The notes under the pieces: generated by a model
Databases searched by the model: none
What the model saw: the letters and a program-made list of their open reading frames with translations, nothing else
Told to the model about the DNA's origin: nothing
Made by a program: the position numbers and the translations under genes
Origin: an uncultured Bacteroidales bacterium
GTDB taxonomy: Bacteria; Bacteroidota; Bacteroidia; Bacteroidales; Bacteroidaceae
DNA: 42,915 nucleotides
Assembly (NCBI GenBank): GCA_945787885.1
Contig: CALZJF010000016.1
Span: forward strand, 1-42,915
Direction: 5' to 3'
Shown: piece by piece, positions 1 to 42,915 of the stretch
How positions within the stretch are numbered: position 1 is the first letter of the stretch
Layout: every line of letters starts with the position of its first letter

Positions 1-461
1 ACTGACAAATTTACCATTCATTTTCACGCAAGCAGCATCCCTCTCTTATGTAGAGGAAGACTGAAGAACGAAGTTGAACCATTCATTGCGAGTCTCTCTT
101 ATGTGATGCCATGGCGAGAGCCTGATTATCCTTCATTTATTGCCTGTCGGCGCGAGAGGAGATGCAGCTAGACCCACGCAATGGGAGACGATGAGGGGCG
201 AAAACTGCAATGAAGACTGATTCCTGAACACACGTTGCCCGACTGCCGTGGGGAGACTGATGCACTCTTTTGGAGACGAACGACGAGACAATCATGCCCG
301 ACCCGAGAAGTTTGACGCTAAAACCTGATTTGACAGCCCCTGCCCCCCTTCATTACGAGAAGATGCCACGACTGGCAGGTTTGAGGTTTTCGATGAAACT
401 TGCAGGATAGAACCTACCTCTATCATCCAATAAATATTATTCTCACAAAACGATAACAACT
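1..461. other. Gene-free leader before the kinase/FHA operon
   Basis: No open frame of useful length and no RNA gene was recognised here. A 14-base string at about 407-420 (GATAGAACCTACCT) equals the right tip of the 191-bp palindromic repeat found elsewhere in the window, but no matching left arm or core is visible, so it may be a remnant or chance. No convincing TAnnTTTG promoter element was found, although the promoter of the downstream operon should lie here. Confidence 0.5.
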
Positions 462-1277
462 ATGTCCCAGAACAAGACCGTATTTCCTGGTGTAGGACAA
501 GAAGGCGAAGACTTCTCCCCGCACCGCCAGCAAGCGCCGTACAGCGACAACTATTCACGCCCAGCCTATGCCAACCGTAGTGCAGGGACAGTTTTCCCAG
601 GCATGGAGGGCATGCAGCCTGGCAGACCACAGCGCCCGGAGCAGCCACAGCCCTGCAGGCCGACGGGAAACCATGGGAACAAGCCCATCGTGGGATTCCT
701 CTACTCCGTCTCGCGAACTGCAGCCGGAGAGTTCTGGCCCGTATATATCGGACAGAACGTCATCGGATGCGCTCCTTCGTGCGACATTGTCCTGAAGGAA
801 GGCACCGTCTCGCAGCGGCATGCCATACTGCACATCAACAAGATGAAAAAGCCTGAGAAACTGGAGGCTACCATCTCTGACTGCCAATCAACGAATGGCA
901 CGATGCTCAATGGCAACAGTGTCTCCGTGGCACGTCCGCCTGAGTGCATCAACGGAGATGTCATCACCATCGGAGAAAACTATGAGCTCCTCTTTGTGCT
1001 CATTGACGTCAAAGCATTGGGACTCACCACGGCTGAACAATTCTATGCCATCAACGATGACGACGATGATGACTACGATGACCGCAGAAATTCCCGGCAA
1101 AACATGAACAACGCCAACCGCCCTACGTTCAACCAGCAAGATTTTCCGCCCCGCTTCAATGGGCCTGACCCTTCTCCTTACGGCGGAGCGTCAAAACCGT
1201 CGGGCGATTCTACCATGGGACTTGACCCTACGGCGGGCAACGGCTTCAACCATGGCGGAACGATGGGCATGGAATAG
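462..1277 (+). CDS. Cytoplasmic FHA-domain protein with duplicated TVFPG motifs
   Basis: This 271-residue protein has no signal peptide or membrane segment. One FHA fold spans about residues 93-182, with TVSQRHA (S117, H120) and STNGT (N145, G146) matching the phosphothreonine-binding loops. The usual GR arginine is a cysteine (IGC, C103), which may weaken phosphopeptide binding. The N-terminal tail is Pro/Gln-rich and carries TVFPG twice (T6 and T43). After the FHA domain come an acidic run (about 199-207), an Asn/Pro/Gly-rich tail and two TMG motifs (T251, T267). These repeated threonine motifs are candidate kinase sites, by analogy with FHA proteins such as GarA that are phosphorylated in a flexible tail; this is inference. 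It is the first gene of the kinase/phosphatase run, so a shared adaptor or substrate role is likely. Confidence 0.85.
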   Translation: MSQNKTVFPGVGQEGEDFSPHRQQAPYSDNYSRPAYANRSAGTVFPGMEGMQPGRPQRPEQPQPCRPTGNHGNKPIVGFLYSVSRTAAGEFWPVYIGQNVIGCAPSCDIVLKEGTVSQRHAILHINKMKKPEKLEATISDCQSTNGTMLNGNSVSVARPPECINGDVITIGENYELLFVLIDVKALGLTTAEQFYAINDDDDDDYDDRRNSRQNMNNANRPTFNQQDFPPRFNGPDPSPYGGASKPSGDSTMGLDPTAGNGFNHGGTMGME

Positions 1278-1473
1278 GCCTGCTCACCAAGAGGGGCTGC
1301 CTGAAAATCCATGATGCCTGCATGAATCATGAAACGGCCCTCAGAATGACACTGAGCCCGAAGAGACCCTGACTTATCCCATAATCAACACGAGGACATA
1401 TACACACACATTATATATATATATGAGTAGCCGTATAATGCCCCCTATAAAAAACAGAAGAAACGAACACACA

Positions 1474-3012
1474 ATGCCAGTAATCCGACTGCAAGGCAAC
1501 ATAGAGAAACAGCGGGGCATATACTATGAATATGACCCCACCGATACACCGCTGGGCGAAGGCGGCATGGGAAAGGTGTACAAAGGATGGTGCTGCGATG
1601 TAAACACAGGACAACGCCGTGAAGTGGCCATCAAATTTCTATACAGCGACCTCCCACAGCACGTCATCGCACGAGCTCGCAGAGAAGCTGCCGTACAACT
1701 CCGAAACGACAACCTTATAGAGATGCTGGGATTCTTGGAGGTGCAGGATAAAGACTGCATCGGCCAACCCATCATCCGCTATCATGTCATCAGCGAATAC
1801 CTTAACGGCATCTCGCTCGACAGTCTGCTCGAAGGGAAAATCACTAACCCAAGAGGCGAGGTCATCCCCTTCGCACAGGAATTGTATGGGAAATATCAGA
1901 ACGACCCCTACCATTTCGCCATCATCGTCATACGCAGCCTGCTGTCAGGACTGATGGCTCTCCACGATGCAGGATACGTGCATCGCGACATCGACCCCTC
2001 AAACATCATGATTACCGCCGATGGCCACATCAAGCTCATAGACTTCGGCATTGCCAAGAAGACCACCGGCAAGAACACCAAGGAGTCGTCGTACACCGTG
2101 CCCGGACAGTTCATCGGGAAGCCTAAATATGCTGCCCCGGAGCTGGCCAGAGGCCTGGTGGACTCTGTGGGGCCTGCCACAGATATCTACGCTGTGGGCT
2201 GTCTGCTCTTTCAACTCGTCGTCGGAAGGGTGCCTTTCGATGGAGAAATGGCTGAAGTGCTGGAAATGCAACTCACCCGCGAGCTCCCACTTCGCGAAAT
2301 CAAGCAGAAGACCCTTCGCGAAATCATCCGGAAAGCCACTCAGAAAAAGATGAACGCACGCTATCTCAGTGCTGCGGAATTTCGTGTGGCAGTAGATAAG
2401 CTGGCAGCACTGCCCTATCCCGACAAGGGCATTGACTGGAAGATGATAGGATCCGTCTGCGCAGCAGTGGTGCTGGCATGCGCACTGGTGGGCGGGGGCA
2501 TCAAATTATTGAACCTTCCATCCGAACCCTCTGCGCACCAAGGAGAAGAGACGACGAAGCTGACCGATAAGGTGGAATGCGGAACGGCATGGGCAATGAT
2601 GAAAAATCCTGCTACGGCTCAAGAAGGATACGATGCCCTCAAACAACTCGCTCAGCAGGACGACCCGCAGGCTCTCTATCTCCTGAGCCGGCTCTACTTC
2701 CTCAGCGGCGAAGAATCTGACGTGGCAGGAGTGCCTGACTCGCTGAAGCTCATACGCGAACAACTGGGCATCAGCATTGACAACGCCCAAGCCCACGCCC
2801 TGCTAAAAAAGGCCGTAGCACTCTCGCCCACGAACTATCACGCTCAGTATGAGTTAGGCTGCAACTACAAATCAAACCGCAGAGGAACTACTCGCAACAA
2901 TGATTCAGCTTACGTCTGTCTCCATGCCGCTCGCGAGCAAGCACACTCTGTGGGCGACAACAGCTATGAGCAAAAGATCAGCGAGAAGATGTCAAATCTG
3001 GTAAAGCCATAA
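1474..3012 (+). CDS. Membrane Ser/Thr protein kinase with periplasmic helical-repeat domain
   Basis: Hanks-type kinase of 512 residues if started here; an in-frame ATG at 1423 would add 17 residues but lies in a TA tract, whereas 1474 has A-rich upstream sequence. Visible motifs are the glycine loop GEGGMG (28-33), ATP-anchoring lysine VAIK (K54), HRD (170-172), DFG (190-192) and APE (221-223). The catalytic loop reads HRDIDPSN, so the lysine that normally follows HRD by two positions is aspartate (D174). A single membrane segment (about 325-345) follows the kinase domain. The exported C-terminal part of about 165 residues has Ala/Leu-rich helical segments resembling Sel1/TPR repeats (for example around ALYLLSRLY and YHAQYELGCNY). 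It probably phosphorylates FHA partners encoded nearby; its signal is unknown. Confidence 0.9.
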   Translation: MPVIRLQGNIEKQRGIYYEYDPTDTPLGEGGMGKVYKGWCCDVNTGQRREVAIKFLYSDLPQHVIARARREAAVQLRNDNLIEMLGFLEVQDKDCIGQPIIRYHVISEYLNGISLDSLLEGKITNPRGEVIPFAQELYGKYQNDPYHFAIIVIRSLLSGLMALHDAGYVHRDIDPSNIMITADGHIKLIDFGIAKKTTGKNTKESSYTVPGQFIGKPKYAAPELARGLVDSVGPATDIYAVGCLLFQLVVGRVPFDGEMAEVLEMQLTRELPLREIKQKTLREIIRKATQKKMNARYLSAAEFRVAVDKLAALPYPDKGIDWKMIGSVCAAVVLACALVGGGIKLLNLPSEPSAHQGEETTKLTDKVECGTAWAMMKNPATAQEGYDALKQLAQQDDPQALYLLSRLYFLSGEESDVAGVPDSLKLIREQLGISIDNAQAHALLKKAVALSPTNYHAQYELGCNYKSNRRGTTRNNDSAYVCLHAAREQAHSVGDNSYEQKISEKMSNLVKP

Positions 3013-3067
3013 GACTGGAGTCAGCCAATTCCCTAATATTCCTTAACGTAGCATTCCTCAACGCAAT

Positions 3068-3994
3068 ATGGCAAAGAATAATTTTCAAACAGTTTATCAA
3101 CGCCCCGACGACCCCTATATTTATCTGTGGGTGATAGGCGAATGGTACTGCTACGACCCATCCTCAAAGCCTTTAGGCAGCGGAGCCATGGGCACCGTCT
3201 TTATGGGCTATCGTTGCAAAGATGGGGCTCTCATGGCCATCAAACGCGTGAAGGACAGCTTTGCAAATAACCCCCTCATACGCGAAAGAGCCCGGCAGGA
3301 GGCATCGCTGGCATTCAGACACCCTAACCTCGTGGAGATGATTGGATACTGCGAGTATGCTCCGGACAGCGGACCCATTTTCATGGTCAGCAAATTCGTG
3401 GCAGGCAAGGACATTGACAAGTACGTAGCCGAATTCATCAATGGCCCCGACCGCGTAGAGAAGATTTGCTCTGCCATGTGCCAAGTGCTTGACGCACTGG
3501 AATATGTACACTCCAGAGGAGTCATTCACCGCGACATCAAACCTTCAAACATCATGGTTGAGGAAGATTCCAACGTGCGGCTCATGGACTTGGGCATCGC
3601 CCGCATGAACGGCGGCAATAAGTTTTCGGCATACGGATTTATCGGCACACCGCAATATGCTGCTCCCGAACAAGTGTTGAGGGAAAAGACAGGCATTGTG
3701 CAAATCAATGCCTCAACTGACCTCTACGCGCTGGGCATCACATTCTACGAACTCTTGACGGGACACAATCCCTTCGACTGCGATACGGAAATCGACACGC
3801 TGACCCGACAAATCAGAGAGCCTCTCCCCATCAGCGACCAAATACCCAAACGACTCATGAACGTTCTGCTCAAAGCCACAGAGAAAGAGCAGTCAAAACG
3901 CTACCAGAAGGCTGCTGACTTCAAAGCTGCAGTAGAAGAGGCCATGATGCCGCCCAAAAGCTTTTGGCAGAGGGTGAAAGAATGGTTTGCCTAA
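3068..3994 (+). CDS. Soluble Ser/Thr protein kinase with DLG in place of DFG
   Basis: A 308-residue Hanks-type kinase without a membrane segment. Motifs: GSGAMG (37-42), AIK (K59), E78 in helix C, HRDIKPSN (154-161) complete with its lysine, a magnesium loop reading DLG rather than DFG (174-176), and APE (199-201). DLG variants occur among active kinases, so loss of activity cannot be assumed. The short tail ends in an aromatic/basic stretch (WQRVKEWF) that could sit on a membrane surface. It lies 55 bases after the membrane kinase and 90 before the phosphatase, so the operon encodes one tethered and one free kinase. The two N-termini align around YDP..(T/S)..PLG.G.MG, suggesting an old duplication. 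Confidence 0.9.
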   Translation: MAKNNFQTVYQRPDDPYIYLWVIGEWYCYDPSSKPLGSGAMGTVFMGYRCKDGALMAIKRVKDSFANNPLIRERARQEASLAFRHPNLVEMIGYCEYAPDSGPIFMVSKFVAGKDIDKYVAEFINGPDRVEKICSAMCQVLDALEYVHSRGVIHRDIKPSNIMVEEDSNVRLMDLGIARMNGGNKFSAYGFIGTPQYAAPEQVLREKTGIVQINASTDLYALGITFYELLTGHNPFDCDTEIDTLTRQIREPLPISDQIPKRLMNVLLKATEKEQSKRYQKAADFKAAVEEAMMPPKSFWQRVKEWFA

Positions 3995-4084
3995 ATACCT
4001 GAACTACTAGCATTCCTGACAGAACGCTTCTCACCCTTGAGAACATTTCCTGAAACGTACTATTTACATCCCCCCTTTCAGCTT

Positions 4085-5230
4085 ATGGACTTAGTTCAAA
4101 TCAAAACCCCGACATACCTGACTGGCTATGCAGAATCGCGCATCGGCGGACGCTCAGAAAACCAAGACTCGTATGGGTATTGCCAGACTCCCTTTGGATT
4201 CCTCGTCACCGTCTGCGATGGCATGGGCGGAGGGCCTGGTGGAAAGACCGCATCTACCATCGCCGTCCGGGAAATCATCCAAGGCGTATGCGAAGGCAAA
4301 GAGGAAGAAGAGCCGACAAACATCATCATCAAAGCTGTACGTCGTGCAAACATGGCCATCATCAGCGCAGGAGCCGAGAATCCTGCACTGAAAGGAATGG
4401 GTTCCACCTGCACCGTGCTACTCATTACCGAGGAATGCGCCTACATTGCCCACGTGGGCGACAGCCGGGTTTATCAGTTTAGAGGACACGCCAAAGTCTT
4501 CAGGACATTCGACCACTCCATGGTCTTCGGATTGGTGAAGCAGAAAGTAATCACGGAAGAGCAGGCCCGGCTCTCCGAACAATCAAATATTATAACGCGC
4601 GCGCTGGGCATCAAGCCCGATGTCGAGGTGGACATTACCATCAGGCCCTACCTCGCGGGCGACAGATTCCTGCTCTGCACGGACGGCATCCACGGTGCTG
4701 TGCCTGAAGAGGAACTTATCAAGACCGCCACCAGCCGCAAACACGCACTCGGGGCTCTGGCTGACGAGATTGCTACCACAATCGATGGAAAAGGCCGCGC
4801 AGAAGGCGGCGGACACGACAATCTAACGCTGGCTTTGCTCGAAACAAAAATCAATTCTAAACAGAAAGACAAAATGGGAAAGACCGTTAAAATCCTGCTT
4901 GCTGTGCTGTCAGCCGTATGCCTCCTCAGCATTGTCGGTAACATCCTGCAATGCACTTCTGGGAAAAATACTCCTCAAGCCCCTGCAGAACAAGCCCCTG
5001 CTGTGCAAGACTCCATGCTAAAGGAAACTTGCGCCTCGCTGAAAGATTCTCTTGACAAGAACCTCCTTACCATCAGCCATCTCAATGACTCCATCTCAAA
5101 TCAGGCCGACTCCATCAAACTCTATAAAGAAAACTGCGGAAAGCTGAAAAAGGAAAACGAGAAACTACAGGAAGAAGTCGAAAAAGCGAAACAAACTGCA
5201 AGCAATCCCTCCTCAAAACCTAAACGGTAA
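4085..5230 (+). CDS. Membrane-anchored PP2C-family Ser/Thr phosphatase
   Basis: A PPM/PP2C phosphatase of 381 residues, the expected counterpart of the two kinases. The ATG at 4085 is preferred over an upstream TTG at 4037 because the catalytic domain begins soon after it. Metal-binding motifs are present: ENQD (25-28), VCDGMGG (D45), AHVGDSR (about 122-128), CTDG (D200) and GGGHDN (D245). A membrane helix spans about 268-290 after the catalytic domain. The exported remainder is low-complexity, Pro/Ala-rich, then a strongly charged coiled coil (KLKKENEKLQEEVEKAK). The layout, enzyme inside and coiled coil outside, mirrors that of the membrane kinase upstream, and the exported parts could respond to an envelope cue. 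That coupling is inference. Confidence 0.92.
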   Translation: MDLVQIKTPTYLTGYAESRIGGRSENQDSYGYCQTPFGFLVTVCDGMGGGPGGKTASTIAVREIIQGVCEGKEEEEPTNIIIKAVRRANMAIISAGAENPALKGMGSTCTVLLITEECAYIAHVGDSRVYQFRGHAKVFRTFDHSMVFGLVKQKVITEEQARLSEQSNIITRALGIKPDVEVDITIRPYLAGDRFLLCTDGIHGAVPEEELIKTATSRKHALGALADEIATTIDGKGRAEGGGHDNLTLALLETKINSKQKDKMGKTVKILLAVLSAVCLLSIVGNILQCTSGKNTPQAPAEQAPAVQDSMLKETCASLKDSLDKNLLTISHLNDSISNQADSIKLYKENCGKLKKENEKLQEEVEKAKQTASNPSSKPKR

Positions 5231-5278
5231 GTAGGGATTCACGACGATTCTTATTAAATCCATATCATAAAAAAGACA

Positions 5279-5890
5279 ATGAAAACATATTCCATAGGCC
5301 GCGACCTAAACTGTGATATCGTCATCAATGATTCCACTGATGTCATCAGCCGTCGCCATGCACTGCTCAATATCACCCCCTCGGGCAAAATGACGATTAT
5401 CGACCAAAGCAGCAACGGCACCTATGTAAACGGCATCAAAATTAGCCCTAACGTCCCCGTTCCCGTCACACGAAAAGATACCATATCATTGGCACACGTG
5501 GCAAAACTCGACTGGGCTCTCGTCCCTGACGAAGGGCGGTCAATGAAATATGCCATCGGTGGTGCTGCTGGCATATTACTGTTGGCATGCGCAGCATTCG
5601 GCATCAACCACTTTGTCAATCAGCCTGAGACTCCCCAACCAAGCAGCTCCACTATCACCGCAACTGACTCCTTGAACCAAAAGACAAAGAAACTGGCTGA
5701 AGACTCTATCAAAAAGGCAAAAGAGGACTCTATCAAGAAAACTGTAAAAGACAGTATCGACAAAGCCCAAAAGAGACCGAGCGCTACCACACCGACACAG
5801 GAAAAACGATCTCGGAAAAAACCTGATTCACAGCCACAGAAGGAAACGCCCAAGCCTAAACCCCAAACGCCAAAACGCGTGGCAGGATAG
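5279..5890 (+). CDS. FHA domain-membrane protein with Lys/Pro-rich periplasmic tail
   Basis: A 203-residue protein beginning directly with an FHA domain (about 1-80) that keeps all key residues: IGR (R8), ISRRH (S24, H27) and SSNGT (N46, G47). One membrane helix spans about 91-112. The remainder is predicted periplasmic and unstructured: a repeated D-S-I-K-K-type stretch (about 139-165), then a Lys/Pro/Thr-rich tail typical of peptidoglycan- or surface-associated linkers. It has no enzymatic domain. It probably recruits phosphothreonine proteins to the inner membrane. It is 48 bases behind the phosphatase gene, and its FHA domain resembles the first FHA domain of the next protein. Confidence 0.87.
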   Translation: MKTYSIGRDLNCDIVINDSTDVISRRHALLNITPSGKMTIIDQSSNGTYVNGIKISPNVPVPVTRKDTISLAHVAKLDWALVPDEGRSMKYAIGGAAGILLLACAAFGINHFVNQPETPQPSSSTITATDSLNQKTKKLAEDSIKKAKEDSIKKTVKDSIDKAQKRPSATTPTQEKRSRKKPDSQPQKETPKPKPQTPKRVAG

Positions 5891-6047
5891 CAGTTCCCCT
5901 CTTGTTCCTGAGGGCTTGCATCTAAAACGTAAGAAAACTTCACACCATGCCACATAGGCAAAGAGGCTATTCAGCAATTGCTGCAAGGGAGACTTTCTTC
6001 CAAGCCCTCCATTCCCCTCCACACATATATATATTATATAGAAAACC

Positions 6048-7625
6048 ATGAGACTCTTAAAAGTAGGCCGCGACGGTTCATGCGATATCGTACTCCACAG
6101 TGACAAGGCCAGCTCACTGCACGCTGAAATCACATTGCTCAATAATGGAGACATTCTGCTGGAAGACAAAAACAGCCGGAATGGAACGTACATCATGAAC
6201 CGCCCCATCAAGCCAGGTACACAAGTAAACATCAAACGCGGCGATGCCATTCGTTTTGCTGATGTCGAACTCATCTGGGACCAAATACCGCAGCAAGAAG
6301 ACAATTCTGCCTATAAAGCGGTATATGGCATCGGTTCAAATTTCAGGAACGATATTCAGATATCAGGAAACACCGTCAGCCGATTTCACGCCACGCTGAA
6401 AATTGACAGGAAAGGCAAGGCTTTCATCATTGACCACAGCAAGAACGGCACAATGGTGAATGGTACACGCATCAGTCCGCACAGACCGACACTCATCAAA
6501 CGCACGGATTCTGTAGTCTGCGGCGGTGTCCCTGTCAATCTTTCCCAATATCTTCCCAGCAACAGCCTGCGCAAGGTACTGCTGGTGGCAGCATGCGCCT
6601 TGGTACTGGTAGGCGCAGCCATCGGACTTTACAAGCCTATAAGCAGTCTTTTCGCCACTACTCATCCCGCTACCACGCAAGCCATGGAGAATGCTTCTGC
6701 CTGCGTCTATGCAGGATATTACTACGAGGTGACCATCAAGGACGACCCCTTCGTGTCGAAAGTGAAGGATTGGCCGAAGAAATGGTATGTAGGCTATGAC
6801 TCTGACGGTGACCTCTGTGTCAGAATCAAGACTGATGACCTCCGCCCCATACCATACACAGGAACAGCATTCTTCATTTCTGAGAATGGAGAAATGGGCA
6901 CCAACCGTCATATCGCCGTGCCTTGGGAATACCGCACTGCTGAAGTAGAGGAAACCATCAAGACCGAGATGGAAAAGATACGCAGTTCTAACAGCTACTA
7001 CAGCGAATATCTTCTCAGCCTATTAGTATGGGGCATACAAAATGGTATTCCCAGCGATGACGCACAGGCATGGTGGCAACGCTATCAGAAATCAGAGATC
7101 GTTATCAGCGGTTCTCATTCCTATTTCGGAGTTGGACTCACAGGCTCGAAAATCAACAATCTGATAGACCTACAGCAGGCGCAGGTGATTGCAGAGTCGG
7201 GCGATGCAAAAAAAGATGTGGCTCTTATCCGTCTCAACACACGCAAGACGCCCGACTACCTCGTAAAGATGAAAGCCTACTACGACATCAAGCAGGCACG
7301 CACGGATGAAACTACGCTTAAACCGCAAGAAGAAGAGTTCACCATCGTTGGATATCCCCTCGGTGAACGTGTTTCTGACGAGAGTTTCGATGGCAAGGAG
7401 TTGCGCCCGACTATTCACAAAGCCACACTCAGCAAGATGCCCGATGAAAATCAGATTCAGATACAAGCTGTCGGCATCGGCGGACAAAGCGGTTCCCCCG
7501 TCTGCGACAAGAAACATCGTCTCGTCGGAGTGCTTTGCTCTGGATACCAAGGCACAGAAGTGACCTTCTGCTGCAATATCAAACATTTGGTAGAACTCTA
7601 CGAAAAGCATAAAGTCAGACAATGA
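6048..7625 (+). CDS. FHA-FHA-membrane-trypsin-like serine protease fusion
   Basis: A 525-residue protein with two N-terminal FHA domains, a membrane helix and an exported S1-type protease domain. FHA1 (about 1-78) has VGRD, SSLHA and SRNGT. FHA2 (about 90-165) has VSRFHA and SKNGT, but its GR arginine is serine (IGS). The helix is at about 174-195. The protease domain shows GTAFFIS and TNRHI (catalytic H288), KDVALIRL (D390) and GGQSGSPV (S481), the arrangement of HtrA/trypsin-like enzymes; no PDZ domain is seen after it. Cytoplasmic phosphothreonine reading is thus covalently joined to a periplasmic protease, suggesting inside-out control of proteolysis. That control is inference. The stop overlaps the next start by four bases, indicating translational coupling. 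Confidence 0.92.
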   Translation: MRLLKVGRDGSCDIVLHSDKASSLHAEITLLNNGDILLEDKNSRNGTYIMNRPIKPGTQVNIKRGDAIRFADVELIWDQIPQQEDNSAYKAVYGIGSNFRNDIQISGNTVSRFHATLKIDRKGKAFIIDHSKNGTMVNGTRISPHRPTLIKRTDSVVCGGVPVNLSQYLPSNSLRKVLLVAACALVLVGAAIGLYKPISSLFATTHPATTQAMENASACVYAGYYYEVTIKDDPFVSKVKDWPKKWYVGYDSDGDLCVRIKTDDLRPIPYTGTAFFISENGEMGTNRHIAVPWEYRTAEVEETIKTEMEKIRSSNSYYSEYLLSLLVWGIQNGIPSDDAQAWWQRYQKSEIVISGSHSYFGVGLTGSKINNLIDLQQAQVIAESGDAKKDVALIRLNTRKTPDYLVKMKAYYDIKQARTDETTLKPQEEEFTIVGYPLGERVSDESFDGKELRPTIHKATLSKMPDENQIQIQAVGIGGQSGSPVCDKKHRLVGVLCSGYQGTEVTFCCNIKHLVELYEKHKVRQ

Positions 7626-9199
7626 GACGCAGCATTTTCCTCTTACTTTACACCCTGATGCTTGCCATCAGTGGTTTCGCAAAAACTGTCGTATGGAGTG
7701 TACCTCCGGAATTTGACACCCTGACGCCATACGCCGATGGAGTTTTCTTCTGCCAGAAGGGAGGAAAATGGGGACTTGTCTCGCAGCAGGGAAAAATGCT
7801 GCTACCCACGCAGTATGATTTCATCACCTATATGACGGATGGCTACGCCTTGGCGGGAGTAAAAGATGGTACAAAAAACAAAATCAGTTGCATCATCAGC
7901 GACGACTATGGCGTAACCGAAGTAAAAGGTGCATACTATTTGGTCAATCGCTACTACACCTTCTTCTCAGAAGACAAGATTCCCGTGGCGAACAAGGCTG
8001 GCAAGGAGGGATACATGGACACGAGTGGCGAAATCGTCATCAAGTGTCAGTTCGACAAAGTTCACCCCTTCTCCGAAGGCTTAGCATCCGTTTCAAAATA
8101 TCCCAAGGCTTTCTACATCAACGAGCAGTATGACAACAATCCCAAAGCCAGCATCTTGCCCGTAGAGTTCAACTATGGCGACCTCACCTTCGCCACCACT
8201 TTCTACAAAGGACAAGCAGTCGTGGCCTACAATACAAAGAGTGCTGTCATCAACACCCACGGACAAAAGATTGGCAACTATTCGGGACGCATCAACGCCA
8301 CGTGCTTTAACAAATTCGACTATACGATTAAGGACTGCGGAGCGAAGGAGCGCAGTGCCGAATATAAGCCCGACTCGGGCACATCCATCGTAGCATTCGT
8401 TGAACAAAACGGACTGATGGGATACAGAGAGGGCACAGACACTCTGCTCCATGCCTCGCTCTCTACGGCAGGCTCTTTCCTCAACACGGGCTATGCCGTC
8501 GCCTGCCAAAACGGCAAGGCCGGACTGCTACACATCATCGAGGGCGATGTAAAGCCCTACTTGGAAGTTGGCGGAAAGCCTTTACAACAAGGCGGAAAGC
8601 TCACGGCATCTGACAAAGGCCTCCTCTCACCCTGCAATATCATCGTAGAACTGGGTCCACGTTGCAGCCCTGAGGATTACACCGTGAACATCGACAACGG
8701 CACTGGCGAGTTGAAGCCGGCCACCACCGTTGCTTCTTCCGGAAAGTTAGGAGCCTCCTTCACCCCCGAATTGCCAGCCCCGAAAGCGCAGGCTTTACAA
8801 CTTCGCTGCGAGGTCTGCTACAAAGGTTTACCCGTCAGTCGATTCGCTCAGCAGGTGGAAGTGCAGCATCCTGCTCCGAAGCCTGCCGTTCAAACTGTTC
8901 GCCATCTGCGCATTTCAGGCCCTTCAGTACAGACGGAGAAGGCGAACGAGAAAGACGAACAAGTGGTATTAGCCGTCGTTCACAACAACTCCGACTCTGG
9001 CATCACTGTCACTGCCACACTGAAAGTCCCCGCGAAAGACAAGACTGCGCGGCAGACACTCACCATCCCTGCCAATGGCAGTAAGAAAATTGCCGTCGTC
9101 ATCCCCAACGTCGGCAAGACTGAGACCGTCAGTGCCAGCATCGTGCTGTCGTCGGGCGAGTCGGCCTCAGGTTCCGTCACGCTTAAACCATATTATTAA
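7622..9199 (+). CDS. Exported WG-repeat protein
   Basis: A 525-residue protein with a signal peptide (about 1-20, hydrophobic LLLYTLMLAIS). The N-terminal half contains WG-type beta repeats, such as GKWGLVSQQGKMLLP (about 48-62) and GKEGYMDTSGEIVIKCQFD (about 122-140), plus a weaker copy near GLMGYREG (about 266). WG repeats are usually interaction modules. The last about 100 residues look like an immunoglobulin or CARDB-like beta domain (alternating hydrophobic strands around ISGPSV, VVLAVVHN, TATLKVP). No catalytic motif is evident. The ATGA overlap with the FHA-protease gene suggests the two are made together, so it may be a periplasmic partner or substrate of that protease. Confidence 0.82.
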   Translation: MRRSIFLLLYTLMLAISGFAKTVVWSVPPEFDTLTPYADGVFFCQKGGKWGLVSQQGKMLLPTQYDFITYMTDGYALAGVKDGTKNKISCIISDDYGVTEVKGAYYLVNRYYTFFSEDKIPVANKAGKEGYMDTSGEIVIKCQFDKVHPFSEGLASVSKYPKAFYINEQYDNNPKASILPVEFNYGDLTFATTFYKGQAVVAYNTKSAVINTHGQKIGNYSGRINATCFNKFDYTIKDCGAKERSAEYKPDSGTSIVAFVEQNGLMGYREGTDTLLHASLSTAGSFLNTGYAVACQNGKAGLLHIIEGDVKPYLEVGGKPLQQGGKLTASDKGLLSPCNIIVELGPRCSPEDYTVNIDNGTGELKPATTVASSGKLGASFTPELPAPKAQALQLRCEVCYKGLPVSRFAQQVEVQHPAPKPAVQTVRHLRISGPSVQTEKANEKDEQVVLAVVHNNSDSGITVTATLKVPAKDKTARQTLTIPANGSKKIAVVIPNVGKTETVSASIVLSSGESASGSVTLKPYY

Positions 9200-9213
9200 C
9201 CAGTAATACTATC

Positions 9214-9879
9214 ATGATGAAAAAGAAATTTCTTGCAATGATGGCTTTAGCATCATCTCTCTGTGCTTCAGCACAAGTTGTCGTAGATGACACTGACGAT
9301 GCCGGTGCTTACGTTCCCCCCGTTGTCCTGAAGAACTATGTTCTCTCCATCGGTCCGAAGGTGGGAGGCAACTATTCCATAGCAGGCGATCCTGATGGCT
9401 ACGACATCGGCATGGCTGGCAACATTGGCTACAGTGCCGGTCTCGGCCTCAATATCCGCTTTGCCCGTCCCGCTGGCAAGCCCTTCGGCACCGAACGCTT
9501 CGGCGTACATCTGGAAGCTCTCTATTCCATGCACTCCATGAAGACGGATGCCGACAATCTCAACCTCAGTTGCTACGAGGTGCCTCTGCTCTTCCAGTGG
9601 TATTTCATGCCTACGTTCTACGTTGAAGTTGGTCCCACGTTTAAGGGGGTCATCAGCAGTTCGCCCAAGAACCTCATGGCCGACAACACGAATTTCGTGA
9701 CCGATGGCCTCAAGGGCAACGACGTGATGCTCAGCCTCGGCGTAGGCTATAAGCACAAGAATGGCTTTATGGCCGGACTGCGCTATAACATGGGCAACAG
9801 CGATTTGGCTGGCAACTTCAACTCCAAGGTCAGCACCATCTCGCTCAGCATCGGATGGCTTTTCAACGTAGTAAAATAA
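9214..9879 (+). CDS. Outer-membrane beta-barrel protein (PorT/OmpW-like size class)
   Basis: A 221-residue protein with a signal peptide cleaved after about residue 21 (SLCASAQ). The mature chain alternates hydrophobic strands with Gly/Asn turns: YVLSIGPKVGGNYS, GYSAGLGLNIRF, GVHLEALYSMHSM, YVEVGPTFKGV, MLSLGVGYKHKNGF, FMAGLRYNMGNSDL. It ends in a strand ILFNVVK-like segment (SLSIGWLFNVVK), as expected for a small eight-stranded porin-like barrel. An alternative ATG is one codon downstream. It starts 14 bases after the WG-repeat gene, so it is probably in the same transcript and may give the envelope system an outer-membrane component. Confidence 0.8.
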   Translation: MMKKKFLAMMALASSLCASAQVVVDDTDDAGAYVPPVVLKNYVLSIGPKVGGNYSIAGDPDGYDIGMAGNIGYSAGLGLNIRFARPAGKPFGTERFGVHLEALYSMHSMKTDADNLNLSCYEVPLLFQWYFMPTFYVEVGPTFKGVISSSPKNLMADNTNFVTDGLKGNDVMLSLGVGYKHKNGFMAGLRYNMGNSDLAGNFNSKVSTISLSIGWLFNVVK

Positions 9880-9910
9880 CCTTCTCTAACCTTCATTTGT
9901 ACCATCCATT

Positions 9911-10909
9911 ATGAAGAAGCTATTTTTCCTGCTCGCGGTCATCGTTACCGCCATTTTCTCGTCCTGCTCGAACGACGACATTGAGATTCAGAAGCCCATC
10001 ACCTTCAAGATAAACCCTGAGACCGTCATCAATTCCTATCAAGAATTTAGCACAGGCGACCTCGTGGTGCTTCCTTCAACCTTGAAACTACGCGTCCGCT
10101 TGCTCATCTATGACGAGGACGGTGTGCTCGCGGCTTCTGATACGCAGAAGTTCAAAGACTATTCTCATATCATGACGTCCACTCTCAACCTTCCCGAAGG
10201 CAAATACACCGTGGTGGCAATGACCGACATCGTGTCTGACTCCAACGAAGACTTTGCATGGGCGCTTTCAGGAGAGGAGAAACTGAACACCGTCAAGATT
10301 ACCAAGTCCGAATACATCCGCGAACAATGGGAAATCATGGGACTCACCACGCAAAATCTTTACCTCAACGGTAATACCGATGATGTCAAGATTGACGTGC
10401 AGCCTGCGGGAAGTCTTGCCATCGTATATTACAAAAACTGGAACTACTACAATGACGTGACGCACTATGCCCTGCATTGCAACCGCTGCCCGGACCACAT
10501 CACGCTTTCAAACGATGGCTCAGTGCAATACTCTATCATCAGCGACAACTACACTAAATATCGTCTCTCACGCGTAGAGTGGGATTCTGATTATATCGGT
10601 GCTTACCGCTACATTTTCCTCTTCCCCGTCAAAGGCGCTACCTTCCATTTCAAATGTGAATGCACCGACGGAAAGACCTACACGCTGGGCGATGCTCAAG
10701 TCATAGATATCGAGAACGGCAGGGAGTATTACTTTACCATCGATGTCGAGAACGATGAGGCTGAATGGCTGGTGTTCAACTCCAACCATCGCATGCCTTA
10801 TGCCCCCAACCTTCAGGCAGCGCAGCTGAAGAACATCGAAGCCAACGACTTCGGCTTCGAAAACTTCACGACTCTCAGTGAGCAGCCTGCTTTTGAAGCT
10901 CACAAATAA
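9911..10909 (+). CDS. FimB/Mfa2-family fimbrial anchor-like lipoprotein
   Basis: A 332-residue lipoprotein: the hydrophobic signal ends in the lipobox FSSC (Cys about 20). The segment KLRVRLLIYDEDGVLAASD followed by LNLPEGKYTVVAMTDIVS is the signature layout of the first beta-sandwich in the FimB/Mfa2 family, whose members anchor or cap major fimbriae in Bacteroidales. The C-terminal half is a second beta-rich domain. No neighbouring FimA/Mfa1 shaft gene is present, so the fimbrial role is uncertain. A solitary copy could instead be a surface-exposed adhesin-like protein. It begins 31 bases after the barrel gene. Confidence 0.72.
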   Translation: MKKLFFLLAVIVTAIFSSCSNDDIEIQKPITFKINPETVINSYQEFSTGDLVVLPSTLKLRVRLLIYDEDGVLAASDTQKFKDYSHIMTSTLNLPEGKYTVVAMTDIVSDSNEDFAWALSGEEKLNTVKITKSEYIREQWEIMGLTTQNLYLNGNTDDVKIDVQPAGSLAIVYYKNWNYYNDVTHYALHCNRCPDHITLSNDGSVQYSIISDNYTKYRLSRVEWDSDYIGAYRYIFLFPVKGATFHFKCECTDGKTYTLGDAQVIDIENGREYYFTIDVENDEAEWLVFNSNHRMPYAPNLQAAQLKNIEANDFGFENFTTLSEQPAFEAHK

Positions 10910-10930
10910 TTCCGTCATGCACTGTCCTTG

Positions 10931-10979
10931 CCTGCCTCCATCCTCCTTCGCAAGAAGAGGATGGAGACGGCATGGCAGG
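10931..10979. other. Intergenic hairpin
   Basis: Two nested arms are visible: CCTGCC (10931-10936) with GGCAGG (10974-10979), and CTCCATCCTC (10936-10945) with GAGGATGGAG (10957-10966). No U-run follows, so it is more likely an mRNA-stabilising or processing structure than an intrinsic terminator. It separates the FimB/Mfa2-like gene from the S41 protease gene. Confidence 0.55.
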
Positions 10980-11047
10980 AAACATGACAGCAGGGAACAT
11001 ACAAAAGGGGGGACTCCAAAAACATACAGAACACGAGGACTATTGCC

Positions 11048-12403
11048 ATGAGAAAGCTATTTATCTTTCTATCACTGATGACGCTGTTGATGCCTTCTGC
11101 GCTGCTGCTAAGCTGCGACGCTGACGCTGACGCTGACGAAACACCTACGACCCCTGACAACAAGCCGGAAAACGTCTTCGAAGAACTGAACCGATGGATG
11201 TACGGGCAGATGAATCACTCCTACCTCTGGCGCGAAGACTTGCCTGACTCCACAAAATGCAATTACGACCAATCCCCACGCGATTTCCTCAAAAGCATTC
11301 TCTCGCCACACGACAGATTCTCCTATCTCATCGCCAACCCCAACTATTCCCCTTCCGAATGTCTCGACTACGGCTTCGCCTATCAGACGTATGCTGACCA
11401 GTCAGGGCGCAAGGCGCTCTATGTGCTCTATCAGACCGTGCCCTCCAACCACTATGCTCCCGGCGACTTCCTACGCGTCATTTCAAAAAATGCTGCCGGC
11501 ATCGCGCTGCGAAAGGTCAGGCTTACGCCTCAGCAGACATTCGAAGACATCCCGGGTTCTGACTTCATCCTCACGGCCACTGATATCTTCAAGCCTGCAT
11601 CTTCCGTGCTGAAAGACACGATTTTCACCCTCGCCGACCGCAATATCGGCTACCTCTGCTATCTGGAATTCGATTCCACATCCGACCTCGCCGAGCCGCT
11701 CCAGAATTTCCATGAAGCCCATATCGACGACCTCATACTCGACTTGCGCTATAACCCCGGAGGCTACGTCGCCACCTGCCAATATCTTTGCAACTGCATC
11801 GTGAATGAGTCGGCTTACGAACAGATTTTCCAGCAGTGCAGCTACAACTCCATCATTGCTGCCCAAAACTTTCAGGAAACGGGCGACGCCCGCAGCTATT
11901 CTTATTACAAACGTCCGTCTTCCTCCCCCGGACACACCATCAGTGCCCCGATTCTTCCGCTGAACCTCAGCAGGCTCTTCGTCATCACGTCTGCTCATAC
12001 AGCATCTGCCAGCGAGGCCACCATCATTTGCCTCAGGCCCTACATGCAGGTTTGCATCATCGGCGAACGGACGGTAGGAAAGGGCGTGGGCTCGTGGTCT
12101 ATCACCGACAAACGCTTCAGGTATGGCATACAGCCCATCACCATGCGATATTACAACGCCGACGGACTATCCACCCCCGATGAAGGCTTAGAGCCTGACT
12201 ATGCCATGCCGAATGGCTACAACACCACACGCAAAACGATTGGCGACCCTGAAGAGCCTCTCCTCAATCAAGCTCTTCGGCTCATCTGCCCGCAAGCATT
12301 CCCACAGCCTGCATCGGCCAGCACCACCACGCCTGAAACATCGCTCACCCCCGTAGGTGAACCATCCTATATTCAAGCATTTCAAAACAAACACTGCAAA
12401 TAA
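11048..12403 (+). CDS. S41-family C-terminal-processing-type peptidase lipoprotein
   Basis: A 451-residue lipoprotein with lipobox LLSC (Cys about 23) followed by an acidic DADADAD linker. The N-terminal region resembles the helical part before the PDZ-like domain of S41 proteases (DFLKSIL.HDRFSYL). The peptidase core has GYLCYLEF, DLILDLRYNPGG (about 231-242) and the catalytic segment TASASEATI (about 319-327). GERTVGKGVGSW lies about 20 residues later, supplying the usual Ser/Lys positions. Such enzymes cut exported proteins from the C-terminal side. Together with the S1-type enzyme upstream, this gives the gene run two envelope proteases of different families. A 190-bp palindromic repeat begins on the base after its TAA stop. 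Confidence 0.88.
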   Translation: MRKLFIFLSLMTLLMPSALLLSCDADADADETPTTPDNKPENVFEELNRWMYGQMNHSYLWREDLPDSTKCNYDQSPRDFLKSILSPHDRFSYLIANPNYSPSECLDYGFAYQTYADQSGRKALYVLYQTVPSNHYAPGDFLRVISKNAAGIALRKVRLTPQQTFEDIPGSDFILTATDIFKPASSVLKDTIFTLADRNIGYLCYLEFDSTSDLAEPLQNFHEAHIDDLILDLRYNPGGYVATCQYLCNCIVNESAYEQIFQQCSYNSIIAAQNFQETGDARSYSYYKRPSSSPGHTISAPILPLNLSRLFVITSAHTASASEATIICLRPYMQVCIIGERTVGKGVGSWSITDKRFRYGIQPITMRYYNADGLSTPDEGLEPDYAMPNGYNTTRKTIGDPEEPLLNQALRLICPQAFPQPASASTTTPETSLTPVGEPSYIQAFQNKHCK

Positions 12404-12593
12404 GTAGGTAATGAAAATTAGTTTTAGGTTTGAATGCTCTATTTGGATGCAGGTTTTAGTCTTGAAATAAAGGAGCATAGCGTGCTATGTGACTGTTTTC
12501 AAGGCTAAAAGATGCGCCAAAGAGAGCGTTCAAACATACAAACCATAATCATTCCTACTATATACTTACTATAAAATAATTTTTATTACCTAC
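12404..12593 (+). repeat. 190-bp palindromic element A1 (full copy)
   Basis: The ends are inverted repeats: GTAGGTAATGAAAATTA at the left and GTAGGTAATAAAAATTA read from the right end. Inside, GTTTGAATGCTCTATTTGG pairs with a later CCAAAGAGAGCGTTCAAAC, and GCAGGTTTTAGTCTTGAAA pairs imperfectly with TTTTCAAGGCTAAAAGATGC. The centre is CATAGC-GT-GCTATG (12476-12489), so the element can fold as one long hairpin. It begins directly after the stop of the S41 gene and ends two bases before the next ATG. A second copy at 14051-14409 shares almost the whole sequence. Confidence 0.85.
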
Positions 12594-12595
12594 TT

Positions 12596-13906
12596 ATGAA
12601 AATTAGAAAACTATTGCTCCCGCTTGCACTCCTTGCCTGCTGCTCGCCGGCATGGGCACAAAGCCACCTGAAGGCCATACTGAAAGATGGATCTGAACTG
12701 ACGGGTTATATCTCTCGACAGCGTCCCGGCGAAGACTTCACCTTCTCCACGTCGAGAGCCACTATCTTCATGCCTGCCAGCAAGGCGAAGTCCATGCTGG
12801 AGAATGAAGTGAAATACAACTCTCTCTCTGAAGAATGGAAAAAATGGGCCGACGAAAACAATGCCGTCATCGGGGTGGGCGATGCCCGAACCGTCACTCT
12901 CACTGACATTCTCACTGACGATGGCACCATCAGCCGTGTCAGAGTGCTGGAGAAGGGGGCCAAAATAAAATATCTGGAGATAGCTCCCAATTCGTACGCG
13001 CTCAACTGGGACACGGTCACCATATTGCGCTGCGACAAACGCGACCCTCTTCTGCTGACGGGCATCAACCGAAAGTACAGGCTCAAATCGGGTATTGAAT
13101 ACGAGGGAGAGTTCGTGGAGGAAAAGATTGGGGAGACTCTGAGCCTCTACAAGAAGAATGGCATCACGGAAGTCATCAGTACGCTGGATGTCGTCAAAGA
13201 CAGCCGCATGAAGCTCAATCCTGACCAAACGCTCTTCGAGCAGTCTGACCTCATCGACAACGTCACCCTGAAGAATGGCAGCACCTATCGGGGCATTATC
13301 TTCGAGAAAAACTATTTCGGCTATGACGATATGGACAGCGATGAACTGAAAAAGACGGATGCAAGCCTCATCAAACACGATTTCCTGCTGATTCAACTGG
13401 AAGACGAGCAAATCGTCAGCGTCAATCTGCAGGATATCATCGAATATCGCAAGGAGCCTAACCCAAAATACTCTCCGCTCACCGACATCCTGCTCAACGA
13501 GGGCGAATTTGTAGTGAACCGGCAGAAGACTCAACCGCAGCAAGCTACTGAAGAGGCTGGCTTCATCCGCATCTGCGCCGACTCCGTCGCTACCTCCATC
13601 ATTAAAGACACGCCATCCTGCACGGCTACCATTGAAACTCGATTTGCGAATGCCCTCCAGGCTCAACAGTTCAAGCTCGTGAAAGCGAGGAAATATGCCA
13701 CTGACAAGAAGAAAAAGGCCTTCTTCTATGCTTTCACCTACGAAGATTTAGCTAAACTGGCCCTGCTGCAAAAGAAAGATGCTACAAGCATCAACGGCAC
13801 TTGCAAAATGGAGTATAGCTTAGACTCACCGGGACTCTATATTCTCTACAACCCCTCTTCCAAACTTGCCATCCCATTCTGGGTGAAAAACAATTCTGCC
13901 AGATAA
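12596..13906 (+). CDS. Exported protein with three SH3-like/Sm-like strand repeats, function unknown
   Basis: A 436-residue protein with a signal peptide (about 1-22, ending PAWAQ). I do not recognise a named family. Three segments share the pattern L-K-(D/S/N)-G-(S/I)-x-x-x-G-x-(I/F): ILKDGSELTGYIS (about 29-41), RLKSGIEYEGEFV (about 161-173) and TLKNGSTYRGIIF (about 223-235). Each is followed by beta-rich sequence, compatible with small five-stranded barrels. The C-terminal 110 residues form another beta-rich domain. The start codon lies two bases beyond palindromic element A1, so its ribosome-binding region is wholly inside the repeat. It is the last gene before a strong terminator. Confidence 0.75.
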   Translation: MKIRKLLLPLALLACCSPAWAQSHLKAILKDGSELTGYISRQRPGEDFTFSTSRATIFMPASKAKSMLENEVKYNSLSEEWKKWADENNAVIGVGDARTVTLTDILTDDGTISRVRVLEKGAKIKYLEIAPNSYALNWDTVTILRCDKRDPLLLTGINRKYRLKSGIEYEGEFVEEKIGETLSLYKKNGITEVISTLDVVKDSRMKLNPDQTLFEQSDLIDNVTLKNGSTYRGIIFEKNYFGYDDMDSDELKKTDASLIKHDFLLIQLEDEQIVSVNLQDIIEYRKEPNPKYSPLTDILLNEGEFVVNRQKTQPQQATEEAGFIRICADSVATSIIKDTPSCTATIETRFANALQAQQFKLVKARKYATDKKKKAFFYAFTYEDLAKLALLQKKDATSINGTCKMEYSLDSPGLYILYNPSSKLAIPFWVKNNSAR

Positions 13907-13916
13907 GAAACAAGTA

Positions 13917-13983
13917 AGCAGGCAAGTCGATGATGAATATCTCTATGAACGAGTATTCATCATCGGCTTACCTGCTTTTTTTT
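13917..13983 (+). terminator. Rho-independent terminator of the kinase/envelope gene run
   Basis: The 24-base arm at 13917-13940 (AAGCAGGCAAG...TGAATA) pairs with 13954-13977 (TATTCATCATCGG...CTGCTT) around a 13-base loop and is followed by a run of T to 13983. This is one of the clearest intrinsic terminators in the window and marks the end of the + strand run that begins at 462. Confidence 0.93.
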
Positions 13984-14050
13984 ATGAAGCCATCCTCGTC
14001 CGAAGCAGACTACCACGAGCCTCATTGCCCCAATCCCCAAGAGGAATTAA

Positions 14051-14409
14051 GTAAGCTTTGAAAATTAGTTTTATGTTTGAATGCACTGAAATAAAGGGGC
14101 ATAGCCTGCCATGCGACTGTTTTCAAGGCTAAAGAATGCGCCAAAGAGGGCGTTCAAACATGCAAACCATCATCATTCCTACTATATACTTACTATAGGT
14201 AGGTTCAATAAATTAGTTTTCAATGTAAGGCAGTGTTTCTGTTTTACTTGGATGTCTGCACGCCTCTCGTGCCGTAAGTTTTTGTCTTTCATTCAGTCAC
14301 GTAGCCCACTACGCTCCCTCGTGAAAAACAAAAACCTACGGCACGATAGTCGCAAATACATCGCAAGCTAATTGATAGAACCTACCTATAAATGATTTTT
14401 ATTACATAT
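14051..14409 (+). repeat. Palindromic element A2, interrupted by element B1
   Basis: The left part (14051-14196) matches A1 from GAAAATTAGTTTTATGTTTGAATGC through the core GGGGCATAGCCTGCCATG to CCTACTATATACTTACTATA, with a 23-base internal deletion relative to A1. The right tip (about 14388-14409, ending ATTTTTATTACATAT) lies on the far side of the complete 191-bp element B1. The outer ends are more diverged than in A1, consistent with an older copy. Confidence 0.82.
14197..14387 (-). repeat. 191-bp palindromic element B1, nested in A2
   Basis: The left end AGGTAGGTTCAATAAATTAG and the right end read inward (AGGTAGGTTCTATCAATTAG) are 20-base inverted repeats with two differences. The internal arms CGTGCCGTAAGTTTTTGT and ACAAAAACCTACGGCACG also pair, and the centre is CGTAGCCCACTACG (14300-14313). 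Its core is in the opposite orientation to that of A1. The flanks show TATA on both sides, and removing the element with one TATA restores near-identity to A1, which suggests a target duplication. Confidence 0.88.
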
Positions 14410-14996
14410 TTATTACGCGGAAACAGAACTTCCCACTGCACTTCCCGCTGCCCGAAAGCCCGTCGCCACGCCGACGGCTTGCAGCTTTAATTCCTGCCGC
14501 CTGAGCTGCTTGCCGCCCCCGCAGGGCTTCGGCCACCCAGGTGGTCATTTCCCGCCCCGGAAGTGACCATTTTCACCCCCAAATGTCATCATTTTTACCC
14601 CTCAAAATGGTCAGCTCCGGGGCAGAAACGCATGGGCGGCAACGGGAGCGCGATGCGCGCGGAAACAAGGCTCTAAAGACACTGGCGGAGAACACCGTGA
14701 ATCTTGGGAGAAATGTATGCGGCACGCGTTTTGCGAACGGCAGCAGCTGGCGTCTTGCAGTGTATTGCATGTGGAAACAGACAGGGAAATAGCAAAATCT
14801 GGCTGTGAAAAAACAAAACGGGGGGGGGGAATTTTGAGATTTCGCCTGAAAAAAGAAGAAAAACTTGGCGAGAATGCTGATTTTTCGTTCCTTTGTAGCA
14901 AGAAATCACAGACAAGCACATACAGAGGACATGCAGACTTCGCTGCTCCTCCATAACCTTCAAAACTTTCCCTTAGAGATTTCATTTTTTCCCTTT
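14410..14996. other. Gene-free stretch with repeat C1 and a G10 tract
   Basis: No supported gene lies here. It contains repeat C1 (14541-14627) and a run of ten G (14820-14829). Several short open frames overlap on both strands, but none has a recognisable domain, plausible start context or similarity to another part of the window beyond repeat C. The remaining sequence is unassigned. Confidence 0.5.
14541..14627 (+). repeat. Intergenic repeat C, copy 1
   Basis: A block containing CCGGAAGTGACCATTTTCAC, then CATTTTTACCCCTCAAAATG and CTCCGGGGCAGAAAC. The same blocks occur in the same order, reverse-complemented, at 29041-29133. TGGTCATTTCC (14542-14552) and GGAAGTGACCA (14559-14569) can also pair as a short hairpin. 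The unit itself seems to be built from a shorter motif of the form TGACCATTTTCACCCC. Confidence 0.7.
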
Positions 14997-15004
14997 TATA
15001 TTTG
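14997..15004 (+). promoter_or_regulatory. Candidate -7 element TATATTTG
   Basis: TATATTTG fits the Bacteroidota -7 consensus TAnnTTTG. No clear -33 TTTG was found 19-21 bases upstream. Transcription would begin near 15011, immediately before the strong hairpin-terminator at 15015-15069. Confidence 0.5.
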
Positions 15005-15014
15005 TTGTTTCCCT

Positions 15015-15069
15015 CCCCTATAAGTACGCAAGATATGGCTTCTTCTTGCCAGGCTTATAGGGGTTTTTT
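15015..15069 (+). terminator. Strong hairpin with U-run: leader attenuator or small-RNA terminator
   Basis: CCCCTATAAG (15015-15024) pairs perfectly with CTTATAGGGG (15054-15063), and GCAAGA (15028-15033) pairs with TCTTGC inside it. Six T follow (15064-15069). Because a candidate promoter lies only about ten bases upstream, the product could be a free RNA of about 60 nucleotides, or a leader that stops transcription before the gene at 15251. No antiterminator arm or known riboswitch fold was recognised. Confidence 0.75.
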
Positions 15070-15198
15070 GTGCATAAAAGGCAGATTCAGCATCACTATT
15101 CATGCTGCGCGCCATGAATTTTCACAAGGAAAATCCCCTTTTCGTCCGGCTTTTGCGAAAAAAACTCATGGGATGGCTCAAAAAAATGCAGGAGTTTG

Positions 15199-15206
15199 TA
15201 ATTTTG
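15199..15206 (+). promoter_or_regulatory. Candidate -7 element TAATTTTG upstream of the T9SS cargo gene
   Basis: TAATTTTG matches TAnnTTTG and lies 44 bases before the ATG at 15251, a usual distance for a Bacteroidota promoter with a short leader. No good -33 element was seen at the normal spacing. If used, it bypasses the terminator at 15015-15069. Confidence 0.5.
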
Positions 15207-15250
15207 CACGTATTCTAACAATAGAATACCCTGACATTCCACCAACGATT

Positions 15251-17866
15251 ATGCACAAAATTCTGCTTTCTCTCATTCTCTCCATCTTCACCCTCCTCTC
15301 CGTGCAGGCTCAGACTGCCTACGGATTCCTGACCGGAACGGGCAACACGGCCCTGGAGGTGGGCATCTACAGCGTCGATGTCAAGGACGGCCAATCGCTT
15401 TCGCCCATCTACGCCGCCATGTTCGGGCTGTGGGGCGGCGCGGGCAATGCCACGGACTACTATTGTCTGCTCAGCACGGACTACGATGGCTACTCCATGG
15501 CAGGCCTGGCGGCATACAACCTGAAGAGCGGAAGCTGGAATTTCCGCTCGACGCAGATCAACTATGGATGCGCCGACATGACCTACGACATCACGAGCCA
15601 GACGATGTACGGACTGCTGTGCAAGCAGGGGGGCTCGAAAGTGCCGACGGAGCTCGGCACCATTGACCTCGACAACGGCCAGTACAGCCGCATCGCCGTG
15701 CTCGACGATAAGATCGTGGCCCTGGCTGCTGATGCCGACGGTCAGCTCTACGGACTTTCTTCTGCCTCCGACCTCTACAAGATGAACAAGCAGAACGGCG
15801 CGCTGACGCTCGTGGGGCATTTGGACATCGCCACGCTGACGGATCAGGTGCAGTCGATGGAGTTCGACCGCGACAACGGCAGGCTCTTCTGGTCTGGAAT
15901 AGACGGCAACTACGATGCCTTCATAGCGCAGATTGACCCCGACGAGGCGCGCATACTGAGCCGCACTGGCGTGGAGGACAACACGCTGCTGGGCGGACTC
16001 TATATTCCCTATACCACGCAGGGCGGCGGAGGCTCCGAGCCGCAAATTCCCGCTGGCCTCACCTCCCTCTCCGCGCAGAACGTGGGGACGGCGGCACGGC
16101 TGACATGGACGGACGAGAACCCTGCCGGGACGCGCTACCGCATCACGCGGCAGCCCGACGGACAGACGTTTGAGGGCATCGCCGAGAAGACTTTCACCGA
16201 TGAGCCTGACGCGCCTGCCTGCTACTACACCTACAGCGTCTGCGCCTACAACGAGCTGGGCAGCAGCAACGCCTTGACCACGACGCCCGTGCTGGCGGGC
16301 GAAGCGCTGAAAGTGCCTTACGCCATGGACTTCACTAACACGTTCGCCGTGGCGCAATGGCTGGCGGTGGATGCCAATGCCGACGGAGTGGTGTGGAAGT
16401 CGAACGCAGGGAATTTCCAGTATTTCGCCTCCTTCTTCAAGCAGGCGGACGATTGGCTGATGTCCGTGCCTTTCCAGATGAAGAAGGGGCAAAGCTATAA
16501 GCTGACGTACACCGTGGATTGCTCTTCTATACTGGGCTCGGCAGAAAACCTCAGCGTGACGCTGGGCAAGACGCCTGACCCTGCCTCCCATCAGCGCACG
16601 CTCGAAGAACTCAAGGGCTTCACGACGGCGGGAGCTACCGTGCGCACCGTGGAATTTACTGCCGACGAGACTGCCGGCATGCACATCGGATTCCACACCA
16701 CATCGCTCCCCGACCAATTCCAGATTCTCATCTCCGACATTCAGCTGACATCGTACGCCTCCGCCGACCTCTCCGTGGCAACGCCCGCAGGCGACTTCCT
16801 CGCCATCGCTGGCAGGAGCTACGATTGCAGTGTGAGGGTGAAGAATGAAGGGGAGACTGCCATGAGCAACTTCAGCCTGCGGCTTCTGGACGATGCCGGC
16901 AACGCTTGTTGCGAAGCGGCGTTCAGCGAAAGCCTTGCAGCAGGCTCCGCGCACGACTTTGAACTCTCCTTCGTGCCGCAGGCGGAGGGCGTGCTGACAC
17001 TGCACGCAGAGATTGCGGCCGAGGGCGACCAGAATGCTGACAACGACTGCTCTGCCCCCTTCACGCTGGAGGTGCGCCCCGCCACGGAGCAGATCGTGCG
17101 CATCGGCACACAGACGGCTTCGCCATTCCTCATTCCCGTGGCGTTTGAAGGCTACTACTACAGCTTCTCGCAGGCCATCTACCGTCCGGAAGAACTGGCA
17201 TCGGGGGCGGCATGGCTGAAGGAGATTGGCTACAGCTACTACAGCAAGGCGGCATCGCCCATTGAGAACGTGCAGCTCAGACTGGCTCTGGCCAACACGC
17301 CTCAGCAGTCGCCGAAGGAGGGATGGCTGGAAGAGGACGGGCTGACAACGGTGTATGACGCCAAGACTACCTTCGGCGTGGGCGGACATGTGCTGCGGCT
17401 GCCGTTCAATGAGCCTTTCCTCTACGACGGCACGAATCTCTGCGTCATGCTCTCGAAACTGCGCGACGCCACCTTTCAGGAGGTACACTTCGATGCTACG
17501 GACTATCCCGGCGAGGTGCGCACGGCGTTTGGATATAACGACAATGGGGCCGTGGTGCTCAATGAAATCAACGGCTCGTCCATGCTCAACGATATTTACC
17601 TCATTGTCGAGCCCTGCGACGCCGACGGCATCCGCCAACTCGAAGCGCAGGGCACGCTCCGCCTGCTGCCCAACGGGCGCAACTGCTATCGCCTCGCAGG
17701 CGAGCGCGTATGCTCCGTCAGGGTGTTCGCCGCCGATGGCCGCTGCGTAGCAGCGCAGACATCGCCCGAGGCGACGCTTGATTTGCAGGCATTCGCCCCC
17801 GGTGTCTATCTGCTGCAGGCTCAGACGGCAGGCGGCGTGCTGACGGCGAAGGTGCAAGTCAGATAA
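15251..17866 (+). CDS. Large secreted protein with fibronectin-like domain and T9SS sorting domain
   Basis: The ATG at 15251 directly opens a signal peptide (HKILLSLILSIFTLLSVQA), giving 871 residues; the longer frame from 15002 uses a TTG and runs through the terminator, so it is rejected. After a beta-rich domain (about 22-255) with Gly/Tyr repeats comes a fibronectin type III-like segment (about 260-345, with RLTWTDENPAGTRYRITR and YTYSVCAYNELGSSN). Then come a jelly-roll-like domain and a CARDB-like domain (about 515-615). The last 60 residues (SVRVFAADGRCVAA ... APGVYLLQAQTAGG ... KVQVR) fit the type A C-terminal sorting domain of the type IX secretion system. It is therefore likely a cell-surface or secreted adhesin-like protein. 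No catalytic motif was identified. Confidence 0.85.
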   Translation: MHKILLSLILSIFTLLSVQAQTAYGFLTGTGNTALEVGIYSVDVKDGQSLSPIYAAMFGLWGGAGNATDYYCLLSTDYDGYSMAGLAAYNLKSGSWNFRSTQINYGCADMTYDITSQTMYGLLCKQGGSKVPTELGTIDLDNGQYSRIAVLDDKIVALAADADGQLYGLSSASDLYKMNKQNGALTLVGHLDIATLTDQVQSMEFDRDNGRLFWSGIDGNYDAFIAQIDPDEARILSRTGVEDNTLLGGLYIPYTTQGGGGSEPQIPAGLTSLSAQNVGTAARLTWTDENPAGTRYRITRQPDGQTFEGIAEKTFTDEPDAPACYYTYSVCAYNELGSSNALTTTPVLAGEALKVPYAMDFTNTFAVAQWLAVDANADGVVWKSNAGNFQYFASFFKQADDWLMSVPFQMKKGQSYKLTYTVDCSSILGSAENLSVTLGKTPDPASHQRTLEELKGFTTAGATVRTVEFTADETAGMHIGFHTTSLPDQFQILISDIQLTSYASADLSVATPAGDFLAIAGRSYDCSVRVKNEGETAMSNFSLRLLDDAGNACCEAAFSESLAAGSAHDFELSFVPQAEGVLTLHAEIAAEGDQNADNDCSAPFTLEVRPATEQIVRIGTQTASPFLIPVAFEGYYYSFSQAIYRPEELASGAAWLKEIGYSYYSKAASPIENVQLRLALANTPQQSPKEGWLEEDGLTTVYDAKTTFGVGGHVLRLPFNEPFLYDGTNLCVMLSKLRDATFQEVHFDATDYPGEVRTAFGYNDNGAVVLNEINGSSMLNDIYLIVEPCDADGIRQLEAQGTLRLLPNGRNCYRLAGERVCSVRVFAADGRCVAAQTSPEATLDLQAFAPGVYLLQAQTAGGVLTAKVQVR

Positions 17867-17913
17867 GCCTCTCTCATTTCGTCTCATCTTTTTCAACCAC
17901 TCCTATATATATA

Positions 17914-18104
17914 TGGTAGGTTCTGTAAATTAGCCTGCTATGTGTTTGCGACTATCGTGCCGTAGGCTTTTGGTTTTCACGAGGGAGCGTAGCGGGCTAC
18001 GTGGCTGAATGAAAGACAAAAACCTACGGTGCGAGAGGCGTGAAGACATCCAAGCAAGACAGAAACACTGCCTTACATTGAAAACTAATTTATAGAACCT
18101 ACCA
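17914..18104 (+). repeat. 191-bp palindromic element B2
   Basis: The ends TGGTAGGTTCTGTAAATTAG and, read inward from the right, TGGTAGGTTCTATAAATTAG are inverted repeats with one difference in 20. The centre CGTAGCGGGCTACG sits in the same orientation as in A1, and the sequence is the reverse complement of B1 with point differences. It ends 23 bases before the mutS start codon, so it may supply part of the mutS leader. Confidence 0.88.
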
Positions 18105-18127
18105 TAATTCTTATCACCTACTTTTCT

Positions 18128-20752
18128 ATGGCAAAGGAAGAACTCACCCCGATGATGAAGCAGTTCTGCGACATGAAAGCTCAGCATCCTGACGCTGTGC
18201 TGCTATTTCGATGCGGTGACTTCTACGAGACTTACAACGAGGATGCCGTGACGGCATCGCGCGTGCTGGGCATCACGCTGACCCGACGCAACCAGAAAGG
18301 GGCGGCCAAGGACATAGAAATGGCGGGATTCCCCTATCACGCCCTTGAGACGTACCTGCCGCGACTCATACGCTCGGGCTATCGTGTAGCCATCTGCGAC
18401 CAGCTGGAAGACCCGAAGCTCACGAAGAAACTCGTGAAACGCGGTATCACGGAGCTCGTGACGCCTGGCGTAGCCTTGGGCGACAATGTGCTCAACAGCC
18501 GCGAGAACAATTTCCTCGCTGCCGTCTGCTTCGGGCAGGCTGCCGTAGGCATTGCTTTCCTCGACATCTCCACGGGAGAATTTCTGGCGGCGGAGGGCGA
18601 TATCAGCACCATCGACAAGCTCCTGACGGGATTTGCCCCGAAGGAGGTGCTCATCAGCAATGGCGACAAGGGCCGCTTCATGCAGCATTTCAGCAGCAAA
18701 GCCTTTATATTCGAGATGGAAGACTGGGCGTTTGCCGAAACCACTGCGCGCGAACGCCTGAAACGCCAGTTTGACGTCAGGAATCTCAAGGGGTTCGGCA
18801 TCAACCATCTGGGCAGCGCCATTGCCGCCGCTGGTGCCGTGCTGGCATACCTTGACATCACGCAGCACACGCAGACTGCCCACATCACTGCCCTCAAGCG
18901 CATAGAGGAGGAGAAATATGTGAGGCTTGACAAATTCACGACGCGGAATCTCGAACTCGTCAGCACGGGGAACAAGGAGGAGGGCACGACGCTGCTGCAA
19001 GTGCTCGACCGCACGCGAACACCGATGGGGGCGCGGCAGCTGCACAACTGGATTCTCTTCCCGCTGAGGAGTGCGGCGGAGATAAACCAGCGGCTTGACT
19101 GCGTGGAACACTTCTTCCGCCATCCCGAATTTCGGGAGCTCTGCGAGATGGAACTGGGGAAGGTGGGCGACATGGAGCGCGTGGTGTCGAAGGTGGCTAC
19201 GGGCCGCATCACTCCGCGTGAGATGGAGCAGCTGCGCACGGCTCTGGAGACCGTCGTCGTGCTGAAGAATGCCTGCTGCACGGCTGAGCAGGGGAGCATC
19301 CGGCTTATCGGAGAGCAGCTGGACAACTGCACGACGCTGCGGGGGCGCATAGAACGCGAACTCCTGCCCAATCCGCCGATGGCGGTGGCAAAGGGCGGCG
19401 TCATAGCGGCAGGCGTGAATGCCGAGCTCGACGAATACCGCGAGATTCAACGCTCAGGCAAGGACTATCTGCTCCACATACAGCAGCGCGAAGTGGAACG
19501 CACGGGCATAGCGAGCCTGAAGATTGGATACAACAGTGTCTTTGGCTATTACATGGAGGTGCGCAACACTTACCGCGACGCTGTGCCGAAGGAGTGGATT
19601 CGCAAGCAGACGCTCGTCAGCGCCGAACGCTACATCACGCAGGAACTAAAGGAGTATGAGGAGAAAATCATGAGCGCGGAGGAGAAAATCCTGATGCTGG
19701 AGTCGCGCCTCTTTGCCAGTCTGGTGGATGCCGCAGGCGAGTGTATGCGGCAGTTGCAGCAAAACGCCCGCCTGCTTGCTGACCTTGACTGCTACTTCGC
19801 CCTTTCTGCGACGGCTCGCGAGGGAAAATACGTGCGCCCCATCGTGGACGACTCTGACGTCATCGACATCCGCGCCGGACGCCATCCCGTCATCGAAACA
19901 ATGCTGCCCCCGGGGGAAAGCTACGTGCCGAACGATGTGCGATTGGACACCAAGCAGCAGCAAATCATCATCGTCACGGGCCCGAACATGGCGGGAAAAT
20001 CGGCACTGCTACGCCAGACGGCGCTCATCGCCCTTATGGCGCAGATGGGAAGCTTTGTGCCTGCCGAGGCGGCGCATATAGGCATGGTCGATAAAATCTT
20101 CACCCGCGTGGGGGCGAGCGATAACATTTCCATCGGCGAATCTACGTTCATGGTGGAAATGACTGAGGCGGCGAACATCATGAATAACATCACGGAACGC
20201 TCGCTCGTGCTTTTCGATGAATTGGGACGCGGCACCTCCACCTACGACGGCATCTCCATAGCTTGGAGCATTGTAGAACATCTGCACGAGAACCCGAGGG
20301 CGCACGCCCGAACACTCTTCGCCACTCATTACCACGAGCTCAACGAGATGGAACGCCTCTACGCGCGCATCAGGAACTATAACGTCTCCGTGCTGGAGAA
20401 GGATGGGCGCGTGGTGTTTCTGCGCAAACTCATGCCGGGAGGTTCTGAACATTCGTTTGGCATCCATGTGGCGCGGCTGGCGGGCATGCCTCTCTCCATC
20501 GTCAGGCGTGCGGAAGAGGTGCTGCAACAGCTGGAGGCGAACAAGCAGGCAGAGGTGAAGCGGGCGGACACAGAGTCAGCGGGGAAATACAGTGGGGCGA
20601 CTGGCACGCAAATGTCATTCTTCCAGCTCGATGACCCTGTGCTTTCGCAGATTCGCGATGAGATTCTCGGTCTCGACCTCAACAACCTCACGCCGATAGA
20701 ATGCCTGAACAAACTGTCGGAGATACGGAAAATCCTGACGGGAAGGCAGTAA
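18128..20752 (+). CDS. mutS: DNA mismatch repair ATPase MutS
   Basis: Full-length MutS of 874 residues. The mismatch-reading FYE motif is at 32-34 (CGDFYETY). The C-terminal ATPase has Walker A GPNMAGKS (about 618-625; the Ala for Gly is common in this phylum), the signature region SIGESTF, Walker B DELGRGTS (about 697-704) and [10 protein letters not shown]-terminal extension carries the helix-turn-helix dimer region. MutS binds mispairs and recruits MutL. Strand-specificity partners are not encoded nearby. The gene stands between a palindromic repeat and the cytochrome assembly genes, with a 72-base gap downstream. Confidence 0.98.
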
Positions 20753-20824
20753 AAGCCCGCTGCGCCTCTCGCCGTGCGGCAGTTCCATGTAATATTAACA
20801 AGCGGGTTAAACGCAAGAATAAAA

Positions 20825-21637
20825 ATGTCATCACTTTTCTCCTTCCCCCTCAATATGGGTCTCCTCGTCGCCTGTCTCCTGCTGCTGTGGGTGATAGAAA
20901 GCGAGGGCGGCGAGAGGCGCATCGTGCGCTGGCTGCGGAGTCTCACAGCTTCCTGCTGGCTGCTGGGCATTCTGGTGGCCTGGTGCGTGGTGGGCGGACT
21001 TGTGCCGCCGCAATGGGCGACAGGCGGAAATGTGTGGGAGAAACTGGGATTTCAGTTTTTTCCCGCCACATGGGGCTTCAATCTGCTGCTCTTCCTCCTG
21101 CTTTCCCATCTGGCACTCGTGGTCATCCACCGCATCCGGAAACGGCAACTCCGCCACGATGCCCCCTTTCTGCTTGTACATCTCGGCCTGCTGACAGCAC
21201 TGACGGGCGGACTCGTGGGGACAACCGACCGTGTGGAAGGGCGCGCCATCGTCAGCCGTGAGGCGGAATGCCGCACCATGTTCCTGCGCGATGGGAGCGT
21301 GGTGCCGTTGGGATTCGGCATGCACCTGACGGATTTCAGCATTGAACGCAACGAAAAGGATGGCAGCATAGTGCAATATACGGCGGGCATAGACATCGAC
21401 AGCACGGAGCACGCCACTCTCGCCGTCAATCACCCCTACGCCACGGGCTGGGCAGAAGACCTCTACCTCAACAGCTATGACGTTCGCCACGGTGCGACAG
21501 GCGAAGAGGTGGAATACGCCATCGTCCAAATCGTGCGCGAGCCGTGGAAATACGCCTTGCTCGCAGGTATTCTCCAGCTTGCCATCGGCATTGTCTGGCT
21601 CGTGCTCAAAGGCCGCACTCCTTATATATATAAATAG
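20825..21637 (+). CDS. ResB/CcsB-like cytochrome c biogenesis protein
   Basis: A 270-residue membrane protein; the ATG at 20825 is preferred over a GTG at 20774. Three hydrophobic helices lie in the first 135 residues (MGLLVACLLLLWVI, LLGILVAWCVVGGL, LLLFLLLSHLALVVI), followed by another hydrophobic stretch (LLVHLGLLTALTGGLVG). A periplasmic loop includes AVNHPYATGWAEDLYLNSYDV. A final helix follows VREPWKYALLAGILQLAIGIVW. The loop and the last helix fit the ResB family, which keeps haem and apocytochrome reduced in system II. It pairs with the CcsA gene downstream and probably serves the tri-haem peroxidase. The last ORF codons run into a TA-rich tract. Confidence 0.82.
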   Translation: MSSLFSFPLNMGLLVACLLLLWVIESEGGERRIVRWLRSLTASCWLLGILVAWCVVGGLVPPQWATGGNVWEKLGFQFFPATWGFNLLLFLLLSHLALVVIHRIRKRQLRHDAPFLLVHLGLLTALTGGLVGTTDRVEGRAIVSREAECRTMFLRDGSVVPLGFGMHLTDFSIERNEKDGSIVQYTAGIDIDSTEHATLAVNHPYATGWAEDLYLNSYDVRHGATGEEVEYAIVQIVREPWKYALLAGILQLAIGIVWLVLKGRTPYIYK

Positions 21638-21665
21638 GTAGCCGGCATATAGGCAGGCAGCATTC

Positions 21666-21791
21666 TCCCTGAGGTTTTCACCGCAACCTCTGAGGTTTTC
21701 ACCACAACCTCTGAAGTTTCCGCCACAACCTCTGAAGTTTCCGCCAAAACCTCTGAAGTTTTCACCGCAACCTCTGAAGTTTCCGCCGGCA
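21666..21791 (+). repeat. 21-bp minisatellite, six tandem units
   Basis: Six contiguous units of 21 bases, of the form CCTCTGAAGTTTCCGCCACAA, begin at 21666, 21687, 21708, 21729, 21750 and 21771. Differences between units are few (GAG/GAA, TTC/TCC, ACC/GCC). They lie between resB-like and ccsA genes. The ResB frame, after two TAG codons, stays open across all units, giving a seven-residue repeat of the type TSEV(F/S)(T/A)x, and closes in the TGA that overlaps the ccsA ATG. Confidence 0.93.
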
Positions 21792-21816
21792 GCTCCCCAT
21801 TATTTCCCTTTCGCCC

Positions 21817-22605
21817 ATGATTTCCTGGAACGTCTTCCCTTGGTTTTCCCTCACCGCCATCTTGCTATGGCTCATCGGAGCGGCATTTTCCGCCCTCGCC
21901 CCATCGCGCCACGCCCGCTCACCGCTCACCGCACAAGCCCTGACTGCGGCAGGCATAGCCGTGTATGCGGCGTTCATCGGCGGACTATGGCTCTCGCTGG
22001 GCCGTCCGCCACTGCGCACGATGGGAGAGACGCGACTCTGGTACAGCCTCTTCCTCATCTTTTCAGGATGGATGGTCTATCGGCAATGGCGCTATCGCTG
22101 GATTTTGCCCGTCTCGCTCGTTGTTGCCTCGGTGTTCATCTTCATCAACATCTTCCGCCCTGAGATTCACGACCATTCGCTAATGCCCGCCCTGCAGAGC
22201 CTATGGTTCGTCCCGCACGTGACGGTCTATATCTTCTCCTACAGCATATTCGGCATGGCAGCCCTGATGGCAGTGGCAGGACTATGTCAGAGGAGCGGGA
22301 AATATCTTCCCTCGACCGACCGCCTCGCAGGCATCGGCCTCCTCTTTCTCACCCTCGGTATGCTCTCGGGCTGCATATGGGCGAAGCAGGCTTGGGGAAG
22401 TTTTTGGAATTGGGACCCGAAGGAGACGTGGGCAGCCGCTACATGGTGCGCCGCACTCGTATATATCCATCTGCGCCTGAAGCGCGATGCGGGGCTTCGG
22501 GCTCCCTACATCTGGCTCATCATCACGTTTGCACTCCTGCAAATGTGCTGGTACGGCGTCAATCTCCTGCCTGCTGCACAGGGCAGTATGCACACTTACA
22601 GCTGA
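21817..22605 (+). CDS. ccsA: Cytochrome c assembly protein CcsA (haem handling, system II)
   Basis: A 262-residue polytopic membrane protein with about eight hydrophobic segments. The haem-binding WWD-type motif is WGSFWNWDPKETW (about 193-205), flanked by a conserved histidine region (HVTVYIFSYSIFG, about 132-144) and a C-terminal LLPAAQGSMHTYS tail (histidine near 259). These are hallmarks of CcsA/ResC, which together with ResB exports haem and attaches it to CxxCH motifs. The ATG overlaps the TGA that closes the minisatellite frame. The tri-haem peroxidase gene follows 57 bases later, so the peroxidase is a likely client. Confidence 0.9.
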   Translation: MISWNVFPWFSLTAILLWLIGAAFSALAPSRHARSPLTAQALTAAGIAVYAAFIGGLWLSLGRPPLRTMGETRLWYSLFLIFSGWMVYRQWRYRWILPVSLVVASVFIFINIFRPEIHDHSLMPALQSLWFVPHVTVYIFSYSIFGMAALMAVAGLCQRSGKYLPSTDRLAGIGLLFLTLGMLSGCIWAKQAWGSFWNWDPKETWAAATWCAALVYIHLRLKRDAGLRAPYIWLIITFALLQMCWYGVNLLPAAQGSMHTYS

Positions 22606-22662
22606 AAATCTCTGACGAAACCAACTTTTTCACCCATCAACATACCCAAAAGATTGCAGACT

Positions 22663-24057
22663 ATGAAGAAATCAAGCACGATTCTCCTGTCCGGGGCCAT
22701 TGTTCTGGCAGGAGCAGCCATCACCTATCGCATGGTGAATCAGGCTCCCGATGCTTCTCTGCCCGCCAATCAGGCCGTGGCACAGATTCTTGACGATGGC
22801 GGCTGCGTGTTCTGCCACACCGCCAATCCGCAATTACCCTTCTATGCCGACTATCCCGTGGCAAAAATCCTCATCAAGAAAGATGTCGAGGAGGGCTACA
22901 AGGCTTTTGACATCGAGCCGCTGCTGAAGGCTTTGGCAGACGGCACTGCCCCCAACGAGGTAGATTTGGCAAAAGTGGAGAAATGCGTCATGGACGGCAC
23001 CATGCCGCTCATGCAGTATTACCTTGCCCACTGGGGCTCATCGCTTACGAGCGAGAAGCAGGCCATACTGCTCAGCTGGGTGGCAGCAGAGCGCAGCAAC
23101 TTCTTCCCCAATCCCCTCGCTGCCGACCAGTTCAAGAACGAACCCGTGCGCCCCATTCCTGACTCCGTCAGCGTAGATGCCCGAAAGGTGGCTCTTGGCG
23201 AAGCCCTCTATCACGACACGCGTCTGTCGGGCGATGGCACTATCTCCTGCGCCACGTGCCACGGCATCGAGACGGCTGGCGTTGACAACAAGCAGTATTC
23301 CGAGGGCATCGGCGGACAGAAGGGTGGCATCAACGCACCGACGTCCTATAATGCCGTCTTCAATTTCGTACAGTTCTGGGACGGCCGTGCCGAGACGCTC
23401 GCTGCCCAGGCTGGAGGCCCTCCCCTCAATCCCGTAGAGATGGGTTCGGCTTCCTTCGACGAAATTGCCGCACGCCTCTCGGCCGACGCTGCCTTCAAGA
23501 AGGCGTTCTGCGAGGTTTATCCCGAGGGCCTGAACGAAGCCACCATCACCGATGCCATCGCTGAATACGAAAAGACCCTCCTCACTCCCAATTCTCCCTT
23601 CGACCGCTATCTGAAGGGCGAGGACGAAGCCATGACGGCTGAGCAAAAGGAAGGCTATGCCCTCTTCAAGGACTACAAATGCGCCACGTGCCACGCGGGC
23701 GTGAACATGGGCGGCCTCTCCTACGAACTCATGGGACAGCGCGCAGACTACTTCAAGGACCGCGAAGTGAACGTGAAGTCGGGGCTGACGGATGCCGACA
23801 ACGGCCGTTGGGCGCAGACGAACGTAGAGCGCGACCGCTATCGCTTCAAGACTCCGACACTGCGCAACGTGGCCCTCACCTGGCCGTACTATCACGATGG
23901 AAGCGTGCAGACGCTCGACGAGGCAGTCAGCATGATGGCGCGCTACCAGACGGGACGCGAGATGAAGGCGGAAGAAGTGACGAAGGTGGTCAGCTTCCTC
24001 GAAGCTCTCACCGGAGAATATAAGGGCAAACCCCTGACCAACACGAACGCGAAGTAA
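22663..24057 (+). CDS. Tri-haem cytochrome c peroxidase with N-terminal haem-binding domain
   Basis: A 464-residue exported protein; the ATG at 22663 opens an N-terminal hydrophobic anchor (about 5-22). Three CxxCH haem sites are visible: CVFCH (48-52) in an extra N-terminal domain of the haem_bd type (ending near TSEKQAILLSWV), then CATCH at 196-200 and CATCH at 340-344 in the two halves of the CCP/MauG peroxidase fold. The layout and length resemble the tri-haem peroxidase YhjA of E. coli, which takes electrons from quinol, so it probably detoxifies peroxide or uses it as electron acceptor at the inner membrane. Quinol use here is inference. It lies directly behind the cytochrome assembly genes and is followed by a strong terminator. 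Confidence 0.92.
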   Translation: MKKSSTILLSGAIVLAGAAITYRMVNQAPDASLPANQAVAQILDDGGCVFCHTANPQLPFYADYPVAKILIKKDVEEGYKAFDIEPLLKALADGTAPNEVDLAKVEKCVMDGTMPLMQYYLAHWGSSLTSEKQAILLSWVAAERSNFFPNPLAADQFKNEPVRPIPDSVSVDARKVALGEALYHDTRLSGDGTISCATCHGIETAGVDNKQYSEGIGGQKGGINAPTSYNAVFNFVQFWDGRAETLAAQAGGPPLNPVEMGSASFDEIAARLSADAAFKKAFCEVYPEGLNEATITDAIAEYEKTLLTPNSPFDRYLKGEDEAMTAEQKEGYALFKDYKCATCHAGVNMGGLSYELMGQRADYFKDREVNVKSGLTDADNGRWAQTNVERDRYRFKTPTLRNVALTWPYYHDGSVQTLDEAVSMMARYQTGREMKAEEVTKVVSFLEALTGEYKGKPLTNTNAK

Positions 24058-24082
24058 ACTTCTCCCTGCTTCCGCAACGAAA

Positions 24083-24128
24083 AATCCGATGACACCGGCA
24101 GCTTCCGGTGTCATCGGATTTGTTTTTT
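24083..24128 (+). terminator. Rho-independent terminator after the peroxidase gene
   Basis: AATCCGATGACACCGG (24083-24098) pairs perfectly with CCGGTGTCATCGGATT (24105-24120), followed by TGTTTTTT. The A-run on the other side (GAAAAATCC) may let it also serve the convergent flippase gene that ends at 24152. Confidence 0.94.
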
Positions 24129-24151
24129 GAGGACGCTGACGCTCGCGCCAC

Positions 24152-25702
24152 TCAGGAATGGCCCTCCTTCGTCCCTCTTCTTCTGAAGATATTGCGCAGA
24201 CGGCCGGCAAACTGCACCTCGGTCTTCAGAATGCGGATGGAATGGGCAGCGAGCACGAGGGCAACGATGCCGGCAACGCCTATCGAAACCGCCGAACCCT
24301 CGCCCCAAGCGCACGCCCCAATGCCGAGCAGCAGCAGGGCGAACTGCGCCATGCAACGCCGGCACGTGGCGGCAGACATCGAAAAGCCATAGGCGCGGGC
24401 ATACACCGCCCAGACGATGCCCAGATAGACGGCATTGCCCAATGAGAGCGCCAGACCTACGCCCACGACGCCGAGCAGGAGGAAGCCGACGATGGAGAGG
24501 AGGAGGAAGACGATGCTATACGATGTCTCGACCAGCAGATACAGCCGGCTCTCGCTGTGTGCCAGCGAGAGATAGCCGATAGGCACGGAGATGGCCTTGA
24601 GGAACATGTGTGAGGCAGCGGCATAGACCATCGGCACGGCCTCCATGAAGTCGCGGGTATAAAGGAGGGGGATGATGAGGGGAATGGCTATGCAGAACAC
24701 CATGAGGAGGGGTGCCATGAGGAGTGTCAGCACATCGATTTGGCGGTTCACCATGAGGTTCAGCCGTTCGGGCTCGCCCTTCGCCGCCGACAGACGGGGG
24801 AAGTATTCCACATCCATCGAGGTGAAGACGAGGCGGGTATAGGTGACGGTCAGCGTGAGTCCGGCGGCAAAGATGCCCACGTCAGAGAAATTTCCGCAGT
24901 GGACGATGAAGGAGCGCACGAGCAACTCGCAGGCGGCACAAATCATGCCCGTGCAGATATAGCCCACTCCAAGGCGGAGCATCCCTGCGCCGCGACGCAG
25001 GAAGCGCCACGAGCGCAGACTGATGCGATAGGGCATGACCTGATGGGCGGCATAAAGCTGCATGAGGAACATCATGGCAGCAGAAATCACGAGTGCGGGC
25101 ACGATGCCCACCGTGCCGAAATGCCAATAGATGGGGAGCGTGATGAGGATGGCCAGGAAGGCTCCGATGCTTGAGATGATGGCTATGGCCTTCAGCCGCC
25201 GCAGTCCGCGCAGCACGGCCAGTTCGCCGCCCGTCAGCGTCAGCAGGGCCACGAGGGGCGAGAGCGCCATGACCATCGTGGTGTGGCGGCTGGAGCCCAG
25301 CGAGATGGCGGCCCATAGGGGCGAGAGCAGGAAGGTGAGCAGGAAGCCGAGCAATGCTGCCAGCACCACCCACGAGCGCACGAGCTTCACATAATGCACC
25401 AAGGCGGCATTCTCGCGCGGCGGCAATTCCTGCCCATCGCGCAGGCAACCCTTGCCATAGAGTTCGGCGATATGCTGCACGGCACTGAAGGAGAGTCCGA
25501 AATTCGTGCTGCTGCCTATCAAGTCGGCAGTGCGGCTATACACGTCAATCAGGCCGACTCCCCCCACACCGAGGAGAACCGACGTCAGCTTATTGCGCAC
25601 GATGCTGAAAAGCACGTTCAAGCCTTGCACGCCGCCGAAGACGCTGATGTATTTCAGCACGCGGCCCATGCTGGCTTCTGAGGAAGTGGAAGAAGTTGCC
25701 AA
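24152..25702 (-). CDS. Polysaccharide (O-antigen) flippase, MOP superfamily
   Basis: A polytopic protein of 516 residues with about twelve to fourteen hydrophobic segments and the N-terminal signature ISVFGGVQGLN ... NKLTSVLLG typical of Wzx-like translocases in Bacteroidales. Such proteins move undecaprenyl-linked oligosaccharides across the inner membrane. The listed start is a TTG directly after an in-frame stop; an ATG at 25669 gives 505 residues. Family members usually have about ten residues before the first helix, which mildly favours the TTG. No glycosyltransferase genes lie nearby, so it is an isolated flippase gene whose glycan is unknown. Confidence 0.87.
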   Translation of the reverse strand: MATSSTSSEASMGRVLKYISVFGGVQGLNVLFSIVRNKLTSVLLGVGGVGLIDVYSRTADLIGSSTNFGLSFSAVQHIAELYGKGCLRDGQELPPRENAALVHYVKLVRSWVVLAALLGFLLTFLLSPLWAAISLGSSRHTTMVMALSPLVALLTLTGGELAVLRGLRRLKAIAIISSIGAFLAILITLPIYWHFGTVGIVPALVISAAMMFLMQLYAAHQVMPYRISLRSWRFLRRGAGMLRLGVGYICTGMICAACELLVRSFIVHCGNFSDVGIFAAGLTLTVTYTRLVFTSMDVEYFPRLSAAKGEPERLNLMVNRQIDVLTLLMAPLLMVFCIAIPLIIPLLYTRDFMEAVPMVYAAASHMFLKAISVPIGYLSLAHSESRLYLLVETSYSIVFLLLSIVGFLLLGVVGVGLALSLGNAVYLGIVWAVYARAYGFSMSAATCRRCMAQFALLLLGIGACAWGEGSAVSIGVAGIVALVLAAHSIRILKTEVQFAGRLRNIFRRRGTKEGHS

Positions 25703-25884
25703 TTAGATTTTGATAAACGTGGGGATTTTTCCCGTCCCTGACAAGAGAAAAAGAGCAGAGAGGCACTGCACCTCTACGAAAATATTAACGCAAGTTTCCC
25801 TTTTTTATTGCATGAGGAAGGCGGATAAGCAGAGAAAGAAGCGCTCGCTACTGCCTGCCATGCCCCAAACCTCCGACATTTGCA

Positions 25885-25924
25885 CAAAAAAACCGGAGAT
25901 TCTTCACTGAAATCTCCGGATTTC
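25885..25924 (-). terminator. Rho-independent terminator of the caspase/sigma/anti-sigma run
   Basis: Read on the - strand, AATCCGGAGATT pairs with AATCTCCGGTTT around a loop of about nine bases (CCGGAGATT at 25893-25901 and AATCTCCGG at 25911-25919 on the + strand), followed by a run of seven or eight T. It lies about 60 bases after the stop of the anti-sigma-like gene. Confidence 0.9.
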
Positions 25925-25981
25925 TTACCTCAGACGAGGTAAAAACGCTGGCGGCGTGCCCTCGCCTGCACGCCCTCGCCC

Positions 25982-26731
25982 CTACTCCTTCGCCGGCTTC
26001 TGCCGTTTCAGCATACGGAGTATGGAGTCAGCCTTCGAGCTGTAAATGCCCTTTTTGTGGCTAATCTGCTGCGCCAGCCTGATGGCAGCATCGTACTGCC
26101 CCGCCCCGTATAGGGCATACACCTTCAGCCACTGCAAATCCTGCACGCGGATCTCGAGTTCCTCGCGCTCGTAGGCCATCTCCTCGCTCTCTTCCTCATT
26201 CGCAGGCGCTCCTTCGCAGGCCATTCTCCGGAGTTCGATATGGGCTATCCGCTCCTCATTGCTGATGGTCTGCAACGCGTGCTGGCACTCTCCCCCCACG
26301 ATCATCGTCTCCACCTGCGAAAGGTCAGAATCCCCCCGTGCCGCCTCGTCGTCGAGGATGCCGTTTTCGGGAGAGAGCTTGGCGGAGAAGAGTGCGGGAA
26401 ACAGCCAAACGGCTATCAGCATCACGGCAGCCAAGCCAACCACCCAGGGCGTGCGCTGCGGCAGCCACGACATGGCATGGCGCACGCTGGCATACCCTCC
26501 CCGAACGCCCGTGCGACGCTCTTCAGCGTCCCACTTCGCCATACGTTCCTCCAAGGCTGCGCGCTGCGTCACGGCCTCCTTCACGCAATGTGTGAAGGCA
26601 CACTGCCGACGCAGTGTCTCGTCAGCTTTCAGCTCATCCTCAAAGGCTTTCGCCTCGTCGGCATCCATGCGTTGTCGTACGTAGGAGTCTATACGTTCCT
26701 GCCTTTCGGCATCGTGTTTCATGTCATTCAT
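25982..26731 (-). CDS. Anti-sigma-like single-pass membrane protein
   Basis: A 249-residue protein lying 43 bases after the sigma factor gene. The N-terminal 45 residues (ERIDSYVRQRMDADEAKAFEDELKADETLRRQ) have the helical layout common to cytoplasmic ends of anti-sigma factors. A single CAFTHC pair is present, but it lacks the classical HxxxCxxC zinc arrangement. One membrane helix spans about 95-114 (PWVVGLAAVMLIAVWLFPALF). The exported part of about 135 residues has charged helices and a TPR-like segment (WLKVYALYGAGQYDAAIRLAQQI). It probably holds the adjacent sigma factor and senses an envelope signal. This role rests on position and architecture rather than a confirmed family match. Confidence 0.7.
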   Translation of the reverse strand: MNDMKHDAERQERIDSYVRQRMDADEAKAFEDELKADETLRRQCAFTHCVKEAVTQRAALEERMAKWDAEERRTGVRGGYASVRHAMSWLPQRTPWVVGLAAVMLIAVWLFPALFSAKLSPENGILDDEAARGDSDLSQVETMIVGGECQHALQTISNEERIAHIELRRMACEGAPANEEESEEMAYEREELEIRVQDLQWLKVYALYGAGQYDAAIRLAQQISHKKGIYSSKADSILRMLKRQKPAKE

Positions 26732-26774
26732 AAGCAGATAAATGTTGATTCTGAAAGGACTGCGGCCTGGGCCG

Positions 26775-27500
26775 TCAGCGATGGTGGCGCCTGAAGTATT
26801 CCATGTTCGCCATTTCCCTGAGCTTGTCGAAGCATTTCTTCTTCTTCGACTTCAAAGCGTCCTTGCTGGTGTAGGTTTCGAGGCAAAGCATGATTTCATC
26901 GAGCGTCAGGCCTTCATAGTAGTACAGCGTGAGGATTTGCCGGCAGCGTTCGGGCAGCGCGTTCACCATTTGGCGCACGATTTCCCCCGGCTCGGGGTCA
27001 TCCTCATCATAGGGGGCGTCAGAAATTTCGTTGGCCTGCCCGATGCTGCTCAGGGAGAAGAATGACTCGCCGGCAGCAGCAGGCGAAGGGTCGTCAATCG
27101 AGAGGCCGGTGTGCTCCTCGCGCAGGATGACGTGTTTCTGATTTTTCGCCACAGCCATCAGAAACGTCAGCAGGCTGCACGCGAAAGGCTTTTCGTCGGC
27201 TCCTACGATGCTCCCGTCGGCCACTCTGATGTGGCCGGATTCCACCTTCGTCCAGAAGTGGAGGAAGGTCTCGTGAATGAGTTTGTCGCGTTGTTTGTCG
27301 TTGAGTCCGGTGGAGAATTTGTAGCCGTGTCTCAGGAAATAGCGCGTCCAGCGCTTGTAGAACCATCGCTGCAGCTTCGTATCTGCCAGCAGTCCGGCCA
27401 CTACCTCCACGTCCGTATATTCTGGTTCGTCCCGCCCTGAGGGGGAGGAGTCTTGAAAGATTGTTGAAAACATGGTCACAGGTACATCTATATACATCAT
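26775..27500 (-). CDS. Sigma-70-family (ECF-like) sigma factor
   Basis: A 241-residue protein with region 2-like sequence (DKLIHETFLHFWTKV, about 73-87; AVAKNQKHVI, about 115-124). A linker of about 70 acidic residues leads to a region 4 helix-turn-helix (ALPERCRQILTLYYYEGLTLDEI ... SKDALKSKKKKCFDKLREM, about 180-230). The linker is longer than in minimal ECF factors. The listed start is the first of two adjacent ATGs; an alternative ATG at 27473 would remove nine residues. It lies between a caspase-like protease (87 bases upstream) and an anti-sigma-like membrane protein, suggesting one regulatory unit. Confidence 0.85.
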   Translation of the reverse strand: MMYIDVPVTMFSTIFQDSSPSGRDEPEYTDVEVVAGLLADTKLQRWFYKRWTRYFLRHGYKFSTGLNDKQRDKLIHETFLHFWTKVESGHIRVADGSIVGADEKPFACSLLTFLMAVAKNQKHVILREEHTGLSIDDPSPAAAGESFFSLSSIGQANEISDAPYDEDDPEPGEIVRQMVNALPERCRQILTLYYYEGLTLDEIMLCLETYTSKDALKSKKKKCFDKLREMANMEYFRRHHR

Positions 27501-27587
27501 AAACTACACCTGTCTCTCTTCTGCCCTGCCGCCCAGGATGGAGGCTCATGGGCCTTCGGCACGCCGAGAAGAGAAAAAGGAAAAGAA

Positions 27588-28499
27588 CTACTGGCCTTTG
27601 CGCGCGCGCCTGAACACACCGCTGACGCTCATGGTCTGCTTCCGGCCCGTCAGTTCGGGCGTCTGGAGCATTCTGCCCGGATGCTTCTTCATGAACGCCC
27701 TGAGCTCCGCCTCAATCTGCTCGTTCGTCAGCGCCTGATGCTGCTCGAAGAGCTGGCAAAGGGCATAGGAGAGCTTCCCCACCTTCTTGTCCTTGAGCTC
27801 GAAGTTCGTCTGATAGCTCTTGCAGGCACTGATGGTCACCCATTCTTCCTCCTCCTGCCCTGCCGAACCTCTTGGTGCGGCCTTGCCGGGGATGGAGAAA
27901 ACATTGCGTGCGCCTCGCTCCACATCGTCCGCCTCCTCGCCGCAGGGCTCCATGCCGCGCGTGATGCCGCCGCTATGGCAGGCATCGACCACGACGAGGA
28001 GCTTGCCGCGCTTCCCGATGCGCTGGCGGATGGCAGAGAGCAGCACGCCGAGCTCATCGTCCGTCAGGTGGCGCTCGCCCCTGTCGGCACTGCAATATTC
28101 CTTGCAGGCATCATAGGGAATCCAAGCCTCATCGTAACCGTCGGTTTCGTCGCCGTTGAGGTCCGTCATCTGCTGTCCGTGTCCGGAGAAATGCACATAG
28201 ACGACGTCGCCCGCCAGGCAATCGCTCCCCAACGTCTGCAAAGCCCGGACGATGCCCGCCTTCGTGGCCTGCTGATTGACTAAGGTTCGGATGTCAGAGA
28301 AGCCCGAACGCCGGAGCATCTGCTGCACCATAGGCACATCGCGGTCGCCGTTGATTTTGCTCCAAGCCTTGTCCTGCTGCTCGCCGAGGCCAATGACCAA
28401 GGCGCGCCTCGTCAGTCCTGCCGCGGAGAGAGGGCAGAACATCCATCCGATGCAGAGGCACATCAGGAAAGCAAGCCGGAAAACAGGGAAGCGAGTCAT
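27588..28499 (-). CDS. Exported caspase-like (C14, orthocaspase) protease
   Basis: A 303-residue protein with an N-terminal signal peptide (LAFLMCLCIGWMFCPLSAAG). The p20 fold is complete: RALVIGLGEQ (about 32-41), the catalytic histidine in VYVHFSGHGQQ (about 99-109) and the catalytic cysteine in LLVVVDACHSGG (about 166-177). The end of the domain shows TISACKSYQTNFE. Bacterial orthocaspases usually cut after Arg or Lys. The signal peptide puts it in the periplasm or outside. It is the first gene of a three-gene run with a sigma factor and an anti-sigma-like membrane protein, so cleavage of the anti-sigma exported domain is an attractive but untested idea. Confidence 0.9.
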   Translation of the reverse strand: MTRFPVFRLAFLMCLCIGWMFCPLSAAGLTRRALVIGLGEQQDKAWSKINGDRDVPMVQQMLRRSGFSDIRTLVNQQATKAGIVRALQTLGSDCLAGDVVYVHFSGHGQQMTDLNGDETDGYDEAWIPYDACKEYCSADRGERHLTDDELGVLLSAIRQRIGKRGKLLVVVDACHSGGITRGMEPCGEEADDVERGARNVFSIPGKAAPRGSAGQEEEEWVTISACKSYQTNFELKDKKVGKLSYALCQLFEQHQALTNEQIEAELRAFMKKHPGRMLQTPELTGRKQTMSVSGVFRRARKGQ

Positions 28500-28540
28500 G
28501 ACGTTGTATCTTTTCCTATTTCTTAATGTTCGTGAGACAG

Positions 28541-28548
28541 CGAAAGTA
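28541..28548 (-). promoter_or_regulatory. Possible -7 element of the caspase-like gene
   Basis: On the - strand this reads TACTTTCG, one base away from TAnnTTTG, 41 bases before the ATG. No -33 element was found at the usual spacing. This is a weak prediction. Confidence 0.35.
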
Positions 28549-28611
28549 ACCCCTCGACGGTGTGTTTTTTTGCGCTACGAAGGGAAAAAAGTGGATTTCA
28601 GGGGAGATTTA

Positions 28612-28802
28612 AGGTAGATTCTATCAATTAGTTTTCCATGAAAGGCAGTGTTCATGTTTTACTTGGATGTCTTCACGCCTCTCGCACCGTAGGTTTTTGT
28701 CTTTCATTCAGTCACGTAGCCCGCTACGCTCCCTCATGAAAAACAAAAACCTACGGCACGATAGTCGCAAATACATCGCAAGCTAATTGATAGAACCTAC
28801 CT
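28612..28802 (-). repeat. 191-bp palindromic element B3
   Basis: The left end AGGTAGATTCTATCAATTAG and the right end read inward (AGGTAGGTTCTATCAATTAG) differ at one base in 20. The centre CGTAGCCCGCTACG is perfect, and the orientation is that of B1. The length equals those of B1 and B2 exactly. It lies between the divergently placed caspase-like gene and the end of the rod-shape operon. Confidence 0.88.
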
Positions 28803-28804
28803 TC

Positions 28805-28880
28805 AGGTAAATTCTATCAATTAGTTTTCCATGTAAGGCGGTGTTTCGGCCTTACTTGGATGACTTCAGGCTTCTGAGAC
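28805..28880 (-). repeat. Partial palindromic element B4 (left end only)
   Basis: Two bases beyond B3, AGGTAAATTCTATCAATTAG followed by TTTTCCATGTAAGGCGGTG and TTACTTGGATGACTTCAGG repeats the left arm of B3 with about ten differences. It fades out before the internal GTGCCG arm. No core or right end is found. Confidence 0.75.
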
Positions 28881-29364
28881 CACCTGCCTCAAGAGATTTG
28901 CAGGGGCGAGAATGCGCCCACGGCAGGTGTTTCGGCCCATTCTGCCTGAGCCTGCTGCCTGCTGCGCCTGCACTGGGGCTGCAAAGGCGAGGCCGCGAAA
29001 GGCAGCGGGCCATAGGCTGCGCCGCCGGCGACTGCGGATTCCGCCTCGGAGTGACCACTTTGAGGGGCGAAAATGGCCAGAAGGAAGGGCGGAAACGGTC
29101 AGTTTTGGGGGTGAGAATGGCCACTTCCGGAGCAACAGCTCTGACGGGGGGGGCGCGAAGCTCAGGGGGCAGCCCCCGCCGCGCGCTTCATGGCAGTCAG
29201 AAGAACAGTGGATTTCAAGCCATCAGAATGGGGAAACGGGAGGCCGAAGGCTGACTCATCATCACGCATCAGCACATCAGGCAGCACGCGCCACAAGGGG
29301 GAGGGGGCAGACGCATACGCCCCGGCGGACTCCCACTGACAAACCGCCTTCGCCGCCCTGCGCA
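28881..29364. other. Gene-free GC-rich stretch with repeat C2
   Basis: No supported gene. It holds repeat C2 (29041-29133), a run of eight G (29146-29153) and a short hairpin GGGGGCAGCCCCC (about 29164-29176). Overlapping short open frames on both strands show no recognisable domain. No U-run terminator for the - strand operon that ends at 29365 was found. Confidence 0.5.
29041..29133 (-). repeat. Intergenic repeat C, copy 2
   Basis: Reverse-complemented, the block reads CTCCGGAAGTGGCCATTCTC, then GGCCATTTTCGCCCCTCAAA and TGGTCACTCCGAGGCGGAA. It matches repeat C1 at 14541-14627 in order and spacing, except for about 15 extra bases in the middle. A G-tract lies a few bases away, as one also lies downstream of C1. 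Confidence 0.7.
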
Positions 29365-29904
29365 TCAGGGTCTTGCATCGGGGGCTTCGGCCTCGTGGCC
29401 CTCCTCTTCCTCTTCGAGCAACTCCTCGTCTTCAGGGTCGGCAGGGACGACTCCGAATTCTTTGCCTTCGAGTCCGTCGGCATAGCCCTGGGCATAGCCT
29501 CGGCGGTATGCCTCGGCGTAGTTTCTGCGCTGGGAGGCATGGGGGAACTGCGATGATTCGTCGTAGGAGGCACGCTCCTGCCCCACCACTCCGTCAGTGA
29601 TGCCGGCGTAGTAGCCATCTTCATAGCCTGCGTCCGACGGCACGCGGAGGTCCATCGACATGGAGTCGGGCTCGGCAGGATATGCCGTGGGAGGGGGAGC
29701 GGGCTGCACCTCGGGGGCAGCGGTGGTGTCGGGGTGGACGATATTTCTGAGAGAATCGCGCGCAGCAATTCCCTCGGGCGTAAGGGGGACATCCGACGAA
29801 CGCTTCAAATAAATCACCGTGACGACGGACAGGGCGAAAATCACGACGAACGTCACGGCGCGAATGAACTGAGTGGAGTCAGCAGATGATTTCTGGTTTG
29901 ACAT
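29365..29904 (-). CDS. Small membrane protein with GYxxGY repeats and acidic tail
   Basis: A 179-residue protein with one N-terminal membrane helix (about 15-33, VTFVVIFALSVVTVIYL), a Pro-rich linker and two Gly/Tyr segments: GYEDGYYAGITDG (about 93-105) and YAEAYRRGYAQGYADG (about 129-144). An acidic tail (about 155-170) follows. The YxxGYxxGYxxG pattern is reminiscent of periodic Gly/Tyr segments in small Bacteroidota envelope proteins, but I cannot name a family. It lies 74 bases after rodA on the same strand, so it is probably the last gene of the rod-shape operon and could be a morphogenesis accessory factor. Confidence 0.7.
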   Translation of the reverse strand: MSNQKSSADSTQFIRAVTFVVIFALSVVTVIYLKRSSDVPLTPEGIAARDSLRNIVHPDTTAAPEVQPAPPPTAYPAEPDSMSMDLRVPSDAGYEDGYYAGITDGVVGQERASYDESSQFPHASQRRNYAEAYRRGYAQGYADGLEGKEFGVVPADPEDEELLEEEEEGHEAEAPDARP

Positions 29905-29978
29905 ACGTTGCTTTGTATCATAACGCCTCGGCGCGGAGGCAGGAATTTTCAGGGGAATGGAGAGAGGGGGGCGTGGGG

Positions 29979-31433
29979 CTATCTGCGCTTTCTGCCGGCA
30001 TCAATGCGCAGGAAGATGAAGAGCAGGAAGGTGAAGCCCCAGAGCGACGAACCGCCGTAGGAGAAGAAGGGGAGCGGAATGCCGATGACGGGGGCCAGAC
30101 CCGTGACCATGCCGATATTGATGAAGACATGGAAGAGCAGAATGCTCAGCACGCAATAGCCGAAGACGCGGCCGAAGACCGTGGCCTGCCGCTCTGCCAG
30201 AAAGAGCAGGCGCAGGATGAGGGCGAGGAAGAGGAGCAGCACGGCAGATGCCCCCACGAAACCCTCTTCTTCGCCGACGGTGCAGAAGATGAAGTCAGTG
30301 TCTTGCTCTGGCACGTAGTCCAGCTTCGTCTGCGTGCCGTTCATAAAGCCCTTGCCCATCAGTCCGCCCGAGCCGATGGCTATCTTCGACTGATTGACGT
30401 TGTAGGCGGCATCGCGGTCTTCCTCGATGCCGAGGAGCACGCAGACGCGGGTGCGCTGATAGCCCTTCAGGACATTGTTGAGGGCAAAGTCGGAAAGATA
30501 GAGGAAGCCTATGCTGCCGATGGAGAAGAGAAAGATGAGGAACCACTGCGAGAGGCGTTGGCCTGCCCACATCCATCCCAGATAGGCAGCCACGAAGGCA
30601 TTGAATCCCAACAGTGCCCACGAAATATCGAAGGGGGCGATGAGGGCGGAGAAGCTCCATGCCAGCACATTCACGCCAAGACCGATGAGCGAGAGGCGAC
30701 TGACGTGCTCGGGCTGACGGGGCAGATAGATTTTTATCATGCCTACGACGAAAATCCATATAATATTGAGCACGGCAAACTCGCCGACATCGCCCAGCGT
30801 GCCGGGCAGAGGGGTAAGGCTGTAGCCTATGCCGACGACGAAATACAGCACGGCGGCGACGGCGCAGAAGAGGATGCAGCCCGGCATCCCCTCGCGATAG
30901 AACATCAGACTGAAGGAGCAATACACGAGGGCAGAGCCCGTCTCCTTCTGCATGATGATGAGCACGAGGGGAATCAGGACGACGATGGCCGCCCGCAGGA
31001 GGTTCTGCCATTTGTTGAGCGTGAAGCCATACTGATTGATGAGCTTTGCAAGGACCAGCGCAGTGGCACACTTCGCAAACTCGGCAGGCTGCAGACTGAC
31101 GGGGCCGAGGGGGAGCCATGAGCGCGAGCCTTTCACATCGTGGGCGATAAAGGGCGTGATGAAAAGGAGAATGACCATGAACCAATAGAAGACGTCGGCC
31201 AGGATTTCATAGTAGCGGTCTTCTATCATCATGATGACGCTGCCAAGCCCGATGGCACAGCCTATCCACGCCAATTGCTTGCCCGTGCGCGAATCCCACG
31301 AGAGGAAATCTACATCGCCTATGTTGTGGCTGGCACCGCAAAGGCTCACCCACCCGAAGAAGAGCAGGAGAAAATAGATGAGCAGCACCCAGACATCAAT
31401 GCGAAAGATGGGATTGACGGATTTTTCGCGCAT
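29979..31433 (-). CDS. rodA: Rod-shape SEDS peptidoglycan polymerase RodA
   Basis: A 484-residue polytopic protein of the SEDS family with about ten to twelve membrane helices. Family signatures are KGSRSWLPLGPVSLQPAEFAK (about 101-121; shown in parts: KGSRSW, QPAEFAK), GSGGLMGKGFMNGTQTK (about 358-374), DTDFIFCTVGEEEGF and a C-terminal GIPLPFFSYGGSS. SEDS enzymes polymerise lipid II during elongation with a class B penicillin-binding protein, here the adjacent gene at 31639. It is longer than the usual 370-residue RodA because of an extra middle stretch of hydrophobic segments, as often seen in Bacteroidales. Confidence 0.95.
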   Translation of the reverse strand: MREKSVNPIFRIDVWVLLIYFLLLFFGWVSLCGASHNIGDVDFLSWDSRTGKQLAWIGCAIGLGSVIMMIEDRYYEILADVFYWFMVILLFITPFIAHDVKGSRSWLPLGPVSLQPAEFAKCATALVLAKLINQYGFTLNKWQNLLRAAIVVLIPLVLIIMQKETGSALVYCSFSLMFYREGMPGCILFCAVAAVLYFVVGIGYSLTPLPGTLGDVGEFAVLNIIWIFVVGMIKIYLPRQPEHVSRLSLIGLGVNVLAWSFSALIAPFDISWALLGFNAFVAAYLGWMWAGQRLSQWFLIFLFSIGSIGFLYLSDFALNNVLKGYQRTRVCVLLGIEEDRDAAYNVNQSKIAIGSGGLMGKGFMNGTQTKLDYVPEQDTDFIFCTVGEEEGFVGASAVLLLFLALILRLLFLAERQATVFGRVFGYCVLSILLFHVFINIGMVTGLAPVIGIPLPFFSYGGSSLWGFTFLLFIFLRIDAGRKRR

Positions 31434-31487
31434 AGAGTGAAACGATTTGAGCTAAATTGTTGGACACGGCTATACAATATACTCCTC

Positions 31488-31586
31488 TATGTATGGGAGC
31501 CATGCTCCTTATATATATATATATTTATGCTCCTTATAGATATATGCACCTTTATGTGTGGGAGCCATGCTCCTTATATATATATA
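31488..31586. repeat. Pair of 34-bp direct repeats with hairpin and TA tracts
   Basis: TATGTATGGGAGCCATGCTC (from 31488) and TATGTGTGGGAGCCATGCTC (from 31553) both continue into CTTATATATATATA. Each contains the perfect hairpin GGAGC-CAT-GCTCC. A third, shorter TATGCTCCTTATAGATATA lies between them. They occupy the spacer between the PBP2 gene and rodA. Confidence 0.85.
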
Positions 31587-31638
31587 GGAGGGGGAGCGTG
31601 GGGGGAGGAGAAAAGATGAGGAGGGGGAGGAGGGAGCG

Positions 31639-33489
31639 TCAGCGCACCCGCGTGCCGTAGTTGATGCGTTTGTTCTGGAAATCCTCGGCTTGCCTGAGCG
31701 AAGCCTCTGAGAGTTTGCCGTTCAGATACTGCTCCATGATGAGTTTGCCGAGCGGCACGCCGAAATGTGCGCCGAAGCCGCCGTTCTCCACATAGACAGC
31801 CACGGCGATGCGAGGCTTGTCCATCGGTGCGAACCCCATGAAGGCCGAATGGTCAGCACCGCGGTTTTGCGCCGTTCCAGTCTTGCCGCACACCTCATAA
31901 CCGGGGATGTTGGCTCCGGAACAGGTGCCGCCGACGACTGCCTTACGCATTCCTGCCACGATGTAGGCATACCATTGCTCATCGACCATCGTATAGTGGC
32001 GGCGCGTGTAGAGCGTGTCGATGTGTTCGCCCTGAATGGAGCGCACCACGTGGGGGATGTAGTAGTAGCCACGATTGGCGATGGTGGCACAAAGGTTGGC
32101 TATCTGCAGCGGAGTGGCTGTCACTTCGCCCTGCCCGATAGAGATGGAGATGACGGTGAGGGCGTTCCACGAGCCTTTGTATGCCTTGTCGTAATAGGCA
32201 GCATTGGGAATCATGCCGCGCTTCTCGCCGGGGAGGTCGATGCCCAGCTTGTAGCCGAAGCCCATGCGGACGAGGTGGTCCTTCCATCGCGTCATGGCAT
32301 CCTGCACGGTGGGGTATTTGGCGCGGTTGCCAAACATCCGCATGAGGTTCCAGCAGAAGAAGGCATTGCAGGAAGTGCCGAGGGCAGGGATGATGGGCAT
32401 GGGCGAAGCATGGCCGTGGCATCCCAGATGCAAACCCTTATAGTTGAATCCGTGGGCGCAGGGGAACGCCGTGTTGGGCTGAATGGCACCCTCCTGCAGT
32501 CCGATAAGCCCCTGCGAGGTTTTGAAGGTGGAACCGGGCGGGTAGCACCCCATGATGGCACGGTTGAGCAGGGGGCGCATGGGGTCGTCCGCCAGTTCGA
32601 GGTGGTGTTTTCCGCGGTCGCGCCCCACCATTTTGCGGGGGTCGTACGTAGGCGACGATGCCATGCAGAGGATTTCGCCCGTGGAAGGCTCGATGGCGAC
32701 GATGGCTCCCAGCTTTCCTTCAAGCAGCCTTTCAGCCAACTTCTGGAGCTCGATGTCCATGCCGAGGGTCAGATTTCTGCCTGCCACGGGTGCCACATCG
32801 TATTTTCCATCCTGATAGTGCCCCTTCGTCCTGCCGTGGACATCCCGCAGCATGATGCGCTTGCCCTTCTCGCCGCGTAGGACTTTCTCGTACGAGCGCT
32901 CGATGCCCAGCTTTCCTATGTAGTCTCCGCTCTTGTAATAGCTGTCGGAGTCAATGTCTGCCTGACTCACCTCGCCCACATCGCCCAGAACGTGGGCTGC
33001 CCACGGGCCGGCATAGCAGCGGACGGTGCGCTTCTCGGCAGCGAAACCATTGAAGCGGAAGAGTTTCTCACGGATTTTCGAGAACTCGGTAGCGGGAATC
33101 TGGCTCATGAAGAGTTGGGGCGTATTGCGCGAATAGTTCGGATGCTTCTCAGAGTCCTTGATGTCTGCCATCCGGGCTATGTATTCCTCACGGGTGATGC
33201 CTACGGTCTGGCAGAAATCGAGGGTGTCGATGCCGTGCTGGTCCTGCATGACGACGGTGATGTTATACGACGGCTCGTTATAGACCATGAGGAACCCGTT
33301 GCGGTCAGATATTTGTCCGCGTGCGGGGAACAGCACTTCCTTCCTGAAAGCATTGGAGTCTGCCCGCTGCCGATAGTCGTCGCTGAGGAGCTGGAGGGTA
33401 AAAATGCGCACGATGTAGAGGGCGATGATGGCCACCGCCACCCCGCCGATGATGTATTTCCGCTTTTCGAAGCTATAGTCCTTGGGCAT
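31639..33489 (-). CDS. mrdA: Penicillin-binding protein 2 (elongation transpeptidase)
   Basis: A 616-residue class B PBP with an N-terminal membrane anchor (about 12-31), a dimerisation domain with RGQISDRNG (about 57-65), and a transpeptidase domain. Its motifs are in order: GSTFKTS (SxxK, about 317-323), GTSCNAF (SxN, about 372-378) and CGKTGTAQN (KTG, about 532-540). It crosslinks peptidoglycan made by the RodA protein encoded next to it. A spacer of about 200 bases with direct repeats separates it from rodA, and mreD lies 103 bases upstream. Confidence 0.95.
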   Translation of the reverse strand: MPKDYSFEKRKYIIGGVAVAIIALYIVRIFTLQLLSDDYRQRADSNAFRKEVLFPARGQISDRNGFLMVYNEPSYNITVVMQDQHGIDTLDFCQTVGITREEYIARMADIKDSEKHPNYSRNTPQLFMSQIPATEFSKIREKLFRFNGFAAEKRTVRCYAGPWAAHVLGDVGEVSQADIDSDSYYKSGDYIGKLGIERSYEKVLRGEKGKRIMLRDVHGRTKGHYQDGKYDVAPVAGRNLTLGMDIELQKLAERLLEGKLGAIVAIEPSTGEILCMASSPTYDPRKMVGRDRGKHHLELADDPMRPLLNRAIMGCYPPGSTFKTSQGLIGLQEGAIQPNTAFPCAHGFNYKGLHLGCHGHASPMPIIPALGTSCNAFFCWNLMRMFGNRAKYPTVQDAMTRWKDHLVRMGFGYKLGIDLPGEKRGMIPNAAYYDKAYKGSWNALTVISISIGQGEVTATPLQIANLCATIANRGYYYIPHVVRSIQGEHIDTLYTRRHYTMVDEQWYAYIVAGMRKAVVGGTCSGANIPGYEVCGKTGTAQNRGADHSAFMGFAPMDKPRIAVAVYVENGGFGAHFGVPLGKLIMEQYLNGKLSEASLRQAEDFQNKRINYGTRVR

Positions 33490-33592
33490 TTTTACGTAAG
33501 GTTACAGAAGATTTCAGCCAGCGCGCCGTCGTTCCCGTCCTTCCATCAGCACCGTTCTCCTGCCATCGCAGGGCTTCATGGAGCAACGTCCC

Positions 33593-34108
33593 TCAGCCTC
33601 GCACCACGTTCTGACGGATATGCTCGATGGAGCAGATGATGAGCAGCGTGAGTGCAGACGATGTGGCGATATGTATGAGCAGGCGCACGACATCGAAGAA
33701 TGAGAAGCACTCCATGACGTAGAAGACGCTGGTGAAGAGAATAGTGGTCGTGGCAGCATAGCGCAGGTAGCCGCTCCACTGCATGGAGCGCGGCGATGGC
33801 GTGATGCCGTCTTCGCCGCGGTCAGCCGGCATGAAGGCATCGCGCAGCAGGGGGGCGACGAGCCCGAGGAACGTCATCGCTGCGGCACAAACGCCGAGGG
33901 TGTTGCTGAAAACATCGACGATGAGCCCCACGGCGAAGCCCCAAACTACGTAAATCCAGCGTTCCGTATGGCTGTGGAGCATGAGGAGCAGATAGACAAA
34001 GGGCATGGGAGTGGCATATCCCATGATATGTATATGATTGAACACCATCACTTGGAGCAAAATGAGCGTGATGGCCCAAAATCCGTTTTGCAGTGAAGTA
34101 GGAAACAT
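33593..34108 (-). CDS. mreD: Rod-shape-determining protein MreD
   Basis: A 171-residue membrane protein with about five hydrophobic helices (WAITLILLQVMVFNHI, PFVYLLLMLHS, WGFAVGLIVDVFSNTLG, TILFTSVFYVMECF, SSALTLLIICSI). The position directly after mreC and before the PBP2 gene, and the size, fit MreD of the elongasome. The ATG at 34108 is chosen because a longer frame from 34177 overlaps mreC and adds an Arg/Ser-rich stretch without family support. Confidence 0.85.
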   Translation of the reverse strand: MFPTSLQNGFWAITLILLQVMVFNHIHIMGYATPMPFVYLLLMLHSHTERWIYVVWGFAVGLIVDVFSNTLGVCAAAMTFLGLVAPLLRDAFMPADRGEDGITPSPRSMQWSGYLRYAATTTILFTSVFYVMECFSFFDVVRLLIHIATSSALTLLIICSIEHIRQNVVRG

Positions 34109-34136
34109 AGCGGAAGGGGGACTGGAGAGTATATGG

Positions 34137-35009
34137 TTATGGCGCACCCGCCTCGTTGAGCTCAAGACGTTCGGCACGCGCCTTCAGGGAATCGACCTCA
34201 GCTTTATACGGAGTGGCTACGACGCTCACATCTCTCAATGCTGCAAAATCGTTTCCGAGTACGACATCGAGGCGATAGCTCTGACCGTCGGGGGCATTGC
34301 GCACGCGATTGACGCGCCCGACGAAGATGCCCGGCGGGAAAACGCTGGAGAAGCCGGATGTCTCAATGACCTGACCCTTCCGGGCCTTGGCATATCGCGG
34401 CACGTCTGCCACGTAGGCGGTACGCGTGTTGCTGCCGTCCCACTGCAAATAGCCGAAATAATCCTGCCCGCGAACGCTGCACGAGATGCTCGACTTGCTG
34501 TGCGTGACGGGAATGACTAACGAATGGTGGACATTGGCAAGATAAATGATGCCTACCACTCCGCCGCCGCTGACAACGCCCATTTCTGCCGTCACGCCGT
34601 CTGCACTTCCGCGGTCAATGACGAGATAGTTGTCCATCCCCACCTGCACCTTGTTGCCCACCACGCGTGCGGGAATGAGCTGATAGCCTTGGAGTTGCTT
34701 CAGGACGCAGCGGTGCGTATAGGTCGTATCGTATCGTGCATCGCGCAGTGCATCACGCAACGCACGGTTTTCCTGCTGCAAGCGTATGTTGTCGCTCGTC
34801 AGTTGCTCATTCACCTCGCTCAGTCTGGTGAAGGCAACGGCATCCTGATAGACGCCGTTCACGCTCGCAGCCGCCTCGTTCGATGCCGTCAGCCATACGT
34901 AGCCTTGGTAACGATTGAAGCGCACAAGCATGACGATGCAGAAAATCTCCAGCAGAAGGAAGAGGAAGAGATAGTTGTATCGCCGCAAGAAGTCGAGAAG
35001 AACTTGCAT
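34137..35009 (-). CDS. mreC: Rod-shape-determining protein MreC
   Basis: A 290-residue bitopic protein. The ATG at 35009 starts just before the membrane helix (YNYLFLFLLLEIFCIVMLV, about 10-28). A coiled coil follows (EQLTSDNIRLQQENRALRDAL, about 67-87 in parts), then the beta-rich periplasmic core with LVIDRGSADGVTAEMGVVS and GVVGIIYLANVHHSLVIPV. MreC links MreB in the cytoplasm to PBP2 in the periplasm. The longer frame upstream runs through the mreB-mreC hairpin and is not supported. The gap to mreD is 28 bases. Confidence 0.93.
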   Translation of the reverse strand: MQVLLDFLRRYNYLFLFLLLEIFCIVMLVRFNRYQGYVWLTASNEAAASVNGVYQDAVAFTRLSEVNEQLTSDNIRLQQENRALRDALRDARYDTTYTHRCVLKQLQGYQLIPARVVGNKVQVGMDNYLVIDRGSADGVTAEMGVVSGGGVVGIIYLANVHHSLVIPVTHSKSSISCSVRGQDYFGYLQWDGSNTRTAYVADVPRYAKARKGQVIETSGFSSVFPPGIFVGRVNRVRNAPDGQSYRLDVVLGNDFAALRDVSVVATPYKAEVDSLKARAERLELNEAGAP

Positions 35010-35129
35010 GAGTAGTATGGAAAGTGTGGAAAGTTCTGAGGTAAGTAGGGGTTTCTGTAAGATGACGGCAAACAGGCGTTGGCGTGCGCCGTCAGCCTGA
35101 TGTGCAAGGAACCGTTCCGCCTGTTCTTG

Positions 35130-35167
35130 AAAAGCGGCTCCGCCTTCAATGGGTAAGGCGAAGCCGC
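35130..35167 (-). terminator. Hairpin with short U-run between mreB and mreC (attenuator-like)
   Basis: On the - strand GCGGCTTCGCCTT pairs with AAGGCGGAGCCGC around an eight-base loop (one G-U pair) and is followed by four T. It begins 13 bases after the mreB stop. It could partially end transcripts after mreB, or stabilise the mreB mRNA, so that mreB is expressed above the downstream genes. Confidence 0.7.
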
Positions 35168-35179
35168 ATATTGGTGTCC

Positions 35180-36235
35180 TTATCGCATCAGGCAAGGATA
35201 GTCATCAATGTTTTCAAGAGCCTTTCCAGTTCCACGAGCTACACAGAGGAGAGGGTCTTCTGCCACGTGGAAGGGAATGTTGATTTTGTCGGTCAGGCGT
35301 TTTCCGAGTCCGCGGAGCAATGCGCCGCCGCCCGTCAGGTAGATACCGTTCTTGACGATGTCGGCGTAAATCTCCGGGGGAGTGTTCGAGAGTGCGTTGA
35401 GCACAGCCGTCTCGATGCGTGCGATGGAACGCTCCAGACAGTGGGCAATTTCCTGATAGCACACGGGCACCTCCATGGGATAGGCAGTGATACGGTTGGG
35501 CCCGTGGACTACGAAATCGCTCGGAGCCTCATCGGCGGGAAGTTCAGACAAAGCCGAACCGACGCTGATTTTGATGCGTTCTGCCATACGCTCAGAGACG
35601 CTGACATTGTGCTGGCGTGCCATATATTCGCGGATGTCAGCAGTAAAGTCGTCACCCGCCATCTTGATGGAGTTGTTGGTGACGATGTTGCCCATACTGA
35701 TGACTGCGATTTCCGTCGTACCGCCACCGATATCCACCACCATCTGGCCTTCGGGGGCATTGACATCCAGTCCGATACCAATGGCTGCCGCCATGGGTTC
35801 GAAAATCAGATAGACATCGCGTCCGCCAGCATGTTCCGCCGAGTCGCGGACGGCACGCAGTTCCACCTCGGTAGAGCCTGAAGGCACACCGATGACCATA
35901 CGGAGCGTGGGAGTGAAGAGATGGCGGCCCGTGCTGACCATTTGTATCAGCCCGCGCATCATCAGTTCGCAGGCGTTGAAGTCTGCGATGACACCATCGC
36001 GCAACGGACGAACGACATGAATTTTCTCGCTCGTCTTCTCATACATCAGTTTCGCACGCTCGCCAACGGCAATGGTTTTCTCCGTATGAGGGTCGAGCGC
36101 TACGACAGAAGGCTCGTTAACGACGATTTCGCCATCGGCAATGATGATGGTGTTCGCCGTTCCGAGGTCCATTGCCAGCTCGCGCTTCATCGAGAAGAAA
36201 CGCTTGAAGGAGAAGAAATTAGAAAAGAATCCCAT
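35180..36235 (-). CDS. mreB: Actin-like rod-shape protein MreB
   Basis: A 351-residue actin-fold protein. Nucleotide-binding motifs are AMDLGTANTI (about 21-30, phosphate 1), VVDIGGGTTEIAV (about 165-177, phosphate 2) and YLTGGGALLRGL (about 299-310, adenosine). The N-terminus (GFFSNFFSFKRFF) is amphipathic and probably binds the membrane. MreB filaments direct the elongation machinery encoded downstream. The gene lies 56 bases after the IMP cyclohydrolase gene with no terminator between them, so they may be cotranscribed. Confidence 0.97.
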   Translation of the reverse strand: MGFFSNFFSFKRFFSMKRELAMDLGTANTIIIADGEIVVNEPSVVALDPHTEKTIAVGERAKLMYEKTSEKIHVVRPLRDGVIADFNACELMMRGLIQMVSTGRHLFTPTLRMVIGVPSGSTEVELRAVRDSAEHAGGRDVYLIFEPMAAAIGIGLDVNAPEGQMVVDIGGGTTEIAVISMGNIVTNNSIKMAGDDFTADIREYMARQHNVSVSERMAERIKISVGSALSELPADEAPSDFVVHGPNRITAYPMEVPVCYQEIAHCLERSIARIETAVLNALSNTPPEIYADIVKNGIYLTGGGALLRGLGKRLTDKINIPFHVAEDPLLCVARGTGKALENIDDYPCLMR

Positions 36236-36291
36236 ATTACAGTAAAGGGGGCTCTAAAGTGTTAGTTTTTTCAAGTCTCTGACGAGAGTCT

Positions 36292-36885
36292 CTATTTCGT
36301 AAACCATGCGTGAATGGCGGTGTCGTAGTGGCTGCTGACGCCGAACGCCTGCGCAGCGAACCATTTTCTCTGTTCGAGCGTAGTCTCGGCTCCCTGCTTT
36401 TTCACGATATCAAGGAGTGCGCCATATTCAGCCTTTGAAGGCACGATGACAACGTCATTGAAATTCTTTGCGCCCGCACGAATCAGGCTGATGCCGCCTA
36501 TGTCAATCTTTTCGATGATGGCAGCACTGTCTGCGCCGCTTGCCACGGTCTGCTCGAAAGGATAGAGATCGACGATGACGAGGTCAATTTCAGGAATCTC
36601 ATACTGAGCCATCTGCTGGCGGTCGCTCTCAAGTTCGCGGCGACCGAGTATTCCGCCGAACACTTTTGGATGGAGCGTCTTGACGCGTCCGCCCAGGATG
36701 GAGGGATAAGTAGTGACATCCTCTACCTTCTGACAGGGATAGCCAAGGCTTTCGATAAAGGTCTGCGTTCCGCCCGTAGAGAGAAACTGCACACCCTGTG
36801 CGTGAAGTTCGGCGAGAAGCTCGTCGAGACCATCTTTGTGGAAGACCGACACGAGTGCCGTCTTTATCTTTTTGCTGTCTTGCAT
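36292..36885 (-). CDS. Stand-alone IMP cyclohydrolase (N-terminal half of PurH)
   Basis: A 197-residue protein equal to the IMP cyclohydrolase domain of PurH: TALVSVFHKDGL (about 9-20), STGGTQTFIE (about 36-45), TLHPKVFGGIL (about 70-80), VIVDLYPFEQT (about 103-113), IDIGGISLIRAGAKN (about 127-141) and the closing SSHYDTAIHAWF. It closes the ring of FAICAR to give IMP, the last purine step. The AICAR transformylase half that follows in most bacteria is absent: the frame stops cleanly after the domain boundary and the next gene is mreB. The transformylase must therefore be encoded elsewhere, or this is a split form. Confidence 0.9.
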   Translation of the reverse strand: MQDSKKIKTALVSVFHKDGLDELLAELHAQGVQFLSTGGTQTFIESLGYPCQKVEDVTTYPSILGGRVKTLHPKVFGGILGRRELESDRQQMAQYEIPEIDLVIVDLYPFEQTVASGADSAAIIEKIDIGGISLIRAGAKNFNDVVIVPSKAEYGALLDIVKKQGAETTLEQRKWFAAQAFGVSSHYDTAIHAWFTK

Positions 36886-36932
36886 AGCTTGTTGTGATTG
36901 TTTAAGTGAGAGAGTAAGAGATTTGAATTTAA

Positions 36933-37598
36933 TTACTTCGACATTCCCAGTCCTATCTTCATGCCGTTATAGTTATTGACGAGGCTGGTCAGCGAAGAGA
37001 GGGTGCTATTGCTGCCACCGAGCAGCGAACTGCCTGCGCTGACGAGCGAAAGGAGCTTGTCAGCATCGAAGAGGAGGCTGATTCCCGAGGTCGTCGAGCC
37101 CACGGTGGCAGTCTGGTTGAAGAGTCCGAGCGCAGCGGTCAGCGTGATGGAGCGCGTAGAAGGGTTATATACATAGGTGCCCTGAATGGTTTTTCCGTTC
37201 AAGACAGCCTGAAACGTCTTGTTCTGATTGAAGACGAAGGTGCAGTTACCCTCCTTCATTCCGATTTTGGCGAGCTGCGCATCGAGTTTCTCTTCCAAAG
37301 AGTTGGCAGCGACAGCACCACCAGCCTTTGCCAGGAAGTTGTCGGTCTCGAAGACGATGTCCACGCCCGTGTATTTCCATGTGCCGTAGAGCGAACTCTC
37401 ATTCAACGTGGCTTTTGAAAGGAATCCGCTGAGCAGATTCTCCAGCGTTCCCGTATTGGCAACAGCGCCAGCCACACCGCTGACAATGCTTCCGATATTG
37501 CTCTGCGCAGCATTGCCCTGCGTGTTCATACCGCCGAGACAGCCCGTCAGTGAAAGGGCAAGAGAGGCGATGCAGAGGGGTAGAATTAGTTTTTTCAT
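36933..37598 (-). CDS. DUF4923-like lipoprotein
   Basis: A 221-residue lipoprotein with lipobox LTGC (Cys about 19). The segments LYGTWKYTGVDIVFETDN, AAVAANSLEEKLDAQLAKIG and CTFVFNQNKTFQAVLNGKTIQGTYVYN form a beta-rich domain resembling the DUF4923 family of Bacteroidales. The C-terminus is Ser/Leu-rich. Function is unknown; family members are thought to be periplasmic or surface lipoproteins. It lies 47 bases upstream of the IMP cyclohydrolase gene on the same strand. Confidence 0.78.
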   Translation of the reverse strand: MKKLILPLCIASLALSLTGCLGGMNTQGNAAQSNIGSIVSGVAGAVANTGTLENLLSGFLSKATLNESSLYGTWKYTGVDIVFETDNFLAKAGGAVAANSLEEKLDAQLAKIGMKEGNCTFVFNQNKTFQAVLNGKTIQGTYVYNPSTRSITLTAALGLFNQTATVGSTTSGISLLFDADKLLSLVSAGSSLLGGSNSTLSSLTSLVNNYNGMKIGLGMSK

Positions 37599-37687
37599 TG
37601 TGATAGAATGCGTAAGATTTTTTTGCGATACATACGGGGGAGCACCGTTGATGCCCCCCCGCCGACGGAAATCCTATAGTCCGTCTG

Positions 37688-40567
37688 TTACGAGAGTTTC
37701 TGCTTCACCTCGATTTCCGTGAAGGTTTCGATGATGTCGCCCTCCTTGATGTCCTGGCATCCCTTGAGCGAGATACCACACTCAAAGTTCGTCGTCACCT
37801 CCTTCACATCGTCCTTGAAACGCTTCAGGGCATCAATCTCACCAGTGTAGATGACGACACCTTCGCGAATGATGCGCGCCTTGTTTGAACGGCTCACCTT
37901 ACCATCGACGACATAGGCACCTGCCACATAGCCCACCTTCGAGATATGATATACCTGGCGCACTTCGACCATAGCGGTGACTTCCTCCTTGACGATAGGC
38001 TTGAGCATACCCTCCATCGCCTCCTTCACCTCCTCGATAGCATCGTAGATGATGGAGTACTGACGGATATCTACGCCCTCGCGCTCTGCCAATTTGCGCG
38101 CACCGGCAGAGGGACGCACCTGGAAACCAATGATAACGGCCTTCGAAGCAGCGGCGAGCGTGACATCGTTCTCGCTGATTTGGCCCACGCCCTTGTGGAT
38201 GACATTCACCTGAATGCTCTCCGTAGAGAGGCGTATGAAGGAATCCGAGAGTGCCTGTACGGAACCATCCACGTCGCCCTTGACCACGATGTTGAGCTCC
38301 TGGTAGTCTCCAATCTTCAAGCGGCGTCCGATTTCGTCGAGCGTGAGCATCTTCGCCGTACGGAAGTTCTGCTCGCGCTGCAGCTGCAGGCGCTTGCTGG
38401 CAATCTCGCGGGCTTCCTGCTCCGTGCTCATGACGTGGAACTGGTCGCCTGCTTGCGGCGCACCGTTGAAGCCAAGGAGCGTGGCGGCATGAGCAGGCCC
38501 AACGTCGCTGATGCGCTGTCCGCGCTCATTGAAGAGTGCCTTCACGCGGCCGTAGTTCGTACCGGCAACGACGATGTCGCCCTGATGAAGCGTACCATTG
38601 CTGACGAGGACGGTAGCCACATAGCCACGACCCTTGTCGAGCGACGACTCGATGACCGTACCCGTGGCATTGCGGTTCGGGTTGGCCTTGAGCTCGAGCA
38701 TATCGGCTTCGAGGAGCACTTTCTCCAGAAGCTCATAGACGCCGATGCCCTTCTTGGCAGAAATATCCTGACTCTGATATTTTCCGCCCCACTCTTCCAC
38801 GAGGAAATTCATCGAGGCAAGCGTCGTCTTGATGGCATCGGGGTTTGCTCCGGGCTTATCTATCTTGTTGATGGCGAAGACGATAGGCACTCCTGCCGCC
38901 ACGGCATGATTGATGGCCTCCTTCGTCTGCGGCATGACATTGTCGTCGGCAGCAATGATGATGATGGCGATGTCAGTCACCTGTGCTCCACGCGCACGCA
39001 TGGCGGTGAACGCCTCATGGCCCGGCGTATCGAGGAAGGTGATTTCCCTGCCATTCTTCAGGCGCACGTTGTAAGCACCTATGTGCTGCGTGATGCCACC
39101 TGCCTCGCCGGCGATGACGTTGGCATTGCGGATATGGTCGAGAAGTGATGTCTTTCCGTGATCGACGTGTCCCATGACGGTGACGATGGGAGCGCGTTCG
39201 CGGAGGTCTTCCTCGCGGTCTTCCACCTCTTCAATAGCCTCGCTCACCTCTGCGCTGACGTATTCCGTGGAGAATCCGAATTCTTCAGCCACGAGGTCGA
39301 TGGTTTCCTGATCCAGACGCTGATTGATGCTGACCATGATGCCGATGCTCATGCACGTGGCTATGACCTTCGTCACGGGGACATCCATCATCGTAGCCAA
39401 CTCATTGGCGGTGACGAACTCCGTGAGCTTGAGGGTCTTTGCCTCAGCATTGTGGAGCATGATTTCCTCTTCAGCCCTTTCGCGTGCAGCCTCGCGTTTC
39501 TCCTTGCGATACTTGGCACCCTTCGCGCCTTTGGTCTTTCCCTGCAGGCGTGCAAGCGTCTCCTTCACCTGTCTTGCTACGTCCTCATCGCTGATGGCCT
39601 GCGGCTCCTGCTTGGGCTGGTTCTTACCGCGCTTCTTTCCGTTCTGTCCGCCGGCGTTCTGCTGGTTCTTTCCGCCGCCCGCCTGCTGCTGTCCGCCGCC
39701 TGCCTGGCCTTTCTTCTTGTTGCCGCCGTTCTTCTCGCCGCCCGCGCCTTGGTTGTTGCGGCTCTCGGCAGCAATATCTACGCGTTCGCGCCCGATGCGG
39801 TTTCTCTTCTTCTTCTCGCCGCCCGCGCCGCCGTTCTTCTCGCCGCCGGCGCCATTGCCCTTCTTGCCGTCCTTCTTCTTCTTCGGGCGCGTGTTGGAGT
39901 TAAGGTTGGAGAGGTCGATGGTGCCGAGCACCTTTGGCCCGTCGAGCGACGGGGTGGAATTGAGCTTGAAGATGCCATCCTCACTGACGGTGCCGATGTC
40001 CTCCTTCTTCTTTCGCGCAGCCTCCTCGCGGTTTTTCTCTTTCTTCGGAGCATCCTGCTTGTCGCGCGGCTTATCGCCGGCGCTATCGTTGGTCTTTCCC
40101 ACTTTCTGTGCCGGCTTTTCCTGCTCTTCAGCCTTCCGCTCCTGATTCTTTTTCTCACGCTGTGCGGCAGCTTCCGCCTTCTTGCGCTCCATTTCTTCTT
40201 TTTCAGCCTTGGCTGCCAGCTCAGCTTTTGCAGCCTGCTCAGCCTTAGCGGCTTTCTCCGCCTCTTCGGCAGCTATTTTCTCTGCCTCGGCCTGTGCGGC
40301 AGCCTGTGCGGCGGCTTTCTCAGCCTCGCGGTCGGCACGCGCCTGCTCCAGTGCTGCCTGCTTTTCCTCGCGGCGACCTTGGAAGAGTTCTGCGGCCTTA
40401 TGCTTGCGGGCACGGTCAGCACCGAAATTTTCTGCCAGCAGATCGTAGTATTTGTCGTCGATTTTGCTGTTCGGGTTGGCTTCAACGGTGATGCCGTTCT
40501 CCTGAAGAACATCGACCACGCGCTGAAGACTTACATTAAATTCTTTGATTACTTTGCTTAGACGCAT
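37688..40567 (-). CDS. infB: Translation initiation factor IF-2
   Basis: A 959-residue IF-2. The N-terminal subdomain ([20 protein letters not shown]) is followed by a long low-complexity Lys/Glu/Ala and then Gly/Asn/Gln-rich linker (about 70-340). The IF2_N-like helical domain contains [17 protein letters not shown]-type sequence. The G domain has GHVDHGKTS (about 463), DTPGHEAF and NKID. Domains II-IV end in [18 protein letters not shown]-2 brings initiator tRNA to the ribosome. The gene follows nusA, as in many bacteria, but with a 249-base gap. Confidence 0.97.
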
Positions 40568-40633
40568 AAATTATTTTTTGTGGTAAGGGAAGTGGGAGAG
40601 TCTGATAGATGGGTGTGTGTGTGAGTCAGCATA

Positions 40634-40655
40634 CGTTGGCATCGTCCTGCCAACG
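40634..40655. other. Perfect hairpin in the nusA-infB spacer
   Basis: CGTTGGCA (40634-40641) and TGCCAACG (40648-40655) form an eight-base stem with a six-base loop and no U-run. The 249-base spacer otherwise shows nothing recognisable. It could be an RNA-processing or stability element in the nusA-infB transcript. Confidence 0.6.
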
Positions 40656-40816
40656 GCTGTTAAGGATATGCGTAGGGAAGGGGGTATGCCCGTGAGCGTG
40701 CGGAGGGCAGGGAACTGGGGCGACGACCCACGCAGCAGCACACACGCGTTGCGGAGGCTTTGCCCTGTCCACCCAGCGTCGATGAGAGAGAGGGTGTCAA
40801 GGGGGCTTACAAAGAC

Positions 40817-42097
40817 TTACTCCTTTGTGTCAGACTCCTTAAATTCCTTACGGAGCACTTCAAGCATATGATCGACGGTCTCCTCCTCAAGGTCGGCCTT
40901 CGTCACGATCATGTTGCGCGGAGCCTTCAGCACATCTTTCGCCGTGTTGAACCCGATGCTCTTGACGGCATCAATGACCCACTGGTCAATTTCATCGCTG
41001 AATTCATCGAGGTTAATGTCGTCGGCCAGCTGTCCGCCGCTCATGTCGCGGAACACATCAATGGTATAGCCCGTCAGCATAGAGGCGAGCTTGATGTTTT
41101 GGCCACCCTTGCCGATGGCGAGGCTCACTTGGTCTGGCTCGAGGAACACTTCCGCCTTCTTCTTCTCCTCGTCGAGGTTGATTTCAAGGATGCGGGCAGG
41201 ATTGAGGGCGCGCTGTATGTAAAGCTCCGTGTTGGCGCTGTAAGGAATGACGTCGATGCTCTCATTGTGAAGCTCCTTGACGATGCTGTTGATACGCGTT
41301 CCGCGGATGCCGACGCAGGCTCCCACGGGGTCGATATTGACATCGTTCGAGGCGACGCTGATTTTTGCGCGCTCGCCAGGTATGCGGGCCACATCTACAA
41401 GGCGAATCACGCCCTCGGCTATTTCAGGAATCTCCAGTTCGAGCAGGCGGCGCAGGAAATCGGGGTGCGTGCGGCTGACGTAAATCTTCGGATTGCCGTT
41501 CGTATTGTCCACGTTGTAGATGATGGCACGCACGTTGTCGCCCTTGCGATAGAAATCGCGGGGTATCTGCTGCGATTTTGGCAGAAGCAGGTCATTCTTC
41601 TCCTTATCTACGAGGAGCGTTTCGCCCTTCCATATCTGATAAATCTCGGCAGTGACGAGCTCGCCCACGCGGTCTTTGTATTTGTTGAAGAGCGTCTCGT
41701 GCTCAAGCTCGAGGATTTTGCTCGCCAGCGTCTGGCGCAGGGTGAGGATGGCGCGGCGGCCGAAACTCTCGAAGTTCACCAGCTCCGTCACCTCCTCGCC
41801 GATTTCGAAGTCTTCTTCTATCTTCCGGGCTTCGGAGAGGGGTATCTGGCTATTGCTGTCTATGAGGTCTTCATCTGCCACCACCTCTCGGCTGCGCGTG
41901 ATTTCGAGGTCGCCCTTGTCGGGATTGACGATGACGGTGTAGTTTTCGTCGCTGCCAAAGAGCTTGGCGATGACACTGCGGAAACTTTCCTCAAGCACAC
42001 CAAGGAGCGTGGTCTTGTCTATGTGCTTCATCTCATTAAAATCATTGAAGGTCTCAATGAGCGTCTGGACGGGTTCTTGACTTGCTTTCTTTGCCAT
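40817..42097 (-). CDS. nusA: Transcription elongation/termination factor NusA
   Basis: A 426-residue NusA with the N-terminal polymerase-binding domain, an S1 domain (about 135-205, with LVDKEKNDLLLPKSQQIP), and two KH domains. The KH loops are visible in GIRGTRINSIVKEL (about 249-262) and AIGKGGQNIKLAS (about 323-335). The two acidic repeats found at the C-terminus of E. coli NusA are absent; the protein ends in a short charged tail. Order rimP-nusA-infB is the conserved bacterial cluster. Confidence 0.96.
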   Translation of the reverse strand: MAKKASQEPVQTLIETFNDFNEMKHIDKTTLLGVLEESFRSVIAKLFGSDENYTVIVNPDKGDLEITRSREVVADEDLIDSNSQIPLSEARKIEEDFEIGEEVTELVNFESFGRRAILTLRQTLASKILELEHETLFNKYKDRVGELVTAEIYQIWKGETLLVDKEKNDLLLPKSQQIPRDFYRKGDNVRAIIYNVDNTNGNPKIYVSRTHPDFLRRLLELEIPEIAEGVIRLVDVARIPGERAKISVASNDVNIDPVGACVGIRGTRINSIVKELHNESIDVIPYSANTELYIQRALNPARILEINLDEEKKKAEVFLEPDQVSLAIGKGGQNIKLASMLTGYTIDVFRDMSGGQLADDINLDEFSDEIDQWVIDAVKSIGFNTAKDVLKAPRNMIVTKADLEEETVDHMLEVLRKEFKESDTKE

Positions 42098-42195
42098 ATC
42101 TGTCTTTTGGGGTGTTCTTTATTGTTTCGTTAGGAGGAGGGGGAAAAGTGGCACTGCTTCCGTTCAAAGCGGCATTGCGTAAATTCAAGGTGCCA

Positions 42196-42663
42196 CTACT
42201 TAAAATCAATGTGGAGCTTGGTCCATTTCACCTCGTCGTAGGCCAGCCTGTGCTCCGTCTCTTCAAGATGCGGGCGCTTCTCGCCTTCTCCCTTCACCTT
42301 TTCGAGCGTGACGACGGTGAAGCCCTCATCGCCAGCCTCGGCGAGAGTGCCGGTCATCTTCTTGCCCGAGGCGGTCAGCACTTCGACATCGTCGCCCACA
42401 TGGATGTCATACTGGCGGCGCACCTTGAAGGGCTGACCGAGGCCTGCCGAGCCTACTTCGAGCTCGAAGTCTTCCTCATCGCGGTCAAGGCCGTTCTCGA
42501 TGAAGCGCGAGAGCTCTACGCAGTCTTCTATCCACACGCCTTCTTCGTGGTCTATCTCGACGACGATGCGGGCATCGGCACTGACGGTGAGGTCGGTCAG
42601 GAAGTAGTCTTTTCCTTCCAACCACTGTTCTACGAGTTGCTGTACAAGTTCTTTGCTGATCAT
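42196..42663 (-). CDS. rimP: Ribosome maturation factor RimP
   Basis: A 155-residue protein with the RimP layout: an N-terminal alpha/beta domain (LVEQWLEGKDYFLTDLTVSADARIVVEID, in parts) with ELSRFIENGLDR and DFELEVGSAGLGQPFKV, and a C-terminal SH3-like domain (DDVEVLTASGKKMTGTLAEAG). It assists 30S subunit assembly. As first gene before nusA and infB, it probably starts the operon, with the promoter at about 42736-42767. Confidence 0.92.
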   Translation of the reverse strand: MISKELVQQLVEQWLEGKDYFLTDLTVSADARIVVEIDHEEGVWIEDCVELSRFIENGLDRDEEDFELEVGSAGLGQPFKVRRQYDIHVGDDVEVLTASGKKMTGTLAEAGDEGFTVVTLEKVKGEGEKRPHLEETEHRLAYDEVKWTKLHIDFK

Positions 42664-42691
42664 TTCTTGGTCTTGCAGATAGTAAAAAGAA

Positions 42692-42719
42692 GTGAGGAGC
42701 TTCCGAAAGAGCCCCTCAC
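42692..42719 (-). other. 5'-leader hairpin of the rimP operon
   Basis: On the - strand GTGAGGGGCTC pairs with GAAGCTCCTCAC with one bulged base, around a loop of about five bases. It would sit about ten bases from the predicted transcript start and about 28 bases before the rimP ATG, so it may stabilise or regulate the message. Confidence 0.6.
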
Positions 42720-42735
42720 GAACCTTAATTCACTG

Positions 42736-42767
42736 CAAATATACATCTTTTATATACGCGTGTACAA
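42736..42767 (-). promoter_or_regulatory. Promoter of rimP-nusA-infB
   Basis: On the - strand TATATTTG (42736-42743) fits the -7 consensus TAnnTTTG, and TTG (42765-42767), part of TCTTG, lies 21 bases upstream as the -33 element. Transcription would begin near 42729, giving a leader of about 65 bases that opens with the hairpin at 42692-42719. Confidence 0.7.
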
Positions 42768-42884
42768 GAATTTCCGGAACAATTTCTCAGAAAACATATT
42801 TTTTTCAACTTTTTTGCATTGTCGCATTATCATTTTCAGGCGTAGCGAGACGCTGAGGGACATGGCCGCCCCGGGCTGCCCACT

Positions 42885-42915
42885 GCCATGCCGCCGCGGC
42901 GCGCCATGCCGCCGC
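42885..42915. repeat. GC-rich direct repeat at the window edge
   Basis: GCCATGCCGCCGC occurs at 42885-42897 and again at 42903-42915, where the window ends. More units may continue outside. Confidence 0.6.

Follow-up and report, generated by a model that had tools for sequence, protein, structure and literature searches.

In the window, i.e., the whole stretch of 42,915 nucleotides that was analysed, palindromic elements of about 190 bp recur in the DNA of an uncultured Bacteroidales bacterium. Three related questions arise: (i) whether these elements are mobile; (ii) what moves them; and (iii) why a short hairpin in their middle is conserved when their arms and ends are not. The copies claimed by the sequence-only reading (four complete elements of about 190 bp, one interrupted, A2, and one partial, B4) were all located in the window:

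12403..12594, plus strand: A1, 192 bp, core on the plus strand; ends AGTAGGTAATGAAAATTA...ATTACCTACT, with TA on either side
12472..12489, plus strand: core of A1, GGAGCATAGCGTGCTATG, 69 nt from the left end
14050..14196, plus strand: left part of A2, with an internal deletion relative to A1
14387..14410, plus strand: right remnant of A2 past B1, its first four bases being the TATA duplication; limits set by eye
14198..14386, minus strand: B1, 189 bp, inside A2; TATA at 14194-14197 and 14387-14390
14300..14317, minus strand: core of B1, with one mismatch to the core pattern
17915..18103, plus strand: B2, 189 bp, core on the plus strand
17984..18001, plus strand: core of B2, GGAGCGTAGCGGGCTACG
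28613..28801, minus strand: B3, 189 bp, with flanks TTAA/TTCA
28715..28732, minus strand: core of B3
28806..28880, strand not assigned: B4, a single end; far limit approximate

A1 lies between two ORFs (11048-12403 and 12596-13906) and is sense relative to both, and B2 is sense to the mutS ORF (18128-20752), from which its end is separated by 24 bp. The second A copy, A2, extends over positions 14050-14410 and is split by B1, on both sides of which TATA is repeated. The duplications of B2 (ATAT/ATAA) and B3 (TTAA/TTCA) are imperfect, and no core was found in B4. With a pattern allowing up to 3 mismatches, 5 core matches were observed in the window against 0.19 expected, and none of 100 shuffles reached 5. 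A fixed length and a single type of end had also been attributed to all copies. Actually, type B elements measure 189 bp and type A elements 182 or 191-192 bp, and the two types differ both in their ends and in their duplications.

The own genome (2.70 Mb in 96 contigs, 91% complete) contains the further copies that mobility would lead one to expect: the core has 205 matches with up to 2 mismatches (6 in the backward control); for the B end, at up to 3 mismatches, the count is 430 (none in the control). The exact core is present in 12 of 100 other genomes, i.e., its distribution is patchy. Cultured hosts with copies include Prevotella sp. P5-108 and Marseilla massiliensis. The elements are short and, as far as the ORF list shows, non-coding; paired ends were found on own elements of 189, 182 and 192 bp and on 31 clear elements elsewhere. 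Target duplications depend on the type of element: (i) 40 of 60 type B copies are flanked by exact 4-bp duplications (mean of 5.8 and maximum of 15 in 2000 shuffles); (ii) type A copies have TA on both flanks in 11 of 11 cases, a dinucleotide that shuffling cannot test; and (iii) GAGCC-type elements have 3-bp TTA/TAA duplications at several loci, a count that carries no shuffle control. Short core-less derivatives of 61-101 bp also have exact 4-bp duplications (10 of 15).

Empty sites, which had been suggested as a check, were found as well. In 7 of 49 own elements with duplications, the joined flanks match another place through the junction, and five of these cases are clear. Four of the five correspond to B elements inside A copies, B1 included (with a gap of one base at a run of A in the match); the fifth is an A element inside a B end, where removing one TA restores the B sequence. 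Besides, one orthologous gap holds an element in another genome (G025) but none in the own one, with breakpoints that are not clean. In the own genome several contigs, and in genome G074 many, start or stop within an element end; with contig edges falling there, the elements matter for assembly.

Regarding the mover, two viral contigs (L241 and L242) contain the near-identical end of an IS5-family gene (PF01609; NF033581 at 157 bits, cut-off 140). This gene is bounded downstream by GGTAGGTTCTATAAATTCG, which equals the B end in 18 of 19 bases, and the flanks beyond it differ; it is the single IS end observed, as the other lies beyond the contig. A complete 1289-bp IS5 element in genome G040 (L250) has the ends GGTGAGTTCTAAAAAT/GGGGACTTCTAAAAAT, similar to those of type B, and a TTAA duplication. 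The IS5 family (NF033581, IS5_4) matches type B in end sequence and in its TTAA-type 4-bp duplication, but differs from it in carrying a transposase gene and, in the copies examined, in having no core. Since these IS copies and the short derivatives with clean duplications both lack it, the core is not required for every transposition.

The search for an autonomous element with the same ends, also suggested by the sequence-only reading, was successful in part: a B-like end does lie beside the viral IS5-family gene, but such a gene was not found in the own genome, where (at 91% completeness) a profile search detected no PF01609 transposase and the viral IS5 protein had no relative. PF01609 matches occurred in 31 of 61 genomes searched; at the 30 loci inspected, no paired element ends surrounded the transposase gene, and an element lay near the gene at some of them (L163, L177, L180). 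No exact A or GAGCC end was detected in the viral contigs. Likewise, no autonomous transposon was found at single ends in genomes G004 (12 stretches) and G062 (8 stretches), where truncated elements, elements of other kinds and lone ends were seen. Given the near-identical B end that bounds the viral gene, it is likely that an IS5-family transposase moves the elements in trans: DDE transposases of this family would recognise the element ends, presumably also for end types other than B. In any case, the inverted ends, duplications, nested insertions, high copy number, patchy spread and IS5-family gene with a near-identical end all agree with the MITE-like nature previously proposed for the elements.

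The conserved middle is the hairpin GGAGCRTAGCGGGCTAYGYGACYGA, which recurs across Bacteroidales in elements differing in ends and in duplications (4, 3 and 2 bp). Its position is fixed relative to the left end: among the complete own elements that bear a core, the offset is 69 nt in 52 of 56, and among the 31 clear elements of other genomes it is 69 in 25 and 70 in 4 more. Considering all the foreign cores scored (72 of the 88 in L009-L092, the other 16 lying at an edge), the best offset is 69 in 31 and 70 in 8, the remainder being spread over 55-90 in elements with mutated, long or not-found ends. Truncated and rearranged copies are among the 49 clusters obtained, at least two of which resemble chance matches; 31 two-ended families were kept, and the 18 clusters without a right end (up to 4 mismatches in 14) were excluded from the fold statistics. 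Throughout these 31 families, arms and ends have diverged while tip and offset are unchanged, tip constancy being partly a matter of ascertainment, since members were fetched by their core; the flanking GAR and YGACYGA lie outside the fetching pattern. There are also further tip variants with paired changes, e.g., GATAG-CGGG-CTATC. The preservation of the same hairpin in many related bacteria points to a need for the fold itself.

Outside bacterial chromosomes, the core was found in seven viral contigs, of which L243, L247 and L248 resemble elements; the matches in L244-L246 and L249 have no ends and were taken as chance, as were five 17-nt phage matches. A plasmid search with one B and one GAGCC element gave no match, and another with a 37-nt core query returned six weak records (E about 5), among which the place in Prevotella nigrescens is supported by the model.

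The fold is strand-specific. On the GGAG strand, the arm mismatches of the 31 families comprise 99 G.U against 25 A.C (composition-corrected p 9e-7, p-values being optimistic because families share ancestry), 116 G.A against 14 C.T, and 45 G.G against 2 C.C. The same strand is the more stable one in 31 of 31 families (median of -74.6 against -56.5 kcal/mol), so the GGAG-bearing strand is the strand whose fold is selected. In an alignment of 33 of 37 representatives (L026, L027, L047 and L058, shifted or rearranged, were omitted by eye), 85% of the cells are paired (65% in shuffles) and 164 two-sided changes occur (65 in shuffles, sd 6); counting the pairs that have such a change gives no clear excess (16 against 14.7 in shuffles, 110 of 500 of which reach it). 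Among recent B copies, the one-sided changes are divided almost equally between G.U (44) and A.C (35), which indicates that resident copies are hardly constrained. As to known RNA families, Rfam gave no match at the gathering threshold in the window, and E-value searches with two elements returned 9 and 5 matches, none of which reached its cut-off and which were dropped as chance. The sequence CUGAUGAG, which we take to be like the hammerhead motif, is present in some families and was dropped, as other families are without it.

The orientation of the elements is biased too. Between same-strand genes, 57 elements are sense and 23 antisense (own genome 28:10; elsewhere 29:13), and the ratio is 12:2 in gaps under 300 bp and 13:4 among the youngest copies. 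These counts derive from 57 of 68 cores placed in the own genome (3 overlapped ORFs and 8 had no neighbours) and from 63 of 116 placed elsewhere (28 at an edge, 13 overlapping an ORF, 10 duplicates and 2 without flank). As the bias already exists in the youngest copies, an insertion bias may contribute to it. Orientation follows the genes in 30 of 40 same-strand gaps, in which the plus strand is used in 11 of 18 cases where GC skew is positive and in 11 of 22 where it is negative; for own elements, GC skew is the single measure behind the claim that genes and not replication are followed. Of 20 elements outside same-strand gaps, 11 of the 15 in positive-skew regions are on the minus strand, a possible replication signal. 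Strand-specific mismatches, strand stability, covariation and sense bias all support the suggestion that the long hairpin could act in RNA. Nevertheless, the fold alone cannot separate RNA from ssDNA, because the GGAG strand is favoured in 31 of 31 families when energies are computed with DNA parameters as well.

The explanation that we consider the more probable one is that of a MITE superfamily with a selected RNA hairpin, mobilised in trans by IS5 transposases and tolerated in the sense orientation, with ssDNA as the less likely form of the hairpin. Members with different ends and duplications share one module, i.e., a hairpin that is long and imperfect and whose tip is conserved. The hairpin would work as RNA in read-through transcripts; once closed, it may make sense-direction insertion between operon genes tolerable, and the conserved tip may bind a host factor common to Bacteroidales. 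It is conceivable, though on balance doubtful, that one ancient RNA hairpin, with a left arm fixed at 69 nt and a tip that does not vary, repeatedly gained new ends and with them the use of different IS5-type transposases (4-, 3- and 2-bp duplications), and was kept because its RNA binds a conserved host factor of Bacteroidales, which would make operon insertions tolerable or further the element's spread. A rather unlikely alternative places the fold in ssDNA of the GGAG strand during replication or transposition, where it would aid movement or amplification, transcription direction being secondary. The DNA parameters, the orientation bias in young copies and the skew tendency outside same-strand gaps are in its favour, and weak constraint in residents with strong constraint between lineages is to be expected if the fold serves propagation. 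However, orientation between same-strand genes tracks the genes and not GC skew and is most biased where gaps are short, the ends and duplications agree with a DDE transposase, and no Y1/HUH transposase exceeds the cut-off in the own genome, which has one broken fragment at 21.4 bits.

Already disfavoured, and in our opinion improbable, is the view that these are ordinary IS5-derived MITEs with a functionless middle, the core being inherited and the palindrome a by-product of MITE formation. Ends, duplications and copy number do suffice for mobility, as the core-less derivatives with 4-bp duplications illustrate, and resident copies drift nearly neutrally; but neutral inheritance does not explain a constant tip and offset amid 31 diverged families, nor are the strand asymmetry and the paired-change tip variants accounted for. 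REPs can have a GGAG tag. Tags of the GTAG and CGTC types appear in the part of a REP study consulted (PMC3733652). A GGAG beside a small hairpin resembles such tagged REPs; yet elements of this kind moved by a RAYT (Y1) transposase, with GGAG as the tag, are hardly credible here in view of the long inverted ends, the 4-, 3- and 2-bp duplications and the unit of about 190 bp, and in the own genome neither a Y1_Tnp over the cut-off nor a RAYT flanked by cores was found.

Among known systems, the Correia/NEMIS elements of Neisseria belong to other organisms and have other ends. They are likewise MITE-like and have inverted ends, and their conserved core can be cleaved by RNase III in transcripts (PMC2649163; PMC10969869, both in the parts consulted); in contrast, the sections of PMC10969869 considered describe no tip hairpin common to elements with different ends. 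The MITEs of Porphyromonas gingivalis (BrickBuilt, 464/PgRS, MITE293 and MITE700) are also from Bacteroidales and have ends reminiscent of the species' IS elements, but, according to the sections consulted, these ends are of the AAGACCTTTGCA type, BrickBuilt and 464/PgRS contain tandem repeats internally, and no such core is described (PMC4596501). PINSR, of Prevotella intermedia/nigrescens, is similar in length (188 bp), abundance (177 and 184 copies) and intergenic location; compared by description and not by sequence, it differs in that its authors, in the portion consulted, report no terminal inverted repeats and do not regard it as a MITE (PMC4755523). A P. nigrescens replicon has a repeat of ~239 bp at 10 places, at most a candidate for PINSR, which lacks the core; the replicon also contains one stretch that conforms to the present family (model hit of 37.2 bits; left offset of 68). 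A literature search over titles and abstract starts, with few subscription journals covered, yielded no description of the core.

The hairpin common to elements with different ends at a fixed offset, the fold of the GGAG strand and the sense bias are new. MITEs are usually viewed as relics of one parent transposon and are recognised by their ends; here, the middle is conserved, with a strand-specific fold at a fixed place, while the ends change. With these elements, one can test whether selection acts on the RNA, or on a single strand, of mobile DNA, and approach a candidate binding factor of gut Bacteroidales.

The window harbours the elements A1, A2, B1, B2 and B3, together with the partial B4, all of them between 12403 and 28880; mutS and a gene for a T9SS-tailed protein are among the neighbours. 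The window has five occurrences of the conserved central palindrome (the core), where 0.19 would be expected, and a search based on it led to Bacteroidales. The objection that no further copies might exist in the genome does not hold: the core has 205 matches and the B end (the terminal inverted repeat of B elements) has 430. In the read stretches of this genome, the 39 B copies of 189 bp have a median identity to their consensus of 97.4% (range 41-100%; in our reading, the low-identity copies are chimeric or out of register), which indicates that the amplification of the B copies is recent. A1 fits its site very tightly: its TA flanks share bases with the stop codon of the upstream ORF and with the ATG of the downstream one (12401-12403 and 12596). 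The following features were also observed in the window:

21648-21808: about seven imperfect copies of a 21-bp unit in tandem, of the type CTGAGGTTTTCACCGCAACCT
14549-14628 and 29084-29133: related inverted stretches, GAAGTGACCATTTTCACCCC-like, a further small repeat
27588-28499, minus strand: ORF with a weak match to an EACC1-associated caspase model (28 bits, far under the cut-off of 140)

Contig C2 of the same genome carries, at about 63550-64500, a tandem array whose units are about 105 bp long (GTGAACTGCTGTTGCGAAGTATTCGTG...), which is absent at this place from the relative L053.

Anatomy, duplications and nested insertions mark the elements as MITEs, in line with the MITE-like element that had been proposed. 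Over 808,638 bp of the genome there are 60 B-type end pairs, of which 40 have exact 4-bp duplications (shuffled flanks: mean 5.8, maximum 15), the commonest being TATA, TTTA, TAAA and TTAA. A-type elements have TA on both sides (11 elements), and short core-less relatives (41-108 bp) bear exact 4-bp duplications in 10 of 15 cases. When the flanks of 49 duplication-bearing elements were joined, seven matched elsewhere in the genome's read stretches through the junction. Five of these are clear nested cases: (i) four B copies, the window's B1 included, lie within A copies; and (ii) an A copy lies within a B end, whose sequence is restored by dropping one TA. The other two (C8_27901 and C5_80342) are ambiguous. 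Besides these nested cases, occupied and empty sites are represented by an orthologous gap which contains an element in genome G025 and none in the present genome, with a divergence too great for a clean breakpoint.

A scan of viral contigs for the B end retrieved two contigs, L241 and L242, which have a near-identical stretch in common, beyond which their flanks differ. This stretch is the terminal part of a transposase gene of the IS5 family, of which L241 has 204 codons and L242 has 114, and is followed by GGTAGGTTCTATAAATTCG, unlike the B end at 1 base of 19. Among 120 genomes, 11 hold relatives of the viral protein; G040 holds one complete relative of 1289 bp with similar ends and a TTAA duplication. 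An IS5 gene bounded by a near-B end, plus a complete relative with similar ends, point to an IS5-family transposase as the very probable mover of type B. No PF01609 proteins were found in the present genome, and none of the 12 other exact-core genomes is among those 11, although the 120 searched may not include all 12. The viral and G040 IS stretches gave no core match when 2 of 12 bases were allowed to differ. The autonomous element with the same ends has a candidate for type B; a transposase partner for the other end types was looked for and none was found.

The exact core is present in at least 84 stretches from a scan of genome contigs; among the matches listed, their titles are mostly Prevotella, Bacteroides, Bacteroidales, Muribaculaceae, Mediterranea or Marseilla, and two MAGs bear the record title Lachnospiraceae (label as deposited). 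The end types vary: (i) GGTNGGTTCTAT with a 4-bp duplication; (ii) GAGCCTGTTTAAATTT with 3 bp (TTA/TAA); (iii) AGTAGGTGTTCAAAAT with TA; and others. Even within the present genome, the two length forms A182 and A192 have a common body and different ends. The left offset (left end to core start) of its 56 complete elements is 69 nt in 52, 70 in one, 98 in one and, instead of 69, 138 in two (L001 and L005), both with an insertion. In 31 foreign elements, whose ends mismatch at no more than 2 of 16 bases and whose duplication is at least 3 bp long, it is 69 in 25, 70 in four, 68 in one and 72 in one. Their right distance ranges from 70 to 114. One end type (GAGGTTGTTTAAT and similar) is longer on its right side. 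A CTTCGCACCTCGGCCAT...CTCGGTTTGTCGTCGG-type insert occurs in L001 and L005 (upstream of the core at 1501) and in the foreign L027 (near 816-960); it is a second repeat, one that inserts into elements of this family.

Regarding distribution, the exact core was found in 13 of 101 genomes, the present one included, all of one genus, and an extended pattern with 3 mismatches in none of 394 other genomes drawn evenly from the phylum. The covariance-model search that had been recommended covered 294 other genomes of the order and detected the family in at least 7; this is a minimum, since scoring was limited to 18 candidates in each genome. In three genomes (L061, L210 and C8 of the present genome, at about 51668), differently ended elements adjoin one conserved gene, according to BLAST, which is perhaps a recurrent target. 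Contigs C5 and C7 of the present genome and contigs of G074 start or stop inside an element end, so the elements act as break points of genome assemblies.

At the tip, the loop CGGG (CGTG and CGAG also occur) caps a stem of 5 bp, CRTAG/CTAYG. Below the stem stands a G.Y pair, followed by a G.A/A.G tandem and two standard pairs; most families have a second G.A tandem after these. Both G.A tandems are kept in GAGCC-type elements, which lack one of the standard pairs on each side; in G004 the standard pairs GGTGC/GTACC take the place of the inner tandem, and in G718 the stem base is G-C instead of C-G. In a gap-free alignment of 33 representatives, 85% of cells are paired, and a one-base slide of the partner leaves only 40-42%. 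Two-sided changes occupy 164 cells (shuffles: 65, sd 6); pairs with any two-sided change number 16, no excess over shuffles (14.7). Five pairs are invariant, which is in part an effect of retrieving most of the sequences with the core.

The fold of one strand is selected. The arms of 31 of 49 clusters (symmetric alignment, core and tandems excluded) depart from pairing unequally: G.U 99 vs A.C 25 (p 9e-7 after correction for arm composition), G.A 116 vs C.T 14, G.G 45 vs C.C 2, and A.A 23 vs T.T 7. The core-bearing (GGAG) strand is the more stable one in 31 of 31 with both RNA and DNA parameters. Purine mismatches cluster near -41, -30, -20 and -5, and bulges near -35 and -24, apparently about one helical turn apart. 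Resident B copies display a weak asymmetry (G.U 44 to A.C 35).

Between same-strand genes (simple ORF calling), sense outnumbers antisense 28:10 in the genome's own stretches and 29:13 elsewhere (combined p 0.00018); different overlap rules gave 30 sense among 40 own elements. Split by gap length, sense to antisense is 12:2 below 300 bp, 7:2 at 300-450 bp and 9:6 above; split by age, it is 13:4, 8:2 and 7:4 from the youngest to the oldest copies. Orientation between such genes does not track GC skew; outside same-strand gaps there is a minus-strand tendency at positive skew (11 of 15).

The strand-specific fold and the sense bias point to a selected fold that acts as RNA, in line with the suggestion made for the hairpin; single-stranded DNA is a possible alternative. 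As for a role in RNA, Correia elements, whose transcripts are cut by RNase III (PMC10969869), may be relatives in function. Furthermore, the tip stays constant whatever the end type, which speaks for a putative tip-recognising factor distinct from the transposase. Finally, resident copies drift and the constraint between lineages is strong; taken together, these observations suggest that the fold determines which lineages go on amplifying, which it would do by favouring them through a lower host cost or better propagation.
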